The translations under genes were made by a program, and so were the position numbers. Positions 1-64,000 of a stretch of 64,000 bases of DNA are shown piece by piece. The notes beneath the pieces were generated by a model. The model worked only from the letters and a program-made list of their open reading frames with translations. It had not been told where the DNA came from and made no database searches. How positions within the stretch are numbered: position 1 is the first letter of the stretch; each line of letters starts with the position of its first letter. This stretch comes from Salegentibacter sp. 24 (lineage in GTDB: Bacteria > Bacteroidota > Bacteroidia > Flavobacteriales > Flavobacteriaceae): assembly GCF_004362395.1 (NCBI RefSeq), contig NZ_SNWE01000003.1, forward strand, positions 1 through 64,000. Reading direction: 5' to 3'.

Positions 1-476
1 GTTCGGGATCAACACCTGATTTTAATGAAAAAACAAACCGCTTAATTAATTTTTGAAATTTAGAATAATTCTCTTGTTTTATAGGGGCCAAAACACATTC
101 CAAAAGCCGGTTTTTTCTTTTTTTACGAAATCAGCAACACGTTGGATAAATTCGGAATTTTCATTTTCCAAAATAGTCTTATGTAATTCCAGTTATTTGG
201 TTTGAATGTCCATTCTTTAAAATCTTTATACGCAAAATTTACCAAAAATAGTATTCGTTTATTTAGTTTTCATATGGCCCCCAACGTCTTATCGTATGAA
301 AAACCATAATCTTGTCTTTCAAAAATAATATTTTAAATTCCATTATTCCATACTTTTTCCAGCTTTAGAACTCGTTCTGCGTCTTCCCACAGCGAGAATT
401 TGGAAACATAACCCAAAGACTTCTGCGTAAATCTTTTTAAATTTATTTGGTGGAAAATTTAAGAAGGATGGTTAAT
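1..476. other. Window edge, no intact gene; degraded coding remnant on minus strand
   Basis: No intact reading frame is visible. On the minus strand around 103-195 a short stretch reads TILENENSEFIQRVADFV and then runs into a stop. Together with neighbouring pieces broken by stops, it looks like one or two decayed small genes. The style resembles small antitoxin-like proteins of Bacteroidota, but this is a guess. Confidence 0.35.
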
Positions 477-1208
477 TTAAAATAAAGCTGTTCGTTTAAA
501 TTCACTCAAAAGAATTGCAGCAGCTGTAGCCACGTTCAGACTTTCGGCCTCTTTATATTCCCCAAACCTGGGAATGCTTATTTTCTTATCAATTAGAGCT
601 TCAATTTCCGTAGAGATCCCATTGGCTTCATTTCCAAGGACCAAAATGGCTTCAGACTGGGTTTTACCTTTATAAATATTCTTCCCTTCCATAAAAGCAC
701 CATAAATTGGCAGATCAGCCTTTTCCAGGTAAGTCTTCAAATCACGATAAACTATATTTACGCGGGCCAGGGAACCCATAGTGGCCTGGACTACCTTTGG
801 ATTAAAACAATCTACCGAATCTCGGGAACACACCAGGTCGGTAATACCAAACCAATCACAAAGCCGAATTATAGTTCCCAGATTTCCGGGATCACGAACC
901 CCATCCAAAGCCAGGCTTAAATGCTTATCCCCCACGCTACCCTCTTTCGGGATTTCAAATAACGCCAAAGCAGCCTGCGGAGTTTTTAAAAAACTTATTT
1001 TCTTTAATTCCCGCTCATCAAGCATTTGAACGCTATTGCTATCAAGACCAAAATCCGCTTCTAAAGTAAAGAGACGGTTAAGGGTAAATTTAGAAGAAAG
1101 GAGTTCACTGATCGTCTTGAAACCTTCAGCCACAAAGAGACCGTGTTTATAACGGTATTTTTTTTGTGCAAGACTGGTTATTAACTTAATTTGGCTTTTA
1201 CTAACCAT
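477..1208 (-). CDS. SpoU/TrmH-family RNA 2'-O-methyltransferase
   Basis: A SAM-dependent RNA ribose methyltransferase of the SpoU (SPOUT) class, probably acting on rRNA or tRNA. The protein is 243 residues from the ATG at 1208. A longer frame upstream was rejected because its first 63 codons do not look coding and would overlap the divergent gene. An N-terminal substrate-binding part (MVSKSQIKLITSLAQKKYR) is followed by the knotted domain: LALDGVRDPGNLGTIIR, then LVLGNEANGIS, then SIPRFGEYKEAESLNVATAA, which are the three conserved SpoU motifs. Only 31 bp separate it from the divergent TamL-like gene, an arrangement that I recall as common in Flavobacteriia. The exact RNA target cannot be read from the sequence. 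Confidence 0.9.
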   Translation of the reverse strand: MVSKSQIKLITSLAQKKYRYKHGLFVAEGFKTISELLSSKFTLNRLFTLEADFGLDSNSVQMLDERELKKISFLKTPQAALALFEIPKEGSVGDKHLSLALDGVRDPGNLGTIIRLCDWFGITDLVCSRDSVDCFNPKVVQATMGSLARVNIVYRDLKTYLEKADLPIYGAFMEGKNIYKGKTQSEAILVLGNEANGISTEIEALIDKKISIPRFGEYKEAESLNVATAAAILLSEFKRTALF

Positions 1209-1239
1209 ACAAAAAATGTAATTTTGATCCCTTAAAAAT

Positions 1240-3819
1240 GTGTGTTTGAATCGGCATTTCGCAAAAATATCATTATTTTTTTTAAGCCTGCTTTTTTTAA
1301 TTTCCTGTAATGCCGTTAAACGCGTAGAGGGTGATGATAAACTGCTCACTGACAATGAGATTTTCGTTAATGATGAAAAGATCAATGAAGCCAGCATTTA
1401 CAATCAACTCTACCAGGAACCCAACACCCGTTTTTTGGGCATTCCACTAAGGCTTCATTTTTACAATCTCGCCCGGCCTGATATCGATTCTATCTTAATT
1501 GAAAAATACCTGGAGAATGAAAGCAAGCGAAATACCCTGGTAGATCTTCTTTCCTACAAACAGTTGGAAAAATACCTGCATTCGCGAAAAGCATTTAACA
1601 AATGGATTAAAAAAACCGGGGAGGCCCCGGTCATTGTAAGTGAGCAGGAAACCCAGAAATCGGTTAACCGTCTAAATTCCTGGTACTGGAACAATGGGTG
1701 GTTCAACGTGGAAACCGATTATGAGATCATTCCCTTGGAAAACAAAAAGAAGCGAGCCAGAGTAAAATATGACGTTGCTACCGGCCCGGCTTATTATTTG
1801 GATTCCATCACCGCAAATATTTCCTCAAAGGTTATCGATTCCCTATACGAGCTCCATAAAAAGAAAGCTATTATAAAAAAAGGAATGCAATACCGCACCC
1901 TGGACATTAACGAGGAGCGTGACAGGCTTACCTCGCTTTTTAGAAACAACGGGGTTTATAATTTCGACCAGGAATACATCAGTTTTAATGCCGACACCAT
2001 CAACACCGATCAGAAGGTGAATACCACGGTGGTTATAAAAAATCGCTTTGCATCGGAAGAGGACACAAGCTCCAGGGTGCCATTTAAAATTCACGAAATA
2101 AGCAAGGTTAACATTTTTACCGACTACAAATACGCCAACCGTAATCAACCACTAACCGACAGCGTAACTACCCAGGATGGGTACACCCTATATAGTTTTG
2201 GAGAACTGGCCTACAAACCTGAGGCCATAACCGATGCTATTTTTATGAGACCTGGCAAAGTATACAGTGATATTTCAAGATCCCGGACCTATAACCGTCT
2301 AAATTCCCTGCGGGTTTTTAAATATCCTAACATTCAGTTTACCCCGGATCCCACGGATTCGACCAACACCGATCTGATTACGAATATTTTTCTAACCCCC
2401 CAGCCCAAATATTCCCTGGGTTTTGATTTTGACATTTCACAGAGTAACATTCAAAAATTCGGAATTGGTTTTGGAGGTTCCCTTTTAATAAGAAACGTGT
2501 TTAGGGGTGCTGAAAACCTTGAGATTTCTGGTCGTGGAAGCATAGGATCTTCTACTGACGCTGCTATAAGTGGATCTGATGACCGGTTTTTTGATATTTC
2601 AGAGATTGGGGCCGATCTTAAATTAACTTTCCCCCGGATATTTTTACCCATTGAAACTGAAAAATTAATCCCCAAATACATGCAGCCGTTCACCGCTCTG
2701 ACCTTAGGGGTAAGCACACAAAATAATATAGGCCTCGATAAACAAAACCTCTCGGCGATTCTCAACTATAGATGGAATCCTTCAAGGCAGCTTTCCAACC
2801 GCCTGGACCTTTTAAATATTCAATACGTAAGAAACTTAAATACCGATAATTATTTCAACGTTTACCGAAATTCCTATGACGATCTTAACCAGATTATTCA
2901 ATCCGGAAGCATAGTTACAGATCCCTCATATTTAAATCCGGAAGGATTATTAAGCATTCCAGCTGGCGCCGAGAATTTCATCCGGGATGTCACCGGTGAT
3001 TCCGGAACCACTACGGGACTGACTAGTGAACAGGTACAGCTGGTAAATAATATTGGGGAACGCAAAAACAGGTTAACGGAAGACAATCTTATTTTTGCTT
3101 CTAACTATACTTACTTGTGGAATACCAAAAGCAATCTTTATGACGAAGAATTTACACGCTTTAGATTCAAAATTGAAACTGCAGGAAATGTACTTTCCGC
3201 AGTATCCTCTATAGCAGGTCTTGAAAAGAATCAGGCCGGGAATTACGATATACTAGGCGTAAACTTCTCCCAGTATATAAAGACCGAACTCGATTTTATA
3301 AAGCACTGGGACCTGGGCCATAACAACATTTTTGCTTTTCGAGCTTTTGGCGGGGTGGCCATTCCATATGGCAATGCCAACAGTATTCCTTTTGTCAGAA
3401 GTTTCTTTGCCGGAGGTCCTAACGATAACCGGGCCTGGCGGGCTTATGACCTGGGCCCGGGAAGCAGCGGGGGGAGAAATGAATTTAATGAAGCCAACAT
3501 GAAGCTCGCCCTCAATGCAGAATACCGGTACAATTTATTCGGGGCGTTGAATTCAGCGGTTTTTATCGACGTTGGGAATATCTGGAACGTTTTGGATATA
3601 GTGGAAGATCCGGCTGCTACCTTCGAGTCACTTTCCGATTTAAAAGACATCGCCGTGGGTACCGGATTCGGGCTGCGATATGATTTTAACTTTTTCGTAC
3701 TCAGGTTCGATATCGGCTTCAAAACCTACAACCCTGCCCTACCAGAAGGGGATCGCTGGTTTGAAAATTACGATTTTAACCATGCAGTCTATAATGTAGG
3801 GATCAATTATCCTTTCTAA
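1240..3819 (+). CDS. tamL: TamL-like BamA/TamA-family outer membrane lipoprotein
   Basis: Outer-membrane beta-barrel protein of the BamA/TamA (Omp85) superfamily, thought to work in translocation or assembly of envelope proteins. It begins with a lipoprotein signal (FFLSLLFLISC, with Cys as the lipidation site), which separates the Bacteroidota TamL type from classical TamA. About 400 residues of POTRA-like periplasmic sequence follow, then a C-terminal barrel with aromatic strands, ending in YNVGINYPF with the terminal Phe expected of Omp85 barrels. The length of 859 residues fits this family. The gene is followed after 45 bp by fba, which has its own -7 box. The symbol is by family resemblance. 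Confidence 0.85.
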   Translation: MCLNRHFAKISLFFLSLLFLISCNAVKRVEGDDKLLTDNEIFVNDEKINEASIYNQLYQEPNTRFLGIPLRLHFYNLARPDIDSILIEKYLENESKRNTLVDLLSYKQLEKYLHSRKAFNKWIKKTGEAPVIVSEQETQKSVNRLNSWYWNNGWFNVETDYEIIPLENKKKRARVKYDVATGPAYYLDSITANISSKVIDSLYELHKKKAIIKKGMQYRTLDINEERDRLTSLFRNNGVYNFDQEYISFNADTINTDQKVNTTVVIKNRFASEEDTSSRVPFKIHEISKVNIFTDYKYANRNQPLTDSVTTQDGYTLYSFGELAYKPEAITDAIFMRPGKVYSDISRSRTYNRLNSLRVFKYPNIQFTPDPTDSTNTDLITNIFLTPQPKYSLGFDFDISQSNIQKFGIGFGGSLLIRNVFRGAENLEISGRGSIGSSTDAAISGSDDRFFDISEIGADLKLTFPRIFLPIETEKLIPKYMQPFTALTLGVSTQNNIGLDKQNLSAILNYRWNPSRQLSNRLDLLNIQYVRNLNTDNYFNVYRNSYDDLNQIIQSGSIVTDPSYLNPEGLLSIPAGAENFIRDVTGDSGTTTGLTSEQVQLVNNIGERKNRLTEDNLIFASNYTYLWNTKSNLYDEEFTRFRFKIETAGNVLSAVSSIAGLEKNQAGNYDILGVNFSQYIKTELDFIKHWDLGHNNIFAFRAFGGVAIPYGNANSIPFVRSFFAGGPNDNRAWRAYDLGPGSSGGRNEFNEANMKLALNAEYRYNLFGALNSAVFIDVGNIWNVLDIVEDPAATFESLSDLKDIAVGTGFGLRYDFNFFVLRFDIGFKTYNPALPEGDRWFENYDFNHAVYNVGINYPF

Positions 3820-3834
3820 GCCAACATATTTTCT

Positions 3835-3842
3835 TATTTTTG
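3835..3842 (+). promoter_or_regulatory. -7 promoter element of fba
   Basis: TATTTTTG matches the Bacteroidota -7 consensus TAnnTTTG and lies 22 bp before the fba start codon. A convincing -33 TTG at the usual distance was not found. Confidence 0.45.
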
Positions 3843-3864
3843 TTTTTCTAATTCAACTAAAATT

Positions 3865-4932
3865 ATGAGTCACAACATTAAACCGGGCGTAGCCACAGGA
3901 AAAGAAGTACAGGAAATATTTAATTACGCCAAGGAAAAGGGCTTTGCTCTTCCGGCAGTAAATGTGATAAGTTCCAGCAGTACAAATGCTGTTATGGAAA
4001 CTGCAGCAGAGCTAAATTCACCCGTAATTATTCAATTCTCAAATGGAGGTGCACAGTTTAACGCTGGAAAAGGACTTTCTAACGATGGTGAAAAAGCTGC
4101 TATTGCAGGAGCCGTTGCGGGAGCAAAACACATCCACGAGCTGGCAGAGGCCTATGGAGCAGTAGTTATTTTACATACTGACCATTGCGCTAAGAAATTA
4201 CTCCCCTGGATTGACGGGTTACTGGATGCCAGTGAAAAACATTTTGAGCAGTTTGGAAAACCATTGTACAGCTCGCATATGATAGATCTTTCCGAAGAAC
4301 CTTTAGAGGAAAACATCGAAACCTGCAAGAAGTACCTGGAAAGGATGAGTAAAATGGGAATGACCCTTGAAATCGAACTTGGAGTTACTGGAGGGGAAGA
4401 AGATGGCGTTGATAATACTGATATCGATTCCTCTAAATTATATACCCAGCCAGAAGAAGTTGCTTATGCCTATGAGGAATTAAGCAAAGTAAGCGACCAA
4501 TTTACCATCGCCGCAGCTTTTGGTAATGTACACGGAGTGTATAAGCCAGGTAATGTAAAACTAACCCCGGTTATCCTGAAAAACTCACAGGAATATATCA
4601 CGAAAAAATTTGGTGTGGAACACAATCATATTGATTTTGTATTCCACGGAGGTAGTGGTTCCACCGTTGAAGAAATTCGAGAAGGAATTAGCTACGGGGT
4701 AATCAAGATGAATATCGATACCGACCTTCAGTACGCTTATCTTGAAGGAATCCGTGATTATATGGGCAGTAAAAAAGATTTTCTTGCTACTCAAATTGGG
4801 AACCCAGAAGGAGATGATGTACCAAATAAGAAATATTACGACCCTAGAAAATGGTTACGTGAGGGAGAACTTACTTTTAAAGCCCGCCTGAAAAAGGCCT
4901 TTGAAGATCTAAATAACGTAAACACCCTATAA
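3865..4932 (+). CDS. fbaA: Class II fructose-bisphosphate aldolase
   Basis: Zinc-dependent aldolase that splits fructose 1,6-bisphosphate into dihydroxyacetone phosphate and glyceraldehyde 3-phosphate in glycolysis and runs in reverse in gluconeogenesis. The 355-residue protein is of the long E. coli FbaA type. Metal and substrate motifs are visible: VVILHTDHCAKKLLPW (metal His and the catalytic Asp region), LEIELGVTGGEEDGVDN, NVHGVYKPGNVKL and FVFHGGSGSTVEEI. The start ATGAGTCACAAC is well placed after a -7 box. A strong terminator follows directly, so the gene is probably monocistronic. Nothing unusual is seen. Confidence 0.97.
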   Translation: MSHNIKPGVATGKEVQEIFNYAKEKGFALPAVNVISSSSTNAVMETAAELNSPVIIQFSNGGAQFNAGKGLSNDGEKAAIAGAVAGAKHIHELAEAYGAVVILHTDHCAKKLLPWIDGLLDASEKHFEQFGKPLYSSHMIDLSEEPLEENIETCKKYLERMSKMGMTLEIELGVTGGEEDGVDNTDIDSSKLYTQPEEVAYAYEELSKVSDQFTIAAAFGNVHGVYKPGNVKLTPVILKNSQEYITKKFGVEHNHIDFVFHGGSGSTVEEIREGISYGVIKMNIDTDLQYAYLEGIRDYMGSKKDFLATQIGNPEGDDVPNKKYYDPRKWLREGELTFKARLKKAFEDLNNVNTL

Positions 4933-4944
4933 ATTTAATTTTTT

Positions 4945-4981
4945 AAACAGCTGGAATTTTTCGAATTCCGGCTGTTTTTTT
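4945..4981 (+). terminator. Rho-independent terminator of fba
   Basis: A 13-bp stem (AACAGCTGGAATT against AATTCCGGCTGTT, one G-T pair) with a short loop runs straight into a T tract, just after the fba stop codon. Confidence 0.9.
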
Positions 4982-5035
4982 GTTAAGTAATACTTTCAGT
5001 TTACTACCAAACTGAAACCTGAAACCTGAAAATAA

Positions 5036-5893
5036 ATGGCTTGGTTTAAAAGAACACAAAAAGGAATTCAAACCCCAACTGAAGACAAAAAAGATGTTCC
5101 CAAGGGGCTTTGGTACAAATCGCCAACCGGTAAGATTGTAGATGCGGAACAACTGGAAAGCAATTTTTATGTAAGTCCAGAAGACGGTTACCATGTTAGA
5201 ATAGGTAGCGCGGAATATTTCAAGATCCTTTTTGATGATAACGAATTCAAAGAACTGGATAAGGATATGACCGCTAAGGATCCTTTGGATTTTAAGGATA
5301 CTAAAAAATATACCGATCGCTTAAAGGCAGCCCAGGAAAAAACCGGACTAAAAGATGCGGTACGTACCGCTGTTGGAAAATCCAAAGGAAAGGACCTGGT
5401 CATTGCCTGTATGGATTTTAGGTTCATCGGCGGTTCCATGGGTTCTGTAGTAGGAGAAAAAATTGCCCGTGCAGCAGCCTATGCGTTAAAAAATCAAATC
5501 CCACTGATGGTTATTTCCAAATCCGGGGGAGCGAGAATGCAGGAAGCAGCATTATCCTTAATGCAACTGGCCAAAACCTCTGTTAGATTGGCCCAGCTTG
5601 CCGAGGCCCGAATTCCGTACATTTCTTTAGCCACCGACCCCACTACCGGGGGAACCACGGCTTCTTTTGCGATGCTGGGAGATATTAATATTTCCGAGCC
5701 CGGGGCTTTAATTGGTTTTGCCGGTCCAAGAGTGGTAAAGGACACCACCGGAAAAGACCTGCCAAAAGATTTCCAAACCTCTGAATTTCTCAAAGAAAAA
5801 GGCTTTTTAGATTTCATTACCCAAAGGTCTGAACTTAAAAACAAAGTCAACCTGTATTTGGATCTTATTCAGAATCAACCGGTAAGAGCTTAA
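5036..5893 (+). CDS. accD: Acetyl-CoA carboxylase carboxyltransferase subunit beta
   Basis: Beta subunit of the carboxyltransferase that moves the carboxyl group from biotin to acetyl-CoA to form malonyl-CoA, the first committed step of fatty acid synthesis. It is 285 residues long. The crotonase-type core is clear: [62 protein letters not shown] and [13 protein letters not shown]. The N-terminal part aligns with the zinc ribbon of E. coli AccD, but the four cysteines are absent ([11 protein letters not shown] and [11 protein letters not shown] stand where CxxC pairs are expected). I believe this loss is shared among flavobacteria rather than a defect. It sits between fba and rpsO, with AccA encoded elsewhere. 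Confidence 0.96.
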
Positions 5894-5943
5894 ATTATTT
5901 TTTAAAAAGAACTTCTTTAAGTAGGTAATTATTGAGAAAGTAG

Positions 5944-5951
5944 TATCTTTG
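5944..5951 (+). promoter_or_regulatory. -7 promoter element of rpsO
   Basis: TATCTTTG is a perfect TAnnTTTG box 53 bp before the rpsO start. A TTG exists upstream, but its spacing is too short for a standard -33 box. Confidence 0.5.
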
Positions 5952-6004
5952 CCGCCTGACAGAAAAACTGTCAATACATAAAAATCATTAAAATTAATAT
6001 TGGA

Positions 6005-6274
6005 ATGTATTTAGCCAAAGAAAGAAAAGAAGAAATTTTTGAGAAGCACGGGAAAAGCAAAACCGACACCGGTTCTGCTGAAGGACAAATCGCTTTGTTC
6101 ACTTACCGAATCTCTCACCTTTCTGACCACCTCAAAAAGAATCGCAAAGATTACAACTCAGAGCGTTCTTTGGTAAGACTGGTTGGTAAAAGAAGGAGCT
6201 TGCTTGATTACTTGATGAAGAAAGATATCATGAGATATCGTGCAATTGTTAAAGAATTAGGATTAAGAAAATAA
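6005..6274 (+). CDS. rpsO: 30S ribosomal protein uS15
   Basis: Primary 16S rRNA-binding protein of the small-subunit platform, which also bridges to the large subunit. The 89-residue length is exactly that of the family, and the signature is visible: GSAEGQIALFTYRISHLSDHLK, followed by KDYNSERSLVRLVGKRRSLLDYL with the conserved His-Leu and RRxLLxYL segments. It lies before pnp, the same rpsO-pnp order as in many bacteria, but here an intrinsic terminator and more than 200 bp separate the two genes. Confidence 0.98.
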   Translation: MYLAKERKEEIFEKHGKSKTDTGSAEGQIALFTYRISHLSDHLKKNRKDYNSERSLVRLVGKRRSLLDYLMKKDIMRYRAIVKELGLRK

Positions 6275-6279
6275 ATTTC

Positions 6280-6307
6280 AAAAGGGGGCTTTACGCTCCC
6301 TTTTTTT
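6280..6307 (+). terminator. Rho-independent terminator of rpsO
   Basis: The stem AAAAGGGGGC against GCTCCCTTTT with a 5-base loop is followed by a run of T. It begins six bases after the rpsO stop. Confidence 0.9.
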
Positions 6308-6510
6308 ATACAGCAGTAATTTGTAAATTACTGACAGCCTTTAAAAGTCTCACCTTAGTGAGTAAAATTGTCGCTCAAAGAGAGTAGTTTTTCATTGGTC
6401 TACACAACACACAACAACACAACTCCCGGCCGTCCGGTATAGGCGGAGACCATTGTATAACAAAAGATCTGGTGAAGTTATTCAGATCATTAGAAGAATT
6501 CAAAATTATT

Positions 6511-8760
6511 ATGATTCCACAAACATTTAAAGAGGTTATCGATTTAGGAGATGGCAGAGAAATCTCCATCGAAACCGGAAAATTAGCAAAACAGGCCCAC
6601 GGGTCAGTTGTTGTTCAAATGGGCAACGCTATGTTGCTTTGTACTGTAGTTTCTTCTTACAAGGAGAGCACGATGGATTTCTTTCCATTAACAGTAGATT
6701 ACAGAGAAAAATTTGCCGCAGCGGGACGTTACCCAGGAGGTTTCTTTAAAAGAGAAGCCAGACCAAGCGACGGAGAAGTACTAACGATGCGAATTGTAGA
6801 CCGCGTATTGCGTCCGCTATTCCCATCAGATTACAGAACGGAAACCCAGGTAATGATCCAACTGATGTCTCACGACGAGGAAGTGATGCCTGATGCTTTA
6901 GCAGGACTTGCCGCTTCGGCAGCTATCCAGCTTTCAGATATTCCTTTTGAAACTGCTATTTCAGAGGCTCGTGTAGCCAGGGTAAATGGTGAGTTTGTAA
7001 TTAATCCAAGCCGCAGCCAACTCTTAGAATCCGACATCGATATGATCATCGGTGCATCTTCAGATTCGGTGATGATGGTTGAAGGTGAGATGAAAGAAAT
7101 TTCAGAAGAGGAAATGGCCCAGGCCATCCAGTTCGCTCACGAACATATTAAAAAACAAATTGACGCGCAATTGCGACTAGCGGAAGCCTTCGGTAAGAAA
7201 CCGGTAAGGGAATATGCGGTTACTGCAGAAAATGAAGAATTTGAGAAAAGAGTTCATGAGGCAGCTTATAGCAAAATTTACGATATCGCTAAAGGCGGTC
7301 ACGGAAAGAAAGAACGCAGCGAAGCATTTGCCGCAGTAAAAGAAGAAGTTTTAGCCTTGTTTTCTGAAGAGGAATTAGAAGAAAACGAAAAGCTGATCAA
7401 AAAATATTATAGCAAAACCGAAAAGGAAGCGGTAAGAGAACTTACCCTTGCTGAAGGTATACGCTTAGATGGAAGAAAAACCGACGAGATAAGACCTATC
7501 TGGTGTGAAACCGATTATTTACCATCGGTACACGGTTCGGCAATCTTTACCCGTGGGGAAACCCAGGCCCTTGCAACGGTAACTTTGGGAACTTCCAGGG
7601 AAGCCAACACCATTGATATGCCAACCCACCAGGGCGAAGAAACTTTCTACCTGCATTATAACTTCCCACCATTTTGTACAGGAGAAGCTTACCCGATCAG
7701 AGGTACTTCAAGACGTGAAATTGGACACGGGAACCTTGCACAACGTGCCTTAAAAGGCATGATTCCTGAAAACAACCCTTACACGGTAAGAATTGTTTCC
7801 GAAGTATTGGAATCCAACGGCTCATCTTCCATGGCAACGGTTTGCGCCGGAACTATGGCGATGATGGATGCCGGGATTAAAATGAAAAAACCGGTTTCGG
7901 GAATCGCTATGGGATTAATTTCTGATGGAGAGCGCCACGCTGTACTTTCAGATATTCTTGGAGACGAAGATCACCTTGGTGATATGGACTTTAAAGTAAC
8001 CGGAACGGCTGACGGGATAACCGCCTGCCAGATGGATATCAAAGTAAAGGGGCTTCCTTACGAGATTTTAGTAAAAGCGCTAAAACAAGCTCGTGCAGGC
8101 AGACTTCATATCCTTGAGAAACTAACCGATACTATTGCTGAGCCAAACGAAAATGTAAAAGCTCACGCTCCGAAAATCATTACCCGTAGAATTCCGAATG
8201 AATTTATTGGCGCACTTATCGGACCTGGAGGAAAAGTGATTCAGGAACTTCAGAAAACAACAGGAACAGAAATCGTGATCAATGAAGATCCTGTAACCGA
8301 AGAAGGTATTGTTGAAATCCTTGGAACCAAACAAGAAGGAATTGATAAGGTTCTTGCCAAAATAGAATCTATCACCTTCAAGCCGGAAAAAGGAAGCGTT
8401 TACGAAGTAAAAGTAATCAAAGTACTGGACTTCGGTGCCGTGGTTGAATATCTTGATGCTCCTGGCAACGAGGTGTTGCTTCATATTTCTGAACTCGCCT
8501 GGGAACGCACTGACAATGTTACTGACATTGTAAATCTTGGTGATGTAATCGATGTAAAATACTTCGGTGTAGATCCTAAGACCCGTAAGGAAAAAGTTTC
8601 CAGAAAAGCATTGCTTGACAAGCCTGAAGGCTATCAGCCTCGCCCGCCAAGAGACAACGATCGTAACGACAGAGGTCGTGATAATCGTGGTTCTCGTGAC
8701 AATCGTGGCCGTGATGATCGCAGAGGGAGAGACAACAGAGACCGTAAAGACAACGACTAA
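6511..8760 (+). CDS. pnp: Polyribonucleotide nucleotidyltransferase (PNPase)
   Basis: Phosphorolytic 3'-5' exoribonuclease of mRNA decay. The start [20 protein letters not shown] at 6511 is chosen because homologs begin here; an in-frame ATG 39 bp upstream would add a poor extension. Two RNase PH domains are visible: about 1-225 ([20 protein letters not shown]) and about 310-550 ([66 protein letters not shown]). A KH domain ([21 protein letters not shown]) and an S1 domain ([29 protein letters not shown]) follow. The last 35 or so residues are an Arg/Asp/Gly/Asn-rich tail of RDN-type repeats, likely a flexible RNA-binding extension. A terminator follows. Confidence 0.97.
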
Positions 8761-8782
8761 AAAGTCTTAAGCTTATAAATCA

Positions 8783-8816
8783 AAATCCCCGGAATTTAAT
8801 TTTCGGGGATTTTTTT
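8783..8816 (+). terminator. Rho-independent terminator of pnp
   Basis: AAATCCCCG and CGGGGATTT form a perfect 9-bp stem with a 12-base loop, followed by a T run. Confidence 0.93.
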
Positions 8817-8925
8817 ATGACATTATTTTTAAGAAAAAGTATTTTTTACTGGATTCCAGAAGTGATAGTATATGAATTATCTTGTATTACGTTTATACTC
8901 TTTCTTGAAATAGCCTTATTCAATA

Positions 8926-9990
8926 TTAACAATTTGGGGTAGATTTCTTACTTAAAAGAAACCCAAAAGGATGAAGAGGTGTAACATGTAATAAAATAAT
9001 CGTTAGAATTGCAGTAACAGGTATGGCCAGAATCATCCCTATAATTCCCCATACAGCATTCCCAATTACCACGACCAGGATAACAAAAAACGGATGAAGA
9101 TCCACCTTATCCCCCACTACATAGGGTTGCAATATATAACTTTCCAGAAATTGAGAAACTGTAAAAGTTAATATCACACCGATTAAAACGCTAATTTCAC
9201 CTGAGGTAAGATAACCAAAGGCCATAGCCAATACCAAACCAATAATATTACCAATATACGGGATAAGGGTAAACAATGCGGCGATAATGCTTACCAGGAT
9301 AAAATTACTCACTCCTGAAATTCCAAGCCCAATAGAATAAACAACAGCGAGTAAACCTATAAGTATGAGTTTTCCTACCAGGTAATTTTGAACAACCGTT
9401 GCAGATTTATGAGTTACCTTTTTTACCTTCTCTCTTTTCTCATCTGGAAATAAGCGTACCAGAAACTCTTTGAACCTTTGACGGTAATTCAGCAAAAAGA
9501 ATATGTAGATAAAGACCAATAAATACGTTCCAAAAAAACTGATAATCTTACTTAAAAAGCTAACCGCCTGTGTGCCCTGTCCAGAGGCCGGACTAATAAG
9601 AGAAGAATTCTTGTTGAGTTCAAGTTTTTCTCTACTAATCGGTGTATTATGGACCACAAAAGTTTTTAATTGTTCAATTTTAGGCTTCATGGTTTCTTTT
9701 ATTTTCGGCCAGTCATTTACCATACTTTTCATTTGAAGGGAAAATAAAGCCATAAATCCAATCGATAAAATAAACAAGAAAAAGGTATTGATTAAGGAGC
9801 TCACAGCTCGCTTTGTTCCATTACGCTCTAATTTTCTGCAAAGCGGAAGAACCACTAATGCCAAAATCACAGCTGTTAGAAAGGGGGCTAGGAAAACTTT
9901 AGCTTTAGCAAGTCCTAGAAATAAAAAATAACATCCCAAAATTCCTAATACCGAATAAAATAAGATCTTTTTACCGCCTTTGGTTTCCAT
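8926..9990 (-). CDS. AI-2E family transporter (TqsA/PerM type)
   Basis: Multi-pass inner-membrane protein of the AI-2 exporter superfamily, whose members export autoinducer-2 or, in other lineages, act as Na+/H+ antiporters. It has 354 residues with about eight hydrophobic segments. After an N-terminal helix pair (FYSVLGILGCYFLFLGLA, FLTAVILALVVLPLC) comes a soluble stretch, then a C-terminal block with ISGVSNFILVSIIAALFTLIPYIGNIIG and the family signature LESYILQPYVVGDKVDLHPF. It stands alone and converges on pnp. The transported substrate cannot be inferred. Confidence 0.88.
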   Translation of the reverse strand: METKGGKKILFYSVLGILGCYFLFLGLAKAKVFLAPFLTAVILALVVLPLCRKLERNGTKRAVSSLINTFFLFILSIGFMALFSLQMKSMVNDWPKIKETMKPKIEQLKTFVVHNTPISREKLELNKNSSLISPASGQGTQAVSFLSKIISFFGTYLLVFIYIFFLLNYRQRFKEFLVRLFPDEKREKVKKVTHKSATVVQNYLVGKLILIGLLAVVYSIGLGISGVSNFILVSIIAALFTLIPYIGNIIGLVLAMAFGYLTSGEISVLIGVILTFTVSQFLESYILQPYVVGDKVDLHPFFVILVVVIGNAVWGIIGMILAIPVTAILTIILLHVTPLHPFGFLLSKKSTPNC

Positions 9991-10275
9991 CGCAATTTCA
10001 TTTTAAAATTAGCCAGGTAAAAGTTAGAAAATAAAATAGCTGTCCCACTTAAGTTTCTGTTAATTTCAAAGAGAATCTTCTTCACAAATCTATATAGAAA
10101 AGGCCTTTAGCAATTTTTCTCGTCTTAATTATCTTATCGCTCCCCGTTATATTTCATACCAAAAGGTAAGGATTCCCACATTGACCATTTACAAATTAAT
10201 TAACATCTGTTGAATTCAAATATTGTAATTTCATCTTATATCGTTCAAAGATTAATGAGATTAAACACAGCATTT

Positions 10276-10707
10276 ATGAAAAAAATCGTGTTCATTTTAT
10301 CATTACTATTTCTTGGGGCTTGTACCTTTCCTCAAGATCCTCAGCACTCATTTAAAGAGGCCAAAAAGGAGGATTTACTTGTCGGCATAACAATTAATCC
10401 TCCATTTACCATAAAAGAAAAGGACAGCTTTTTCGGAAAGGAAGTGCGTCTAATTCGCAAGTTTGCTGAAAGCGAAAATCTAAGCATTCAATTCATGGAA
10501 GGCTCCGAAAGCGAACTCGTGAAAAAATTAGAAAAATTCAAATTACACCTGGTCATTGGAGGTTTTGAGAAAAAGACCATTTGGAAAAAGAAAGCGGGCC
10601 TATCAGCTCCATATGATCAAAAGCACGTGATTATGGTACCCAAAGGAGAGAATAGGCTCTTACAGAAAGTAGAAACTTTTATATTCCACCAAAAAAATAA
10701 AGGATGA
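10276..10707 (+). CDS. Short solute-binding-protein-like lipoprotein (SBP family 3)
   Basis: Starting at the ATG at 10276, the 143-residue product has a lipoprotein signal (MKKIVFILSLLFLGAC) and a segment like extracellular solute-binding protein family 3: DLLVGITINPPFTIKEK, EVRLIRKFAESENLSIQFMEG, LHLVIGGFEKKTIWKKKAGL, VIMVPKGENRLLQKVETFI. It is only about 60 percent of a normal two-lobe binding protein, with most of the second lobe missing. The reading frame is clean and the end overlaps the next gene (ATGA), which suggests a true short form coupled to the CDF transporter. It might present metal or metal ligands to that transporter, but this is inference from context only. Confidence 0.7.
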   Translation: MKKIVFILSLLFLGACTFPQDPQHSFKEAKKEDLLVGITINPPFTIKEKDSFFGKEVRLIRKFAESENLSIQFMEGSESELVKKLEKFKLHLVIGGFEKKTIWKKKAGLSAPYDQKHVIMVPKGENRLLQKVETFIFHQKNKG

Positions 10708-11651
10708 AAAGCATTGTTGATTTTGAATTACCGGATGATTTAAAGAAAACTTTATCCAAAGCTGTAAATCTGGAATGGGTCACCCTGGGGTATTTAATTT
10801 CGGTAATAATATTGATGTACCTGGTGATGGGATCTTCCCAGGCCATGAAATCTGCCTGGCTTGAAGACACATTGAGTTTAGTCCCTTCTATTGCATTTCT
10901 AATCTCGGTCAAGATCTTTAGAAAACCACCTAATAAAAACTTCCCCTACGGTTATCACCGGGTCTTTTCTATCTCATTTTTAACCGGTGCGGTGGCCCTT
11001 CTTGGGATGGGTCTTTTTTTAGTTTTCGATTCTTCAATGGCACTTATAAAAGCAGAACATCCTACTATTGGAAACAAAATTATTTTTGGTCAGCGGATAT
11101 GGATGGGATGGATCATGATAGCTGCCCTATTATACAGTGCCATTCCAGCTATGATACTGGGATTTAAGAAATTGCCTTTAGCTAAAAAACTGCACAATAA
11201 AATTTTGTTCACTGATGCCAGTGCTCAAAAGGCAGATTATATGACCGCATTTGCAGCTATTCTGGGAATTATTGGTGTCGGCCTGGGATTATGGTGGGCC
11301 GATGCCCTGGCAGCACTTTTTATTTCCTTTTCCGTTTTAAAAGACGGGGTCACACACGTAAAAACCAGTGTACTGGATTTAATGGACAGGCATCCTAAAA
11401 CCCTAAAAAAACAAATAGATGATAAGCTGGTAGAAGAAATAAAAAACATCGTAAAATCATGGGACTGGGTAAAGGATGCCAGGGTCAGATTTAGAGAGAA
11501 TGGACAAATTTATTTTGGAGAGATCGCTTATATCCCCCAGGGCCCCATAGATCTGGATAAGTTACAACATGGATATGAAATTTTGAGAGAACATCACTGG
11601 AAAATACACGATTTTACAATTGGCCCGGTTAAAGAATTACCTAAATGGTAA
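10704..11651 (+). CDS. Cation diffusion facilitator (CDF) family transporter
   Basis: Inner-membrane metal efflux protein that exchanges divalent cations for protons. The 315 residues contain about six membrane helices. The segment FTDASAQKADYMTAFAAILGIIG corresponds to the metal-site helix (here Asp and Asp rather than the classical His-Asp of zinc members). FPYGYHRVFSISFL is the usual loop after helix 2, and a C-terminal cytoplasmic domain of the ferredoxin-like type follows (DWVKDARVRFRENGQIYFGE). It overlaps the preceding lipoprotein gene by 4 bp, so translation is probably coupled. The altered metal site makes the cation uncertain. Confidence 0.88.
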   Translation: MKSIVDFELPDDLKKTLSKAVNLEWVTLGYLISVIILMYLVMGSSQAMKSAWLEDTLSLVPSIAFLISVKIFRKPPNKNFPYGYHRVFSISFLTGAVALLGMGLFLVFDSSMALIKAEHPTIGNKIIFGQRIWMGWIMIAALLYSAIPAMILGFKKLPLAKKLHNKILFTDASAQKADYMTAFAAILGIIGVGLGLWWADALAALFISFSVLKDGVTHVKTSVLDLMDRHPKTLKKQIDDKLVEEIKNIVKSWDWVKDARVRFRENGQIYFGEIAYIPQGPIDLDKLQHGYEILREHHWKIHDFTIGPVKELPKW

Positions 11652-11784
11652 CAGAAAAATGGTACCGGCGAAATCTCTGCTGCTTAACCGAACAGCGCGA
11701 CAACTTTAAAATCAACGAGGATAGTCAGGATATATAAAGAAAAATCTCCTTTTTCAGAAACAAAATTAATCAAAAAAGGGTAAT

Positions 11785-12726
11785 ATGGATGTTATTATTG
11801 GAATTATAGGACTTACGCTTCTAGTTCTTGTATTTGGTGATTTCTTTTTTACCACCCTTTCCTTCAATGGTTACGGGCAAATGTCTAAAAAATTAAACCA
11901 GTGGGTTGGAGCGCTTATAATTCACAACAACAAGTCTTCCTTACGCTATGTTTATTCCGGTATTTCACACCTTTTAATTAACTCTGCTGTTTGGTTGGGT
12001 TTTCTCATTCTTTCTGCCTGGATCATCTTTATGGCCAATGAAGAAATGGTGATAAACAGCTCCACAAGAGAGGCTGCCGATATTTTGGAAAGGCTTTATT
12101 TTACCTGTTATGTAATTTCAACAGTTGGCCTGGGAGATTTTATACCAGGTACGCAGCTGAGCCGAATAATTTTTACCATCATCTCTTTTTCTGGTTTTAT
12201 AATGCTTACCCTGAATATTACCTACCTGTCCTCTGTTATTCAAGCGGTGAAAAAACAAAAGGCATTGGCCCTCCAAATAGACCTCATTGGAAAAACACCT
12301 GATGAGATAACTGATACGCTCATCTCAGAAAGAAATATAGATTCGGATCTTATACAAATCAAATCCTTACTTACAGAACATATTATTGATCATTTTTCCT
12401 TTCCGGTAATTCATCGCTTTATCAGCAGAAATGACAGCAGATGTCCGGTGGTGCAATGTCTCCGCCTGTATGTAGCCATCGCCGGGTATCAATCTTCCAA
12501 AGAACCTGAACAAATCGGCCTTGGTTATAAGAGATTATCCCAAAGCCTTAAGGATTACCTGGAAATGGATCGAAATGTAACTAAAAAAATGGCCTCACCA
12601 AATCTTTCCCAATTGCATACTCCAGATTTCCTGTCTCCCGGGGAGACCAGGAAAATCACTATGGCTTTAATGAGCATTGGCAAAAACTGGGAGAATATTT
12701 ACACCAACAAAAATGAAAGATCATAA
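11785..12726 (+). CDS. Two-helix potassium channel family protein
   Basis: Small K+ channel-like membrane protein of 313 residues. An N-terminal helix (VIIGIIGLTLLVLVFGDFFF) is followed by a second membrane helix near 65-90, a pore loop with the selectivity filter TVGLGD (YFTCYVISTVGLGDFIPG), then the inner helix IIFTIISFSGFIMLTLNITYL. The last 150 residues are cytoplasmic and show no recognised RCK (Rossmann) nucleotide-binding motif. The filter fits the TVGYG/TVGLG class. The gene lies 18 bp before an M50-like protease gene in the same direction, so the two probably share a transcript. Confidence 0.85.
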   Translation: MDVIIGIIGLTLLVLVFGDFFFTTLSFNGYGQMSKKLNQWVGALIIHNNKSSLRYVYSGISHLLINSAVWLGFLILSAWIIFMANEEMVINSSTREAADILERLYFTCYVISTVGLGDFIPGTQLSRIIFTIISFSGFIMLTLNITYLSSVIQAVKKQKALALQIDLIGKTPDEITDTLISERNIDSDLIQIKSLLTEHIIDHFSFPVIHRFISRNDSRCPVVQCLRLYVAIAGYQSSKEPEQIGLGYKRLSQSLKDYLEMDRNVTKKMASPNLSQLHTPDFLSPGETRKITMALMSIGKNWENIYTNKNERS

Positions 12727-12744
12727 GACTTAAAAACAAGACTA

Positions 12745-13428
12745 ATGTTCGACCTCAAAGATATTCCAAAACTCTTCCTGGCATTTTTTATTATTTTGCC
12801 CATAATTTCGATTATCCATGAAGCCGGGCATGTATTTTTTGCACGGCTTTTAGGAGCCAGAAATATCCAGATTGTCATTGGATCGGGCAAAATAATAGCA
12901 AGAAAATGGATCTTTGAAATCAGGAAGTATTACTTCTGGTACGGATTCTGTTATTTTGATAATATTGATGAAAGTCAGAAATTAAGAAACATAATAATAT
13001 ACCTGGGGGGAACTATTTTTAATACCCTTGCTGCCCTGTTTATGGTCTACCTGGTAAGTTATAATTGGGTGGAACCGGGAATATTCACCTATCAATTCAT
13101 TTACTTCTCCCTTTATTATGTTTTTTTCGCTTTATTCCCAATGAAATATCCAGATGGAAATTTTAGTGATGGAAAAATTCTCCTGGAATTGTTAAAAAAT
13201 AATCACGAATTAATCAATCAGAAAAGGTATCAGCTGGCAGCTGAGAAAGACGCCGAAGTTTGGATATTAAAGAATAACCGGGGCGAGGAAATTGAAAAAT
13301 TCGAATCCTTTGAGCAAGCAATTAATAAATCTGAGGAAATAGCTAAAAAGAACCGACCAAGTCGCCTGGAAATTAACAAAGGAGAGGATGGCACTGAGGT
13401 GCAAATTTTTCCCCGTACCCCGTTATAA
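12745..13428 (+). CDS. M50-like membrane metalloprotease with DUF2188-like tail
   Basis: Membrane protein of 227 residues with the zinc-protease motif HEAGH at residues 25-29 (IISIIHEAGHVFFARLLGA), inside the first hydrophobic segment as in site-2 protease family M50. Three more hydrophobic stretches follow (GTIFNTLAALFMVYLVSY, FIYFSLYYVFFALFPM), and the motif PDGNFSDGKILLEL resembles the third-ligand region (N/PxxxxDG) of that family. The last 55 residues (VWILKNNRGEEIEKFESFEQAI and on) look like a DUF2188-type small domain, an uncommon fusion. The short core suggests a minimal M50 or an M50-like regulator. No anti-sigma partner is nearby. Confidence 0.7.
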   Translation: MFDLKDIPKLFLAFFIILPIISIIHEAGHVFFARLLGARNIQIVIGSGKIIARKWIFEIRKYYFWYGFCYFDNIDESQKLRNIIIYLGGTIFNTLAALFMVYLVSYNWVEPGIFTYQFIYFSLYYVFFALFPMKYPDGNFSDGKILLELLKNNHELINQKRYQLAAEKDAEVWILKNNRGEEIEKFESFEQAINKSEEIAKKNRPSRLEINKGEDGTEVQIFPRTPL

Positions 13429-13729
13429 ATTTAAAAGTGGTTTTTAACCAGGATCAAACAGAAACCTTGGCTGCTGTTTTAAAAATACTCAAGAAAAACC
13501 AGATAAAATCGGGCAGATGTTTAAGCTCCATTGTAACGAACCCATTCCTATTGAAAAAGATAATGGAAGGGATAAGAAAAAAATTATTTCCTAAATCGCT
13601 TATCTTTTTTTAGTCAACAAATAAAGAGACCAAAATGGCATCCAAATCAGGGCCAGGCTAAAGCGGCCATAAAAAAACACCCTGCCTAAAGGTCGATAAA
13701 AGAGACGAAATAAAATTAATTAAGTTTTT
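13429..13729. other. Gene-free stretch before the rpoD promoter
   Basis: No convincing gene. A short plus-strand frame without a start (from 13429) reads like coding remnant but matches nothing I recognise. The stretch is AT-rich and has no strong repeat. Confidence 0.4.
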
Positions 13730-13759
13730 TTGTAACATTTCGACTACAAGCTACGTATA
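13730..13759 (+). promoter_or_regulatory. Candidate rpoD promoter
   Basis: TTG at 13730-13732, then 19 bases, then TACGTATA at 13752-13759. This resembles the Bacteroidota TTG/TAnnTTTG pattern, with an imperfect -7 box. Confidence 0.45.
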
Positions 13760-13790
13760 AACATATACAAGAGATTCATAATTAAAATCC

Positions 13791-13796
13791 AAGGAG
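13791..13796 (+). promoter_or_regulatory. Strong Shine-Dalgarno sequence before rpoD
   Basis: AAGGAG lies seven bases before the rpoD ATG. Most other genes in the window lack any purine-rich site at this place, as expected in Bacteroidota, where the anti-Shine-Dalgarno end of 16S rRNA is occluded. Confidence 0.7.
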
Positions 13797-13803
13797 ACGA
13801 TAG

Positions 13804-14667
13804 ATGAGACAACTTAAGATTACGAAGCAGGTTACAAACCGTGAGACTGCTTCGCTGGATAAGTATTTGCAAGAAATTGGTAAGGTTGATTTAATTACTG
13901 CCGATGAAGAGGTAGAATTAGCACAACGAATTAAAGCGGGTGATGACCGCGCTTTGGAAAAATTAACCAAGGCTAATTTACGTTTTGTGGTGTCGGTTGC
14001 AAAACAATATCAAAATCAGGGGTTAACCCTACCCGACCTTATTAATGAAGGAAATTTAGGATTAATTAAAGCTGCGAAACGTTTTGACGAAACCCGTGGT
14101 TTTAAATTCATATCCTATGCTGTATGGTGGATTCGTCAGTCTATTCTTCAGGCCCTGGCAGAACAATCCCGAATTGTTCGTTTACCACTGAACAAAATTG
14201 GATCTATTAACAAGATCAACAAAACTTTTGCTTTCCTTGAGCAGTCTCATGAGCGCCCACCAAGTGCTGAAGAAATTGCAAAAGAGCTCGATATGACCAT
14301 TAACGACGTTAAGGAATCTATGAAGAATTCCGGTCGTCATGTCTCTATGGATGCTCCCCTGGTAGAAGGTGAAGATTCTAACCTTTACGATGTACTTCGT
14401 TCCGGTGAATCTCCAAACCCTGATAAAGAACTTTTACACGAGTCTTTAAGAACAGAGATTGAGCGTGCTTTAGAAACCCTAACCCCGCGAGAAGCTGATG
14501 TTATTCGTTTGTATTTTGGTTTAGGAGACCAGCACCCAATGACCCTTGAAGAAATTGGAGAGACTTTTGATCTTACAAGAGAAAGAGTCAGACAAATTAA
14601 AGAAAAAGCGATCAGAAGGTTGAAACATACCTCTAGAAGTAAGATCCTAAAAACATATTTAGGATAA
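13804..14667 (+). CDS. rpoD: RNA polymerase primary sigma factor RpoD (short Bacteroidota form)
   Basis: Housekeeping sigma factor that directs RNA polymerase to promoters. The 287-residue form lacks the long region 1.1 and non-conserved insert of proteobacterial RpoD, as usual in Bacteroidota. Visible parts are region 1.2 ([17 protein letters not shown]), region 2 ([51 protein letters not shown]), region 3 ([18 protein letters not shown]) and region 4 ([35 protein letters not shown]). It is probably transcribed alone from its own promoter and terminated at 14742-14770. Its strong Shine-Dalgarno site is unusual for the lineage. Confidence 0.97.
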
Positions 14668-14741
14668 GGTATTGAAGATGACAACAGTTAATGCCGGCGA
14701 CGGCCGGCTAACATAACTGTTCGTTTTTTGATTGATGAATG

Positions 14742-14770
14742 ACCCCGGCGTGATGAACCGGGGTTTTTTC
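14742..14770 (+). terminator. Rho-independent terminator of rpoD
   Basis: ACCCCGG and CCGGGGT form a 7-bp stem with a 9-base loop followed by TTTTTT. A second GC-rich inverted repeat (GCCGGC on both sides of GACG) lies just upstream at about 14692-14710. Confidence 0.85.
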
Positions 14771-14894
14771 GTTTCTAAACTTTATTATCCCCGCAATTAT
14801 GAGATACGCTAATCTTTTGTTAAGCCAGGGCCAGCTTTTTAAATAGCGTCTTTTTTCTGAGTATCTTCTATCATTATTTATAAATGCAGGTAAG

Positions 14895-15773
14895 ATGAAG
14901 GAGGAAGGAAAGATTTTAATTGCAGGGGCCTCTGGGGTACTGGGCCTGGAAATAGTGAAATTATTAAAGGCAGAAGGAAAAAACCTGAGAGTCTTAACCC
15001 GGACTGATGAAGGGCTTGAAACCCTATCCGGTTACACCGAGGATATTTGGAAAGAAGATGCGGCCAAAGAGACTGCCGGGATTAAAGGGATCACCAAAAA
15101 TGTTACCACCGTAATCTCAGCCCTTGGTAAAAGCATCAGCCTGTTTGCACCTCCTGAGGCCTCTTTTTATGAAAACGATTACAAGGCCAATAAAAACCTT
15201 ATTGATGATGCGGTTAGAAATAAGGTGGCTCGGTTTATATATATTTCCATAAAAGGCGCAGATACTTTAAAAGACTATAATGTAGCCAGGGTACATAAAC
15301 TATGTGAAAATGAACTGCGAAATTCCGGCTTAGATTATACCATCATAAGACCTGTAGGCTTCTACTCTGGTCTAAATGATCTGGCCATTATGGCCAAACG
15401 TAAATTCATCCCTCTGATTGGTTCAGGAAAGGCAAAAACCAATAGCATTCATCATAAGGATCTGGCAGTAGTTGTGGTATCCTTCCTGGAAAAAGGCCCG
15501 GACATCATAGAGATTGGGGGTCCGAATATTCACACCAGGCTGGAAATGGTCCAAATGATCAAGGAAATTATTGGGGGGAATATCATTAAAATCCCCGAAC
15601 CCATCGCTAAAGTAAGTGCCAGGCTTGGGCTTACGACAATATTGGGTAAAGGAATTCATGACAAACTGGATTATTTTACTTTTATCACTACAAATGATAT
15701 GATCGGGGAACCCAGGGGTAGCATATCCTTTCGGGAATATCTTGGTAGTCTGGATCTTAAAAAACTGAGTTAA
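14895..15773 (+). CDS. NmrA-like SDR family NAD(P)-binding protein
   Basis: Atypical short-chain dehydrogenase of the NmrA/SDR-a5 type, 292 residues. The N-terminal Rossmann motif ILIAGASGVLGLEIVKLLKAE is clear, and FIYISIKGAD followed by LDYTIIRPVGFYSGL are the typical later segments. A canonical YxxxK pair is not obvious, so it may bind a dinucleotide without classical SDR catalysis. Its stop overlaps the next start (TAATG), so it is co-translated with the FAD oxidoreductase. The substrate is unknown. Confidence 0.82.
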   Translation: MKEEGKILIAGASGVLGLEIVKLLKAEGKNLRVLTRTDEGLETLSGYTEDIWKEDAAKETAGIKGITKNVTTVISALGKSISLFAPPEASFYENDYKANKNLIDDAVRNKVARFIYISIKGADTLKDYNVARVHKLCENELRNSGLDYTIIRPVGFYSGLNDLAIMAKRKFIPLIGSGKAKTNSIHHKDLAVVVVSFLEKGPDIIEIGGPNIHTRLEMVQMIKEIIGGNIIKIPEPIAKVSARLGLTTILGKGIHDKLDYFTFITTNDMIGEPRGSISFREYLGSLDLKKLS

Positions 15774-17194
15774 TGTCTTTGAACTACGATGCTATAATAA
15801 TTGGAAGTGGTTCTAACGGAATTTCTGCAGCAATATATTTGCAGCAGCAAGGCTTAAAAACTGCTATTTTTGAACAGGCTTCCACTCCCGGGGGCTCCAC
15901 CAGAACCCAGGAATTGACCTTGCCCGGTTTTAAACACGACGTGGGCTCCGCCATATTACCTATGGGGTATGGCTCCCCGTTTTTAAGATCACTACCATTA
16001 AAGGAACATGGCCTGGAATGGATCTTTCCGGAAATCCCCTATTCCCATCCATTTGGTGATGGCACGGCCTATGCCTGCTACACGGATATAAATAAAACAG
16101 CCGCCCAGTTAGGAATTGATGAAAGTTCCTATCTCAAATTGTTCCAGCCCCTTATAAGTAGCTGGGGAAAAATAGAAAATGACCTGCTCGGACCTTTGAG
16201 TATCCCACAGCACCCTTTGGACTTTATCAAATTTGGAATAAAAGCCCTGCCCTCGGCCAGTATGCTAGCCAGACAATATTTCAAAAATGAAAAATCAAGA
16301 ATATTTTTTTATGGGGCCGCAGCACATTCCACCCTACCCCTGGATAGCATGGCATCAGCCTCCTTTGGGCTAGTCTTAAGTACTATGGCCCATAAATTCA
16401 ATTGGCCCTTCCCCAAGGGTGGAGCCCAGAACCTCATAAAGAGTATGCTGAGTTACTATAGCTCCCTGGGTGGAGAACTGCATCTTGATAGAAATATCAC
16501 CCACCTGGAAGAACTTCCAGGGTCAAAAACCTATCTCTTCGATCTCACCCCAAAGCAGTTATTAGAAATAAAAGGAACCGATTTTTCAGATCTGTACCGG
16601 GAGAGAATGAGTTCCTTCCAATATGGGGCCGGGGTTTTTAAGGTCGATTGGGCACTTGATAAACCTATTCCTTTTACCAGTGAAAAATGCCGCAAATCCG
16701 GAACGGTACACCTAGGCTTTTCAGAAGAAGAAATGGAGAATTCAGAAAAAAGAATTCATCACAAACAAATGACAGACACCCCATACGTACTGGTGGCCCA
16801 ACATAGTATTTTTGATAATACCAGAGCTCCGGAGGGAAAGCACACCGCCTGGGCCTATTGTCATGTTCCCAATGGAAGTATTGCTGATTTTTCAGATATC
16901 ATCGAGGCGCAGATAGAACGCGCGGCCCCGGGATTTAAAGCATCTATCCTAAAAAAATCCACTATGAATACCGTAGCACTTGAAGCTTTTAACCCCAATA
17001 TTATCGGGGGTGATATCAACGGGGGAAAACAGGATATCACCCAGCTCTTTACCAGGCCTATTGCCAAACTATCTCCCTATGCCACCCCGGACCCCAGGGT
17101 ATACCTTTGTTCCTCTTCGACCCCTCCAGGAGGAGGCGTTCACGGGATGTGCGGTTTTAATGCAGCAAAGGCCGTTATAAAAGATCATTTTTAA
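15773..17194 (+). CDS. Phytoene-desaturase-like NAD(P)/FAD-dependent oxidoreductase
   Basis: Flavoprotein of the CrtI/phytoene dehydrogenase superfamily (amine-oxidase fold), 473 residues. The FAD-binding dinucleotide motif is at the N-terminus (YDAIIIGSGSNGISAAIYL, then FEQASTPGGSTRTQELTLPGF). The C-terminal FAD signature is VYLCSSSTPPGGGVHGMCGFNAAKAV. It overlaps the SDR gene by one base. The crt genes phytoene synthase and lycopene cyclase are absent from this window, so carotenoid synthesis is not shown. It may instead act on a lipid or other isoprenoid. The BLUF photoreceptor 127 bp downstream makes a light-related role worth considering. Confidence 0.85.
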   Translation: MSLNYDAIIIGSGSNGISAAIYLQQQGLKTAIFEQASTPGGSTRTQELTLPGFKHDVGSAILPMGYGSPFLRSLPLKEHGLEWIFPEIPYSHPFGDGTAYACYTDINKTAAQLGIDESSYLKLFQPLISSWGKIENDLLGPLSIPQHPLDFIKFGIKALPSASMLARQYFKNEKSRIFFYGAAAHSTLPLDSMASASFGLVLSTMAHKFNWPFPKGGAQNLIKSMLSYYSSLGGELHLDRNITHLEELPGSKTYLFDLTPKQLLEIKGTDFSDLYRERMSSFQYGAGVFKVDWALDKPIPFTSEKCRKSGTVHLGFSEEEMENSEKRIHHKQMTDTPYVLVAQHSIFDNTRAPEGKHTAWAYCHVPNGSIADFSDIIEAQIERAAPGFKASILKKSTMNTVALEAFNPNIIGGDINGGKQDITQLFTRPIAKLSPYATPDPRVYLCSSSTPPGGGVHGMCGFNAAKAVIKDHF

Positions 17195-17289
17195 ATAATG
17201 CGCACTAACTCCGGCGCAGTCGCACCGTTTCCGTTATAATTTTATATAAATTTTCACGCTTTTAAATTTCAACAATTCTTAAATCCCCT

Positions 17290-17297
17290 TATTTTTG
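17290..17297 (+). promoter_or_regulatory. -7 promoter element of the BLUF gene
   Basis: TATTTTTG matches TAnnTTTG and lies 23 bp before the start codon. Confidence 0.45.
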
Positions 17298-17320
17298 GAC
17301 CTAACAATTCTTAATTCTTT

Positions 17321-17731
17321 ATGCGATACGCAATAAGTTATGTGAGTACCGTGAACCCGGCACTTTCAGAATCCGAAATTCAAGAGGCTTTAGATTTTAG
17401 TAAAAACTGGAATAACGATAATAATATCACCGGGATTCTTTTATATTCCCAGGGCAATTTCTTCCAGGTTCTGGAAGGGGAAGAAGAGCTTTTAAAGGAA
17501 CTATTTGCCAGGATAAAAGCAGACCAGCGGCATCACAATATCATCACCATCTTTCAGAAATCTATTCCCAGCGTTACCTTTGATGGGTACCAAACCGACT
17601 TTATATCTCTGGACGATCGGTATAATGAAACAAAATTCGACATTTACCTGACCCAGGTCAGTCTTTTAAATCCAGCCATTCAGGGTTCGGTAAGGTACAT
17701 CTTAAATAAATTTACAGAAGGCATTAAATAA
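17321..17731 (+). CDS. BLUF-domain blue-light photoreceptor
   Basis: Stand-alone sensor of blue light using FAD, 136 residues: one BLUF domain with a short helical C-terminal cap and no fused output domain. The residues that bind and tune the flavin are present with the spacing known from AppA: Tyr7 (ISYVS), Asn31 and Gln49 (FFQVLEGEEE). TGILLYSQGNFFQVLEG is the family signature. The position of the semi-conserved Trp near residue 90 is Tyr here. Short BLUF proteins act through protein partners. The nearest candidates are the upstream oxidoreductases, but no partner can be proved from sequence. Confidence 0.92.
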   Translation: MRYAISYVSTVNPALSESEIQEALDFSKNWNNDNNITGILLYSQGNFFQVLEGEEELLKELFARIKADQRHHNIITIFQKSIPSVTFDGYQTDFISLDDRYNETKFDIYLTQVSLLNPAIQGSVRYILNKFTEGIK

Positions 17732-17743
17732 GTATAATCTTGT

Positions 17744-17751
17744 TATTTTTG
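17744..17751 (+). promoter_or_regulatory. -7 promoter element of rpe
   Basis: TATTTTTG matches TAnnTTTG, 25 bp before the rpe ATG. A transcription start between the two would exclude the longer rpe frame. Confidence 0.5.
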
Positions 17752-17776
17752 TGTGCTCATCTACAGCTCAACTCTT

Positions 17777-18439
17777 ATGACAACAAAACTTATTGCCCCA
17801 TCCATACTTGCCGCTGATTTCGGAAACCTTCAGCGCGATATTGAAATGGTGAACAAAAGTGAAGCCGACTGGTTCCATATAGATATCATGGACGGCGTGT
17901 TTGTTCCCAACATCTCTTATGGTATGCCGGTTCTGCAAGCAATTACCAAACATGCTGAAAAAACGATCGATGTGCATCTTATGATCGTAGACCCGGACAG
18001 GTACATAAAAGAATTTGCCCGCCTTGGCGCAGATAACCTTACGGTTCATTACGAGGCCTGTACTCATCTGCATCGAACCCTGCAGGCAATCAAATCTGAG
18101 GGTATGAATGCAGGGGTAGCGATAAATCCTCATACAAGTGTTGATCTTTTGAAAGATGTGATCCAGGATATCGACATAGTATGTATTATGAGCGTAAACC
18201 CTGGTTTTGGCGGACAAAGTTTTATCGAAAATACGTATAACAAAATCCAGCGTTTAAAGGAACTCATTGTAACGCATAACGCTTCGACCTTAATTGAAAT
18301 TGACGGCGGGGTCACCAACGAAAATGCCTCCCAGCTTGTAAAGGCAGGAGCAGATATCCTGGTTGCCGGCAGTTATGTTTTTAAAGCAGAAGACCAACTG
18401 GAAACCATAAAAGACTTAAGACAACTTGCAAACTCCTAA
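17777..18439 (+). CDS. rpe: Ribulose-phosphate 3-epimerase
   Basis: Interconverts ribulose 5-phosphate and xylulose 5-phosphate in the pentose phosphate pathway. It is a TIM-barrel protein of 220 residues. The motifs IAPSILAADFGNL, WFHIDIMDGVFVPNISYG (metal His and the first catalytic Asp), DVHLMIVDP, IMSVNPGFGGQSFI and IEIDGGV (second catalytic Asp) are all present. The start MTTKLIAPS was chosen because the in-frame ATG 24 bp upstream would begin at or before the likely transcription start. Its last 14 bases overlap the start region of ypdA. Confidence 0.96.
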   Translation: MTTKLIAPSILAADFGNLQRDIEMVNKSEADWFHIDIMDGVFVPNISYGMPVLQAITKHAEKTIDVHLMIVDPDRYIKEFARLGADNLTVHYEACTHLHRTLQAIKSEGMNAGVAINPHTSVDLLKDVIQDIDIVCIMSVNPGFGGQSFIENTYNKIQRLKELIVTHNASTLIEIDGGVTNENASQLVKAGADILVAGSYVFKAEDQLETIKDLRQLANS

Positions 18440-19409
18440 ATATACCTACGATGTTATCATCATTGGAGGCGGGCCTATCGGTATTGCCTGCGCCCTGGAA
18501 GCAGAGAAGAAAGAGCTTTCTTATCTTATCCTGGAAAAAGGCTGCCTGGTAAATTCGTTATACCACTACCCTACCAATATGACCTTCTTTTCTACTTCAG
18601 AAAAGCTGGAACTAAACAATATTCCCTTTATCAGTAATAATCCAAAGCCACGAAAGGCCGAAGCCCTGGAATATTACAGAAGGATAGCCACCTCCAATAA
18701 GATTAACATCAACTTATTTGAAAAGGTCAGTAAGGTGGAATCCATAGAAGACATGCATCTTGTTACCACCATAAAAGACCAGTACCAGGCCAGAAACGTG
18801 GTTATTGCCACCGGCTTCTATGACATCCCCAACTACCTGAATATCCCTGGGGAGGACCTGCCAAAGGTAGCGCACTATTATGACGATCCGCACTACTATG
18901 CCACTTTAAAGACCATCGTGGTTGGCGCAAGTAATTCGGCTGTGGATGCGGCACTGGAAATTTACCGCAAAGGAGGCGAGGTCACGATGATCGTTAGAAA
19001 AGAGGAAATTGGCAGAAGGGTAAAATACTGGGTACGCCCCGATATCGATAACCGGATTAAAGAAGGCAACATCAAGGCACTTTTCAATGCCACTTTAAAA
19101 GAAATCAGGGAGAAAGAGGTTATAATAGAGACCCCAGAAGGAGAAAAAAGCCTGGAAAACGATTTTGTACTGATGTTAACCGGCTATCGTCCAAACTTTG
19201 AATTTCTAAAAAACATGGGGATTAAATTATCTGATGATGGCAGGAAAATTCCGCAGTATGATGAAAAAACCATGGAAACCAATGTTAAGGGGATTTACCT
19301 GGCCGGGGTCATATGCGGCGGCACCGAAACCCACAAATGGTTTATCGAGAATTCTAGAGTCCACGCAGAATTGATTATGGAGGATTTGGCTAAAAAGAAA
19401 CAAGCTTAG
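18426..19409 (+). CDS. ypdA: YpdA family bacillithiol-disulfide reductase-like flavoprotein
   Basis: NAD(P)H-dependent flavoprotein of the thioredoxin-reductase-like YpdA/Bdr family, which reduces bacillithiol disulfide. The 327 residues carry the FAD motif YDVIIIGGGPIGIACALEA, the family-specific HYPTNMTFFSTSEKLEL, the NADPH motif IVVGASNSAVDAALEIYRKG and a final GIYLAGVICGG. The CxxC of true thioredoxin reductases is absent, as expected for YpdA. The start is a TTG inside the end of rpe; no better in-frame ATG exists before the FAD motif, so translation is probably coupled to rpe. The gene implies bacillithiol use by this organism, although bshABC lie outside the window. Confidence 0.88.
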   Translation: MQTPKYTYDVIIIGGGPIGIACALEAEKKELSYLILEKGCLVNSLYHYPTNMTFFSTSEKLELNNIPFISNNPKPRKAEALEYYRRIATSNKININLFEKVSKVESIEDMHLVTTIKDQYQARNVVIATGFYDIPNYLNIPGEDLPKVAHYYDDPHYYATLKTIVVGASNSAVDAALEIYRKGGEVTMIVRKEEIGRRVKYWVRPDIDNRIKEGNIKALFNATLKEIREKEVIIETPEGEKSLENDFVLMLTGYRPNFEFLKNMGIKLSDDGRKIPQYDEKTMETNVKGIYLAGVICGGTETHKWFIENSRVHAELIMEDLAKKKQA

Positions 19410-19759
19410 TTTAAATCCCTGAGAAAATCTTTAAGCAAAACAGCATGATTGTTCGTTTTGTCCTTAGAGCCATATAAAAGCAATAAAGTTTTTCGTTTGT
19501 CCAGGTCGTCAAGGTCATTTAAAATCTGATCTTTATTATCTTTCAATTCCTGCTTATATTCTTTTTGAAATTCCTCCCAGGAAATCTTATCCTGGTGGAA
19601 TTGTTTTCGAAGATCATCACTTGGCGCCCATTGCTTGTACCAGTGATCCAAAAGTGCCTCCTCTTTAGAAATTCCCCGAGGCCACAACTTATCCACCAAA
19701 ATCCGAAGCTTATCCGAAGCTTCTTTATTCTCATAAATTCTTGCTGTTTCTATATTCAT
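19406..19759 (-). CDS. DUF488 family protein
   Basis: Small cytoplasmic protein of 117 residues of the DUF488 family, function unknown. The family pattern is visible: LRILVDKLWPRGISKEEALLDHW near the start, APSDDLRKQFHQD in the middle, and LLLLYGSKDKTNNHAVLLKDFL at the end. It converges on ypdA, and the two stop codons overlap by four bases. Nothing in the context indicates a pathway. Confidence 0.85.
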   Translation of the reverse strand: MNIETARIYENKEASDKLRILVDKLWPRGISKEEALLDHWYKQWAPSDDLRKQFHQDKISWEEFQKEYKQELKDNKDQILNDLDDLDKRKTLLLLYGSKDKTNNHAVLLKDFLRDLN

Positions 19760-19782
19760 AATACAGAAAATAAATTAAAGAT

Positions 19783-19816
19783 AAAAGAGCGATCCTAGAA
19801 ATAAGACCGCTCTTTT
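19783..19816 (-). terminator. Terminator hairpin between two minus-strand genes
   Basis: AAAAGAGCG and CGCTCTTTT form a 9-bp stem. Read leftwards it ends the transcript of the gene at 19831-20196, and it could also act on the other strand. Confidence 0.75.
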
Positions 19817-19830
19817 AGAAAAATTACATA

Positions 19831-20196
19831 TTACCTACTTAGCAATACAACATCCGAGGAATTGAAAATGGCATTTCTGTTTAATAAACGGCCATAGAAC
19901 TCCAGGTCACTTTGCTGATCTTTAAATGATTTTTCCAACCATTTAGTCGCTTTGTTCACCGGAATTTTATAAACCTTAATTTCCGGGTAGGTCTCCGGAG
20001 ATTCAGAGGCGTCGATACCAATTTCAATTTGTTTCTTTTGTTTGTTGTAATACACATATTTTGCCAGAAAATTGTGTTTGATCAGGCTGACGAATTCCTC
20101 CGGGAGTTCCTGGCAGGTTTCGCATTCTTCAACATATTGTTTGACTAATTGTCGCAGGCTGAGCCTGATTTCATTTGAATTTAAATAAGATGCCAT
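19831..20196 (-). CDS. Conserved-looking hypothetical protein
   Basis: A 121-residue protein I do not recognise. It is charged and apparently cytoplasmic, with no signal peptide or membrane segment. The sequence begins with a helix (SNEIRLSLRQLVKQYVEECE) carrying a Cys-x-x-Cys pair (ECETCQ), then a beta-rich part (KYVYYNKQKKQIEIGIDAS) and ends NAIFNSSDVVLLSR. The clean frame, normal codon use and a dedicated terminator support a real gene. Upstream the direct repeat TAGGTGTTAATTTT occurs twice at about 20193-20225. Confidence 0.7.
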   Translation of the reverse strand: MASYLNSNEIRLSLRQLVKQYVEECETCQELPEEFVSLIKHNFLAKYVYYNKQKKQIEIGIDASESPETYPEIKVYKIPVNKATKWLEKSFKDQQSDLEFYGRLLNRNAIFNSSDVVLLSR

Positions 20197-20508
20197 AGGT
20201 GTTAATTTTTATAGGTGTTAATTTTATTGGTTTGCTAGGCTAAATTATGAGGAAACTCCAAAGACAAAAACTTTTTATGCGGAGTTTAACGTCACATTGT
20301 TAATATATCTAAATAAAGCAACTTTCTAATAAAAATAAAAATACGAAAACCATTTCGTAATAAAGGTTTGGGAAGAAAACAAGAAATTTTCCTTAACTTT
20401 CTATTAATACTATTTATTTCATTTGCCAAAAAGCGAGGATTTGGAACTCCCTTTTGTAAGGTTTACCTGCTTACTCCGCCTACCTTTATGCATTCAAATA
20501 AAATCAAT

Positions 20509-21519
20509 ATGGCCTCTGCATTAAATACTATCCCTTATTCTATCCTTGAACTTGCTACCGTAGCAAAAGACTCCAGTGTTAAAACAACATTTGACCAAAG
20601 CCTGGATCTGGCCCAGAAAGCTGAAGAAATGGGATATACCAGGTTTTGGCTGGCCGAGCATCATAATATGGTAAGTATAGCCAGTTCAGCGACCTCGGTC
20701 CTTATAGGACATATTGCAGGAGGGACTAAAAAAATTAAGGTAGGTTCAGGCGGCATCATGCTCCCGAACCATTCGCCTCTGATCGTCGCTGAACAATTCG
20801 GAACGCTGGGGACTTTATACCCTAATAGAATTGATTTAGGACTGGGAAGAGCACCCGGGACCGACCAGGTAACTGCACAAGCCATTCGTTCGGATCGGAT
20901 GAAGTCGGTTTTCAAATTCCCGCAGGAAGTAAAAGAAATCCAGAAATATTTCTCCCTTGAAAATGCAAACTCAGAAGTAAGGGCGGCAGTGGCCGAAGGG
21001 GTTGAAGTACCTATCTACATTTTAGGATCCAGTACCGACAGTGCCCATCTTGCTGCCGAGCAGGGATTGCCATATGTATTTGCAAGTCATTTTGCACCTG
21101 CACAATTACACCAGGCCTTAAGTATTTACCATAATAACTTCAAAGCCTCAAAATTCCTTTCGGAACCCTATACGATTGCGGGTGTCAATATCATCGCCGC
21201 CGATACTACTCAAAAGGCTGAAAAAATATCCACCTCCTTAATTAAAATGATGCTGGGGGTGATGAGCGGAAATATTGATTATATGCAACCCCCCGTGGAA
21301 TTCACCAGTGAACACCGTGAAATTCTGGCACATCCGGGGTTCCAGCGAATGCTTAAATATGCCTTTATTGGTGATCCCAAGACCATAAAACAGAAAACCG
21401 AAGTCTTCATAAAAGAAACCGGGGTCAATGAAGTCATGGCCGTATCCCATATCTATGATCACCAGGACAGATTAAGGTCTTTTGAAATATTTTCTGATAT
21501 TATGAAGGGCGTTATCTAA
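20509..21519 (+). CDS. LLM class flavin-dependent oxidoreductase
   Basis: Luciferase-like monooxygenase (TIM barrel, FMN-dependent) of 336 residues. Family motifs are SLDLAQKAEEMGYTRFWLAE followed by HHN, VGSGGIMLPNHSPLIVAEQF, RIDLGLGRAPGTD and VPIYILGSSTDSAHLAAEQGLPY. The start at 20509 was chosen over ATG 20488 because a -7-like box, TACCTTTA, ends at about 20489 and homologous proteins begin close to the sequence ALNTIPYSILEL. A far longer frame beginning at 20368 is not credible. The substrate is unknown; this subgroup (MsnO8/YhbW type) includes alkanal-monooxygenase-like enzymes. Confidence 0.87.
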   Translation: MASALNTIPYSILELATVAKDSSVKTTFDQSLDLAQKAEEMGYTRFWLAEHHNMVSIASSATSVLIGHIAGGTKKIKVGSGGIMLPNHSPLIVAEQFGTLGTLYPNRIDLGLGRAPGTDQVTAQAIRSDRMKSVFKFPQEVKEIQKYFSLENANSEVRAAVAEGVEVPIYILGSSTDSAHLAAEQGLPYVFASHFAPAQLHQALSIYHNNFKASKFLSEPYTIAGVNIIAADTTQKAEKISTSLIKMMLGVMSGNIDYMQPPVEFTSEHREILAHPGFQRMLKYAFIGDPKTIKQKTEVFIKETGVNEVMAVSHIYDHQDRLRSFEIFSDIMKGVI

Positions 21520-21735
21520 AAAAGCATTTAGATCCAGTATAAAGCTGGTTCAACTAAATATTTCATAATAAAAAACCAGAAAAGGTAATAGGTGTATACA
21601 ACTATAACAGAGGCTATTACTACGTATATCAAGAATTAAAAACACCCTTCTTTTCAAAAATATAAGTTTTTAAAAATAATTCAACGCAACCTTTTATATA
21701 ATACGGCATCTATTATATGAACCTAACTATGAATT

Positions 21736-21930
21736 ATGAAAAAAATAAATTTAATGAGCTATGGGCTCCTGTTGCTAATTTTTGGGATTTTTTCCTGTAG
21801 TAATGATGACGACCTGGGGAAAGAGGAATTCATTTCAGCGACGATAAACCAGGAAAGGTGGAACGCAGATCCAGAAATCAGTCTTGATCAGGAGAATGAC
21901 AGCCTGACCCTACTTGGATTCTCCATATAA
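21736..21930 (+). pseudogene. Truncated small lipoprotein (5' end only)
   Basis: The first 64 residues of a lipoprotein: signal MSYGLLLLIFGIFSCSNDDD with lipobox Cys, then FISATINQERWNADP, which resembles the start of DUF6252-like Bacteroidota lipoproteins (normally about 150 residues). The frame stops right where the minus-strand LpxR-like gene also stops. The upstream region has the normal layout of an expressed gene. The simplest view is that a deletion removed the 3' part. Confidence 0.6.
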
Positions 21931-22533
21931 ATCAAAGTAATGGGAAATATTAAATAAAGACTTTTCTAGTGTAGCGCTGTAGTTAATAATTATATCATTT
22001 TCAATTTGGTTTCGCCACCCTTTGGGATCCCAATTATCGGTAAGTTCATGAACCCATACCTGTCCATCCTTTCCTAAAGCCCAGGGTCCGATAAACCCTA
22101 ACCAAAGTGAAGAATTCAGACGCACCTTCTTATCTAACTGATCGCTTATCCTAAAAGCTTTTAGGAAGAATGTAGCTGAAAATGGCCTTTGTCCGTATTG
22201 TATTTCAGGTCTACTAATGGTATTGGAAGTAAACGTAGCGTGTTCTAAGGCAACTCCATATTTATCTTGGGATTCCTTTAAAGAAAACAGTAATTTATTT
22301 AAAGGATTATCTTTAAAAACGCTGTGAACTACTTCTATGTTGAAACCCTGAGTATAATCATCATCATCCCCTCCGAAGTAATCATTATCATAGCTGAGCC
22401 GGATATAATGGTCGGTTGATAAATTATGGCTTAGTAAACCCGTATTAAATTCCTGGGAATAGATTGAATTAACACTTAAAAAGCAAATAAAAAAACACAA
22501 GATTAAAACCGTTCTACAGTTTCTGGAAATCAT
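21910..22533 (-). pseudogene. Truncated LpxR-like (DUF2219) outer membrane protein
   Basis: The first 207 residues of a lipid A deacylase LpxR-family protein (DUF2219), an outer-membrane barrel that in enterobacteria removes the 3'-acyloxyacyl group of lipid A. It has a signal peptide (VLILCFFICFLSVNSIYSQ), then RLSYDNDYFGGDDDDYTQGF, matching the N-terminal strand with the conserved Asn-Asp of the family, and later GPWALGKDGQVWVHELTDN. Family members have about 320 residues. The frame ends at HYFDLYGESK, losing roughly the last third including several barrel strands. It overlaps the truncated lipoprotein tail to tail, so both were probably cut by one deletion. Confidence 0.7.
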
Positions 22534-22757
22534 AAATTTGTAATATAATTTTTCTTAAGACAATTTATTTTATACTCCATCAATGGCTTTGTCCATAGGT
22601 TTCCAAATAAGAAAATAACCTCTGTTGTAAATTACAAGGGTATGGAACATTCAAAAATGTAATTGGAACATAAAAATCAGCAAAGGTAACAACATTTATT
22701 TTTTTAAATACCACCATACAGGGATTCACCTATAGGTAGAGAAATATGTCTGTTTTC

Positions 22758-23474
22758 TTAAGTACTCTTCTTTGCAACCTCATAATGAATATAATTCATC
22801 TTCATCCATAAAAAGACCAGGCAATCTGTAAAAGGACCAATTAGCCTATTAAAAAAATGATATTTGGCAACCCCCGCAATTCGGGGATAATGCCTTACTG
22901 GAATTTGCTTTATTCTTCCCCCCTGTAATAACACCATTGCAGGTAAAAAGCGATGTAAACCATTAAACATAGGAATCCTTTGTGCAGTTTGAGTATGTAT
23001 CACTTTCAAGGGGCAACAGGTATCATCCATACCATCTTTGGTAAAAATCTGTCTTATAGTATTGGCAATATTACTAGAGAATTTTTTAATTAAACTATCC
23101 TGCCTATTACTGCGAAATCCAGTTACCAACTCATGTTCCGAACTCACTGCAAGTAAGTGTTCAAAATCCTCAGGATCGGTTTGTAAATCAGCATCAATAT
23201 ATCCGGTTAAAACTGTGTCGACCTGGTCAAATCCGGCTTTTAGGGCAGTACTCAAACCTCTGTTTTTCTTAAAACTTAGATAACCAAAAAATTCCTGTTT
23301 CTCACAAATATCCTCCAGAGCTTGCTGACTGCCATCTGTTGAACCATCATTTATAAATAGAACCTTTGTTTTTTTTGAAGCTTTTTTAATGTAATCTAAA
23401 AGTGTTGAAGAAAGTCGATCCAGGTTATCCAATTCATTATAAATCGGCACTATGATGGTGAATTCGTAATCCAT
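22758..23474 (-). CDS. Family 2 glycosyltransferase (dolichyl-phosphate-mannose-synthase-like)
   Basis: Inverting GT-A glycosyltransferase of 238 residues that transfers a sugar from a nucleotide donor, probably to a polyprenyl phosphate. Motifs are FTIIVPIYNELDNLDRL (donor binding), VLFINDGSTDGSQQALE, NRGLSTALKAGFDQVDTVLTGYIDADLQTDPED (the acidic metal-binding stretch) and GLHRFLPAMVLLQGGRIKQIPVRHYPR. Terminal membrane helices are missing, so it is probably a peripheral enzyme. It is divergent from a sugar-nucleotide epimerase 117 bp away, and the pair fits lipid or surface-glycan modification. Confidence 0.88.
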   Translation of the reverse strand: MDYEFTIIVPIYNELDNLDRLSSTLLDYIKKASKKTKVLFINDGSTDGSQQALEDICEKQEFFGYLSFKKNRGLSTALKAGFDQVDTVLTGYIDADLQTDPEDFEHLLAVSSEHELVTGFRSNRQDSLIKKFSSNIANTIRQIFTKDGMDDTCCPLKVIHTQTAQRIPMFNGLHRFLPAMVLLQGGRIKQIPVRHYPRIAGVAKYHFFNRLIGPFTDCLVFLWMKMNYIHYEVAKKST

Positions 23475-23590
23475 AAATTTGAAATAGGACAGTTAATTAT
23501 AAAATTTACAAATATATTCTTTTTACTAAGGCTTTTTAGGGTAGGTCATTAAGACTTTTTAAATTGCCCAATATTTCAAACAATTTTTAA

Positions 23591-24574
23591 ATGAAGGTTT
23601 TAATTACCGGTGCTGCCGGTTTTATCGGTTCACATTTGGCAGAAAAATTAAGCCTATTTGGATATGAAGTATGGGGAATCGATAATTATTCAAGTTATTA
23701 TAGTCCATCCCTAAAGAAGGCCAATACCAATTTATTAAACCAAAAAGATGTTCAGGTTATAAATGGTGATTTAAGAGACCCTAAGCTTTATCAAAACCTT
23801 CCCTTAAATTTTCAATTTATTTTCCATTTAGCCGCTCACCCGGGAAATGACATAAACAGTTCTTACGACGATTACTTTTCAAATAACCTGGATGCTACAA
23901 AATTATTAACTGATTTTGCCCAGAAAAACAAAGTTTTAAAGCATTTTTTCTATATCAGCACCTCCTCTGTATATGGTCTCAATGCCACCTATTCAGAAGA
24001 ACAAGTCCCCCAGCCTATTTCCTGGTATGGTATCAGTAAATTAGCGGCTGAACAATTAGTTTTAAGCAAAGCGCGAAATAATTCTTTTAATGCTTCCTCC
24101 TTAAGATTATATTCAGTTTATGGACCACGTGAGAGACCTGATAAATTATTTTCAAAGTTAATTCACTGTTCCATTAATCATCTTCCTTTTACCCTATACC
24201 ATGGAAGTGAAAAGCACATTAGAAGCTTCACTTATATAGATGATATCACACAAGGTATCTACCAGGCATTAAAAAACTTTTCAAAAGTGAATGGGGAAAT
24301 TATCAATTTGGGATGTGAGGAAGAATTTTCTACCAGGGAAGGAATTAGTTTAGTTGAAAATATTACAGGAAAAAAAATTGAGTTAATAGACCTACCTGCC
24401 CGACCAGGGGATCAATTACATACTCGTGCGATTACAAATAAAGCAGCTCTACTTTTAGACTACAAACCAGTTACTTCTTTAAAGGATGGAGTAAAATACC
24501 AATTAGATTGGTATATTTCAGAGAGTAGAGATTCAGAAGCACTTCGTCCCAATGCTATTGAGCAAGGGGATTAA
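23591..24574 (+). CDS. NAD-dependent epimerase/dehydratase (UDP-sugar 4-epimerase-like)
   Basis: Extended SDR enzyme of 327 residues acting on a nucleotide sugar. It has the Rossmann motif VLITGAAGFIGSHLAEKL, FHLAAHPG, the serine of FYISTSSVYG, and the catalytic YGISK. Later parts are SLRLYSVYGPRERPD (substrate loop) and RSFTYIDDITQGIYQAL. The style is nearest to UDP-glucuronate 4-epimerases and UDP-glucose 4-epimerases. It is divergent from the family 2 glycosyltransferase and probably supplies its donor. The exact sugar cannot be decided. Confidence 0.87.
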   Translation: MKVLITGAAGFIGSHLAEKLSLFGYEVWGIDNYSSYYSPSLKKANTNLLNQKDVQVINGDLRDPKLYQNLPLNFQFIFHLAAHPGNDINSSYDDYFSNNLDATKLLTDFAQKNKVLKHFFYISTSSVYGLNATYSEEQVPQPISWYGISKLAAEQLVLSKARNNSFNASSLRLYSVYGPRERPDKLFSKLIHCSINHLPFTLYHGSEKHIRSFTYIDDITQGIYQALKNFSKVNGEIINLGCEEEFSTREGISLVENITGKKIELIDLPARPGDQLHTRAITNKAALLLDYKPVTSLKDGVKYQLDWYISESRDSEALRPNAIEQGD

Positions 24575-24713
24575 TCTCAGAAATTTCTTAATCCAGAAAA
24601 TAAATGAGTGGTAATTATATAGTCAAAGAATAAAAGGTAATTTACATAGCCATTAAAAGATAATAATTTATTCAGGATTACGATGATCGCTATTGAAACG
24701 AATTTTAAAATAT

Positions 24714-25088
24714 TCAAAGATCTTTATATTTAGTTTCAACGATTTTCGTTAAAAAAGAATAATAATCCTTTTTGTCTTGATTCAGTCTTTTTTCTAATTT
24801 ATATGATTGGCTAATAATAGAAAGCAATTGACTTTTTTCTTTCAGCAAAAATAGTTTGCTATTATCAATCCCTAATTTCTGCCATAACTGCAGTAACTGA
24901 TTCCAGGCACATATATGCTCCGCCCTTTCTATTCTTCCTATTTTTGTAGAGTTAATTCCTAATTGTTGAGCAAGGTCCTCTTGAGAAAGATTTAATCTTA
25001 ATCTATTAAGCCTCAATATACAACCAACTTGGATTGCTAATAAATCTAACTCCTCTCTACTATAAACCTTCATATAGTAAAATTTCAA
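24714..25088 (-). CDS. XRE-family helix-turn-helix transcriptional regulator
   Basis: A DNA-binding protein of 124 residues. The HTH covers about residues 18-75 (LRLNRLRLNLSQEDLAQQLG, NSTKIGRIERAE), followed by a C-terminal helical part rich in Lys and Leu without a known sensor. The start may be at 25088 or five codons later at 25073. It is divergent from the long structured leader of the susC gene and is a possible local regulator of that promoter, although there is no direct evidence. Confidence 0.8.
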   Translation of the reverse strand: MKFYYMKVYSREELDLLAIQVGCILRLNRLRLNLSQEDLAQQLGINSTKIGRIERAEHICAWNQLLQLWQKLGIDNSKLFLLKEKSQLLSIISQSYKLEKRLNQDKKDYYSFLTKIVETKYKDL

Positions 25089-25116
25089 AAAAAGACTCGA
25101 TTTATTCGATACAAAT

Positions 25117-25146
25117 TTGTATTGTATAAAAATTTAGTTATATTTG
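25117..25146 (+). promoter_or_regulatory. Promoter for the long susC leader or a separate RNA
   Basis: TTG at 25117-25119, a 19-base spacer, and TATATTTG at 25139-25146 give a very good match to the Bacteroidota consensus. It points towards susC, whose start codon is about 760 bp away, with the structured RNA segments between. Confidence 0.65.
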
Positions 25147-25224
25147 TTTAATCATTACATTTCAAAAATGTAAGTTTGCGATTCTTCTTAATATAAAATA
25201 TTAGAAGCATTCGCTTTGAATCTC

Positions 25225-25360
25225 GTATCAGAAAACTGGTAATTTTTAGCACACGAGAGGATAGGCAAGGATGCTCACGACCCCGGGCGTGTCATCCGAC
25301 TTATCTGTGTGCAAGGTATACCAGTACCTCTGATACAATAAGTTGAGTCACGCCCTTTTT
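25225..25360 (+). ncRNA. Candidate structured RNA with long rod hairpin and loop-tail pairing
   Basis: Nested complementary segments are seen directly: GTATCAGA 25225-25232 with 25329-25336, ACTGGTA 25235-25241 with 25319-25325, GCACAC 25249-25254 with 25307-25312, GATA 25260-25263 with 25302-25305, GGATG 25269-25273 with CATCC 25293-25297, and CACG 25276-25279 with CGTG 25288-25291. The apical GGGCGTG (25285-25291) is also perfectly complementary to CACGCCC at 25349-25355, which is followed by TTTTT. That could be a pseudoknot, or an alternative terminator. The GC content is higher than in the surroundings. No known RNA family was recognised. It could be the 5' part of the susC mRNA leader or a separate small RNA ending at the T run. 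Confidence 0.5.
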
Positions 25361-25520
25361 GTCCGTATAAAACAGGTGATATCTCTTCGTAATTTTCAAA
25401 GTAAACTTCTACAATTTATTAAAAAGTCTCGCAGTAGCACTCAATTATCCAATGAGTATTGACAAGGCTGCTTAATAAAATTCTAACCAAAACCGTTGCG
25501 GGACGGGAAAAAATCTAAAA

Positions 25521-25567
25521 ATCTCGTAAAAATATAATACCATCACTCATCCTAAATAGGACGAGAT
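25521..25567 (+). promoter_or_regulatory. Stem-loop in the susC leader
   Basis: ATCTCGT (25521-25527) pairs with ACGAGAT (25561-25567), and within it TCCTA pairs with TAGGA. This element separates the rod-like RNA from the pseudoknot region. Confidence 0.4.
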
Positions 25568-25597
25568 AAAGAGCAATAAAAATTGTCTAAACTTAAA

Positions 25598-25673
25598 CCT
25601 GCAAACGGGAGCAGGTGAATAATCCCGTGGGTTCGCTGTTTTTCGCCCTATTATTTAAAAACAGCTTTGGGTG
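25598..25673 (+). promoter_or_regulatory. Two successive H-type pseudoknots in the susC leader
   Basis: Knot 1: CCTGC (25598-25602) pairs with GCAGG (25611-25615), while the loop ACGGGA (25605-25610) pairs with TCCCGT (25623-25628). The linkers are AA, none, and TGAATAA, which is sterically ideal. Knot 2: GCTGTTTTT (25635-25643) pairs with AAAAACAGC (25657-25665), and the loop CGCCC (25644-25648) can pair with GGGTG (25669-25673) with one G-U pair. This geometry is typical of small riboswitches and of pseudoknot chains in regulatory RNAs. No ligand class was recognised. Confidence 0.5.
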
Positions 25674-25676
25674 GGA

Positions 25677-25711
25677 GTTCGCTTTATTCCTATAAAGGAA
25701 CATAAGTGTTC
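25677..25711 (+). promoter_or_regulatory. Mutually exclusive hairpins in the susC leader
   Basis: GTTC plus CTTTAT (25677-25687) pairs with ATAAAG plus GAAC (25692-25701). The same GAACA (25698-25702) can instead pair with TGTTC (25707-25711). Such competing stems are what a conformational switch would need. Confidence 0.4.
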
Positions 25712-25742
25712 ATCTGGGTAAATAGATTTGGTTAATAGGTGT

Positions 25743-25764
25743 TGACGAATAGGGTCGTCATTTT
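25743..25764 (+). terminator. Possible terminator within the susC leader
   Basis: TGACGA and TCGTCA form a 6-bp stem with loop ATAGGG followed by TTTT and an A run. It is weak, but its place 140 bp before susC would suit attenuation. Confidence 0.35.
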
Positions 25765-25824
25765 AAAAAAATTGTTTATGAAAAGAAAAGTGAATTAGCC
25801 TGATTAAAGGCGTTAAGCCATAAA

Positions 25825-25858
25825 GCCTTCCCCTAAGATTGGTCTCAGCGGGGAAGGC
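25825..25858 (+). promoter_or_regulatory. GC-rich hairpin just before susC
   Basis: GCCTTCCCC (25825-25833) and GGGGAAGGC (25850-25858) form a perfect 9-bp stem with a 16-base loop, 46 bp before the susC ATG. No T run follows, so it is more likely an RNA stability or translation element than a terminator. Confidence 0.55.
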
Positions 25859-25904
25859 CTAAGCTTAAATAAAACAAAGTTTCATTCAAATACCACACAA
25901 AATT

Positions 25905-28901
25905 ATGAAAAATAATTACTCGCGCCTAAAATGGGTGGCGCTAATTATTATTGGAGGAATATTATTCTTCCTGTCAAAGTCTGCGACAGCAGCACCCACT
26001 AGCTTCCCTCTTCTGCAACAGCAAGAAGTTTCGGGAATAGTAAAAGATCAAAATGGTATTCCTATTCCTGGCGTGACCGTAAAGGTTAAAAATACAAATC
26101 TAGGTACTGTTACTAATTTAGATGGTGAATTCAACATCACTGCACCTGAGAATGGTATTTTAATCTTTACTTACATAGGATATAAAACTGCAGAAATTCC
26201 GATTGATAACAATGAAGAAATTAGCATTCAATTAGAAGAAGATATTTCTAGCTTGGGTGAAGTCAAAATCAATGCCGGATATTATAATACTACCGAAAGA
26301 GCACGAACAGGAAATATTTCCAGAGTAACCGCAGAGGAAATAGAATTTCAACCGGTGGTGAGCCCTATTGAAGCTCTTGCAGGTAGAATGGCTGGAGTCC
26401 AGATTATTCCCGGAGGTAATTTACCTGGTGGAGCTACGACCATTCGTGTAAGAGGAATTAATAGTTTAAGACAAGAAGGGAACCTTCCACTTTATATTAT
26501 AGATGGGGTCCCGGTGAATTCCGCCCCCATTCAAAGTAACAGCAATTTAGATATTAGTGGAATTGATCCTTTGAACAACATCAATGTTTCTAATATTGAA
26601 AGTATTGAGATTTTAAAGGATGCAGATGCAACCGCAATCTATGGTTCAAGAGGAGCTAATGGAGTAGTATTAATAACAACAAAGCAGGGAAAAATTGGAA
26701 AAACTGAATTTCAGGCACGCGTTTATTCCGGTGTTTCGGAAGTTCCCAATCGCGTGGACTTATTAAATACCCAGGAATATCTTCAAATTAGACGTGCGGC
26801 TTTAGAAAATGATGGCATTGAACCTACAGAAACAAATGCATACGATCTGACTATTTGGGATCAGGACCGCTATACCGATTGGCAAGAAATGTTTTTTGGT
26901 GGATCTGCTCCTGTTACCGATATTAATTTACACGCTTCGGGAGGGAATGAACGCACTACTTTCAGATTGAGTGGATCATTTTACAACCAAGGAACAGTTT
27001 ATTTAGGGGATTATGACTACGAGAAAGTTACAGCAGGAGCACATTTAAGTCACACAACTGAAAATAGAAAATTTCATCTCGACCTATCGGTAAATTATGG
27101 TGCAGATCAAAACAAACTTGCAGGTTATTTGAAATTAACCGGTCCTGCTTTTACTTTACCCCCAAATGCACCCCCTGTATTCAATGATGATGGCAGTCTA
27201 AATTGGGACTCCTGGAGTGAAGCTGGTATCAATAACCCTTTAACCGGTTTTTTTAATACAGGCGATATTGAGGGTCGTACTCTGAATTCAAATTTGCTTC
27301 TTTCTTATGAAGTACTAAATGGCTTAGAATTAAAGTCAAGTTTTGGATACACCACCTACCAGGGCGATGAGCTGATTAGAAGACCTAAAAGATCATTTAA
27401 TCCATCAAGCTCTGGAAGCTCAAATCACAGATCCACCCATTTAATAACTCAAAGAAAATCCTGGATAATTGAGCCTCAGCTAACCTATAATGCCGAGTTA
27501 GGGAAATTAGCTTTAAACGCTATAATCGGGGGGACATTTCAGCGAAGTGAAAATGCTAATTTAAGCCTACAGGGTGAAGGCTATGTCTCCGAATCCCTAA
27601 TAGGAAATTTAAGCGCGGCAGAGAGAATTATTTCAGGTGACAATTTAAGTACGGATTATAGATACAATGCTATTTTTGGTCGTTTAGGTTTTCAATGGGA
27701 TGATAAATACTATCTCAATTTTACTGGCAGAAGAGATGGTTCATCCCGTTTTGGCCCAGGAAAACGTTTAGCAAATTTTGGAGCAATTGGTGCAGCCTGG
27801 ATTTTTACTGAAGAAAAATTTATAAAAAATGCACTCCCGTTTATTTCGTTTGGAAAGTTCAGAGGTAGCTACGGAACTACAGGTAATGATCAAATTGGAG
27901 ATTATGGATATTTCGATGCTTATATAGCTACTATTGGACCTGGTGGATTGTACCCAAACCAGCTTTCAAACCCGGATTATTCATGGGAAATTAACAGGAA
28001 ACTGGAAGCAGCGGTCCAGCTTGGTTTTAATGAAGATAAAATAAATTTAGGAATCAGCTGGTACCGAAATCGTTCTTCCAATCAACTTGTAGGGTATACG
28101 CTCCCTGCGACCACAGGATTTAGTTCAGTTCAGGCTAATTTGCCTGCAACGGTAGAAAATACAGGATTTGAAATAGAATTTTCTAGTCTTAATATAAAAA
28201 CTAAAAATTTCCAATGGCAATCTTCTTTTAACCTTACGCTACCTGAAAACAAACTCGTTAGTTATCCGGGAATAGAAGAATCATCATATGCAAATACTTA
28301 TAGGGTGGGTGAACCCTTAAATATTGCGTTACAATACAGATACGAAGGTATCGATCCTGAAACTGGTTATTACCAGGTTGCGGATATTAATGGTGACGGA
28401 AGTTTTGATTATGATGACAGGATAATTCCCTGGGATCGCGGGCGTAAATTATTTGGAGGGATTAGCAATAGTTTTAAATATAAAAATTTTTCATTGCAGT
28501 TTTTGTGGCAGTTTGTTGAGCAAGAAGGCATATTAGGACTTTTTAATGGCGGTCTTATCCAAAATCAACGCAGAGATGTATTTCAATCTTTGCAAGACGA
28601 TAGCGATTTTCAACAAATATCGACTTCATTTGCAGCTTCACAAGCATACAATAATGTGTTAAGTTCTAATTTCCCGGTTGTGAACGCTTCCTTTCTAAGG
28701 TTAAAAACAATGAATATTAGCTATTCTCTTCCTAGCTCTTTAGTGGAAAATATTGGTTTGTCTTCTGGGAAATTTTTCATTAATGGACTAAACCTTTTAA
28801 CCCTGACACCATATGAAGGTATTGATCCTGAAATGCCTGGAATAGGGACCTCTTTTTCTGCATTAAGAACGGTTACCGGAGGAATTCAAGTAAATTTTTA
28901 A
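25905..28901 (+). CDS. SusC/RagA family TonB-linked outer membrane protein
   Basis: TonB-dependent outer-membrane importer of 998 residues that would form the channel of a SusCD complex. In order: a signal peptide with a hydrophobic core (WVALIIIGGILFFLS), a carboxypeptidase-regulatory-like domain at about 42-113 (VSGIVKDQNGIPIPGVTVKV), the plug at about 130-260 (PLYIIDGVPVNSAP, IESIEILKDADATAIYGSRG with ANGVVLITTK), and the barrel to the C-terminus. It is followed after 10 bp by susD and then by M16 peptidases, with no glycosidase near, so a peptide or protein substrate is more likely than a glycan. The 5' leader is very long and structured. Confidence 0.95.
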   Translation: MKNNYSRLKWVALIIIGGILFFLSKSATAAPTSFPLLQQQEVSGIVKDQNGIPIPGVTVKVKNTNLGTVTNLDGEFNITAPENGILIFTYIGYKTAEIPIDNNEEISIQLEEDISSLGEVKINAGYYNTTERARTGNISRVTAEEIEFQPVVSPIEALAGRMAGVQIIPGGNLPGGATTIRVRGINSLRQEGNLPLYIIDGVPVNSAPIQSNSNLDISGIDPLNNINVSNIESIEILKDADATAIYGSRGANGVVLITTKQGKIGKTEFQARVYSGVSEVPNRVDLLNTQEYLQIRRAALENDGIEPTETNAYDLTIWDQDRYTDWQEMFFGGSAPVTDINLHASGGNERTTFRLSGSFYNQGTVYLGDYDYEKVTAGAHLSHTTENRKFHLDLSVNYGADQNKLAGYLKLTGPAFTLPPNAPPVFNDDGSLNWDSWSEAGINNPLTGFFNTGDIEGRTLNSNLLLSYEVLNGLELKSSFGYTTYQGDELIRRPKRSFNPSSSGSSNHRSTHLITQRKSWIIEPQLTYNAELGKLALNAIIGGTFQRSENANLSLQGEGYVSESLIGNLSAAERIISGDNLSTDYRYNAIFGRLGFQWDDKYYLNFTGRRDGSSRFGPGKRLANFGAIGAAWIFTEEKFIKNALPFISFGKFRGSYGTTGNDQIGDYGYFDAYIATIGPGGLYPNQLSNPDYSWEINRKLEAAVQLGFNEDKINLGISWYRNRSSNQLVGYTLPATTGFSSVQANLPATVENTGFEIEFSSLNIKTKNFQWQSSFNLTLPENKLVSYPGIEESSYANTYRVGEPLNIALQYRYEGIDPETGYYQVADINGDGSFDYDDRIIPWDRGRKLFGGISNSFKYKNFSLQFLWQFVEQEGILGLFNGGLIQNQRRDVFQSLQDDSDFQQISTSFAASQAYNNVLSSNFPVVNASFLRLKTMNISYSLPSSLVENIGLSSGKFFINGLNLLTLTPYEGIDPEMPGIGTSFSALRTVTGGIQVNF

Positions 28902-28911
28902 AATAAAAATC

Positions 28912-30318
28912 ATGCGAAAAAATATATTTCTAAAATTATGCCTGATCCTGTCCATTCTATTGCAATGGTCATGTGAAGATTTTTTAGAGGTGGAAACACC
29001 AAATCATAAAATAGTGAGTGAGACTGTATTCAACAGTGATGAAACTGCCATTAGTGCAATGGATGGAATCTACAACCAATTATTCCGAGCATCATCGTTC
29101 GGTGGTGTCAGAGAAACTAGTGTGCATATACTAGCGGGTCTTTCATCTGACGAATTAATGGCTATCAGACCAACTAATTTGGAATTATTAGAATTCTATC
29201 AAAATGATGTTCAACCAGCTAATACAAGAAACCATTCCTTGTGGTCCAGTGCCTATAATGTCATTTATATGACTAACTCACTAATAGAAGGGATTGAAAC
29301 ATCCGGAAATATAGGTGAAGAGCTTGGCAATAACCTAAAAGGGGAAGCAAAATTTGTCAGGGCCTTTACTTATTTTAATCTGATTAATCTTTACGGGGAG
29401 GTACCCCTTGTGTTAACCACTGATTACCGTGAAAATGCCTTGGTCAGCAGAGTAAGTAAAGAAGAAATTTACGATCAGATTTTAGTAGATCTCTATGAAG
29501 CCTCAGAACTGCTAAGTGTTAAATATAGGAACGAGGACAGGACCAGGGTGAATAAGTTTGCTTCCTTGGCCTTGCTTGCCAGAGTTAATCTTTACCTGGA
29601 AAACTGGCCTGAGGCTGAGAGACTAAGTAGTGAGGTAATCGCACAAAGTAATCAATATGAAATCCTGGAGGATTTGAACCAGGTTTTTCTTGCCAACAGC
29701 AAGGAGGCCATCTGGCAAATTTCACCCATTGGAGGCAGTGGTGGGATTCTTTCCTTTACCACCGAAGGGTCCGTATTTATATTTAACCCAAACTTTCCTT
29801 CTCTAACAAAAGTGGCTCTTACCACAGATCTTGTCGAGTCCTTTGAAAACGGTGATAAACGAGTTGAAAACTGGATTGGCCAGCACGAACCTACAGGTTA
29901 TTCATATGCTTTCAAATATAAAGATCGAAACAGTCTATATAATATAACGGAATATTCTATGGTACTTCGACTAGCAGAACAGTATTTAATCAGGGCAGAA
30001 GCAAGAGCTATGCAAGGGGATCTATCGATGGCTCTGAAAGATTTAGATAAAATTAGACAAAGAGCAGGGCTATCAGATATTGAAGAGGTAAATCCAAATA
30101 TTGAATCTGAGGAATTATTAGATCTATTGATGGAAGCAAGAAGAAAGGAGCTATTTACTGAGTGGGGACATCGTTGGATGGATCTAAAACGGACCGGTCG
30201 GGCATTATCAGTTCTTAGTACAAAGTCTTCAGGCTTTGAAAATACAGACATACTTTACCCTATTCCAGCAGAAGAAAGAATGAAAAATCCAAATTTAAAT
30301 CAAAACCCAGGTTATTAG
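28912..30318 (+). CDS. RagB/SusD family nutrient-uptake outer membrane lipoprotein
   Basis: Surface lipoprotein that forms the lid of the SusCD transporter, 468 residues. The signal ends in the lipobox LLQWSC followed by EDFLEVETP, a classic SusD start. The helical TPR-like body is recognisable by FNSDETAISAMDGIYNQLFR, RAFTYFNLINLYGEVPLV and ARVNLYLENWPEAERLSSEV. The C-terminal part has YLIRAEARAMQGDLSMALKD, RRKELFTEWGHRWMDLKRTG and LYPIPAEERMKNPNLNQNPGY. It is shorter than many SusD proteins. A decayed copy of its last 77 codons lies at 33357. It belongs to one operon with susC and the first M16 gene (3-bp gap). Confidence 0.94.
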   Translation: MRKNIFLKLCLILSILLQWSCEDFLEVETPNHKIVSETVFNSDETAISAMDGIYNQLFRASSFGGVRETSVHILAGLSSDELMAIRPTNLELLEFYQNDVQPANTRNHSLWSSAYNVIYMTNSLIEGIETSGNIGEELGNNLKGEAKFVRAFTYFNLINLYGEVPLVLTTDYRENALVSRVSKEEIYDQILVDLYEASELLSVKYRNEDRTRVNKFASLALLARVNLYLENWPEAERLSSEVIAQSNQYEILEDLNQVFLANSKEAIWQISPIGGSGGILSFTTEGSVFIFNPNFPSLTKVALTTDLVESFENGDKRVENWIGQHEPTGYSYAFKYKDRNSLYNITEYSMVLRLAEQYLIRAEARAMQGDLSMALKDLDKIRQRAGLSDIEEVNPNIESEELLDLLMEARRKELFTEWGHRWMDLKRTGRALSVLSTKSSGFENTDILYPIPAEERMKNPNLNQNPGY

Positions 30319-30321
30319 GTT

Positions 30322-33201
30322 ATGAGAACACGAAACATTCAATCGATTATTTCTTTAATTTTATTATTACAAATAAATTTAACGAATGGTCAAAACTTAG
30401 CTGAATCGGATATACTTCCATTAGACCCTAGTATTCGGTATGGGGAACTCGATAATGGCTTTAAGTATTATATTAAGCCAACTTATGACAAAGATCCCAA
30501 GCTTCACCTCTCTTTAATAGTAAATGCCGGGACAAATCATGAAGATCAGGACCAGGTAGAGCTGAGTCATTTTCTCGAACATATGGCATTTAAATCTAGT
30601 AAAAATATTCCCGGGGGAATCCATCAAAAACTTAAAGAAAGTACCGGTTTAGGGTTAAATATGTTCGATGTTAACGCCCATCCAGGTCCTAAATCAACCA
30701 CATACATATTCAAGTCACCGGTAAATAATATGCCTGCCCTTGATCTCGCATTACTCTGGTTTGAGGATATTGCAAAAGGAAAATTAAAACTTACGGAACA
30801 GGAAATAGATCAGGAAAAGGGTCCATTTACGCAGGAATATATAACAAGGGGCGGTGATAATTTCAAGAAAATAATTCAGCAAAATAAAGTTAAATCCAAT
30901 TTAATCCCAGGAAATAAGGACCAAACCAATTTGCTAAAGGATATTGAAAATATGAATTACAAAGCCTTAAGACGATACTATAAAGACTGGTACCGTCCGG
31001 ACCTAATGGCGATAAGCATAGTTGGGAATATTAGAAATACGGATAGCCTAGAAAGAGCTATACAGGAGCGTTTTTCAGATATTCCAGTTAAGAAAAAACC
31101 TAGGTTGGTTACTGATTACGATTCCCTGTATTATCATCAAGACAATAAATTCGCGAAAGTATTGACCCAAGACACATTGGATTCTGAAATTGAATTTCAA
31201 CTCTTCTATAAAGACAGGGAAACTTTTTCCAAACTCCAGACTATGGATGGGGCTTACCAAATATTGAAATGGAATCTCCTAACAAATATCCTCAATCAAA
31301 GATTAAAAGAAAAGTCCTATACTTATAATTCTTTCTATACCGCAAGGTCCAATTATACTTATAAACTTTCCAATATTCCTATATCCCTGCAAATACTTAT
31401 AACTAGTGAAGGTAACAAATATAAAGATGCACTCGCGGAAACCGCGGCTGTGTTAAAACAACTTTATAAATATGGAGTTGGTAAAGCTGAATTTAACCAA
31501 GCGGTAGAGAAGCAACTTGATGATATTCGGGTAGATTATTCGGAAAATTCTCGATATTGGTCATACCCAATAAAAGCTCATTTTATTTCTGGCGAGGCAT
31601 TGCCCGCCGATAAGCTTAAATTACTAAAAAACTGGCTTTCAAATTACAACAGGCTTGATTTTAATTCCTTTATCCGAAAAATATCGTTTGACAGACCTGA
31701 AAGTATCGGGGTCCTGATTCCTGCTAAGTTTAAGGATCTCAATATAACAGAAAATCTAACTAGAGATGTTCTCAAAGGTTCCTTTACGGACAAAACCAAA
31801 CCCTATACTCCGCCGAAAACCCCTGAAAGGTTAATGAGTGAGAAGGAAATAAAAAAATTGCAACCATCCGAAAATATCGATTTAGGATTTGGAGAGTCCG
31901 GAGCTAAGGAACTAATTCTTGAAAATGGAATTAAAGTAATGCTTTATTCTCATGAACCCGAAGGTGTTAATAAAAATGATATTTTTATTCATGGATTTAC
32001 ACCAATTGGTGCGATTAATTTTCCAAAAGGAGATTATTTTTCTGCCGTTAACTCAGCAGAAATTATACTTAATAGTGGCGTCGGTGAACTAAATAAGTTT
32101 GAACTGCAACGCTTTCTCTCCTCTACAAGTCTTAATTGGCATCTTATTGATTTGTATATAAATAATCTTGAATCCGGAATACAAATGCACAGTAGTTCGA
32201 GGGATCTGGAAATCATGTTACAAGTGATTCGTCTTCATATGCAAAAAGCAAATGTTTCAGAAATGGCTTTCAAAGACTGGAAAGCGAATGCTATCAAAAT
32301 GAAATCCAATACGTTATTTGATATTAAAAGCCAGGATTTAAAAATGCTTATTAATGATTATTTTGAAGATTATTCCGAGGTAACTTACGGCACAAGACGA
32401 TTTAAAGGCATTGAAAAAACGAAGCTGGAAAAAGCTGAAAAAATTTATAATCGGATTTTTAATAATCCCGAGCGTTTTACCTTTGTAATCAATGGAAATT
32501 TCTCCATAGATTCCATAATCCCTTTAGTTAATAAATATTTAGGTACGCTACCAGTATCAGATGCAGAATTTAATCAGGACGTTTCAGAAAAGCAATATGA
32601 TTTAGCCCCTAAAGGTCCTGTTTATAAGGAATTTGCATTTCCTGGAAATTATACTAAGAAGAATAATCTATATATGTCATATATTATTAAAAAAACCAAG
32701 GATCCTTCAGATTGGAGAGAAAAAATTAAAGTTAAAGCTCTGGGCGCTGTCACAAATACCAAAATGTGGGGTTTACGTTTTGACAAGGGCTATCCTCTTT
32801 ATGCCCCAGGAGCAGGTGCTAATTACAATATGGTTAAAAATCGATATGAAATCCAGACCTATTTTAATACCGAACCCGCTGAAATTGAAAATCTCAGAGA
32901 GGAATTTAAAAAAATAATGATTCACTTGAAAACTGAAAAGGTACCTAAAAGCATTTTAGAGCAAAGCCTTGAAAGAATGCTAAATATATATAATCCAGAA
33001 ACCGGGGGCAATACCCACAGGTGGGTGCAGAAAAAGCTCTATAATCATTATCGGTTTAATTTACCATGGGTTGAAAATTCAGAAATTCACCAGTTCATAA
33101 AAGAACTTACACCATCCGATATTCAGGAAACTGCAAAAAAATATTTTCAAGACGAAAACTTATTTGAATTCGTAATCAAAGAGAAAAAAGAAGACTTATA
33201 A
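30322..33201 (+). CDS. M16 family zinc metallopeptidase, copy 1 (pitrilysin-like)
   Basis: Secreted two-domain peptidase of 959 residues. A signal peptide (IQSIISLILLLQINLTNGQ) is followed by the first M16 domain with the inverted zinc motif HFLEH (LSHFLEHMAFKSS, about residue 88) and the downstream glutamate in EIDQEKGPFTQEY. A second M16 repeat begins near residue 530 (GAKELILENGIKVMLYSHE) and ends near 950. The length and double-domain layout fit periplasmic M16B pitrilysin-type enzymes, which cut short peptides in a closed chamber. It is coupled to susD (3 bp apart). It differs from copy 2 most strongly just after the zinc motif (residues about 93-128), which may alter substrate choice. 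Confidence 0.93.
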   Translation: MRTRNIQSIISLILLLQINLTNGQNLAESDILPLDPSIRYGELDNGFKYYIKPTYDKDPKLHLSLIVNAGTNHEDQDQVELSHFLEHMAFKSSKNIPGGIHQKLKESTGLGLNMFDVNAHPGPKSTTYIFKSPVNNMPALDLALLWFEDIAKGKLKLTEQEIDQEKGPFTQEYITRGGDNFKKIIQQNKVKSNLIPGNKDQTNLLKDIENMNYKALRRYYKDWYRPDLMAISIVGNIRNTDSLERAIQERFSDIPVKKKPRLVTDYDSLYYHQDNKFAKVLTQDTLDSEIEFQLFYKDRETFSKLQTMDGAYQILKWNLLTNILNQRLKEKSYTYNSFYTARSNYTYKLSNIPISLQILITSEGNKYKDALAETAAVLKQLYKYGVGKAEFNQAVEKQLDDIRVDYSENSRYWSYPIKAHFISGEALPADKLKLLKNWLSNYNRLDFNSFIRKISFDRPESIGVLIPAKFKDLNITENLTRDVLKGSFTDKTKPYTPPKTPERLMSEKEIKKLQPSENIDLGFGESGAKELILENGIKVMLYSHEPEGVNKNDIFIHGFTPIGAINFPKGDYFSAVNSAEIILNSGVGELNKFELQRFLSSTSLNWHLIDLYINNLESGIQMHSSSRDLEIMLQVIRLHMQKANVSEMAFKDWKANAIKMKSNTLFDIKSQDLKMLINDYFEDYSEVTYGTRRFKGIEKTKLEKAEKIYNRIFNNPERFTFVINGNFSIDSIIPLVNKYLGTLPVSDAEFNQDVSEKQYDLAPKGPVYKEFAFPGNYTKKNNLYMSYIIKKTKDPSDWREKIKVKALGAVTNTKMWGLRFDKGYPLYAPGAGANYNMVKNRYEIQTYFNTEPAEIENLREEFKKIMIHLKTEKVPKSILEQSLERMLNIYNPETGGNTHRWVQKKLYNHYRFNLPWVENSEIHQFIKELTPSDIQETAKKYFQDENLFEFVIKEKKEDL

Positions 33202-33207
33202 AAAAAA

Positions 33208-33234
33208 GAACAAGCCGGATTTCTCGGCTTGTTC
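33208..33234 (+). terminator. Terminator after M16 copy 1
   Basis: GAACAAGCCG and CGGCTTGTTC form a perfect 10-bp stem with a 7-base loop. The T run is weak on this strand; seven A residues precede the stem, so it may also act leftwards. The same element recurs at 36475. Confidence 0.7.
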
Positions 33235-33256
33235 TCAATATGCATTTTTTTAAATT

Positions 33257-33347
33257 TTAAAATGCATTTAACACTATTCCAGCACCTGTTTTCCTGTTCA
33301 TTAGAGCAGGATCATCATATACCGGGTAAGGTGTCCCTCCCGGAGTG
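33257..33347 (-). pseudogene. DUF6520 gene tail left at the duplication junction
   Basis: Read on the minus strand, this encodes only the last 30 or so residues of a DUF6520 protein (TPGGTPYPVYDDPALMNRK, ending NAF and stop). It matches the end of the intact gene at 36524-36614 with a few changes. The homology stops at GGAGTG, where the susD fragment begins after a short filler. Confidence 0.88.
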
Positions 33348-33356
33348 CCAGCTGCT

Positions 33357-33587
33357 GAAGAGATTAACACAAGTATTGAACCTGAGGAATTATTAGACCC
33401 GCTAATCCAAAAGAAAAGAACTTTTTACGAAATAGGAAATCCCTGGATGGATCTAAAAAGAAAAGGTCGGGCAATATCAGTACTTAGTACAAATTCTTAA
33501 GGCTCTAAAAATACAGACAAACTTTTTCCTATTCCAGCAGAAGTAAGAATCAAAAATCCAAATTTAAATCAAACCCCAGGTTATTAG
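33357..33587 (+). pseudogene. Decayed susD 3' fragment at the duplication junction
   Basis: This encodes the last 77 codons of the SusD at 28912-30318: PEELLDPLIQ, GNPWMDLKRKGRAISVLSTN, then an in-frame TAA, then LFPIPAEVRIKNPNLNQTPGY. It has no start and one internal stop, so it is not functional, but it still supplies the sequence directly before M16 copy 2. Confidence 0.92.
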
Positions 33588-33590
33588 GTT

Positions 33591-36470
33591 ATGAAAACTC
33601 GAAACATTCAAACATTTATTTCTTTAATTTTATTATTACATTTTAATTTAACGAATGGTCAAAACTTAGCTGAATCGGATATACTTCCATTAGACCCAAG
33701 TATTCAGTATGGGGAACTCGATAATGGTTTTAAGTATTATATTAAACCTACTTATGACAAAGATCCCAAGCTTCACCTCTCTTTAATAGTAAATGCCGGG
33801 ACAAATCATGAAGATCAGGACCAGGTAGAACTGAGTCATTTTCTAGAACATATGGCATTCAAATCGAGTCAAAACTTTCCCCACGGTCTCGATCAAATAA
33901 TCAAAGAAAGCACCAGTTTAGGGTTAAATATATTCGATGTAAACGCCCAAACTACTCCTAAATCAACTATATATTTATTCAAATCACCGGTAAATAATAA
34001 GCCCGCGCTTGATCTTGCATTACTTTGGTTTGAGGATATTGCAAAAGGAAAATTAAAACTTACTGATAAGGAAATAGATCAGGAAAAGGGTGCTTTTACA
34101 CAGGAATATATAACCGGAGGCGGAGATAATTTCGAGAAAAGACTTCAGCAAAATAAACTTATTTCCAAGTTAATCCCAGGAGTTAAGGTTCGAACCAATT
34201 TGCTAAAGGATATTGAAAATATGAATTACAAAGCCTTAAGACGATACTATAAAGACTGGTACCGTCCGGACCTAATGGCGATAAGCATAGTTGGGAATAT
34301 TAGAAATACGGATAGCCTAGAAAGAGCTATACAGGAGCGTTTTTCAGATATTCCAGTTAAGAAAAAACCTAGGTTGGTTACTGATTACGATTCCCTGTAT
34401 TTTAATCAAGAATATAGATTCGCTAAAGTATTAACTGAAGATTCCTTGGATTCAGAAATTGAATTTCAACTCTTCTATAAAGACAGGGAAACTTTTTCCA
34501 AACTCCCAACTATGGATGGGGCTTACCAAATATTGAAATGGAATCTCCTAACTGATATCCTCAATCAAAGATTAAAAGAAAAGTCCTATACTTATAATTC
34601 TTTCTATACCGCAAGGTCAAATTATACTTATAAAAATTCCCTAGTGCCTCTATCACTCCGAATAATTATAAAAAGTGAAGGAAATAAATATAAAAAAGCA
34701 CTCGCGGAAACCGCTGCTGTGTTAAAACAACTTTATAAATATGGGGTTGGTAAAACTGAATTTGACCAGGCGATAGAGAGACAACTCGATAATATTCGGA
34801 TAGATCATCCGGAAAATACTCGATATTGGTCATCCCCAATCAGAGCTCATCTTATTTCGGGCGAAGCATTGCCCGCCGATAAGCTAAAATTACTAAAAAC
34901 CTGGCTTTCAAATTACAACAGGCCTGATTTTAATTCCTTTATCCGAAAAATATCGTTTGACAGACCTGAAAGTATCGGGGTCCTGATTCCTGCTAAGTTT
35001 AAGGATCTCAATATAACAGAAAATCTAACTAGAGATGTTCTCAAAGGTTCCTTTTCGGACAAAACCAAACCCTATACTCTGCCGAAAATCCCTGAAAGGT
35101 TAATGAGTGAGAAGGAAATAAAAAAATTGCAACCATCCGAATATATCGATTTAGGATTTGGAGTGTCCGGTGCAAAGGAGTTAATTCTAGAAAATGGAAT
35201 TAAAATAATGTTATATTCTCATCAACCCGAAGGCGTTAATGAAAATGATATTTTTATTCATGGATTTACACCAATTGGTGCGATGAATTTTCCAAAAACA
35301 GATTATTTTTCTGCCGTTAACTCAGCAGAAATTATACTTAATAGTGGCGTCGGTGAACTAAATAAGTTTGAACTGCAGCGCTTTCTTTCACCAACAAGCC
35401 TTAATTGGCATCTTCTTGATTTATATATAAATAACCTTGAATCCGGCATAGAAATGCACAGTAGTCTGAGAGATCTGGAAATCATGTTACAAGTGATTCG
35501 TCTTCATATGCAAAAAGCAAATGCTTCTAAAATGGCTTTTACGGACTGGAAAGCGAATGCTATCAAAATGAAATCCAATACGTTATTTGATATTAAAAGC
35601 CAGGATTTGAAGATATTTATTAAAGATTATTTTGAGGATCATTCTGGTGTAACTTACGGCACAAGACGATTTGAAGGCATTGAAAAAACTAAACTAGATA
35701 GAGCTGAAAAAATCTATAATCAAATTTTTAATAATTCCGAACGTTTTACCTTTATAATCAATGGAAATTTCTCCATAGACTCCATTATCCCTTTAGTTAA
35801 TAAATATTTAGGTACGCTACCAGTATCAGATGCAGAATTTAATCAGGACGTTTCAGAAGAGAATTATGATTTAGCCCCTAAAGGTCCTGTTTATAAAGAG
35901 TTTGCATTTCCTGGAAATTATACTAAGAAGAATAATCTATATATGTCATATATTATTAAAAAAACCACGGATTCTTTGGACTGGAGAGAAAGAATTAAAG
36001 TTAAAGCCCTGGGCGCTGTCACAAATACCAAAATGTGGGGTTTACGTTTTGACAAGGGATATCCACTTTACTCCCCGGGAGCAGGTGCTAAATACAATAT
36101 GGTTAAAAATCGATATGAAATCCATACCTATTTTAATACCGAACCCGCTGAAATTGAAAATCTCAGAAAGGAATTTAAAAAAATAATGATTCACTTGAAA
36201 ACTGAAAAGATACCTAAAAGCATTTTAGAGCAAAGCCTTGAAAGAATGCTAAATATATATAATCCAGAAACCGGGGGCAATACCCACAGGTGGGTGCAGA
36301 AAAAACTCTATAATCATTACCGGTTTAATTTACCCTGGGTTGAAAATTTAGAAATTCACCAGTTCATAAAAGAACTTACACCATCCGATATTCAGGAAAC
36401 TGCAAAAAAATATTTTCAAGACGAAAACTTATTTGAATTCGTAATCAAAGAGAAAAAAGAAGACTTATAA
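33591..36470 (+). CDS. M16 family zinc metallopeptidase, copy 2 (pitrilysin-like)
   Basis: Paralog of the first M16 enzyme with the same length (959 residues), signal peptide, zinc motif (LSHFLEHMAFKSS) and glutamate region (EIDQEKGAFTQEY). The two proteins are nearly alike over most of their length. Differences cluster after the zinc site (QNFPHGLDQIIKESTS against KNIPGGIHQKLKESTG), around residues 270-285 and 355-370, and in the third quarter. All catalytic residues are kept, so both copies are probably active. There is no obvious promoter between the decayed susD tail and this gene. It could be read from the operon upstream if the terminator at 33208 leaks. Confidence 0.93.
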   Translation: MKTRNIQTFISLILLLHFNLTNGQNLAESDILPLDPSIQYGELDNGFKYYIKPTYDKDPKLHLSLIVNAGTNHEDQDQVELSHFLEHMAFKSSQNFPHGLDQIIKESTSLGLNIFDVNAQTTPKSTIYLFKSPVNNKPALDLALLWFEDIAKGKLKLTDKEIDQEKGAFTQEYITGGGDNFEKRLQQNKLISKLIPGVKVRTNLLKDIENMNYKALRRYYKDWYRPDLMAISIVGNIRNTDSLERAIQERFSDIPVKKKPRLVTDYDSLYFNQEYRFAKVLTEDSLDSEIEFQLFYKDRETFSKLPTMDGAYQILKWNLLTDILNQRLKEKSYTYNSFYTARSNYTYKNSLVPLSLRIIIKSEGNKYKKALAETAAVLKQLYKYGVGKTEFDQAIERQLDNIRIDHPENTRYWSSPIRAHLISGEALPADKLKLLKTWLSNYNRPDFNSFIRKISFDRPESIGVLIPAKFKDLNITENLTRDVLKGSFSDKTKPYTLPKIPERLMSEKEIKKLQPSEYIDLGFGVSGAKELILENGIKIMLYSHQPEGVNENDIFIHGFTPIGAMNFPKTDYFSAVNSAEIILNSGVGELNKFELQRFLSPTSLNWHLLDLYINNLESGIEMHSSLRDLEIMLQVIRLHMQKANASKMAFTDWKANAIKMKSNTLFDIKSQDLKIFIKDYFEDHSGVTYGTRRFEGIEKTKLDRAEKIYNQIFNNSERFTFIINGNFSIDSIIPLVNKYLGTLPVSDAEFNQDVSEENYDLAPKGPVYKEFAFPGNYTKKNNLYMSYIIKKTTDSLDWRERIKVKALGAVTNTKMWGLRFDKGYPLYSPGAGAKYNMVKNRYEIHTYFNTEPAEIENLRKEFKKIMIHLKTEKIPKSILEQSLERMLNIYNPETGGNTHRWVQKKLYNHYRFNLPWVENLEIHQFIKELTPSDIQETAKKYFQDENLFEFVIKEKKEDL

Positions 36471-36474
36471 AAAA

Positions 36475-36501
36475 GAACAAGCCGGATTTCTCGGCTTGTT
36501 C
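36475..36501. terminator. Terminator between converging M16 copy 2 and DUF6520 genes
   Basis: This is the same 10-bp stem as at 33208. A second AT-rich hairpin (AATGCATTTT with AAAATGCATT, about 36506-36535) follows and would serve the minus-strand DUF6520 transcript. Confidence 0.7.
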
Positions 36502-36523
36502 TCAATATGCATTTTTTTAAATT

Positions 36524-36793
36524 TTAAAATGCATTTTTCACTTTTCCAACACCTATTTTCCTAGTCATAAGAGCAGGATCATCATATACCGGGTAAGGTG
36601 TCCCTCCCGGAGTGATACGTGCTTCGCATGGGGTATTGCCTATTTCGCAATTAAGCTCTTCAACAATTTCCACCCCGCTTTCGGTCACTATATAATCCAA
36701 TTCAGGATCACTGGACTGGTTTATAGTGGCGAAAGCCATTCCTATGGCACAAATAAATGCCATCATCGGTAATAAAAAATTTTTACTTTTCAT
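36524..36793 (-). CDS. DUF6520 family small secreted protein
   Basis: An 89-residue secreted protein of a Bacteroidota family with unknown function. Residues 1-22 are a signal peptide (FLLPMMAFICAIGMAFA). The mature part is acidic (SSDPELDYIVTESGVEIVEE), then has two cysteines (ELNCEIGNTPCEARI), a Gly/Pro/Tyr-rich stretch (TPGGTPYPVYDDPALM) and a basic C-terminus. The two cysteines could form a disulfide. It follows the MauE-like gene in one operon (50-bp gap) and converges with the M16 peptidase. The family often has MauE, SusCD or peptidase neighbours as far as I recall. It could be a precursor peptide matured by the M16 enzymes; that is inference. Confidence 0.85.
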   Translation of the reverse strand: MKSKNFLLPMMAFICAIGMAFATINQSSDPELDYIVTESGVEIVEELNCEIGNTPCEARITPGGTPYPVYDDPALMTRKIGVGKVKNAF

Positions 36794-36843
36794 AATACAT
36801 AATTTTATGAATTTGTAATTTGCCTACTTTCTTTTACAGGTGT

Positions 36844-37329
36844 TCAGCTCACATTCCTGTCATTATCGCGATAAAATCTTTTTTCTTTTTTTAGAATATA
36901 GATACTGGAGCGTGCCAGTACGAGATTCCCTATATTAAAATATAAGTATTGCTTCCAGGAGAATTGAGCAATGAAGCCGTTACAGCTGCATGGCATTCCA
37001 TTAGCATTGATCAAACTCCATATACTATAAGTGGCATAAATCATAAAAATTAAAACCGCAAAATATAGTCCTATACGACGGGTCCTCCTTAGCCCAATTA
37101 ATAGTGCAGTGAGCAATTCAACGATCGGAATTACTATAGCAAATACTTCGGCCATTCTTTTCTCAAACAAAAAAGGTGTGTTTAACCAAAAGTTTACAAA
37201 GGACTGATCCGCCAGTTTTGTGATTCCTGAGAAAACCAGAAGCCAGATAAAATAGAACAGCATAATGGAAAGGTATATGCTCCTTCTTTTGTCCTTTCTG
37301 GCTGAAATATTTAAATCCCCGTAATACAT
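36844..37329 (-). CDS. MauE/DoxX-like redox-associated membrane protein
   Basis: Inner-membrane protein of 161 residues with four hydrophobic segments (SIMLFYFIWLLVFSGITKLA, AIVIPIVELLTALLIGL, IGLYFAVLIFMIYATYSI and a last segment near 130-145). SGITKLADQSFVNFWLNTPF is the typical MauE/DoxX loop, and GMPCSCNGF supplies a Cys-Ser-Cys redox motif facing the periplasm. MauE proteins are linked with disulfide formation in partner proteins. The two-cysteine DUF6520 protein downstream is the obvious candidate partner. Upstream it has two copies of the AraC-type direct repeat. Confidence 0.82.
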   Translation of the reverse strand: MYYGDLNISARKDKRRSIYLSIMLFYFIWLLVFSGITKLADQSFVNFWLNTPFLFEKRMAEVFAIVIPIVELLTALLIGLRRTRRIGLYFAVLIFMIYATYSIWSLINANGMPCSCNGFIAQFSWKQYLYFNIGNLVLARSSIYILKKEKRFYRDNDRNVS

Positions 37330-37371
37330 GCTACCTTGTTTTATTCTTTAAGGTAAAGTTCGGGAAAAGTC

Positions 37372-37404
37372 TTTTACTATGAAGTTGGGTATTTGACTAT
37401 GAGG
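37372..37404 (-). promoter_or_regulatory. Direct-repeat regulator site upstream of mauE-like operon
   Basis: TTTTACTATGAAG (37372-37384) and TTTGACTATGAGG (37392-37404) are 20 bp apart, 43-75 bp upstream of the MauE-like start. A TACCTTAA box lies between them and the gene on the minus strand. The same motif recurs at 38705-38738 and 38788. Confidence 0.65.
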
Positions 37405-37409
37405 AAGTA

Positions 37410-38276
37410 TTATCGACACTTGGAAGGAGTAATTCCATAAAATTTCTTGAATGTTCGCGAAAAATGCGCATCACTGATAAACCCACATCGCTCTGCAATT
37501 ATTATCTGGGTTGTATCAGAGGCCTTCAATAAATCTTTGGCCTTTTCCATTCGCTTTTCCAGATGAAACTGTGCCATAGTAGATCCATATAATAATGGAA
37601 AACCGCGTTTTAAAAGACTGGGATTAGCATTAACTTTTTTTGCTAAAAACTCAATAGATGGAAATGGTTTATCGAGGTTGTTCATCAGATAATGATATAC
37701 CCTGTCAATTATTTTCTTATTTTTCCAAATATCGAATTTGTTTGCGACTCTCCTATTAAGCTTTTTATTTCTGGATATATGCAATTCCTTTATCGGAATA
37801 TTTCGTATTGCAGACATTATATAGATCTTATTCTCTCGTGACAAACAGCTTATTCTTGAATCAAGAGAAACTATTAGTTCATCCTTAAATTTATACTTAA
37901 GATCGAGGCTGATTTCTGATTTATCAGAATTGAAAAGCTTTTTTATTTTATTAACGGAAGATCTAGTTAGAAAGCTATTTAAATTATTGAGGCTCTCTGA
38001 TTTTATATAATTCCCCGAAATACTATTCCAATTGGTAACATTTAAATCCTCGTCAAATAAAAAAAATAGAAGCTCAAAATTTATTGGTGCACTATAGGCT
38101 GACAAATTCTTAAAAATATTTTTTAAATGTCCAGCAAGCATATTCAAAAGTGCTGCTATAAGTAAATTTTTATCCTTAAAATTTGTTGTATTAATTCGCT
38201 TATCATAATCACCGCATGCCAGTTCGGTTATCAGATTCGCTATTTGATCCAATTGTCTATCTTTTCTTGTATTCAT
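37410..38276 (-). CDS. AraC-family transcriptional regulator with PAS-like N-terminal part
   Basis: DNA-binding regulator of 288 residues. The C-terminal 95 residues are a double-HTH AraC domain (FPSIEFLAKKVNANPSLLKR, AQFHLEKRMEKAKDLLKAS, IIIAERCGFISDAHFSRTFK). The N-terminal part has a HAMP-like start (LDQIANLITELACGDYDKRI) and a PAS-like fold (ELLFFLFDEDLNVTNWNSIS), so it may sense a ligand or partner protein. It is read one base after the stop of the small STAS-like gene, so the two are translationally linked. AraC proteins bind direct repeats about 21 bp apart, exactly the pattern seen three times around this gene. Confidence 0.88.
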   Translation of the reverse strand: MNTRKDRQLDQIANLITELACGDYDKRINTTNFKDKNLLIAALLNMLAGHLKNIFKNLSAYSAPINFELLFFLFDEDLNVTNWNSISGNYIKSESLNNLNSFLTRSSVNKIKKLFNSDKSEISLDLKYKFKDELIVSLDSRISCLSRENKIYIMSAIRNIPIKELHISRNKKLNRRVANKFDIWKNKKIIDRVYHYLMNNLDKPFPSIEFLAKKVNANPSLLKRGFPLLYGSTMAQFHLEKRMEKAKDLLKASDTTQIIIAERCGFISDAHFSRTFKKFYGITPSKCR

Positions 38277-38277
38277 A

Positions 38278-38664
38278 TCAATTACTTTTTGGATATTTTC
38301 TCAGATATGCTTTAGCTTTAAGGGGATCCTCAAAAATTGCTGTGGGTACGGTTGGTTCGCTCAAGTGAAGATAAAATCCCGCAGTAAATAAGGAGTGCGG
38401 GTAATTTACGAGTAAAGCTACGGCAGTAGTCAATTCTGATCCCTGTTTTGCCAGATAATCCATAGCTGATATATCCGCCTGGACAACTAATCTCAGGTCA
38501 CATAAAACAGGATAAGCCTTATCGTTTTGAATAGATAACCTGAGTCTGAGGAGTTTTTTTGCAATAGATAAGGTAAGAATATCTATTTTGAAATAATCAA
38601 AATACAAAATATCTTGTTCTATATACGTTTCAGCATATTCATTATTTGTTTTCTTGATAATCAT
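38278..38664 (-). CDS. Small STAS/DUF7793-like protein
   Basis: A cytoplasmic protein of 128 residues with an alternating beta-alpha pattern (DILYFDYFKIDILTLSIAKK, KAYPVLCDLRLVVQADISAM, TAVALLVNYPHSLFTAGFYL) like the STAS-like small proteins of flavobacteria (DUF7793 and similar). It lies directly before the AraC gene, and its stop and the next start are one base apart. It is likely a modulator of that regulator, by analogy with STAS anti-anti-sigma proteins. The function is not established. Confidence 0.65.
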   Translation of the reverse strand: MIIKKTNNEYAETYIEQDILYFDYFKIDILTLSIAKKLLRLRLSIQNDKAYPVLCDLRLVVQADISAMDYLAKQGSELTTAVALLVNYPHSLFTAGFYLHLSEPTVPTAIFEDPLKAKAYLRKYPKSN

Positions 38665-38704
38665 TTTTAGTCCCCGTTAAACCACTGTAAGTTAAGTAAA
38701 TATA

Positions 38705-38738
38705 TTTGACTCTCTGAACTAAATATTTTACTCTCAAG
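38705..38738 (-). promoter_or_regulatory. Direct-repeat regulator site upstream of the STAS-AraC operon
   Basis: TTTGACTCTCTGA (38705-38717) and TTTTACTCTCAAG (38726-38738) are 21 bp apart and 41 bp or more upstream of the STAS-like start. A TATATTTA box on the minus strand abuts the site. Autoregulation by the AraC protein is likely. Confidence 0.6.
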
Positions 38739-38787
38739 ACCATTTTAAGTAATTTTCTTCCAATCAAATTGCCTTTAAGGGTCAATA

Positions 38788-38800
38788 TTTGACTATGAAG
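38788..38800 (+). promoter_or_regulatory. Regulator half-site upstream of the oxoamine synthase gene
   Basis: TTTGACTATGAAG, 88 bp before the start at 38888. A degenerate partner (ATTGCCTTTAAG) sits about 20 bp upstream. Confidence 0.5.
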
Positions 38801-38887
38801 AACATTTGAAGTATTTAGCTAATAAAAAATTGCTTTTGCGTGAAAAACTTTAATTAGTTTCAGGTTATAGTTTTTAAATATGGGGCA

Positions 38888-41311
38888 ATGGCAAAGGTTA
38901 AACACAATAATTTTTTGGATACGGTCGATGAAGTAATCACTAATGCAACCAGTGCAGGCGTAATTCATCTTCATGCCGAGGGAAGTGAATTAAACGGAAG
39001 ACGAATCACTATTAACGGCAAATCTTCCTATCATTTCGGAACAACCGGATATCTTGGTCTTGAACAGGATGAAAGGTTAAAAATGGCAGCAATTAATGCC
39101 ATCCATAAATACGGAACCCAGTTTCCGCTATCTAAAACATATATTTCCCACCCCCTGTATGCTCCACTGGAAGAAAAACTTTTCAAAATGTATAAACATC
39201 CGATCCTTATAACAAAAAACAGTACCCTTGGACACCTGGCGGTAATTCCAACCGCGGTCCGGGACAAAGACGCGGTAATATTAGATCATCAGGTGCATTG
39301 GAGCGTTCAAAGTGCTACTGAGGTATTAAAATCAAGAGGTATCCCGGTTAGAATGATCAGGCACAGTAATATGGAGATGTTGGAACATTATATCAAATCC
39401 TTAAGAAATAAAGTGGATAAAATATGGTATATGGCTGATGGGGTATATTCCATGTATGGAGACTATGCTCCTTTAAAAGAATTAATGGAACTGTCAAAAA
39501 AATATCCCCAGCTACAACTCTACATTGATGATGTACACGGGATGAGCTGGAAAGGAGAAAATGGATCGGGTTATGTAATGTCAGAGCTTAAGGAACTTCC
39601 CCAGAATATTCTTCTATTCGGAACTTTGAGTAAAACCTTTGGAGCCAGCGGTGCGGTTTTGGTTTGCCCTGATGAAAAGCTCCACAAAAAAATTAAAAAT
39701 TTCGGTGGACCATTAACTTTCTCTGCACAGCTGGAACCAGCTTCGGTAGCTGCAGCAATTGCTTCCGCTGATATCCATTTATCCCCTGAAATCTACCAGT
39801 TGCAATCAGATTTAGGAAATAAAATAAAATACTTTAATGACTTACTAAAGGCCTCTGATCTGCCCCTGGTGCATAGAAATAATTCCCCCGTTTTTTATAT
39901 AGGCACAGGTCTACCTCTTACCGGATATAATTTTGTGAGCAAAATGATGAATGCTGGTTTTTTTGTTAATCTGGGTTTGTTCCCGGCCGTTCCGGTAAAA
40001 AATACCGGGGTAAGAATTACCATTTCCCGGCATAATGAATTACAGGATATAAAAGCCTTGATAGATGCGATGAAGTATCATTTCCCTTCGGCACTGGAGG
40101 AAACACTTACAGACCTACCAAGGATTTATCTAGCTTTCGGAATGCAGGAATCCGGTTTACCTGAAGAGAAATATGCAGAAAAAGTTAATAAAAACCTTCG
40201 CCTAAAATATACCAAATCTATTAAAGAATTAGATAAAAAATCCTGGGACCAGTGTTTTCTAGGGAAAGGCACATTCGATTGGGAGGCACTTCACTTTTTG
40301 GAAAACGTATTTAGCAATAACAAGCTGAAAGAACATAACTGGAATTTCCATTACATCCTAATAATGGATGAAAGGAATTCCATTGTTATGGCTGCGCATT
40401 TGAGCAGTGCTTTATTAAAGAATGATATGCTCTCTAATGAAACTACCTCCAAAGCTATTGAAGAAATAAGAAAGCAGGATACTTATTACATGACAGATAT
40501 CGTGTTGTCCCTTGGATCGGTTTTTTCCGAAGGGGAGCATTTATACATTAATCTGGGCCATCCTCAGTTAGAAAATGCGATGCGTTTATTTTTAGATCAA
40601 CTCGAAAAAATAAAACAGCAGGAAAAAGCTAAACTTATTATTTTACGGGATTTTAATAAAAACAACAGTTTAAATAGCTTTTTCCATGAGCAAGGTTTCA
40701 TTGCAATAGATATGCCTGATTCTTGTGAAATTACAAAGCTTAAATGGAGTAATGAAGAGGATTATATAGCCACCCTTAGCAAACGGTCCAGAAAGCATTT
40801 CAGGAGAGATGTTAAGGCTTTTGAAAATTATTTTAAAACCAGGATAGTCTCCACTCCCACGACCGAAGAGATTGATAAATATTACGCATTATTTGTACAG
40901 GTTTGGAATCATAATTTAGGGATAAACACCTTTAAATTTCCAAGGAAACTTTTTTCTGAAATGGCCAAGAGCCCGAAATGGGACTTTCTGGTATTATATC
41001 TTAAAGCAGATCGTAACAACGTATCGGATAAAATCGTAGGCGTGATGTTCTGTACTGGATCCGGGAATACTTTTATCCCCGCGCTTGTAGGCATGGATTA
41101 TGAATATAATGAGAAGTTTAATATTTATCGCCAGCTTTTATACCAGACCATAAAAACGGCGGGAATTTTAAAATACGAAAAAATCAATTTCGGCCTTAGC
41201 GCCAATTTCGAAAAAAAGAAACTAGGAGCCACTTTAACTCCTAAAGTAGCCTATATTCAGGCAGACGACAACTTTAGCCTAGAAGCTTTAGAATGGTTAA
41301 GAAAAGACTAG
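38888..41311 (+). CDS. Alpha-oxoamine synthase-like PLP enzyme fused to a GNAT/BioF2-like domain
   Basis: Two-domain enzyme of 807 residues. Residues 45-400 form a fold-type I PLP domain of the alpha-oxoamine synthase family (relatives: BioF, KBL, SPT, CqsA), which condenses an amino acid with an acyl-CoA. YHFGTTGYLGLEQDERL, LYIDDVHGMSWKGENGSGY and the PLP lysine Lys249 in FGTLSKTFGASGAVL are visible. Residues 560-800 resemble a BioF2/FemAB-like N-acyltransferase (KRSRKHFRRDVKAFENYF, NFGLSANFEKKKLGATLTP). The product could be a long-chain amino ketone that is then N-acylated, that is, a sphingoid, sulfonolipid or signal-type lipid. A regulator site like that of the AraC operon lies upstream. 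Confidence 0.85.
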   Translation: MAKVKHNNFLDTVDEVITNATSAGVIHLHAEGSELNGRRITINGKSSYHFGTTGYLGLEQDERLKMAAINAIHKYGTQFPLSKTYISHPLYAPLEEKLFKMYKHPILITKNSTLGHLAVIPTAVRDKDAVILDHQVHWSVQSATEVLKSRGIPVRMIRHSNMEMLEHYIKSLRNKVDKIWYMADGVYSMYGDYAPLKELMELSKKYPQLQLYIDDVHGMSWKGENGSGYVMSELKELPQNILLFGTLSKTFGASGAVLVCPDEKLHKKIKNFGGPLTFSAQLEPASVAAAIASADIHLSPEIYQLQSDLGNKIKYFNDLLKASDLPLVHRNNSPVFYIGTGLPLTGYNFVSKMMNAGFFVNLGLFPAVPVKNTGVRITISRHNELQDIKALIDAMKYHFPSALEETLTDLPRIYLAFGMQESGLPEEKYAEKVNKNLRLKYTKSIKELDKKSWDQCFLGKGTFDWEALHFLENVFSNNKLKEHNWNFHYILIMDERNSIVMAAHLSSALLKNDMLSNETTSKAIEEIRKQDTYYMTDIVLSLGSVFSEGEHLYINLGHPQLENAMRLFLDQLEKIKQQEKAKLIILRDFNKNNSLNSFFHEQGFIAIDMPDSCEITKLKWSNEEDYIATLSKRSRKHFRRDVKAFENYFKTRIVSTPTTEEIDKYYALFVQVWNHNLGINTFKFPRKLFSEMAKSPKWDFLVLYLKADRNNVSDKIVGVMFCTGSGNTFIPALVGMDYEYNEKFNIYRQLLYQTIKTAGILKYEKINFGLSANFEKKKLGATLTPKVAYIQADDNFSLEALEWLRKD

Positions 41312-41411
41312 CGCCCCTGTATATTTTGTTTTTTAATATCCTACCATTAAAAAATACATATTGAAAATAGCCCAACAACGGTATTATTTGTTTTCCCTAA
41401 TAACTAATCTC

Positions 41412-42281
41412 ATGTTCGAGAAGGAATTAACTATGTTCATCGATCAGGTAGACCAGATCATTAACTCCAAGAGTTCAGCACTTACAAAATCGGAGTTAGG
41501 GATCCGGTTATGTAATAGTACCCTTTCGGAACTGCAACATAGGGTGGAAAAAGAAGACTTTGAAGATGCGGCTGAAGAGATCAACTTCTTTAGAAATATC
41601 AAACCACTTCCGATGAGCTACCTCATCTACTTCTCCGAGGTAAGAACCTGCGAGCTTAGCATACCCAAGGTGGGTACCCAACAGAAAATCCGGTTCCTTG
41701 AAAAGGAAGTAAAGAAAATCAACAAGTTTTTTTCTCAAAATAAAGAATTCGTCAGCTATATGGAGCAGTCCCATAATTACCTGGATCCGGAATACTTTAC
41801 CCGTAACAATCTTAATAATTTCCCCTTTGCTCCCACTATTAATTACTACCAGTACCCCGATTTCTCTACCTCTCATGATATGCTCTGGGCCATGATTCAG
41901 GCCTTATATAAGTTCATTCACTACATCCGGGATCAACTACAAAAGTTACAACCGGACAACAAAAATATTTTTCAACAAAGCCAACCCAAACTTTTAGTAT
42001 GGTCAGGAGCAAAAACCTCCCTGGCAGAACTTATTTATGCTCTTTATCTCACAGGAGATCTTAACCACGGAACCGCTGACCTTAAAACGATTACCTCGGC
42101 CTTTGAGGATTTTTTTAATATCCAGATTGAAAATATTTATAAAACCTATTCAGAAATAAAAAATCGTAAAGGTCCACGAACAAAATACCTGCATCACCTT
42201 ATTACATTACTGGAAGCAAAAATGAATAAGGATGAAGAAGGAGAAAGTGGAGAAGAAGAAAAAGATAGTGATGATGAATAA
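41412..42281 (+). CDS. rteC: RteC-domain protein of an integrative element
   Basis: Member of the RteC family, which in the Bacteroides element CTnDOT activates excision genes. The start at 41412 (MFEKELTMFIDQVDQI) was chosen; a TTG 51 bp upstream would add an unlikely hydrophobic extension. The 289 residues show the family layout: an N-terminal helical part with AEEINFFRNIKPLPMSYLIY, and a C-terminal part with LVWSGAKTSLAELIYALYLT followed by ITSAFEDFFNIQIENIYKTY. The last 20 residues are a Glu/Asp-rich tail. No integrase or mobilisation gene follows, so the element is a remnant or a satellite. Confidence 0.88.
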   Translation: MFEKELTMFIDQVDQIINSKSSALTKSELGIRLCNSTLSELQHRVEKEDFEDAAEEINFFRNIKPLPMSYLIYFSEVRTCELSIPKVGTQQKIRFLEKEVKKINKFFSQNKEFVSYMEQSHNYLDPEYFTRNNLNNFPFAPTINYYQYPDFSTSHDMLWAMIQALYKFIHYIRDQLQKLQPDNKNIFQQSQPKLLVWSGAKTSLAELIYALYLTGDLNHGTADLKTITSAFEDFFNIQIENIYKTYSEIKNRKGPRTKYLHHLITLLEAKMNKDEEGESGEEEKDSDDE

Positions 42282-42386
42282 CAGAAAAACTTTTGGATAA
42301 ATCATAGGCTTCCTTTCTTCTCTTTCACCCTACTCCAAGGGTTAAAGTCAGAAGTAATTTTCCATATCCCATAATTCTTACTTTTT

Positions 42387-42578
42387 TTGGTATGGGAAGC
42401 AGTGGTTAATACTTTCTGTGCAGTAGATCCCTACCATAGTAATGAAGAATTCAACTTATTAAGCAGTCAAGTCTACAACCCCCAGGAATTTAGAGCGGTG
42501 AAATTGGAAAATTATATTCTAAAATTTGCCGATAAGAAATCTATTCAATCATTAGCTAGTTTTTTTACTTCCCAATAA
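42387..42578 (+). pseudogene. Possible gene fragment after rteC
   Basis: A 63-codon frame opened by TTG. The part NEEFNLLSSQVYNPQEFRAV followed by KLENYILKFADKKS looks like real protein sequence, but there is no ATG and no recognised family. It may be the tail of a truncated element gene. Confidence 0.3.
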
Positions 42579-42725
42579 GAACGCCTGATTTACTCACCTT
42601 CATAGAAGTTTTTTAAGGAAATATCTATGGTCTGGTGGTCTAATCGGATGCCCAACCCATATTCCAATTAAATTTCTCGCCCTTTAAACTCATGTTTTTT
42701 GTCCTAACTAGAGTGGAAAATTTAC

Positions 42726-42752
42726 TTTTCGTAGTAGTTCGTACTACGAAAA
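42726..42752. repeat. Perfect 11-bp inverted repeat
   Basis: TTTTCGTAGTA (42726-42736), a 5-base spacer GTTCG, then TACTACGAAAA (42742-42752). It shares its core TTCGTA/TACGAA with the palindrome at 42855. Confidence 0.9.
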
Positions 42753-42854
42753 ATGACTTTTTCGAAGATTTTCACTAAAATTCTGGCCCCTGCTCTTCCA
42801 TTTAAGCCTCAAATTTCACCAATTTAACACAAAATATATTAAATGTTAAATTTT

Positions 42855-42867
42855 TTCGTAGTACGAA
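42855..42867. repeat. 13-bp palindrome related to the upstream inverted repeat
   Basis: TTCGTA, G, TACGAA. It lies 103 bp before the HTH gene and is probably an operator for an element-encoded regulator. Confidence 0.8.
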
Positions 42868-42969
42868 GAAAATAGGGAAAAAAATTCCTCAAAGCGACGC
42901 AAATTTGTAGAAAACATATTTTAACCAGGGCTGGGTCGAAAGGCTCCTTCCATAAAAATTTCTAAAGTT

Positions 42970-43251
42970 ATGTCAACAACACCAGTTACCAAAGTCGAAC
43001 TCCGAATATTCAAAAGAGAATTGTTAGATGATATTAAACAACTTCTCGTTGCACAAGACCCAGGTAGAATTAAAAAGTACCTGAAATCACCCGAAGTAGT
43101 AAACCTGTTACAAATAAGCCCGGGAACATTACAACATTTACGAAACAACGGTACGCTACCTTTTATCAAAATCGGAGGTGTCATTTATTATGATCCTGAG
43201 GATATCCATAGCGCCATGATCCAAAATCAGGTACATCATTTAAAAGAATAA
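42970..43251 (+). CDS. Excisionase-type helix-turn-helix protein
   Basis: A 93-residue DNA-binding protein of the HTH_17/excisionase (MerR-like) class. The motif is KYLKSPEVVNLLQISPGTLQ with HLRNNGTLPFIKIGGVIYYDPEDIHSAM, the usual winged-helix Xis arrangement at about residues 38-85. In Bacteroidota elements such proteins accompany RteC and the integrase and control excision or copy number. It is followed by the accessory protein gene after three bases. No integrase gene is seen here. Confidence 0.87.
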   Translation: MSTTPVTKVELRIFKRELLDDIKQLLVAQDPGRIKKYLKSPEVVNLLQISPGTLQHLRNNGTLPFIKIGGVIYYDPEDIHSAMIQNQVHHLKE

Positions 43252-43254
43252 GTG

Positions 43255-43929
43255 ATGAATTATATCCAACAATTAAATTTAGTATTTAAGGAATTCAGTG
43301 AAGATGATCGGTTAAACCCTACCCATATTAGCCTGTATATTTCATTTTTCCAGGTATGGCACGCCAGTGGTTTCGCAGCCGAATTCTTCGTTAAGCGCAG
43401 AGAATTGATGCAGATGGCCAAAATCGGATCCAAATCCACTTACCACAGGTGTGTAACCGACCTGGACCGATGGAACTATCTCACCTATTTTCCATGTAAT
43501 AATCCTTACCAGGGCAGTAAAATAAGGATGATCCATCGGGTTGAAAGAGAAGATCAGCATTATGTACACTATGATACCAGGTTAGAACAACTTGCAGACG
43601 GATATTACAACTTAGCAAAGCAAACGGATCGGCCCTACAGGGCATTGGATAAGCAAACGGATCGGGCCTACAGGGCATTGGATAAGCAAACAACTAATAT
43701 GAAAGTTCCCCAACCCAACGAGCTGCCGGACATTCTGAATTTCTTTAATGATATCAATTTAAGTGCTGATGTTGAAAATACAATTTTCAAATATTCTAAA
43801 GAATTGCAGGGCCCCACGAGTGAGGCATTGGATATAAGAGACTGGTTCACCCTTTTCATTCATTGCCTGAAAAAGATAAGCCATTCCGGTTTGAAAAAAG
43901 AAGGAAACCACCGCATAAATTCGGTATGA
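43255..43929 (+). CDS. Element-associated hypothetical protein with internal repeat
   Basis: A 224-residue protein of a type found beside excisionase-like genes in Bacteroidota elements. The N-terminal 110 residues (HISLYISFFQVWHASGFAAE, MAKIGSKSTYHRCVTDLDRW) look like a winged-helix or replication-initiation-like DNA-binding domain. The centre carries two copies of an 11-residue repeat (KQTDRPYRALD and KQTDRAYRALD). The C-terminal part is helical. The start is the ATG at 43255; a GTG one codon earlier is also possible. Its function in the element is unknown. Confidence 0.65.
   Translation: MNYIQQLNLVFKEFSEDDRLNPTHISLYISFFQVWHASGFAAEFFVKRRELMQMAKIGSKSTYHRCVTDLDRWNYLTYFPCNNPYQGSKIRMIHRVEREDQHYVHYDTRLEQLADGYYNLAKQTDRPYRALDKQTDRAYRALDKQTTNMKVPQPNELPDILNFFNDINLSADVENTIFKYSKELQGPTSEALDIRDWFTLFIHCLKKISHSGLKKEGNHRINSV
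43618..43691 (+). repeat. 33-bp in-frame tandem repeat
   Basis: Two units (43618-43650 and 43651-43683) differ at one base, and eight bases of a third unit follow. Each unit adds eleven residues, so copy number can change without a frameshift. Confidence 0.92.
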
Positions 43930-44046
43930 ACCACTTTCAACATCTTGATAAAGACATAACGTGTAAACGTACATCTCCCTGAGCAATTAAACAGTTAGAA
44001 TATTGAGATAACCTGCTCATTTAGTGGTTTATGTATACCATTCCGC

Positions 44047-44102
44047 AATATATTGCACTAAGTGAGTGCGATATATTTACTTTTTTGCACTGTTATAGTG
44101 CA
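44047..44102. repeat. Two dyads sharing TGCACT-N5-AGTGC
   Basis: Dyad 1: AATATATTGCACT, AAGTG, AGTGCGATATATT (44047-44077; one G-T type mismatch). Dyad 2: TGCACT, GTTAT, AGTGCA (44086-44102). Their centres are 32 bp apart, about three helical turns. They lie in the gap after the element's last gene, which otherwise (43930-44301) holds nothing recognisable. Confidence 0.85.
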
Positions 44103-44301
44103 TTTCTACCAATATTTTTAAATCCACTAAAATTTTCAAGAGATTTAATAAAATCAAGAAAAAAATTACGGCTTTTAAGAGAGTTTCAGATGTGAGTTAT
44201 AGATTTCATCGCTTCAAGGGAATCTTATGATTCCTTATTGTGGTTTTGAATACCCTAATTGATAATGCAAACAACTACAATAATAATTCTTTGTTTGTTT
44301 A

Positions 44302-45153
44302 TTATTCCACCCGTAAACTAAAAATCCGGTCGAAAAATGAGGTTTTTTTAAGCTTTACCGAATCTAAAATGCCGGTCTTTTCTACTTCAACAAAACCCAT
44401 AAATTTAAAATACCGTTCGAAACTACGCAATTCGTAACACGCGTAAGAATATTCTTTTCCTTCTAAAAGCTGTGGAAAAGCTTTGAAATATTTTTCAGAA
44501 TAGAAATTCGCTGTTCTTTTCTTATCTCCATATTTTCTTAGTAAAAAGAGAGTAAATGCAGGATTAACACGACCTATGTTCATAGATTCATACCTGTCAA
44601 AATAAGCCCAATTGAATTTATGAAGTAAAATATCCAAGATTTCTGTAAGAATATAATTCCCATCACCAGCATACTTTTCTCCTTTCTTGGTTAAGCTCAG
44701 TTTCCCCTTTCTTTTTTTGGTTAAGTTTGATAGTTCCAGTAAAATACGGGTAATACTTATTTCTTCGGCGTCACTTTCTTTATTTAATTTACTTATCCCC
44801 TTTTCAATCCATTCGTTTTTTAAGCATCCAAGTTCATAGATTTGCTTTACCAATTTAGGTGGCAAAGCCCCAGTTTTGGTCAGCCGTATTGTTTTCCCCC
44901 CTTTCATCTGATCCATGAGAAAACGGACTTGTACGAGCAAGGGAAATTTTACAAGTTCCTTTTCCGAAAGCTGATTTAATACTAAAGGTCCTTTTCCTTC
45001 CCGAAAGTCTTGCTCTAGTAAAAACATTTGTTCCGGTGAAAGTCCGTCAAAATCATCCAGATTTCCCTGGTTGTGTGAAAGCACTCTTTTTTGTATTTCT
45101 TTATTTAGGTCTTCCAGATTATCAAAGCCTTCCAGGCCGTCGAGATTAATCAT
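44302..45153 (-). CDS. Uncharacterised Bacteroidota protein
   Basis: A cytoplasmic protein of 283 residues, of a type I recall among flavobacterial hypothetical proteins but cannot name. It begins with an acidic part (NLDGLEGFDNLEDLNKEIQK, NLDDFDGLSPEQMFLLEQDF), then QLSEKELVKFPLLVQVRFLM, a possible winged-helix region (IRLTKTGALPPKLVKQIYEL, KLSLTKKGEKYAGD) and a C-terminal part with FNWAYFDRYESMNIGRVNPA. Neither membrane segments nor metal motifs are seen. The two KLSLTKKG-like segments suggest a DNA- or RNA-binding helper. It stands alone between the element and the efflux operon. Confidence 0.65.
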   Translation of the reverse strand: MINLDGLEGFDNLEDLNKEIQKRVLSHNQGNLDDFDGLSPEQMFLLEQDFREGKGPLVLNQLSEKELVKFPLLVQVRFLMDQMKGGKTIRLTKTGALPPKLVKQIYELGCLKNEWIEKGISKLNKESDAEEISITRILLELSNLTKKRKGKLSLTKKGEKYAGDGNYILTEILDILLHKFNWAYFDRYESMNIGRVNPAFTLFLLRKYGDKKRTANFYSEKYFKAFPQLLEGKEYSYACYELRSFERYFKFMGFVEVEKTGILDSVKLKKTSFFDRIFSLRVE

Positions 45154-45618
45154 GTATTAATATTTTAATTATTGAAGTTCAAAAATAAGTGTTACTATTT
45201 TGATATTCAATAATATTAGAGGTCAGTATTAAACTGCAATTTGTTTTTGGTATAATTTCTTCTTTTTCAGCATTCTTGATGTGAGATTATGGAAAATTGT
45301 AGTTTTGGGGTGAGAGCGATTGATTCTAAAACAAAACTCATCAAAATACCTATTGATTCCCATCACTTACCACGGTATAAAATATCCGGAAAGCAATACT
45401 CTGATAGATATTCTTTAAATATTCAACCGATTTGATCTACATCAACTTTTTAAGTTATCAATAGTTTGAATCATATCTACCACAAACTTATAAATTTAAG
45501 CCTTATTCTGAACTTTTAAAGGTTAGTCTGAATAAGGCTTAAATTATGGGGTTTGTCGCATTTTTTTATAGTACCTTTTTTATTCCGTAGTCTTAATATT
45601 TCCAGGAAGCTAATATAC
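45154..45618. other. Intergenic region between hypothetical protein and efflux operon
   Basis: No gene seen. The main feature is the long inverted repeat at 45493-45545, listed separately. TATTCAATAATATTAG-like AT-rich sequence precedes the hypothetical gene. Confidence 0.5.
45493..45545. terminator. Perfect 16-bp inverted repeat downstream of the efflux operon
   Basis: AATTTAAGCCTTATTC (45493-45508) and GAATAAGGCTTAAATT (45530-45545) flank a 21-base loop with inner complementarity. It lies 75 bp after the last gene of the minus-strand efflux operon and may terminate it, although a clean T run is missing. Confidence 0.5.
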
Positions 45619-47055
45619 TTATTGCCAACCTCCGCCCAAGGCTCGATAGAGGTTTATTTTAGCCTGGAGTTGATGGAGCTTGGTTTCCACCAATTCCATC
45701 TTGGCATCCAGGGCTTCTTCCTGGGTTAAGAGTACTTCTACATAATCTGCCTCTGCATATTTAAAAAGGGTATTGGCAATAGCAAAGGATTCATTTAAAA
45801 TAGCTACCTCTTTCTTTTTCGTCTTGAAACTAGCGGAATAGTTATCGAGTTTATTCAGCTTATTCAGTACTTCAGTGTAGGCATTTAAAACAGCCCGTTC
45901 GTATTCAAATACAGCCTGGACCTGCAATGCAGAAGCCTGGTTGTACCTTGCCCTGATGGCTTTTTTATTGATCAGGGGTGCCATTATTTCACCTGCAGCA
46001 TTATAAAGCAGGGATTCCGGGTTGAAAAGTAAACTTGGCTTAAAGGCCTCAAAACCTATACCTGCTGTAATATCCAGGCTTGGATAGAATTCCGCCCGGG
46101 CCACCCTGACATCTAATTTGGAGGCTTGCAACTGGTATGCTGCCTGTCGGATATCCGGCCTGTATTCCAGTAAATCTGATGGAATTCCAGTCTCAAGACT
46201 ATCCAGTTGAATACTCAAAAAGTCTTCTTTGTTTCTCCCGATATCCCCTGAGTATCGTCCTACCAAAAAATTCAATCGGTTGCGGGTTTCCACAATTTGT
46301 TGCTTGACCCCGTATTGCAGGTTTTTTGTTTTCAGGAGTTGCGCCTGAAATCGATTCACGGCCAGTTGCGTGGTCCTTGCATATAGCTTCTGTAATTTAA
46401 CTTTTCGCAAGGCCTCCTCCTGGATGGAAAGGTTGTTTTTAATGATTTCCAACAAAGTATCCAGTGCCTGCAGCTCATAATATTCACTTGCTATTTCCGC
46501 TATTAAATTGGTGATCAACAGGTTTTTTCCCTGGTTAGCTGCTAAATACCTCAGCTGGGCAGCATCCTTAGCATTGCGTAGTTTTCGCCAAATGTCTACT
46601 TCCCAACTGGCCACGGGCCCTATCTGAAAATCCCCTAAAGGTTCGGGAAATTCCTCTCCTTCTTTGATTTCCAGGTTATGTTCTAGTGACCCCATGCGGG
46701 TATATCGTCCTGACTTCTCTACCCCGGCTCCTGCCTCCAGTTTAACCTGAGGTAAATATTCCCCTGATTTCTCAAGCACCTCATTTTGACGCACTTTGAG
46801 TTCCTGCAGGACGATATTTAATTCCTGGTTGTTGCTTAGGGCGGTATCGATTAACCCGCTTAGCTTTGGGTCATCGAAATATGCTCTCCAGCTGATCTTC
46901 TCCATCCTGCTCCCGGAGAGATCCTGATACTTATAACTTCCGGGTAAAGCTGTATGGGCTTTTTTTAAACCAGGCCCGGGGATGCTACAGCTCCCCATAA
47001 GACCTACTAAAACAATTATGAATAAATGTTTAAGGTGATTTATAGTACTATTCAT
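45619..47055 (-). CDS. Efflux outer membrane factor (NodT/OprM-type lipoprotein)
   Basis: TolC-fold outer-membrane channel of a tripartite efflux pump, 478 residues. It has a lipoprotein signal (FIIVLVGLMGSCSIPGPG) and two repeats of the outer-membrane efflux protein domain: DTALSNNQELNIVLQELKVR with WEVDIWRKLRNAKDAAQLRY, and later PDIRQAAYQLQASKLDVRVARAEFYPSLDI with YTEVLNKLNKL. It is the last gene of the operon, and its start overlaps the end of the pump gene by 8 bp. Confidence 0.94.
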   Translation of the reverse strand: MNSTINHLKHLFIIVLVGLMGSCSIPGPGLKKAHTALPGSYKYQDLSGSRMEKISWRAYFDDPKLSGLIDTALSNNQELNIVLQELKVRQNEVLEKSGEYLPQVKLEAGAGVEKSGRYTRMGSLEHNLEIKEGEEFPEPLGDFQIGPVASWEVDIWRKLRNAKDAAQLRYLAANQGKNLLITNLIAEIASEYYELQALDTLLEIIKNNLSIQEEALRKVKLQKLYARTTQLAVNRFQAQLLKTKNLQYGVKQQIVETRNRLNFLVGRYSGDIGRNKEDFLSIQLDSLETGIPSDLLEYRPDIRQAAYQLQASKLDVRVARAEFYPSLDITAGIGFEAFKPSLLFNPESLLYNAAGEIMAPLINKKAIRARYNQASALQVQAVFEYERAVLNAYTEVLNKLNKLDNYSASFKTKKKEVAILNESFAIANTLFKYAEADYVEVLLTQEEALDAKMELVETKLHQLQAKINLYRALGGGWQ

Positions 47056-50000
47056 TTTTATTTTTTTTACGATGACGCATTTTAATTAGGGTATTTAAGT
47101 TGGCTATTTTTTTAACCAGGGAAGCTTTAGTGGGTTCATTGCTATAGGCCTCGGATAGGGTAATATGGGATTCTCCTTTTATAAGTTCCTTGCCTTCCAC
47201 TAATTTAGCCAGGCTGTAATAGAGTCCTGGAATGATCAGCACCCCGAAGAGCGTTCCAAAAAGCATTCCTCCCAGCGAGGCGGCACCTATGGTACGGTTA
47301 CCAATTGCCCCTGCCCCGGTGGCAAGTACCAGGGGAATTAATCCGGCCATAAATGCAAATGAAGTCATAAGGATCGGTCTAAACCTGGCCTTGGCCCCTT
47401 CGATAGCCGCTACTAGAATGGTAGCCCCTTCATTCTGCTTTTGTACCGCAAATTCCACGATCAGAACCGCATTTTTTCCTAATAGGCCTACCAGCATGAT
47501 CATGCCGATTTGTGCATACACATCATTGGCCAGTCCCATCATTTTTAGCATTAAAAAAGTTCCAAAGATCCCTATCGGAAGGGAGAGCAATACTGCCAGG
47601 GGCAGAACAAAACTCTCATACTGGGCAGCCAGCACCACGTACACAAAGAATATCACCACTAAAAATATATAAATGGATTCATTACCTCGCTGTGCCTCGT
47701 CATAGGATAAACCCTCCCAGGCAATATCAAAGCCCTTAGGCAGGGTTTGACTGGCTACCTCTTTAATGGCTTCAATGGCATCCCCGGTGGTGTATCCGGC
47801 TGCAGGCAAGCCCCTTATGGAGGCAGAGTTGTACAGGTTGTACCGGGTGATTTCATTGGGCCCCTGGGTTTTGTTGAAATTCATAAAGGCAGAATAAGGC
47901 ACCATTTCCCCTTCTTCATTTTTTACAAAATATTCATCTAAATCAGAAATAAACCTGCGGTATTCAGGCGCTGCCTGTACATAGACTTTAAAGAAACGTC
48001 CAAACCGAATAAACCCCTGTTCGTAGGTACTCCCTATAAGTATATTTAAATTTTCCATAGCCGCACCGATGGAGACCCCTTTTTGCATAGCGGCTTGATT
48101 ATCAATCACCAGTTCATATTGGGGGTAGTTGGCTGCATAGAAGGTAAACAGGCCTTTCAGTTCCTCCCTTTCCCGTAATTTATTCAGGAAATTCTGGTTG
48201 ATTCGATCGAACTCCTGGTAGCCTGTGGCATCGGTTTTATCGAGCATGCGGAATGAGAAACCACCGGAAGAACCAAATCCTGGTACCGCCGGGGGTTCAA
48301 AATATTCGACAATGGCACCAAGGTCCCGGGTTTTCTCCTCTAGTTCCTCCATAATCTCATCGACATTTTTCTCCCGCTGCGACCAGGGCTCCAGGTTGAT
48401 CAAACAAGTTCCTGCATTGGATCCGCGGCCTTCTGTCATAATTTCATAACCAGCCAGGGAGGTTACAGATGCAATTCCATCTACCTCTTCAGCGATTTTC
48501 TGAAGCTGGCCAGCTACCTGGTTGGTCTGTTCCAAGGTGGAGCCTGGGGGCGTTTGGATAATAGCATAAATGGTCCCCTGGTCTTCATTAGGTACAAAGC
48601 CTGAAGGGAGGATATTGCTGGTATAAATCATCCCGAAAACAAATAATCCCAGGACACCAAAAGTGACGATTCTCCGGGTTACTATCTTGTTAAGTATTGT
48701 GACATATCGCCCTGTAAGCTTTGCGAAACCTCGGTTAAAGCCATCTATAAACCGATCGAATAAAGATTTTCTTCTTTTCCCATGCGGGTTTTTAAGAAAA
48801 ATTGCACAAAGTACCGGGGTCAGCGTTAAGGCTACCAAACCGGATATCACGATGGAACTTGCCATGGTAATGGAAAACTGCCGATAAAAAACCCCTACCG
48901 GTCCGCCCATAAAGGCTATCGGAACAAAGACAGAGGTCATCACCAGGGTTATAGCTATAATAGCGCCACTTAATTCTTTCATCGCCATCTGGGTTGCCTT
49001 ATACGGGCTAAGCCGAGAATCTTCCTCCATTTTCTCATATACGGCTTCCACTACCACAATAGCATCATCAACCACTACTCCAATGGCCAACACAAGGGCG
49101 AAAAGGGTAATCAGATTGATAGACATCCCTAGTAATTGTATAAAGAAAAATGCGCCTATAAGCGATACCGGAACTGCCAGGATAGGAATAAGGGTGGCCC
49201 GCCAGTTTCCAAGAAAAACAAAGACCACCAGGGAGACCAAAAGAAATGCATCCCGGATGGTATGCATCACCTGTTGGGTGGAAGCGTCTAAAAATTTAGA
49301 AACATCATAACTGTACTGGTAGCGTATGCCTTCTGGAAAATCCTTTTCCAGCTCCTTCATTTTTTCCTTTACCGCAGCAATAACCTTACTACCATTGCTG
49401 CCCAGGGTCTGTTTAAGCACAATGGAAGATGAAGGTTTTCCGTCCAAATTAGAATAGATATCGAAGAATTCACTCCCCAGGCCTACATCAGCTACATCTG
49501 CAAGCTTTACTTGCTGTCCCTCTTCTGTACTCTTAAGAATGATATTTTCGTACTGCTCAGCAGTATTGTATCTCCCGGCATAAGTCAGTACAAATTCCTT
49601 GGATTGCGCCTTGATCCCTGAGCTTCTTCCCAGGCGTCCCGGCCTCCCGATGATACTCTGCTCCTCCAGGGCCTTCATTACCTCTTCCGCGGATATTTTA
49701 TAGGCCCGCATCCGGTCGGGCTTTAGCCAAATACGCATGGCATATTTACGAGCACCAAGAATTTGGGCACGGGCAATACCCTTTATGCGCTGGAGTTCCG
49801 GAACCACCTTGGTATAGGCGTAATTGTAAAGAAACTTCTCATCAATGTTACTTCCCTTTTCACTGGCAAGATTTACATACAATAGCATGCTGGGCTGAAT
49901 AGGTTTAATCTGTACTCCTTCACGCTGTACCAGGGGTGGTAAATTTGGCATGACCTGGTCTACCCTTGTTTTTACTCTTATTACCGCCTGGTTAGGATCG

Positions 50001-50293
50001 GTGCCGGGTTCAAAGATCACCCGGATGGTACCTTCCCCCGCACTAGTGGCATCCGAGGATATGTAACGCATGCCCTGGACCCCGTTTATGGCCGTTTCCA
50101 ATGGGATTATGGTGGATTTCACCAATACATCCGCACTGGAACCTGGGTAGGCCACAAATATATTAACTGTTGTTGGGGCGATGGAGGGAAACTGCGATAT
50201 GGGTAATTGAAAAATCGACATCAGGCCAACAAAAACAATGACAATGGACAGCACTATAGCCAGTACCGGCCTTTTTAGAATATTTTGAAACAT
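47048..50293 (-). CDS. RND multidrug efflux pump, HAE1 family (AcrB-like)
   Basis: Proton-driven inner-membrane pump of 1081 residues with twelve membrane helices and two large periplasmic loops. The first helix (PVLAIVLSIVIVFVGLMSIF) is followed by QLPISQFPSIAPTTVNIFVA. The proton-relay aspartates are in LAIGVVVDDAIVVVEAVYEK (helix 4), with MGGPVGVFYRQFSIT and a typical helix 10-12 region (ALLLS-like segment, GLLGKNAVLIVEFA, ILMTSFAFMAGLIPLVLATG). The C-terminal tail is basic (KMRHRKKNKNE). It is in an operon with the adaptor (24-bp gap) and the outer-membrane factor, so the complete pump is encoded here. Substrates are unknown. Confidence 0.96.
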   Translation of the reverse strand: MFQNILKRPVLAIVLSIVIVFVGLMSIFQLPISQFPSIAPTTVNIFVAYPGSSADVLVKSTIIPLETAINGVQGMRYISSDATSAGEGTIRVIFEPGTDPNQAVIRVKTRVDQVMPNLPPLVQREGVQIKPIQPSMLLYVNLASEKGSNIDEKFLYNYAYTKVVPELQRIKGIARAQILGARKYAMRIWLKPDRMRAYKISAEEVMKALEEQSIIGRPGRLGRSSGIKAQSKEFVLTYAGRYNTAEQYENIILKSTEEGQQVKLADVADVGLGSEFFDIYSNLDGKPSSSIVLKQTLGSNGSKVIAAVKEKMKELEKDFPEGIRYQYSYDVSKFLDASTQQVMHTIRDAFLLVSLVVFVFLGNWRATLIPILAVPVSLIGAFFFIQLLGMSINLITLFALVLAIGVVVDDAIVVVEAVYEKMEEDSRLSPYKATQMAMKELSGAIIAITLVMTSVFVPIAFMGGPVGVFYRQFSITMASSIVISGLVALTLTPVLCAIFLKNPHGKRRKSLFDRFIDGFNRGFAKLTGRYVTILNKIVTRRIVTFGVLGLFVFGMIYTSNILPSGFVPNEDQGTIYAIIQTPPGSTLEQTNQVAGQLQKIAEEVDGIASVTSLAGYEIMTEGRGSNAGTCLINLEPWSQREKNVDEIMEELEEKTRDLGAIVEYFEPPAVPGFGSSGGFSFRMLDKTDATGYQEFDRINQNFLNKLREREELKGLFTFYAANYPQYELVIDNQAAMQKGVSIGAAMENLNILIGSTYEQGFIRFGRFFKVYVQAAPEYRRFISDLDEYFVKNEEGEMVPYSAFMNFNKTQGPNEITRYNLYNSASIRGLPAAGYTTGDAIEAIKEVASQTLPKGFDIAWEGLSYDEAQRGNESIYIFLVVIFFVYVVLAAQYESFVLPLAVLLSLPIGIFGTFLMLKMMGLANDVYAQIGMIMLVGLLGKNAVLIVEFAVQKQNEGATILVAAIEGAKARFRPILMTSFAFMAGLIPLVLATGAGAIGNRTIGAASLGGMLFGTLFGVLIIPGLYYSLAKLVEGKELIKGESHITLSEAYSNEPTKASLVKKIANLNTLIKMRHRKKNKNE

Positions 50294-50317
50294 AAGGAAA
50301 TGTTTTATAGGAATTTA

Positions 50318-51421
50318 TTATTCAGCGTGGAGTTCCAAGTTTGCAAAGACAACCTCTGGCTTTTTGAACTCGAACTCAATTTTATCGCCATTTTGCACTT
50401 TCCTTAATCCTTCGAGTAAAAATTTATCCTCTGGATTTAAGCCTTCTTTCACCACATATAAATGATCAAGTTCACTGGCGATCTCAATCTCCCTGGAATG
50501 AACTTCCCCCTTTTTATCTACTACATAAACATATCTTTTCTCCAGGATCTCAAAAGTTGCTTTCTGCGGTATGAGCAGGGCCTCATGTATTGCCACAGGC
50601 CATAAGATATTACCGGTTTGCCCCTGGCGAAGTAACCTGTCCGGATTAGCAAAGCTCGCTCTAAATGCAATGGTTCCCGTAGTGTTGTCAAACTGAGCTT
50701 CAATAGCCGTTATGGTCCCCTTTTTATTAAAAACCTGGCCATTGGCCAGTTGGAGCTGGAGCGAATCTACGCTGCCCCTCTGGTGCTGTGCGTAATCAAG
50801 ATAAGCTGATTCTGGCACATTGAAATAGACCCACATTTTACTGTTATCGGTTAGGGTGGTCAGTTTTTCACCCTCCTCTATCAGGGAGCCTAACCGGATA
50901 TCCTCAAACCGTCCGATAATACCATTAAAAGGGGCTCTTATTTCGGTAAACTTTAAATGTGCTTTTTTTAGGTCCAATTCCGCTTCTGCATTGTCCAGGT
51001 GTGCCCTGGCCAGGGAAAGTTCGTTGCTGGACACCACATTACTATCAGCCAGCGCCCTGGTATTTTGATATTCCACCATGGCCTTCTGCATCTCGGCCTC
51101 GGCTTTCTTAACTTCGGCCTTGTATACCGTGGGTTGAATCTGAAATAAAAGCTGGCCCTTTTCTACAAGCTCCCCTTCGTCTACCAGGATTCTCTCCAGG
51201 TAGCCATTTTCCATAGATTTTAACTCAATATGCTGAAAGGCCTGTATCTGTGAAACATAAGGGTTGTAATATGAAGTATCTTTTTTAATCGGGTTACTCA
51301 CTTCCAAAACACCTGTATGGTGACCCTGGTGGCTTTTTTGATGATGATCTGATTGACAACTGGCAAATACTGCCAAAACGGCCACAAACAGGCCGATATA
51401 ACTAATTACTTTAGAATTCAT
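50318..51421 (-). CDS. RND efflux periplasmic adaptor (membrane fusion lipoprotein)
   Basis: The AcrA/MexA-type adaptor, 367 residues. The lipoprotein signal (YIGLFVAVLAVFASC) is followed by a His-rich linker (DHHQKSHQGHHTG), which could bind metal. Then comes the lipoyl half (IELKSMENGYLERILVDEGE with LVEKGQLLFQI), the alpha hairpin, the second lipoyl half (IRAPFNGIIGRFEDIRLGSL) and the beta-barrel and membrane-proximal domains (IAFRASFANPDRLLRQGQTG). It is the first full gene of the efflux operon. The His cluster is mildly unusual. Confidence 0.95.
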   Translation of the reverse strand: MNSKVISYIGLFVAVLAVFASCQSDHHQKSHQGHHTGVLEVSNPIKKDTSYYNPYVSQIQAFQHIELKSMENGYLERILVDEGELVEKGQLLFQIQPTVYKAEVKKAEAEMQKAMVEYQNTRALADSNVVSSNELSLARAHLDNAEAELDLKKAHLKFTEIRAPFNGIIGRFEDIRLGSLIEEGEKLTTLTDNSKMWVYFNVPESAYLDYAQHQRGSVDSLQLQLANGQVFNKKGTITAIEAQFDNTTGTIAFRASFANPDRLLRQGQTGNILWPVAIHEALLIPQKATFEILEKRYVYVVDKKGEVHSREIEIASELDHLYVVKEGLNPEDKFLLEGLRKVQNGDKIEFEFKKPEVVFANLELHAE

Positions 51422-51591
51422 TGCTAACGTTATTATAAATAAAACTTTAACCTTAAAAAGGCTGTGGAAAGAGCAATTAGACCTTATGTATGTACAGATT
51501 GAAACAGGCCTTATTCCAGGTTTATAGAAACAGGAAAAGGACGTATAAGGATCTAAAAGCTATAATAGAACTAAAAAAACCTGTGTAGGTT

Positions 51592-51981
51592 CTATGATAA
51601 TGCTGCCATGAAGAATTTCCAGGAGTGAAAAAGAATGTAAAGTTTGATTTTTTTAAAGGAATTACCCCAATGCGGTTGGGAATTTCCAGTAAGGTTTTGA
51701 AGCTCCCTAAAAGCTCGGGAAGACTCCCCTTTTAAGAAGTAGCGCTGCGGATCATCATTTTCTTCAATTTCCAATTCCGTACAGCGGTCGGAATAATATA
51801 AATCTCCAATAGCATGAAGATCTACAGCATCACTTTGGATGGATTTAACCGAAGAAATGAAAACTTCAGTATTGGAATCCTGAGAGGCCTCCGCAACGGA
51901 AATACCTAAAAAGAAGACAAGGATTGTAAATGGTGACCATAGCCATTTAAAGATATCCTTATAATGTAGTTTCTTATTAAT
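51592..51981 (-). CDS. Small exported protein lacking an ATG start
   Basis: An open frame of 129 codons on the minus strand. It begins with what is plainly a signal peptide (NKKLHYKDIFKWLWSPFT, ILVFFLGISVAEASQDS) and continues through LHAIGDLYYSDRCTELEIEE to the stop at 51592. The only possible first codons are ATT at 51981 or ATC at 51984, directly after a stop, so either a rare start is used or ATG mutated to ATT. The protein family is not recognised. It precedes the efflux operon by 170 bp and might be co-transcribed. It could also be a recent pseudogene. Confidence 0.55.
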   Translation of the reverse strand: MNKKLHYKDIFKWLWSPFTILVFFLGISVAEASQDSNTEVFISSVKSIQSDAVDLHAIGDLYYSDRCTELEIEENDDPQRYFLKGESSRAFRELQNLTGNSQPHWGNSFKKIKLYILFHSWKFFMAALS

Positions 51982-52307
51982 GATCTAAATTCATTAGTTA
52001 AAGAGTTGCAAATGTATATTAAAAATACCGATAATTACAATCTTTTCCTGATCTATCCCGCTGCCTGTCAGGTTTTACCTGAGATGGAAAACTTACCAAG
52101 CTCGTTGGGAAGGATATCAGCTACTAGCAAGCCATTGGCGTTGAAAAAAAATAGGCCTGGTTCCTGGTCAATAAGTATTTCATAATAATGGATAATAGCG
52201 CTGTATGATTTTGACCCGGATTTCGAATTGATTTTCTTTAGTTCCACATATTGTTGTCAATAGATAGCTAGTAAACTTAGCAGCAGATTTCAGCCTGTGC
52301 TTTGGTT
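51982..52307. other. Gene-poor stretch; one doubtful small frame
   Basis: A GTG-opened minus-strand frame at 52068-52247 (59 residues, including EILIDQEPGLFFFNANGLLV) reads like protein, but it has no recognisable start signal or family. It may be a fragment. Nothing else is seen. Confidence 0.35.
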
Positions 52308-52829
52308 TTAAAAACCTTCTGATTTCCATAACCTGAGAGAATTGTAATTATCATCGTAAATCAAGAGCCCCTCCACCTCTCTGTCTTCTGCTATAGGTTC
52401 CATAGCCGTTTTTTGACCTAACACCATACAAGCAGTAGCCATAGCGTCGGCTTTTTCCGCATTCTTGCATTTTATGGAAACCGAAAGTAAACTGTGATCT
52501 ACAGGAGAACCTGTTTCTGGGTTTATAATATGAGGTCTTCGTTTACCGGAACTGTCCAAATAAAATTTACGATAACTTCCTGAAGTACTTATCGCTGTAT
52601 TTTTAAGTGTGATGATATGAATAAACCTGTCCTTTTCTTTGCCCATACTGAAGTATGGGTTTTCAATGCCAATTTTCCATAGTTTACCTGTTCCATTATA
52701 GCCACGGGTTTTCACTTCTCCTCCCAATTCTACTTTGTAATTTTCCACACCTTTATCATTAAGAAAATCAGCAATCTTATTGATGTAGTATCCTTCTCCT
52801 ATAGCCCTAAGAAGGCTTTTCATATTCAA
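52308..52829 (-). pseudogene. apbE: 5'-truncated apbE (FAD:protein FMN transferase)
   Basis: ApbE attaches FMN to threonines of target proteins on the outer face of the membrane. Only the C-terminal half is left: AIGEGYYINKIADFLNDKGV with YKVELGGEVKTRG, IGIENPYF, AISTSGSYRKFY, HIINPETGSPV and KADAMATACMVLGQK. Full proteins have about 330 residues with a signal peptide; this frame has 173, and its first ATG is followed at once by a mid-protein motif. The 5' end stops next to the AbiE module, which suggests that arrival of the toxin-antitoxin island cut the gene. A shortened active form seems unlikely. Confidence 0.8.
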
Positions 52830-52862
52830 ATATTTTCACCAATCTAGGTGAAATCATTGAAT

Positions 52863-53708
52863 TTAATCCAAGTTATCCATCAGCCCAAATCGAAACTCTT
52901 TAAGTATTTGAACTGCATACTCTAATTCCCAATCTTTATTTTTTACCCATTGTTTTGCAATCGCTGAGCTTTCAGCATTATCAACATTATCATTAATGGT
53001 GTTTAGAATTCGATTTTTTATTGCATCAGACACGTTTAAGAATTTACTGGAATTTCTTCCAAGAACTCTTGCAGCTATTTTCAGTTGGTCGAAAATTTCC
53101 TCCTCTGTAAATGTATCGTGATGATGCTCCATGATGTTGTCGTAATTTAAATCGAAATAATGCTCTATAATTCTCAAAATATCGTAGAGATCATTGTCAC
53201 GTTCTTCTGGTCTGTCGCTCCAGGCGATTAGTTTAAGAATCACCATTCCTGGAAGGGACGGAATCTTTAAAGACTTTTCTTCTATGTTTACGCTCTCGGA
53301 TTCTTTTAGCACTTCGCTAAAACCCAAAACGTGCAAATCAGTATAGCGCTCATTAAACTGTATGGTAAACTTTTCCTCAATTTCACCAAAAGGTAATAAG
53401 TCAATGGCAATATTGAATTTGTCATTATATAGCGTCCAAGGTGCTTCTACTTTGTTAAATCCATATTTGAGAAGTGCTTTAACCACAGCTTCAAATTCCT
53501 GTATGGAAGATATCATTATTGCAAAATCAATATCTTTAGTTCCTCTACTGGGTTTAATGCCTCCTTTCAATAGTTCTAAGGCTACCGCACTTGCACCAAT
53601 GAGATAGTATGGTATGTTCAGTTTTACCAATATCTCATCGATAATGTCAAAAACCTCTTTAAAATGAGGGATTGCTAATTGCTTATAGGTTTGGTTTGAT
53701 TTGCTCAT
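52863..53708 (-). CDS. AbiEii-type nucleotidyltransferase toxin, module 1
   Basis: Nucleotidyltransferase-fold protein of 281 residues, the toxin half of a type IV toxin-antitoxin or abortive-infection pair. The fold signature is seen in YYLIGASAVALELLKGG followed by SRGTKDIDFAIMISS (the polymerase-beta DxD) and IAIDLLPFGEI (third acidic residue). IPSLPGMVILKLIAW with RPEERDNDLYDI is the conserved helix with Lys and Asp found in AbiEii/MNT proteins. It overlaps the antitoxin gene by 26 bp, as expected for a tight operon. The catalytic residues look intact. Confidence 0.85.
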   Translation of the reverse strand: MSKSNQTYKQLAIPHFKEVFDIIDEILVKLNIPYYLIGASAVALELLKGGIKPSRGTKDIDFAIMISSIQEFEAVVKALLKYGFNKVEAPWTLYNDKFNIAIDLLPFGEIEEKFTIQFNERYTDLHVLGFSEVLKESESVNIEEKSLKIPSLPGMVILKLIAWSDRPEERDNDLYDILRIIEHYFDLNYDNIMEHHHDTFTEEEIFDQLKIAARVLGRNSSKFLNVSDAIKNRILNTINDNVDNAESSAIAKQWVKNKDWELEYAVQILKEFRFGLMDNLD

Positions 53709-54690
53709 TGAAAATTATATTTGCAGTTTCTTTGCTTCTTTTATCATCTCCGATCATTAGTTCTGCATAGACTAAAGCTATGGGTGCTATGGGTGCTGTA
53801 TTCTTGTTATATTTAGGGTTCCAAAAGAGGTCGTATACCCATAACTCGCCTTGATCATCTGGTATTAATCTATAGTTGATCATCAAATCCCTTACGGTCT
53901 CGGTGGTATATAAAATAAACTTTTCCGGTCGTAAATGATTGGTGAGTATGTCTCCTGCAGGTTCTCCTCCCCATACGGTTTTCTCCTGATTGAACTGTAT
54001 CTCTTTCCAATATTGATCTTTATTCTGAAATCTAAAACGTTGCTTAAATATTGTAGGTTTTAAAGTTTGTTCAAATTCTGTAACCCATCTATTAAGAAGA
54101 TCTTCATAATTATTTATCACGTATTCATTCTTATTCAATTTTAAGATGAAATTGGTGTCTAACAGACCATTTATAATTAAGGGAATATTCCCCAAAGCCA
54201 CATTTGTAATCTCAGCAATATCTCTCTGTGTATGATTTATTAACTGGGGATTTAATAAAAAATGAAATATGACTTTAAGTCCAGTTTTGGTAAATGCCCT
54301 ATTTCCTTTATCTTTTTTAGCTTTAAGTGTCTTGTTGGTATCTATATATAAGAATACCTCATTATGATTTATATAAACATTTCCATTGCCTTCTAAATAA
54401 TTCACTTTATGTGCGCGAAGTTCTTCCTTTACTTTTGGAAATAGTTTTTCGGCAACAAGTAGAAAGTTTTGATATTCATTGTTATAATTAATTATATTGA
54501 GTATTTGATGATTTTTCACATCTTTTTTTACCTCAACTAACATTAAAATTTTTTGATTATTTATCGTTATATCCAATTCACCATCAACTCCAATATCATT
54601 GTTCTCCTCCATAATCTTCCAGTCCCAAATTATTGGAACATCTTTTTCTAAATTATGAATAGCCCTGGTTATAATATCTACTTCATTCAT
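53683..54690 (-). CDS. AbiEi-like antitoxin/regulator with nuclease-like N-terminal domain, module 1
   Basis: Regulator of 335 residues. The N-terminal part looks like a restriction-endonuclease-like fold (NDIGVDGELDITINNQKILM with VEVKK; the D...D...ExK pattern is visible). In the centre a winged helix (HTQRDIAEITNVALGNIPLI with INGLLDTNFILKL) follows, then a C-terminal domain with AGDILTNHLRPEKFILYTTE typical of AbiEi proteins. It precedes and overlaps the AbiEii-like toxin and has a large symmetric operator upstream, consistent with autoregulation. The nuclease-like residues are an inference from the pattern and could be structural only. Confidence 0.8.
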   Translation of the reverse strand: MNEVDIITRAIHNLEKDVPIIWDWKIMEENNDIGVDGELDITINNQKILMLVEVKKDVKNHQILNIINYNNEYQNFLLVAEKLFPKVKEELRAHKVNYLEGNGNVYINHNEVFLYIDTNKTLKAKKDKGNRAFTKTGLKVIFHFLLNPQLINHTQRDIAEITNVALGNIPLIINGLLDTNFILKLNKNEYVINNYEDLLNRWVTEFEQTLKPTIFKQRFRFQNKDQYWKEIQFNQEKTVWGGEPAGDILTNHLRPEKFILYTTETVRDLMINYRLIPDDQGELWVYDLFWNPKYNKNTAPIAPIALVYAELMIGDDKRSKETANIIFNEQIKPNL

Positions 54691-54703
54691 TTTTTAAAGG
54701 ATC

Positions 54704-54761
54704 TTTGTTCATTATTATCATTTGTTCATTATTCGTGAACATTAATAAAATATGAACAAAT
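54704..54761 (-). promoter_or_regulatory. Symmetric four-half-site operator of AbiE module 1
   Basis: TGTTCA occurs at 54706-54711 and 54723-54728, and its inverse TGAACA at 54736-54741 and 54753-54758. Both pairs are exactly 17 bp apart, and the whole array is symmetric about 54732. It begins 16 bp upstream of the antitoxin start codon. Confidence 0.8.
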
Positions 54762-55328
54762 ATATAAAAAGTATATGAATTAAGTTTATTCTAGAAGATA
54801 CAGATTATTGAATTAAAATAATCTTGATGGCATTTTCACATCTTTTTATCCGGTGAACTTGCAACAAAAAACGGGACAACAACAAGTTAAGCCACATTTT
54901 TGTCTTGTCCTGAAATGGCTTTACACTAAAAAGCAATTTATTATGGAAACAAAAGAAAAACAGTAAATATGTACATCCATAATCTTGAAGCTTGTTGACG
55001 GTAAGGATCACCTTCACCTTCACCTTCACCTTCACAAAAGGCTGATTAAAATATTTATCAACTCCCATCCTAATATTGTGAGCAATTTGAATATTAAAAT
55101 TCACCCTAGAAGTTCAACTGATAAACCGATGAGCTGCTGGTATAAGAGACCCAGGGATTTATTGTATACCATCAATGTTTTTTTGGCTTTTACAAGGGAT
55201 TCCTACGGAGATGACCTATGATAATGACTGATATTCAAATTCTTAGAATCTCACCAAAAAAAAGCTGCCCAGGCCCTGTTGCAACTACATGGAGCCTAAT
55301 CATGGAGACGTTGCTTTTGCATATTGGC
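54762..55328. other. Gene-free stretch with a hexamer repeat
   Basis: No credible gene. Possible frames on both strands at 54805-55221 cross the hexanucleotide repeat and show no protein-like pattern. The sequence probably consists of decayed material between two toxin-antitoxin modules. Confidence 0.45.
55008..55035. repeat. Hexanucleotide microsatellite (TCACCT)n
   Basis: Four full units TCACCT plus TCAC in a row. Confidence 0.92.
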
Positions 55329-55823
55329 CTAGTTTTTTTCTAATTCATCCTTTTTAGTTTGTTTTAAACGTTCATCAAACTTTAAAGGTATTTTCGAAAC
55401 AACAGTTATCTTTTTAGAATCAGGGTGATTTGGATTTATCAAATAATTAAATTCGGACTTTACAATGCTGCTGGGTACTTTCAAAACAGCAGCTTCATTA
55501 TCATTTACAAAATCATCACCTATAAATTGGGTTTCAAGGATTGGAGGTTTGGAATCCCAGTCTTCTGGTAAGTCCTTATGTTTTAATTCCAGTATTTCGA
55601 TATCCTCAGGAATATTAATTTCTACGTAGTAACGAACTGTTGGTAAGTCCTCATTCAGATCTAAATGCACAGACACTTCTAAAGTAGCTAAAGCTCTTGA
55701 CTCTGATGTATAAACCAGAAATGTATTAAAGCTATTCCACCTGTAACCATCTTTACGAGATGCTTCAATTCCTTTTAGCGTGGTTTCAAGATATTTTTTT
55801 CATTCTATCCTATAAACTCTCAT
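55329..55823 (-). pseudogene. RES-family NAD+-degrading toxin, inactivated by a nonsense codon
   Basis: RES toxins deplete NAD+ and are controlled by Xre antitoxins. Read from ATG 55823, the protein would start MRVYRIE, then meets TGA (55800-55802) at codon 8, then continues KKYLETTLKGIEASRKDGYR, then EVSVHLDLNEDLPTVRYYVE, LPEDWDSKPP, FIGDDFVNDNEAAVLKVPSS and SEFNYLINPNHPD. The last blocks, with conserved Trp-Asp-Ser, Gly-Asp and the NPxHPD end, are classic RES. The total length of 164 codons is normal for the family, so one stop codon (probably from an Arg codon) is the only visible lesion. The ATG overlaps the intended antitoxin stop. Confidence 0.85.
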
Positions 55824-56252
55824 TAGGCCAAATTTCCATATTCCAGTCTATTTAAGGCATTTCGAACCTCTTGAATCCCAGTTAAGGAATCGAATAGGCT
55901 TATTGGTGTCACCCCCTCCCAATGAAATATTAGGTTTTTGTAACCAACGCTGAAATTTTTCTTTTTCGCCATTGAATACATTCAGTCCATATTCCAACAA
56001 TTCTGTTAATACTAAAATAGTTTCGCTGTCTCTTCCACTTAATAAATTTTTATCTCTCTTTCTCTTATTGTAAGTAGTTTGGGGCAAATCCAATAAATGA
56101 AGTACTTGTTTGATAGTTAAATTAGATTTATCGCTAATAAATTCTATCGCCTCATAAGGTAAACCTTCTCTTATTAGAGCCACTCTTTCCATCATATTAC
56201 TCCAAACATATGAGTTTTCAGATACTCTAATGGTCCACCTTTGGCTCTTCAC
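55823..56252 (-). pseudogene. Xre/MbcA/ParS-type antitoxin, frameshifted near the 3' end
   Basis: The antitoxin of the RES pair, with an Xre-like N-terminal part and a DUF2384 toxin-binding C-terminus: NSYVWSNMMERVALIREGLP, IKQVLHLLDLPQTTYNKRKR and GRDSETILVLTELLEYGLNV followed by GEKEKFQRWLQKPN. In the five-G tract (55912-55916 on the plus strand) one extra base shifts the frame. The current product ends FLNWDSRGSKCLK. With one base less, the frame reads SLFDSLTGIQEVRNALNRLE and ends in TAA overlapping the toxin ATG, exactly as expected. No ATG begins the gene; GTG 56252 is the likeliest start. The module is therefore doubly broken. Confidence 0.85.
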
Positions 56253-56573
56253 TCTTTTATTGGCTCTAGCCCTCTCAATGCATCTTTGTGGATTAAAAGA
56301 TTTGTTTCTTAATTTTTTATCTTCAATTGCAATAACAATGAGTTTGCTTCTAATTTACAGCAATTTTACTACAAAAACAGACAAGGATTAAAATCAGTGA
56401 GTTGCGGAATGCATAATTGTCAACCTAAAATTTACATCCATTTCGATAATAATTAAGCAGGTGTGCCCACCAACTTTACCAAACTGCAAGTGAACTTATA
56501 TCTATTCCTTCTTACCGATAGAGTCCGAAGGAAATTCAAGAAATGCACATCGGTTACATTTGGAAACAAGTAA

Positions 56574-56717
56574 TTAAATTACAATTCAAATTTTAAAAAG
56601 GTCATTCAAAAAATTAAGGATAAAAAACTTATAAAAACATTACTGGATAAAATCCAGGAGCTAAAGAAAAGCTCGGATCTGCGGAAAATTTCCGGGATAG
56701 AAAAACTAAAAGACTAA
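56574..56717 (+). pseudogene. RelE/ParE-like toxin fragment
   Basis: A frame without a start encodes NFKKVIQKIKDKKLIKTLLD and KIQELKKSSDLRKISGIEKL followed by KD and a stop. This is the pattern of the first half of RelE/ParE-type toxins; the catalytic second half is missing. Confidence 0.45.
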
Positions 56718-56728
56718 TCCACCCGGAA

Positions 56729-56870
56729 ATAAATGCTATAACCAATGTTTATCGCACATTATAACTCTTGTATTTTGTTATATTTTTCTTGCAGCTGGTT
56801 CAGTTTTACAAAATATCCTGCAAGTTTTTACGTGCTAATTAAATCTTCAGGTTTTTTCAGCTGTTATCTT
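56729..56870 (-). pseudogene. Decayed copy of the 3' end of the propeller/LuxR regulator gene
   Basis: ATGCTATAACCAATG and CTTGCAGCYGGTTCAG occur here and at 59008-59077. Farther on, ATCCTGCAAGTTTTTACGTG matches the regulator segment near 59369 (one or two changes). The stretch is thus a shortened, mutated copy of the regulator's last codons and downstream sequence, on the other side of AbiE module 2. Confidence 0.7.
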
Positions 56871-56978
56871 TCGCTTAATTTCAGGGTTTTAAAAATCATT
56901 AAGAAAGACTTTCTAGTCGATTCTTTTACAAGCATTTAGTACATTATCTTTAAAAGTAAAAGTTTCAAGACTCAATTT

Positions 56979-57013
56979 ATTTGTAACAAATTTTTACTAT
57001 TTTTGTTACAAAT
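56979..57013 (+). promoter_or_regulatory. Inverted-repeat operator and -7 box of AbiE module 2
   Basis: ATTTGTAACAAA (56979-56990) and TTTGTTACAAAT (57002-57013) are perfect 12-bp inverted arms. TATTTTTG (56999-57006), a TAnnTTTG -7 box, overlaps the right arm, so a bound antitoxin would block the polymerase. The start codon is 18 bp downstream. Confidence 0.8.
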
Positions 57014-57031
57014 TAAAAATAGTTCCATCCA

Positions 57032-57634
57032 ATGGAGAGCACAGAAACTAAAATAAAAAAGAGTATTATTCAAAAGGAAAGAGGAGAATTACTTTTCCCT
57101 GATGACTTTAGAAAATTAGGATCTTCTGAGGCAGTTCGATTGGCATTGCACCGAATCGAAAAAGAGGGCTTTATTCGAAGGGTTGCCCAGGGACTTTATG
57201 TACGTCCAAAACTAAACAAATATGTTGGCGAGGTTTTGCCTACAGCTGAAAAAATAGCTCAATCGATAGCCAAAAGAGATAAAATCAGGTTGGTGCCAAC
57301 TGGAGTATATGCCTTAAGTGCATTAGGTTTGAGTACCCAAGTGCCAATGAAACTTGTTTTTCTTACCGACGGGGCACCCAGAGAAATAAAATTAGGGAAA
57401 CGAAGTATAAAATTAAAGAAAACCACTCCAAAAAATCTATCTGCCATAGGAAATATAAGTAGATTAGTAATACAAGCCCTAAGGGAAATTGGAAAAGAAC
57501 AGTTAACCAATGAAGAGGAAGCAAAAATTATAAATCTTTTAAAAAAAGAAAATAAAAAAGAACTTCTTCATGACCTTGAACTGGCACCAGTATGGATTCA
57601 GAAAATTATGGAAAAAGCTCTAAATAAAAAATGA
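57032..57634 (+). CDS. DUF6088/AbiEi-like antitoxin, module 2
   Basis: A 200-residue protein with an N-terminal winged helix (RGELLFPDDFRKLGSSEAVR with LALHRIEKEGFIRRVAQGLY followed by V), then the AbiEi-type domain (VLPTAEKIAQSIAKRDKIRL, VYALSALGLSTQVPMKLVFL with DGAPREIKLG). It belongs to the DUF6088 group that serves as antitoxin and repressor for AbiEii toxins. Its stop overlaps the toxin start (ATGA). It is not related in sequence to the antitoxin of module 1, so the two systems arrived separately. Confidence 0.85.
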   Translation: MESTETKIKKSIIQKERGELLFPDDFRKLGSSEAVRLALHRIEKEGFIRRVAQGLYVRPKLNKYVGEVLPTAEKIAQSIAKRDKIRLVPTGVYALSALGLSTQVPMKLVFLTDGAPREIKLGKRSIKLKKTTPKNLSAIGNISRLVIQALREIGKEQLTNEEEAKIINLLKKENKKELLHDLELAPVWIQKIMEKALNKK

Positions 57635-58659
57635 AATTTTATAACATCCCAAAAGAGGATAAAATTGCTATTTATCAAAACGTGGAAGGTAAAACGGGAA
57701 TCCCACATTATGCAGTTGAAAAAGATTGGTGGGTTGTTCAAACTTTGAAAATTATCTTCGAAATGGAATTGGCAGAACATTTAGTTTTTAAGGGTGGAAC
57801 ATCACTGAGCAAAGCATGGAAAGTTATCGAACGCTTCAGTGAAGATATTGATCTTGCTGTTGACCGTAAGTTCTTTGGATACTCAGGGGAATTATCAAAA
57901 AAGGAGCGAACGAAACTTAGAAAAGAAACAAGCGCCTACATTTCAGAAATTTTTTATCTAAAATTACAGGCATGTTTTAAGCAAAAAGGTTTTAAGAATG
58001 TTGAATTTAATATCATTCCTGCAGAATCAAGTGATCAGGATCCTCGTATTATCGAAATTTATTATCCATATATAACTGAATCACCTGGATATATCCATCC
58101 TAGAATTCAAGTTGAAATAGGGTGCCGATCATTGAGAGAACCATTTAGTGTCCAAAAGGTAGCTTCCTTTGTTGATGAACAAAACCCCGACTCGGATTAT
58201 TTCGAACAACATATTGAGATACCGTCGGTCCTTCCAGAAAGAACATTTTTAGAAAAACTTTTTTTGCTTCACGAAGAGTTTCAGCGTCCAAAGAGTAAAA
58301 TAAGGGTGAATCGTTTAAGTCGACATCTTTACGATATATTTCGACTTGCCAAAACCAAACACGCTACCGATGCCGTTCAGAATAAGGAATTATATGAAAT
58401 TATTGTAGCCCATAGATATACCTTCACTAAAGTAGGTGGTGTCAATTATAATTTGCATCATCCCAAATTTATTCGACCAATTCCTCCAAATGAATTTATA
58501 AAATCCTGGGAAATAGATTATAAAACAATGCAAGAACAAATGATTTATGGAGATTCACCAAAATTCGAAGATTTAATAGAAGAGGTTGAGAGATTTATAC
58601 AACAATTAAATAGCTTAGAATGGATAATGACCAATACTTACCCTAAACCTAAAAATTGA
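57631..58659 (+). CDS. AbiEii/AbiGii-family nucleotidyltransferase toxin, module 2
   Basis: Toxin of 342 residues with the four AbiEii motifs: VFKGGTSLSKAWKVIERFSE followed by DIDLAV (motif I GG-T/S and DxD), then IQVEIGC (motif II), RTFLEKLFLLHEEFQ with the catalytic Lys (motif III) and RLSRHLYDIFRLA (motif IV, with Arg-His and Asp). All are present, so it is probably active and kept in check by the DUF6088 partner. Family members transfer nucleotides, in some cases to tRNA. The gene is co-translated with its antitoxin. Confidence 0.9.
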   Translation: MKFYNIPKEDKIAIYQNVEGKTGIPHYAVEKDWWVVQTLKIIFEMELAEHLVFKGGTSLSKAWKVIERFSEDIDLAVDRKFFGYSGELSKKERTKLRKETSAYISEIFYLKLQACFKQKGFKNVEFNIIPAESSDQDPRIIEIYYPYITESPGYIHPRIQVEIGCRSLREPFSVQKVASFVDEQNPDSDYFEQHIEIPSVLPERTFLEKLFLLHEEFQRPKSKIRVNRLSRHLYDIFRLAKTKHATDAVQNKELYEIIVAHRYTFTKVGGVNYNLHHPKFIRPIPPNEFIKSWEIDYKTMQEQMIYGDSPKFEDLIEEVERFIQQLNSLEWIMTNTYPKPKN

Positions 58660-58701
58660 TTACTTTATTTCAAAGCTGTATCAGCTTCTTTTTGAGTGGA
58701 T

Positions 58702-58893
58702 TCAATTAAAAATATTAAAATCAACTAGAAAATTTATTAGGTATTTTTGATTTCTGTCTGCAGCTATTTTCCCTCCATTTCTTTTAGGCATAAAAATAAC
58801 TGCTATATCCAAAGTTGTAAATGCTTTTTCTTCAAAATGGTAGAAATATTCTCTGATCTCGGGTACAACTGCTTCAAATGATTCCTTTTTCAT
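58702..58893 (-). pseudogene. Possible regulator fragment downstream of AbiE module 2
   Basis: From ATG 58893 a 63-residue frame (MKKESFEAVVPEIREYFYHF, then AFTTLDIAVIFMPKRN, DRNQKYLINFLVDFNIFN) looks like the first winged-helix part of an AbiEi-like or similar regulator, then stops. Family members would be far longer. It is probably a truncated remnant. Confidence 0.35.
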
Positions 58894-59052
58894 TATACCT
58901 AACCTTACTAATATCGATTTCTTTTGAATTGTAAAAATTACGATCCTAAAGAAGAAAAATAATAAAGTAAGATATGTTCCAGAATGCTTAAGATCTAGGC
59001 GAAAAGAAATGCTATAACCAATGATTTCGCTCAATGCAACTCTTGTCTTCAG

Positions 59053-61959
59053 TTATATGGTTCTTGCAGCCGGTTCAGAAAGGTTTTCAAGAAATTCAAG
59101 AAAGTTGGTTTCCTGTACATCGAGCTTCTTTCTGATCCTATAACGGGCGGTTTCCACTCCTCGTACAGAAATGTTCAATAATGGGGCTATTTCTTTGTTG
59201 GTTAGGTTCATCTTTACAAATGCACAAAGTCGGAGTTCTCGCTTAGTCAATTTTGGATCTATCTCCTTGAGGCGTTTGAAAAAATCCTTATGCACTTTTT
59301 CAAAATGAACATCAAAAACGTTCATGTACTCCTCTCCAATGCGGTGCTGGTTGAGTTTATAAAGAATGTCCTGCAGATTTTTACGTGCTGTTTGTGTCTT
59401 CAGGCTTTTTCGAAAGTTCTGGAGACCCTGGTAAGTTTCAGAAAATATATCCTTTTTTTGTACCAGCATCATGGTGTAATTGGCCAGTTCCTTACTTTTT
59501 CGAATATTATCCTCTTCCAGAATTTGTTTATCCTTCCGTATATTCTCTTTTTCCTGCTTTAATTTGAGCTGCTCTATTTCCAGTTGCAGCAGCTTTTGAT
59601 TTTTCTCGGAGGCAAGTTTTGCCTTCAACCTTACCTGGTGAATTTTTCTTCGTATTAAATACGCAAGGAGCAGGCAAATTGCCATAAAGACCAGGACATA
59701 AAAAAGGATCGCAAGGTTAGTTTGGTACCATACTTTAGGAACAGTGAAATAATAAGCGACAATACCACCCGCCATTCCCGAGAGATCCCTGCTGCGTACC
59801 TTAAATATATATTCGCCTGGTCTCAGGTGTGTGTATTCCTTATACGGGGTATCTTTCCAGGCAGACCACTTCTTATCTATTCCCTCTAAAATATATTGAT
59901 ATTGTATGGTTGAAGCAGGAGACATTCCGGGAGCTGAGAACTCAAACCTGAGGATATCCGATTGTTTTGGCAACTCAATTTCATCAGTTGTATTTAACGG
60001 GAGAAAAACCTTGTTTTCCCCTTCTACAATAGAAATGCTACTGAGCCTGGTAGGAACTACTTGGCTGGGTAAAGCCGAGGCAATATCAAATAAATACAAG
60101 CCTGTGGTGGCTCCAATTAAAACCCGCTCATTAGCAAGGGGATAAATACTTTCCATTCCCCTGTTAAGATTCCCCTTTAAATTAAGAAAAAGGTTCTTGT
60201 GAATTTTCGGCTGGGTATCCTTTGGATTAAAATAACCAATTTCATCATCCTGGACAAACCATGCTCTTTCCTGCTCCATAAAGAGCTTACGTGTATTATA
60301 AGCAGTATCCAGGATAGCATTCAGCGGCGGGTAAGGCTCAAACCTATTCGCCTTTTTCTCAAACTCGTAAACACCGGTATTTGTGGTAAAAACAATATCA
60401 TTTTTCCATTTGGTTACATTGACATTGAAGGGAGAATTAAGACCATTTTGATCGGTGAAGTGATCAACGGCATATACCCGGCTATAATCCTCGGTGAATT
60501 TTACTTTGTAGACCCCCTTATAGCCATGGCAAACCCAGTAGGTGTTTTTTTCCTCGGCTTTAAGAATATCTCTGGTAGACTCGTCAAAACCACTAATTTT
60601 GTTCCCAAGATTCCACGTACTTCCACTTTGGTTAAGAAGATAAAGTCCATTATAATTACAGGCAAGGTAGGTGTTGTCAAATTCCGGAATCGGTAAAACT
60701 TTCCAGAAGCCATCAACGTTCCCGATTTTATGCGCTAATCCATCATCCAATTCAAATAATCCCTTATCGTGGCCAATGAGAATGGAACCTTCCTCTTTTT
60801 GTACTGACCATGCCTGGCCCTCCAGGTTAGGAACTTTAGTAAAGGTAAATTTATAGTCGTTCTCACCGCTTAAGGCAAGATCACTATAATACACCCCTTT
60901 GTTGGTCGCTAGATATATTTGCTTTCCATCCAGGAGAATATCATAGATGGATGCCTCACTGAATAAGTGTGAGACCGGACTTGTGAACTCTATAAAATCC
61001 AGGCCGTTATTTAAAAGGGCCCAAACATTTTCACCTTCCCTGAACAAATTCAGCACAGAGGAGTTGGAAAGCTCAGCGAACAAGGGGGAATTCCTAATTA
61101 CCTTTCCATCTCCCGTTACCATAATAATTCTGGAACTTAAGGTGCCCAGCAGGTAATTATCCCCGAGCTTCGTGGAGGATATGACCTGATCCGCATTGTC
61201 GCTGCCCATAACCTTTCTCCAAAGTTCTAATTTCTTAGTCCCGGGGTGGCCACGATACAGGTTGCCGTTCTTTGCTGCAAGGATAACTTCCCCTGGCAGT
61301 TTACCTGGCAGGAAGCCGATGATCTCATTATTGTCAATTTCTTCCTGGTCAAAGACCTTGGAAAGCCGCATGGAAGCCGGATCAAAACTGTAGATGCCGT
61401 GATTTGCATCCTGTACAAAAAAAGTATTATTTGCAAACCCGGAAAAAGTAAAAGACTGGTTGGAAGATATCAGTGTCGCCGTGGTGCCGGAGATGGTTAT
61501 TAGCTGTCCGAAAGACCGGTAGATTATGTGATCCTTAAATTGATGTACCTGCCAGAGGTTTTCGAGTTTTTCCTCATTAAGCTCCAGCTTTTCCAACAGG
61601 GATGTATACCTGTATTTACCTAGTGAATCTTTCGTTATAATTCCCAGTTCATTAAATCCTCCGGCATATACTACCCCATCTTTAGAGGTGGTAAGACTGC
61701 GGACAGAGGAATTATTGGGCAAGGTAATTTTATCCCATCTTTCACCATCAAATATCAGAACTCCATCATTGTTTCCAAAATAATTGATACCATCATTATC
61801 CTGAGTCATGGTCCAGAACTGCACATCGGCCTGGAAATCGGCTCTCGAATAATGAGTGATCCTGGGCAGCTTATGAAAATCATCCAGTTTAGTCTGAGAA
61901 TATCCTAAACAAACATTTAAAAAAATGAATACTATGACTAGATGTAACAGAAATTTCAA
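59053..61959 (-). CDS. Membrane-spanning propeller/Y_Y_Y sensor with LuxR-type HTH output
   Basis: One-component regulator of 968 residues. In order: a signal peptide (VIVFIFLNVCLGYSQ), about 600 residues of propeller repeats of the two-component-regulator type (NDGINYFGNNDGVLIFDGER, TSKDGVVYAGGFNELGII), a Y_Y_Y domain (LRFEFSAPGMSPASTIQYQY, LRPGEYIFKVRSRDLSG), one membrane helix (LAILFYVLVFMAICLLLAYL), a coiled coil rich in Lys/Glu/Gln, and a C-terminal HTH (LTKRELRLCAFVKMNLTNKE, LLNISVRGVETARYRIRKKL). There is no histidine kinase domain, so sensing in the periplasm is passed directly to DNA. It is divergent from a susC gene it probably controls. Confidence 0.92.
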   Translation of the reverse strand: MKFLLHLVIVFIFLNVCLGYSQTKLDDFHKLPRITHYSRADFQADVQFWTMTQDNDGINYFGNNDGVLIFDGERWDKITLPNNSSVRSLTTSKDGVVYAGGFNELGIITKDSLGKYRYTSLLEKLELNEEKLENLWQVHQFKDHIIYRSFGQLITISGTTATLISSNQSFTFSGFANNTFFVQDANHGIYSFDPASMRLSKVFDQEEIDNNEIIGFLPGKLPGEVILAAKNGNLYRGHPGTKKLELWRKVMGSDNADQVISSTKLGDNYLLGTLSSRIIMVTGDGKVIRNSPLFAELSNSSVLNLFREGENVWALLNNGLDFIEFTSPVSHLFSEASIYDILLDGKQIYLATNKGVYYSDLALSGENDYKFTFTKVPNLEGQAWSVQKEEGSILIGHDKGLFELDDGLAHKIGNVDGFWKVLPIPEFDNTYLACNYNGLYLLNQSGSTWNLGNKISGFDESTRDILKAEEKNTYWVCHGYKGVYKVKFTEDYSRVYAVDHFTDQNGLNSPFNVNVTKWKNDIVFTTNTGVYEFEKKANRFEPYPPLNAILDTAYNTRKLFMEQERAWFVQDDEIGYFNPKDTQPKIHKNLFLNLKGNLNRGMESIYPLANERVLIGATTGLYLFDIASALPSQVVPTRLSSISIVEGENKVFLPLNTTDEIELPKQSDILRFEFSAPGMSPASTIQYQYILEGIDKKWSAWKDTPYKEYTHLRPGEYIFKVRSRDLSGMAGGIVAYYFTVPKVWYQTNLAILFYVLVFMAICLLLAYLIRRKIHQVRLKAKLASEKNQKLLQLEIEQLKLKQEKENIRKDKQILEEDNIRKSKELANYTMMLVQKKDIFSETYQGLQNFRKSLKTQTARKNLQDILYKLNQHRIGEEYMNVFDVHFEKVHKDFFKRLKEIDPKLTKRELRLCAFVKMNLTNKEIAPLLNISVRGVETARYRIRKKLDVQETNFLEFLENLSEPAARTI

Positions 61960-62267
61960 TGTGAATGATAGTGTTTGGATTACAAAGATAGGAAATTTTT
62001 AAGAAATTGTTAATTTTTTGTTCCGGCACAAATAACCTGATTTACAGGATAATATGGGCATTAGCGTAGCTCTGGCGTAGTACCTTTAAGAAATTGACGT
62101 ATTTCAAATGTAGCACTTATTTTCAAGGTGCTGTTATCATATTCTAATTTAGAAGCCTGTTGAATTAACCTGAAAACGTTTTCGCGTTGTTCATTTTGAT
62201 AAATCGTTAATTCGGCAGTGATTTTATCTATTGTATTAATTAAGAACATTGTAAATCATTAAATCTG
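61960..62267. other. Divergent control region between the sensor gene and susC 2
   Basis: This holds the palindrome at 62172-62183 and AT-rich promoter-like sequence. A minus-strand frame of 62 codons (62061-62249) exists but overlaps the palindrome and has no recognised family; I do not count it as a gene. Confidence 0.5.
62172..62183. promoter_or_regulatory. LacI-type palindromic operator candidate
   Basis: GAAAACGTTTTC is a perfect 12-bp palindrome with a central CG, the form typical of LacI/GalR-family operators and cre sites. It lies 85 bp before the susC 2 start. Confidence 0.5.
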
Positions 62268-64000
62268 ATGAAAATTAAAAATTATTTATGGGTGCTATCT
62301 CTACTGGTTTTTGGTTCAACCTGGGCCCAGGATGGTCAAATATCCGGGACAGTTTTTGATGCCAACACCAATTTACCCTTGCCCGGTGCAAACGTGCTAG
62401 TAGAGAATTCTAACAGGGGAACACAAACAGATTTTGACGGTAATTTTACCTTACCAGCCTCAGCTGGGGAAACTCTTGTGGTTTCCTTCTTAGGGTATCT
62501 CCCCAAGGAAATTTTACTGGAAGGACAGAACAATATTCAAATTGCGCTGGCTGAAGATAAACAGGCCCTGGGAGAAGTTGTGGTGGTCGGATATGGTAGC
62601 CAGCAAAAAAGAGACATAACCGGTTCCGTATCCACGGTAGATGAAGAAGCCTTTGATGACCGCCCCAATACACAGGTGGGAGCTCTAATCCAGGGTAAAG
62701 CTGCCGGAGTCCAGGTCGTTTCTGGCTCAGGTAAACCATCTTCGGGTTTCAGTATCCGAATACGAGGAACCAACTCGATCAATGCCAGTAGCGAACCTCT
62801 ATATGTAGTGGATGGTGTGCCCACTACAGATACCCGTTCCCTTAACCCGGCAGACATCGAAAATATTTCCATTTTAAAGGATGCCGCTTCCGCTGCCATA
62901 TACGGGGCACAGGGTGCCAACGGGGTTGTACTGATCACTACCAAAAAAGGAAGTACCGGAAAACCAAGGCTTAGTTTTGATACCTATGTCGGGGTATCAC
63001 AGGTATGGAATACCCTACCGGTTTTAAACAGTGAGCAGTATCGGGATCTTATGACAGAACTCGGACGTAACACCGACTGGAGCCAGTACACGGAAAATAC
63101 CGATTGGCAGAATGTAATTTTTGAAGATGGTTTGTCTACAAATTATCAGTTATCCATGTCAGGTAAAAATGAAGGAACTTCCTATTATCTATCCGGTGGA
63201 TATACCAAGCAGGAAGGTGCTGTGAGAAGTGCGGAAATGGAACGCTATAATTTTAAAATCAACTTTTCTCAGGAGGTAACCGACTGGCTGGAAATGGGAA
63301 CCAATATTGCCTATACCCATTATTCCGATGTCGATGTAACCGATAACACCAGTGTTAACAGTGGAGGGGTATTACTGGGTGTGCTTTCTACACCACCTAA
63401 TATTGGGATCTATAATCCCGATGGAACCTTTACCAGTAATCCTTTCCAGGATTGGGAAAACCCGGTAGCCTCCACTGACGGAGCACAACGAGGCTACGTG
63501 AATCAGAGGTTATTGGGAAATGTATATGCTGAAATTAAATTCTTTGAAGATCTTACCTTTAAATCAAATATAGGAACTGATTATAGCAGTGCGCATTATG
63601 ACTATTTCCTGGATCCTTTCAGAACAAGTTATGGACGGGCCATGAAAGGTATTGGACGCTATAACACTAACCTGATGAATTACTATATTTTCGACAATAC
63701 CTTAAATTATACAGCCAGGTTCGGAAATCATAATATTGAAGCCCTGGTAGGGTCCGTATATCAGAAATACAAGTGGGAAAACAGTAACCTGGAAAGAAGA
63801 AATTTCGCAAGCGACCAGATTACCACGCCCAACGCAGGATCTGAATTAATAGCCGCTTCAGCTGACAAAGCGGAAAAAGCAAATGCTTCATTTCTGGCAA
63901 GATTAAACTATAATTTTAATGATAAATACCTGCTAACGGCCAATTTCAGAGCGGACGGTTCCAGTAACTTCGGACCCGGTGAAAGATGGGGGTATTTTCC
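62268..64000 (+). CDS. SusC/RagA family TonB-linked outer membrane protein (partial, runs off the window)
   Basis: The first 577 residues of a TonB-dependent SusC-type importer, starting at ATG 62268. It has a signal peptide (KNYLWVLSLLVFGSTWAQ), a carboxypeptidase-regulatory-like domain (ISGTVFDANTNLPLPGANVL), a plug with the family signature (LGEVVVVGYGSQQKRDITGS, RIRGTNSINASSEPLYVVDG, AASAAIYGAQGANGVVLITT) and the start of the barrel, still open at base 64000. The frame is clean. It is divergent from the large propeller/LuxR sensor, the usual arrangement of a nutrient-uptake locus with its dedicated regulator. A susD is expected next, beyond the window. Confidence 0.95.
   Translation, partial: MKIKNYLWVLSLLVFGSTWAQDGQISGTVFDANTNLPLPGANVLVENSNRGTQTDFDGNFTLPASAGETLVVSFLGYLPKEILLEGQNNIQIALAEDKQALGEVVVVGYGSQQKRDITGSVSTVDEEAFDDRPNTQVGALIQGKAAGVQVVSGSGKPSSGFSIRIRGTNSINASSEPLYVVDGVPTTDTRSLNPADIENISILKDAASAAIYGAQGANGVVLITTKKGSTGKPRLSFDTYVGVSQVWNTLPVLNSEQYRDLMTELGRNTDWSQYTENTDWQNVIFEDGLSTNYQLSMSGKNEGTSYYLSGGYTKQEGAVRSAEMERYNFKINFSQEVTDWLEMGTNIAYTHYSDVDVTDNTSVNSGGVLLGVLSTPPNIGIYNPDGTFTSNPFQDWENPVASTDGAQRGYVNQRLLGNVYAEIKFFEDLTFKSNIGTDYSSAHYDYFLDPFRTSYGRAMKGIGRYNTNLMNYYIFDNTLNYTARFGNHNIEALVGSVYQKYKWENSNLERRNFASDQITTPNAGSELIAASADKAEKANASFLARLNYNFNDKYLLTANFRADGSSNFGPGERWGYF

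Follow-up and report, generated by a model that had tools for sequence, protein, structure and literature searches.

A Conserved Cassette of RteC-Type Conjugative Elements in Salegentibacter sp. 24 with a Candidate AraC Operator at Its Secreted-Peptide and Oxoamine Synthase Genes

Introduction

In the conjugative transposon CTnDOT, RteB activates rteC and RteC in turn controls excision and transfer; tetQ, rteA and rteB precede rteC there (PMC1976400). CTnDOT, CTnERL, and other RteC-type conjugative transposons of Bacteroidota, as far as their descriptions go, have rteC beside regulators and cargo, an excisionase-like HTH gene, and tra genes downstream, and the same arrangement was found in the present work. 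In place of tetQ-rteA-rteB, however, the cassette harbors either AraC-DUF7793-AOS-GNAT or a kinase/response-regulator set, plus SusCD, a hydrolase, and DUF6520. The RteC-bearing ICERan elements of Riemerella anatipestifer, in the Flavobacteriia, carry cargo that includes a putative TonB-dependent receptor (PMC6491836). Likened by description, ICERan and the cassette share RteC and a TonB-dependent receptor, whereas the ICERan description, in its available part, names no SusD, DUF6520, or AOS-GNAT. In ICEBs1 of Bacillus, the RapI-PhrI pair is a secreted peptide and a regulator of the element's own activation, as outlined in PMC8032392. The likeness would lie in the working only, an element-encoded secreted peptide with a regulator, the cassette side being genes alone; no cassette family was found to be Rap, Phr, ImmR, or ImmA, the phylum is another, and the peptide is here a cysteine-paired protein of about 65 residues, unlike PhrI.

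RagAB and BT2261-2264 are peptide-importing SusCD loci that handle peptides without a glycosidase. The cassette differs from them in being element-borne, with a convergent DUF6520-MauE unit and an AOS-GNAT gene linked by a predicted operator. To our knowledge, it is largely open how conjugative elements of Bacteroidota, apart from those induced by tetracycline, time their excision. With the genes of the cassette named, and with both an operator and a regulon predicted by which rteC is tied to a lipid-type enzyme and a secreted peptide, the question of excision control can be tested directly; the cassette also gives a first shared context for DUF6520, DUF7793, and the AOS-GNAT fusion.

Results

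Gene Content and Element Setting

The window is the whole 64,000-nucleotide stretch of Salegentibacter sp. 24 DNA that was analysed. The cassette has the following features there; for the genes named in the initial annotation, the family matches exceed curated cut-offs.

24714-25088, minus strand: XRE-type HTH protein upstream of susC (PF13560, 33.5 bits)
25905-28901, plus strand: susC, TonB-dependent importer (TIGR04056, SusC/RagA, 712 bits; PF07715, PF13715)
28912-30318, plus strand: susD, surface lipoprotein partner (PF14322, PF07980)
30322-33201, plus strand: M16 peptidase copy a, 959 aa (PF00675, PF05193; zinc motif HFLEH at residue 83)
33202-33590: duplication remnants by local alignment, DUF6520 3' end (minus strand), then susD 3' end (plus strand; susD profile matches 33330-33497 and 33501-33584)
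33591-36470, plus strand: M16 peptidase copy b, 959 aa (PF00675, PF05193; HFLEH retained)
36473-36503: terminator-like stem where M16b and DUF6520 converge, copied in the duplication
36524-36793, minus strand: DUF6520 secreted small protein (PF20130, 69 bits), mature part with two cysteines, a third in the signal-peptide region
36844-37329, minus strand: MauE-family membrane protein with CSC motif (PF07291, 71 bits)
37372-37405: candidate AraC operator before MauE-DUF6520, two TTT(T/G)ACTATGA units 20 bp apart
37410-38276, minus strand: AraC-type regulator (PF12833, 62.6 bits), N-terminal half HAMP/PAS-like (HAMP likeness by eye)
38278-38664, minus strand: DUF7793 protein, divergent from AOS-GNAT (PF25056, 117 bits), present in 80/80 named loci
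38702-38816: candidate AraC operator in the DUF7793/AOS-GNAT divergent promoter, ATATTTGACTCTC-type direct repeats at 38702, 38723 (21 bp), and 38785
38888-41311, plus strand: AOS-GNAT, alpha-oxoamine synthase fused to a GNAT/FemAB-like acyltransferase (PF00155, Aminotran_1_2; PF13480, Acetyltransf_6; AOS fold, K249)
41361-42281, plus strand: rteC, excision/transfer regulator family (PF09357, 202 bits), starting 50 bp past AOS-GNAT
42970-43251, plus strand: HTH_17 excisionase-like protein (PF12728, excisionase PHROGs)
43252-43929, plus strand: DnaD-like gene after HTH_17 (name by eye), own protein cluster (cluster 10) in 21/61 loci

The genes named in the initial annotation (susC, susD, two M16, DUF6520, MauE, AraC, and the oxoamine-synthase/GNAT fusion) all lie where it had placed them, and its two-cysteine DUF6520 agrees with the mature part of the protein. 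Of its AraC/STAS pair the AraC half was confirmed; the partner is a DUF7793 protein with a resemblance to STAS only. The locus had been drawn to end at 41311, whereas the block continues from AOS-GNAT into rteC, the excisionase-like HTH_17 gene, and the DnaD-like gene, the last without Pfam or PHROG match. As had been reported, the scanned cassette proteins include no glycosidase, nor any other carbohydrate-active enzyme with SusCD, and the locus does not qualify as a polysaccharide-utilization locus. The AraC-type regulator of a relative (L190) gave a PAS_9 match below the cut-off. Many relatives, too, have a small HTH gene upstream of susC (protein clusters 12/22).

The window contains rteC and an excisionase-like HTH gene, and its contig (C3) contains Bacteroidota conjugation genes: traG-I-J-K-M lie at 76165-81580, on the same strand and 32 kb further on. 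From the shared contig and strand we infer that the tra genes and the cassette belong to one element. The same genome has three copies besides the one in the window. In relatives, traG was found within 10 kb of 28/80 named AOS-GNAT loci, the TraG P-loop and TraM families were confirmed on L190, and integrases lie near L117, L199, L200, and L205; two integrase queries over the window and the next 54 kb gave no match. The rteC-HTH_17-DnaD-like-ATPase module recurs beside other cargo and integrases. Judged by these genes, the cassette is a conserved block of CTnDOT/RteC-type integrative conjugative elements. Carriage of AOS-GNAT by plasmids or phages was rejected, no record covering 80% of the query.

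Conservation of the Cassette

To describe the surroundings of DUF6520, 59 loci were compared, a set that leaves out 6 of the 48 places of one search and 19 of the 44 rows of another (7 more being duplicates). The co-occurrence of DUF6520, MauE, M16, and SusCD expected in the initial annotation holds for susD, convergent with DUF6520 in 57/59 loci, and for MauE or its propeller alternative (53/59), but not for M16: the hydrolase slot contains M16 in 17 loci, S9 in 16, a met-zincin in 6, a redoxin in 6, and none of these in 14. M16 was thus rejected as a defining part. susC lies within 10 kb of 56/59 loci, against roughly 13% expected by chance, by our own arithmetic from at least 208 susC matches in about 37 Mb (ten of these genomes, with 35 candidates scored in each). 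rteC was found in 31/59 loci and AOS-GNAT in 23/59; other regulators replace the AraC-DUF7793-AOS-GNAT set in some, a kinase or a response regulator in 9/59 and FecR in 8/59.

Starting from AOS-GNAT, the 80 named loci (L146-L225, whose organisms partly repeat those of the unnamed set) showed DUF7793 in 80, AraC in 76, DUF6520 in 64, rteC in 57, and all five parts, with Sus, in 52. The gap from AOS-GNAT to rteC is below 100 bp in 52 of the 57. Four named loci without AraC have kinase/receiver-type matches instead, with Pfam confirmation in L168 only. Compared by eye across 149 genomes, each of the 20 AOS-GNAT places has a DUF6520 place no more than about 7 kb away, and the 17 genomes with AOS-GNAT are exactly the 17 with DUF7793 matches above 100 bits. 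In the 100 genomes searched for both, also compared by eye, rteC stands directly behind 10/12 AOS-GNAT places; only 10/47 rteC rows adjoin AOS-GNAT, rteC standing beside many other genes. Because 12/80 AOS-GNAT/DUF7793 loci, a few of which are truncated at contig ends, are without SusCD, DUF6520, and rteC, the core function of this pair is not tied to these elements. One cassette (L118, genome G481) has AraC and DUF7793, but its genome gave no AOS-GNAT match.

The AOS-GNAT Enzyme

K249, D214, and H217 of AOS-GNAT are invariant in 8 aligned rows (alignment A1), a simple lysine-motif pattern matches 93/102 copies, and AOS structures rank top in both structure searches (sequence and fold). By sequence and fold, the protein is thus an alpha-oxoamine synthase, a fold-type I PLP enzyme with the catalytic lysine and active-site residues. 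The closest solved structure is the alpha-oxoamine synthase Alb29 (8xha, 8xhd), in the sequence search (8xha, 153 bits) as in the fold search (TMt 0.84-0.85), although the identity is 26% and Alb29 has no GNAT half; the GNAT half itself gave no credible match in the PDB. The CqsA/LqsA alpha-hydroxyketone systems likewise have an alpha-oxoamine synthase beside regulators (here DUF7793 in 80/80 and AraC in 76/80). The AOS domain of the cassette, however, scores far nearer BioF- and SPT-type enzymes than the CAI-1 synthase (PRK07505 258 bits, BioF 158, SPT 140, CqsA 68) and bears a fused acyltransferase. Membership of the CqsA/LqsA autoinducer synthases was rejected (PRK07179 68 bits against a cut-off of 428; CqsA chains 42 bits).

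A Candidate AraC Operator

As a rule, AraC-family regulators have, at their target promoters, direct half-sites in tandem with a spacing of about 21 bp. The operator profile was run on 101 DUF7793/AOS-GNAT promoters, and tandem 21-bp repeats were found in 86 of them, as well as just before MauE-DUF6520 in 45/62 cases. The spacing is exactly 21 bp in 26/31 strong repeats (96 distinct divergent promoters tested). These repeats, a new finding of this analysis, have the direct half-site form of AraC-family regulation and are regarded as a candidate operator. When trained only on the divergent promoters, the profile matched 88 times elsewhere, whereas mononucleotide shuffles gave 1 match; of the 88, 46 lie before MauE/propeller genes, the middle half of them 38-50 bp from the start codon. 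In the window, the operator at 37372-37405 is identical in 15/16 bases to a unit in the window's own DUF7793/AOS-GNAT promoter, whose repeats are a variant that misfits the family-wide motif (score -5.2).

No such repeats were found before susC in the 46 loci with a readable stretch, and the profile gave 0 matches before susC, rteC, or HTH_17. A shared operator upstream of susC was rejected (own mean 14.0 against 14.02 for other-locus pairs; 7/46 against 19/184 shuffles), as was one between rteC and HTH_17 (6/63 against 42/252 shuffles). Since operators stand in the divergent promoter and before MauE-DUF6520, one predicted regulon takes in the secreted peptide, with AOS-GNAT and rteC as probable further members; the divergent operator may also serve DUF7793-AraC alone. 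The importer seems to be outside this regulon because no operator was found before susC.

DUF6520 and Its Neighbors

The term DUF6520 is absent from a body of 5.39 million open-access papers, and NVEALA, compared with it, gave matches in 2/198 genomes, none over the cut-off. DUF6520 is usually single per cassette, and its mature part is very divergent, with a mean distance of 0.72-0.75 within the M16 and S9 groups; M16 and S9 in the same loci are similarly divergent. For the cysteine count, 113 of 121 rows (121 distinct of 129) were kept, rows less than 3.5 kb from the end of a fetched stretch being left out, and MauE and propeller were told apart by a length rule. Mature DUF6520 has 2 or 4 cysteines in 108/113, and all 106 MauE-type proteins have a CxC motif. 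Forms with four or more cysteines stand beside the propeller partner in 52/54 cases, against 2/59 otherwise, yet on the SusD tree this link comes down to 3 independent pairs, on average 1.9 in the same direction and none opposite (sign test, p 0.5). Cysteine number was therefore rejected as proof of MauE or propeller action. A neighboring MauE is not strictly needed, since mature DUF6520 retains two or three cysteines in 13 M16-type loci where no MauE lies closer than 4.5 kb.

After thinning of near-identical rows (58/61 used; the group-wise set was thinned too), DUF6520 distances correlate with SusC (r 0.62) and SusD (r 0.63), with MauE at only 0.28 and a DUF6520-MauE partial correlation of about zero. 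DUF6520 thus co-varies with SusC/SusD more than with MauE; partial correlations inside the M16 and S9 groups have errors too large for ranking its partners. One lysine-rich false DUF6520 match (L124) was excluded from trees and correlations and kept in the 59 and the 113.

Discussion

The conserved synteny, the carriage by conjugative elements, and an AraC-type operator at two promoters and not found before susC, all read from sequence, could be accounted for by a two-module control circuit borne by the element, an explanation that we favor tentatively and that could well be wrong. The surface module would consist of SusC-SusD with an interchangeable secreted hydrolase and the convergent DUF6520 and MauE, sometimes with a membrane-anchored beta-propeller; the control module would pair the AraC-type regulator with DUF7793, both divergent from AOS-GNAT, itself followed directly by rteC. 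The AOS-GNAT product would be an alpha-aminoketone, perhaps N-acylated, that tunes AraC/DUF7793; these would switch on the disulfide-type secreted DUF6520 peptide together with rteC, and the peptide would be handled by the SusCD/hydrolase unit of the same or neighboring cells. Peptide and lipid-type product would then report on the population, with rteC as output, and excision would be coupled to this readout much as it is to tetracycline in CTnDOT or to PhrI in ICEBs1. Signalling by DUF6520 or by the AOS-GNAT product, and rteC induction by either, would follow from such a circuit, which may let the element sense its hosts or mark them. The initial annotation had also proposed signalling, a possibility strengthened by an AraC-type operator joining MauE-DUF6520 to the AOS-GNAT-rteC promoter region on a conjugative element. 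A more specific form, in our view unlikely, makes the AOS-GNAT product a diffusible lipid-type signal that acts through HAMP/PAS-AraC-DUF7793 to turn on DUF6520 and RteC, while SusCD-hydrolase recognises and removes the peptide and the element type tells carrier from non-carrier hosts.

It is also possible, if rather doubtful, that the cassette is nutritional cargo: SusCD with a swappable hydrolase would do ordinary peptide scavenging, DUF6520 and MauE would be periplasmic accessories of the importer, AOS-GNAT would make a membrane or sulfono/sphingolipid-like lipid, and the element would be a vehicle only. The hydrolase slot swaps M16, S9, and met-zincin classes as nutrient enzymes would, and the co-variation of DUF6520 with SusC/SusD fits an importer accessory. 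In 14 rteC loci picked without regard to the cassette, the upstream gene was seen in 13 and lies on the same strand in 12; because these genes vary in family, this upstream slot takes cargo, which could explain why rteC adjoins the cassette. On the other hand, a nutrient operon would call for the opposite of the observed pattern, in which the candidate operator links MauE-DUF6520 with the AOS-GNAT promoter and none was found ahead of the importer; in an unselected genome set, rteC follows AOS-GNAT in 10/12 places, and in 14/59 loci susD has no neighbor from any of the hydrolase classes. That DUF6520 instead serves in competition, as a secreted antagonist with disulfide bonds that the element spreads, with MauE/propeller and SusCD/hydrolase protecting or feeding the producer, appears improbable. 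Its small size, its divergence, its usual single copy, and its place on mobile elements would suit such a role, but the M16 and S9 peptidases of these loci are similarly divergent and no exporter was found among the cassette genes. A known defence system was rejected, the six cassette proteins having no PADLOC match (toxin families are outside that search).

The model of the initial annotation, in which MauE oxidises DUF6520, two M16 enzymes cut it, and SusCD imports or senses the product, is in our opinion most improbable. It is in line with the strong conservation of DUF6520, SusCD, and MauE together and with mature cysteines in twos or fours, the four-plus forms going with the propeller. 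Nevertheless, a dedicated M16 cutter of DUF6520 is unlikely because the slot holds M16 in only 17/59 loci, and double M16 occurs in the window alone among the annotated loci. Against the oxidation step stand the 13 M16-type loci that keep the cysteines with no MauE nearby, and the cysteine/propeller link amounts to the 3 independent pairs.

The M16 pair of the window arose by local tandem duplication; in other loci the slot has a single M16, an S9, a met-zincin, a redoxin, or none. Local alignment pairs 30074-33356 with 33349-36623, with the susD and DUF6520 3' end pieces between the genes, which are 92.5% identical in nucleotides and 89% in amino acids. An assembly artefact was rejected, as the copies differ at 7.5% of sites with a dN/dS of about 0.26-0.28. 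Both copies have the HFLEH zinc motif, and HxxEH was found in 44/44 M16 proteins longer than 800 aa, so that the window pair is predicted to be active.

Composition of the Cassette

The best supported reading of the cassette is that it is borne on an element, that one AraC-type regulator controls the operon of the secreted peptide as well as the promoter region of AOS-GNAT-rteC, and that its co-evolving partner is a SusCD importer of the peptide type. Such a cassette could form a sensing loop that controls excision. No comparable cassette was found among the open-access papers listed by the literature searches. Checked by position and family match, the window genes agree with the gene list of the initial annotation; of its AraC/STAS regulator pair, the AraC member stood and the "STAS" gene is a DUF7793 gene. 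The genes run as follows.

Leftward: XRE-type gene, ahead of susC
Rightward: susC, susD, M16a and M16b, in that order after the XRE-type gene
Leftward: DUF6520, MauE, AraC-type regulator and DUF7793, in that order after M16b
Rightward: AOS-GNAT, rteC, HTH_17 and a conserved DnaD-like gene, in that order after DUF7793

A search with PF20130 (E up to 0.001) found DUF6520 in 25 of the 149 genomes taken from the window's family (22 above the curated cut-off) and in 32 of 395 drawn from its phylum (25 above it); the window's own genome has four copies. The 59 loci compared are the window, 40 regions from the family search and 18 from the phylum search, with 6 of 48 places and 19 of 44 rows, respectively, left out. 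The co-occurrence proposed by the initial annotation held for SusCD and for MauE. susC lies within 10 kb of DUF6520 in 56 of the 59 loci, against a chance expectation of about 13%, and susD is present in 57 and convergent with DUF6520 in 57; the two loci without susD are a lysine-rich false DUF6520 match (L124) and a short contig (L071). MauE or a MauE-propeller gene occurs in 53. The proposal was not supported for M16, which fills the hydrolase slot in 17 loci, with S9 in 16, a met-zincin in 6, redoxin in 6 and none of these classes in 14, several of which are incomplete stretches. Among these 14, redoxin precedes susC in L120, L126, L129 and L130, and L066 has an amidohydrolase.

Over the 59 loci, AraC was found in 35, rteC in 31, DUF7793 in 27, AOS-GNAT in 23 (that of L040 being a fragment), a kinase or response regulator in 9 and FecR in 8. 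AOS-GNAT with a kinase or response regulator nearby was found in none of them. In L042, L048, L050, L059, L061, L063 and L066, various sets of sensor kinase, response regulator and LytTR genes replace AraC, DUF7793 and AOS-GNAT, recalling RteA/RteB ahead of rteC.

Importer Module and M16 Duplication

Among 58 loci, distances of SusC, SusD and DUF6520 correlate with each other (r 0.62-0.83), as do those of AraC, DUF7793 and AOS-GNAT (0.78-0.85), while correlation between the two groups is 0.22-0.36. DUF6520 therefore evolves with the importer. Its partial correlation is highest for SusD (0.28), followed by SusC (0.20), and lies near 0 for MauE, AraC, DUF7793 and AOS-GNAT, a ranking that is unstable inside the M16 or S9 subsets (AraC 0.43 in one M16 subset; M16 or S9 0.05-0.27). 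DUF6520 thus appears to bridge both modules, since it co-varies with the importer and its operon has an operator common to the control module.

The two M16 genes of the window are a local duplication. A repeated unit of about 3.27 kb holds the ends of susD and DUF6520 with M16 (30074-33356 aligns with 33349-36623), so the three genes adjoined before the duplication. M16a and M16b have 92.5% nucleotide and 89% amino-acid identity, with dN/dS 0.26-0.28 and HFLEH kept in both. Among the annotated loci of the 59-locus set only the window has two M16 genes; Salegentibacter L146 and L147, the nearest relatives by AOS-GNAT (84%), have one each.

In 108 of 113 cases the mature part of DUF6520 contains two or four cysteines. 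Forms with at least four have a beta-propeller partner in 52 of 54 cases and forms with two or three are without it in 57 of 59, a link strong in counts, although the SusD tree traces it to three changes. This partner is confidently predicted to adopt a beta-propeller fold (pLDDT 88.5), with Foldseek matches to propellers, a DUF4221 protein among them. Thirteen M16-type loci without MauE within 4.5 kb keep two or three DUF6520 cysteines.

AOS-GNAT and Its Regulator Pair

Profile, structure and lysine place the AOS-GNAT enzyme among the alpha-oxoamine synthases (predicted model, mean pLDDT 78); for its GNAT half, no credible solved relative was found by sequence. The gene occupies 20 places in 17 of the 149 family genomes, all about 7 kb or less from a DUF6520 place. 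Compared by eye, exactly the same 17 genomes hold the 25 DUF7793 copies above 100 bits, a line set after a gap in the scores was seen; another 18 genomes have weaker matches, at most 53 bits. Phylum-wide, AOS-GNAT was found in 9 of 395 genomes; in one of them the match is partial, and one copy contains a stop. An exception is L118, with AraC and DUF7793 in a genome (G481) without an AOS-GNAT match.

The named-locus counts are for the best 80 of 275 AOS-GNAT loci. DUF7793 is adjacent and divergent to AOS-GNAT in all 80; AraC is present in 76, DUF6520 in 64, susC and susD in 60 each and rteC in 57. Sus, DUF6520, rteC, DUF7793 and AraC occur together in 52, and 12, some truncated by contig ends, have neither Sus, DUF6520 nor rteC. 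The four loci without AraC have kinase/receiver-type matches (hybrid kinase, CheR and PAS kinase in L168, the one scanned), and in L181 and L183 a response regulator stands beside AraC and AOS-GNAT.

In L080 (genome G203) a stop codon interrupts AOS-GNAT, and a DUF6520 match without stops lies about 3 kb away. L111, on own-genome contig C38, has AraC, DUF7793, rteC, HTH_17, DnaD-like and ATPase genes; SusCD, DUF6520 and AOS-GNAT are absent from the stretch examined.

A Shared Candidate Operator

Many divergent promoters between DUF7793 and AOS-GNAT contain direct repeats. Among the 31 strong ones, 26 have a spacing of exactly 21 bp, which corresponds to the two helical turns between AraC half-sites. 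The repeat threshold was reached in 32% of 96 distinct divergent regions versus 4% of shuffles. An operator profile built from the divergent promoters alone fits 86 of 101 of them and has 88 matches elsewhere in 2.08 Mb, versus a single match when the loci were shuffled once by mononucleotide. Of these outside matches, 46 precede a gene for MauE or MauE-propeller, the middle half of them lying 38-50 bp before the start codon, while 4 precede DUF6520 itself, 1 a response regulator and 9 other genes; 7 are inside genes and 21 have no annotated start nearby. None of the 88 precedes susC, rteC or HTH_17, the susC upstream stretch being long enough to judge in 46 loci only. A second site was found in 45 of the 62 loci having MauE or propeller and a divergent site; related loci were each counted singly, so the operator counts should not be read as independent events.

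The window's variant does not fit the family profile (score -5.2). Its repeats show the family layout, with units at 38702, 38723 and 38785 and at 37372 and 37392 (the latter 20 bp apart), and the best match between the two sites is 15 of 16 bases. Each locus was also compared with its own divergent promoter, requiring 14 of 16 bases in common, and the outcome was concordant. The AraC-MauE spacer reached this in 34 of 76 loci versus 21 of 304 shuffles; a shared operator was not supported upstream of susC (7 of 46 versus 19 of 184) or in the rteC-HTH_17 spacer (6 of 63 versus 42 of 252). The divergent site may serve AOS-GNAT-rteC, DUF7793-AraC or both.

Intergenic stretches near AOS-GNAT in L159, L166, L178, L179 and L180 carry 3-6 operator copies (e.g., L178 2568-5127). 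Small ORFs there are unconvincing, except a DUF6520 gene in L166, and the stretches may encode RNAs or peptides that annotation missed. In three AOS-GNAT loci (L166 3031-3651, L163 537-1283, L178 5186-5806) the AraC operator is immediately followed by a gene for a 206-248 aa protein; these proteins are alike by eye; two were scanned and had no Pfam match.

Carriage on Conjugative Elements

The cassette rides conjugative elements. In the named-locus set (best 80 of 275), the gap from AOS-GNAT to rteC is below 100 bp in 52 of 57, and 28 of the 80 have traG no more than 10 kb away, with the TraG and TraM families confirmed in L190. In 100 genomes searched for both and read by eye, rteC is directly behind 10 of 12 AOS-GNAT places, and 37 of 47 rteC rows are not beside AOS-GNAT. 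The order after rteC in relatives is HTH_17 (excisionase-like), DnaD-like gene and DnaC-like ATPase, and this module, rteC included, is also found beside other cargo and integrases. In the window no sign of the ATPase was found, and other genes intervene before the conjugation genes. On the window's contig, C3, traG, traI, traJ, traK and traM lie at 76.2-81.6 kb, followed by a protein of DUF5712, a mobilization-linked family; another DUF5712 gene follows the own-genome copy on C14.

In CTnDOT, rteC is activated by RteB, and its product governs the genes for excision and transfer (PMC1976400). Elements bearing RteC are also described in Riemerella, and the cargo of one includes a putative TonB-dependent receptor (PMC6491836).

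On own-genome contig C4, L135 is a second RteC-type element with a tyrosine integrase; some of its genes are BREX-like by eye, and one of these matches DUF6079. The stretch between the cassette and the conjugation genes holds a further SusCD pair, accompanied by lipoprotein-like genes, from window 62268-64000 on to C3 71427.
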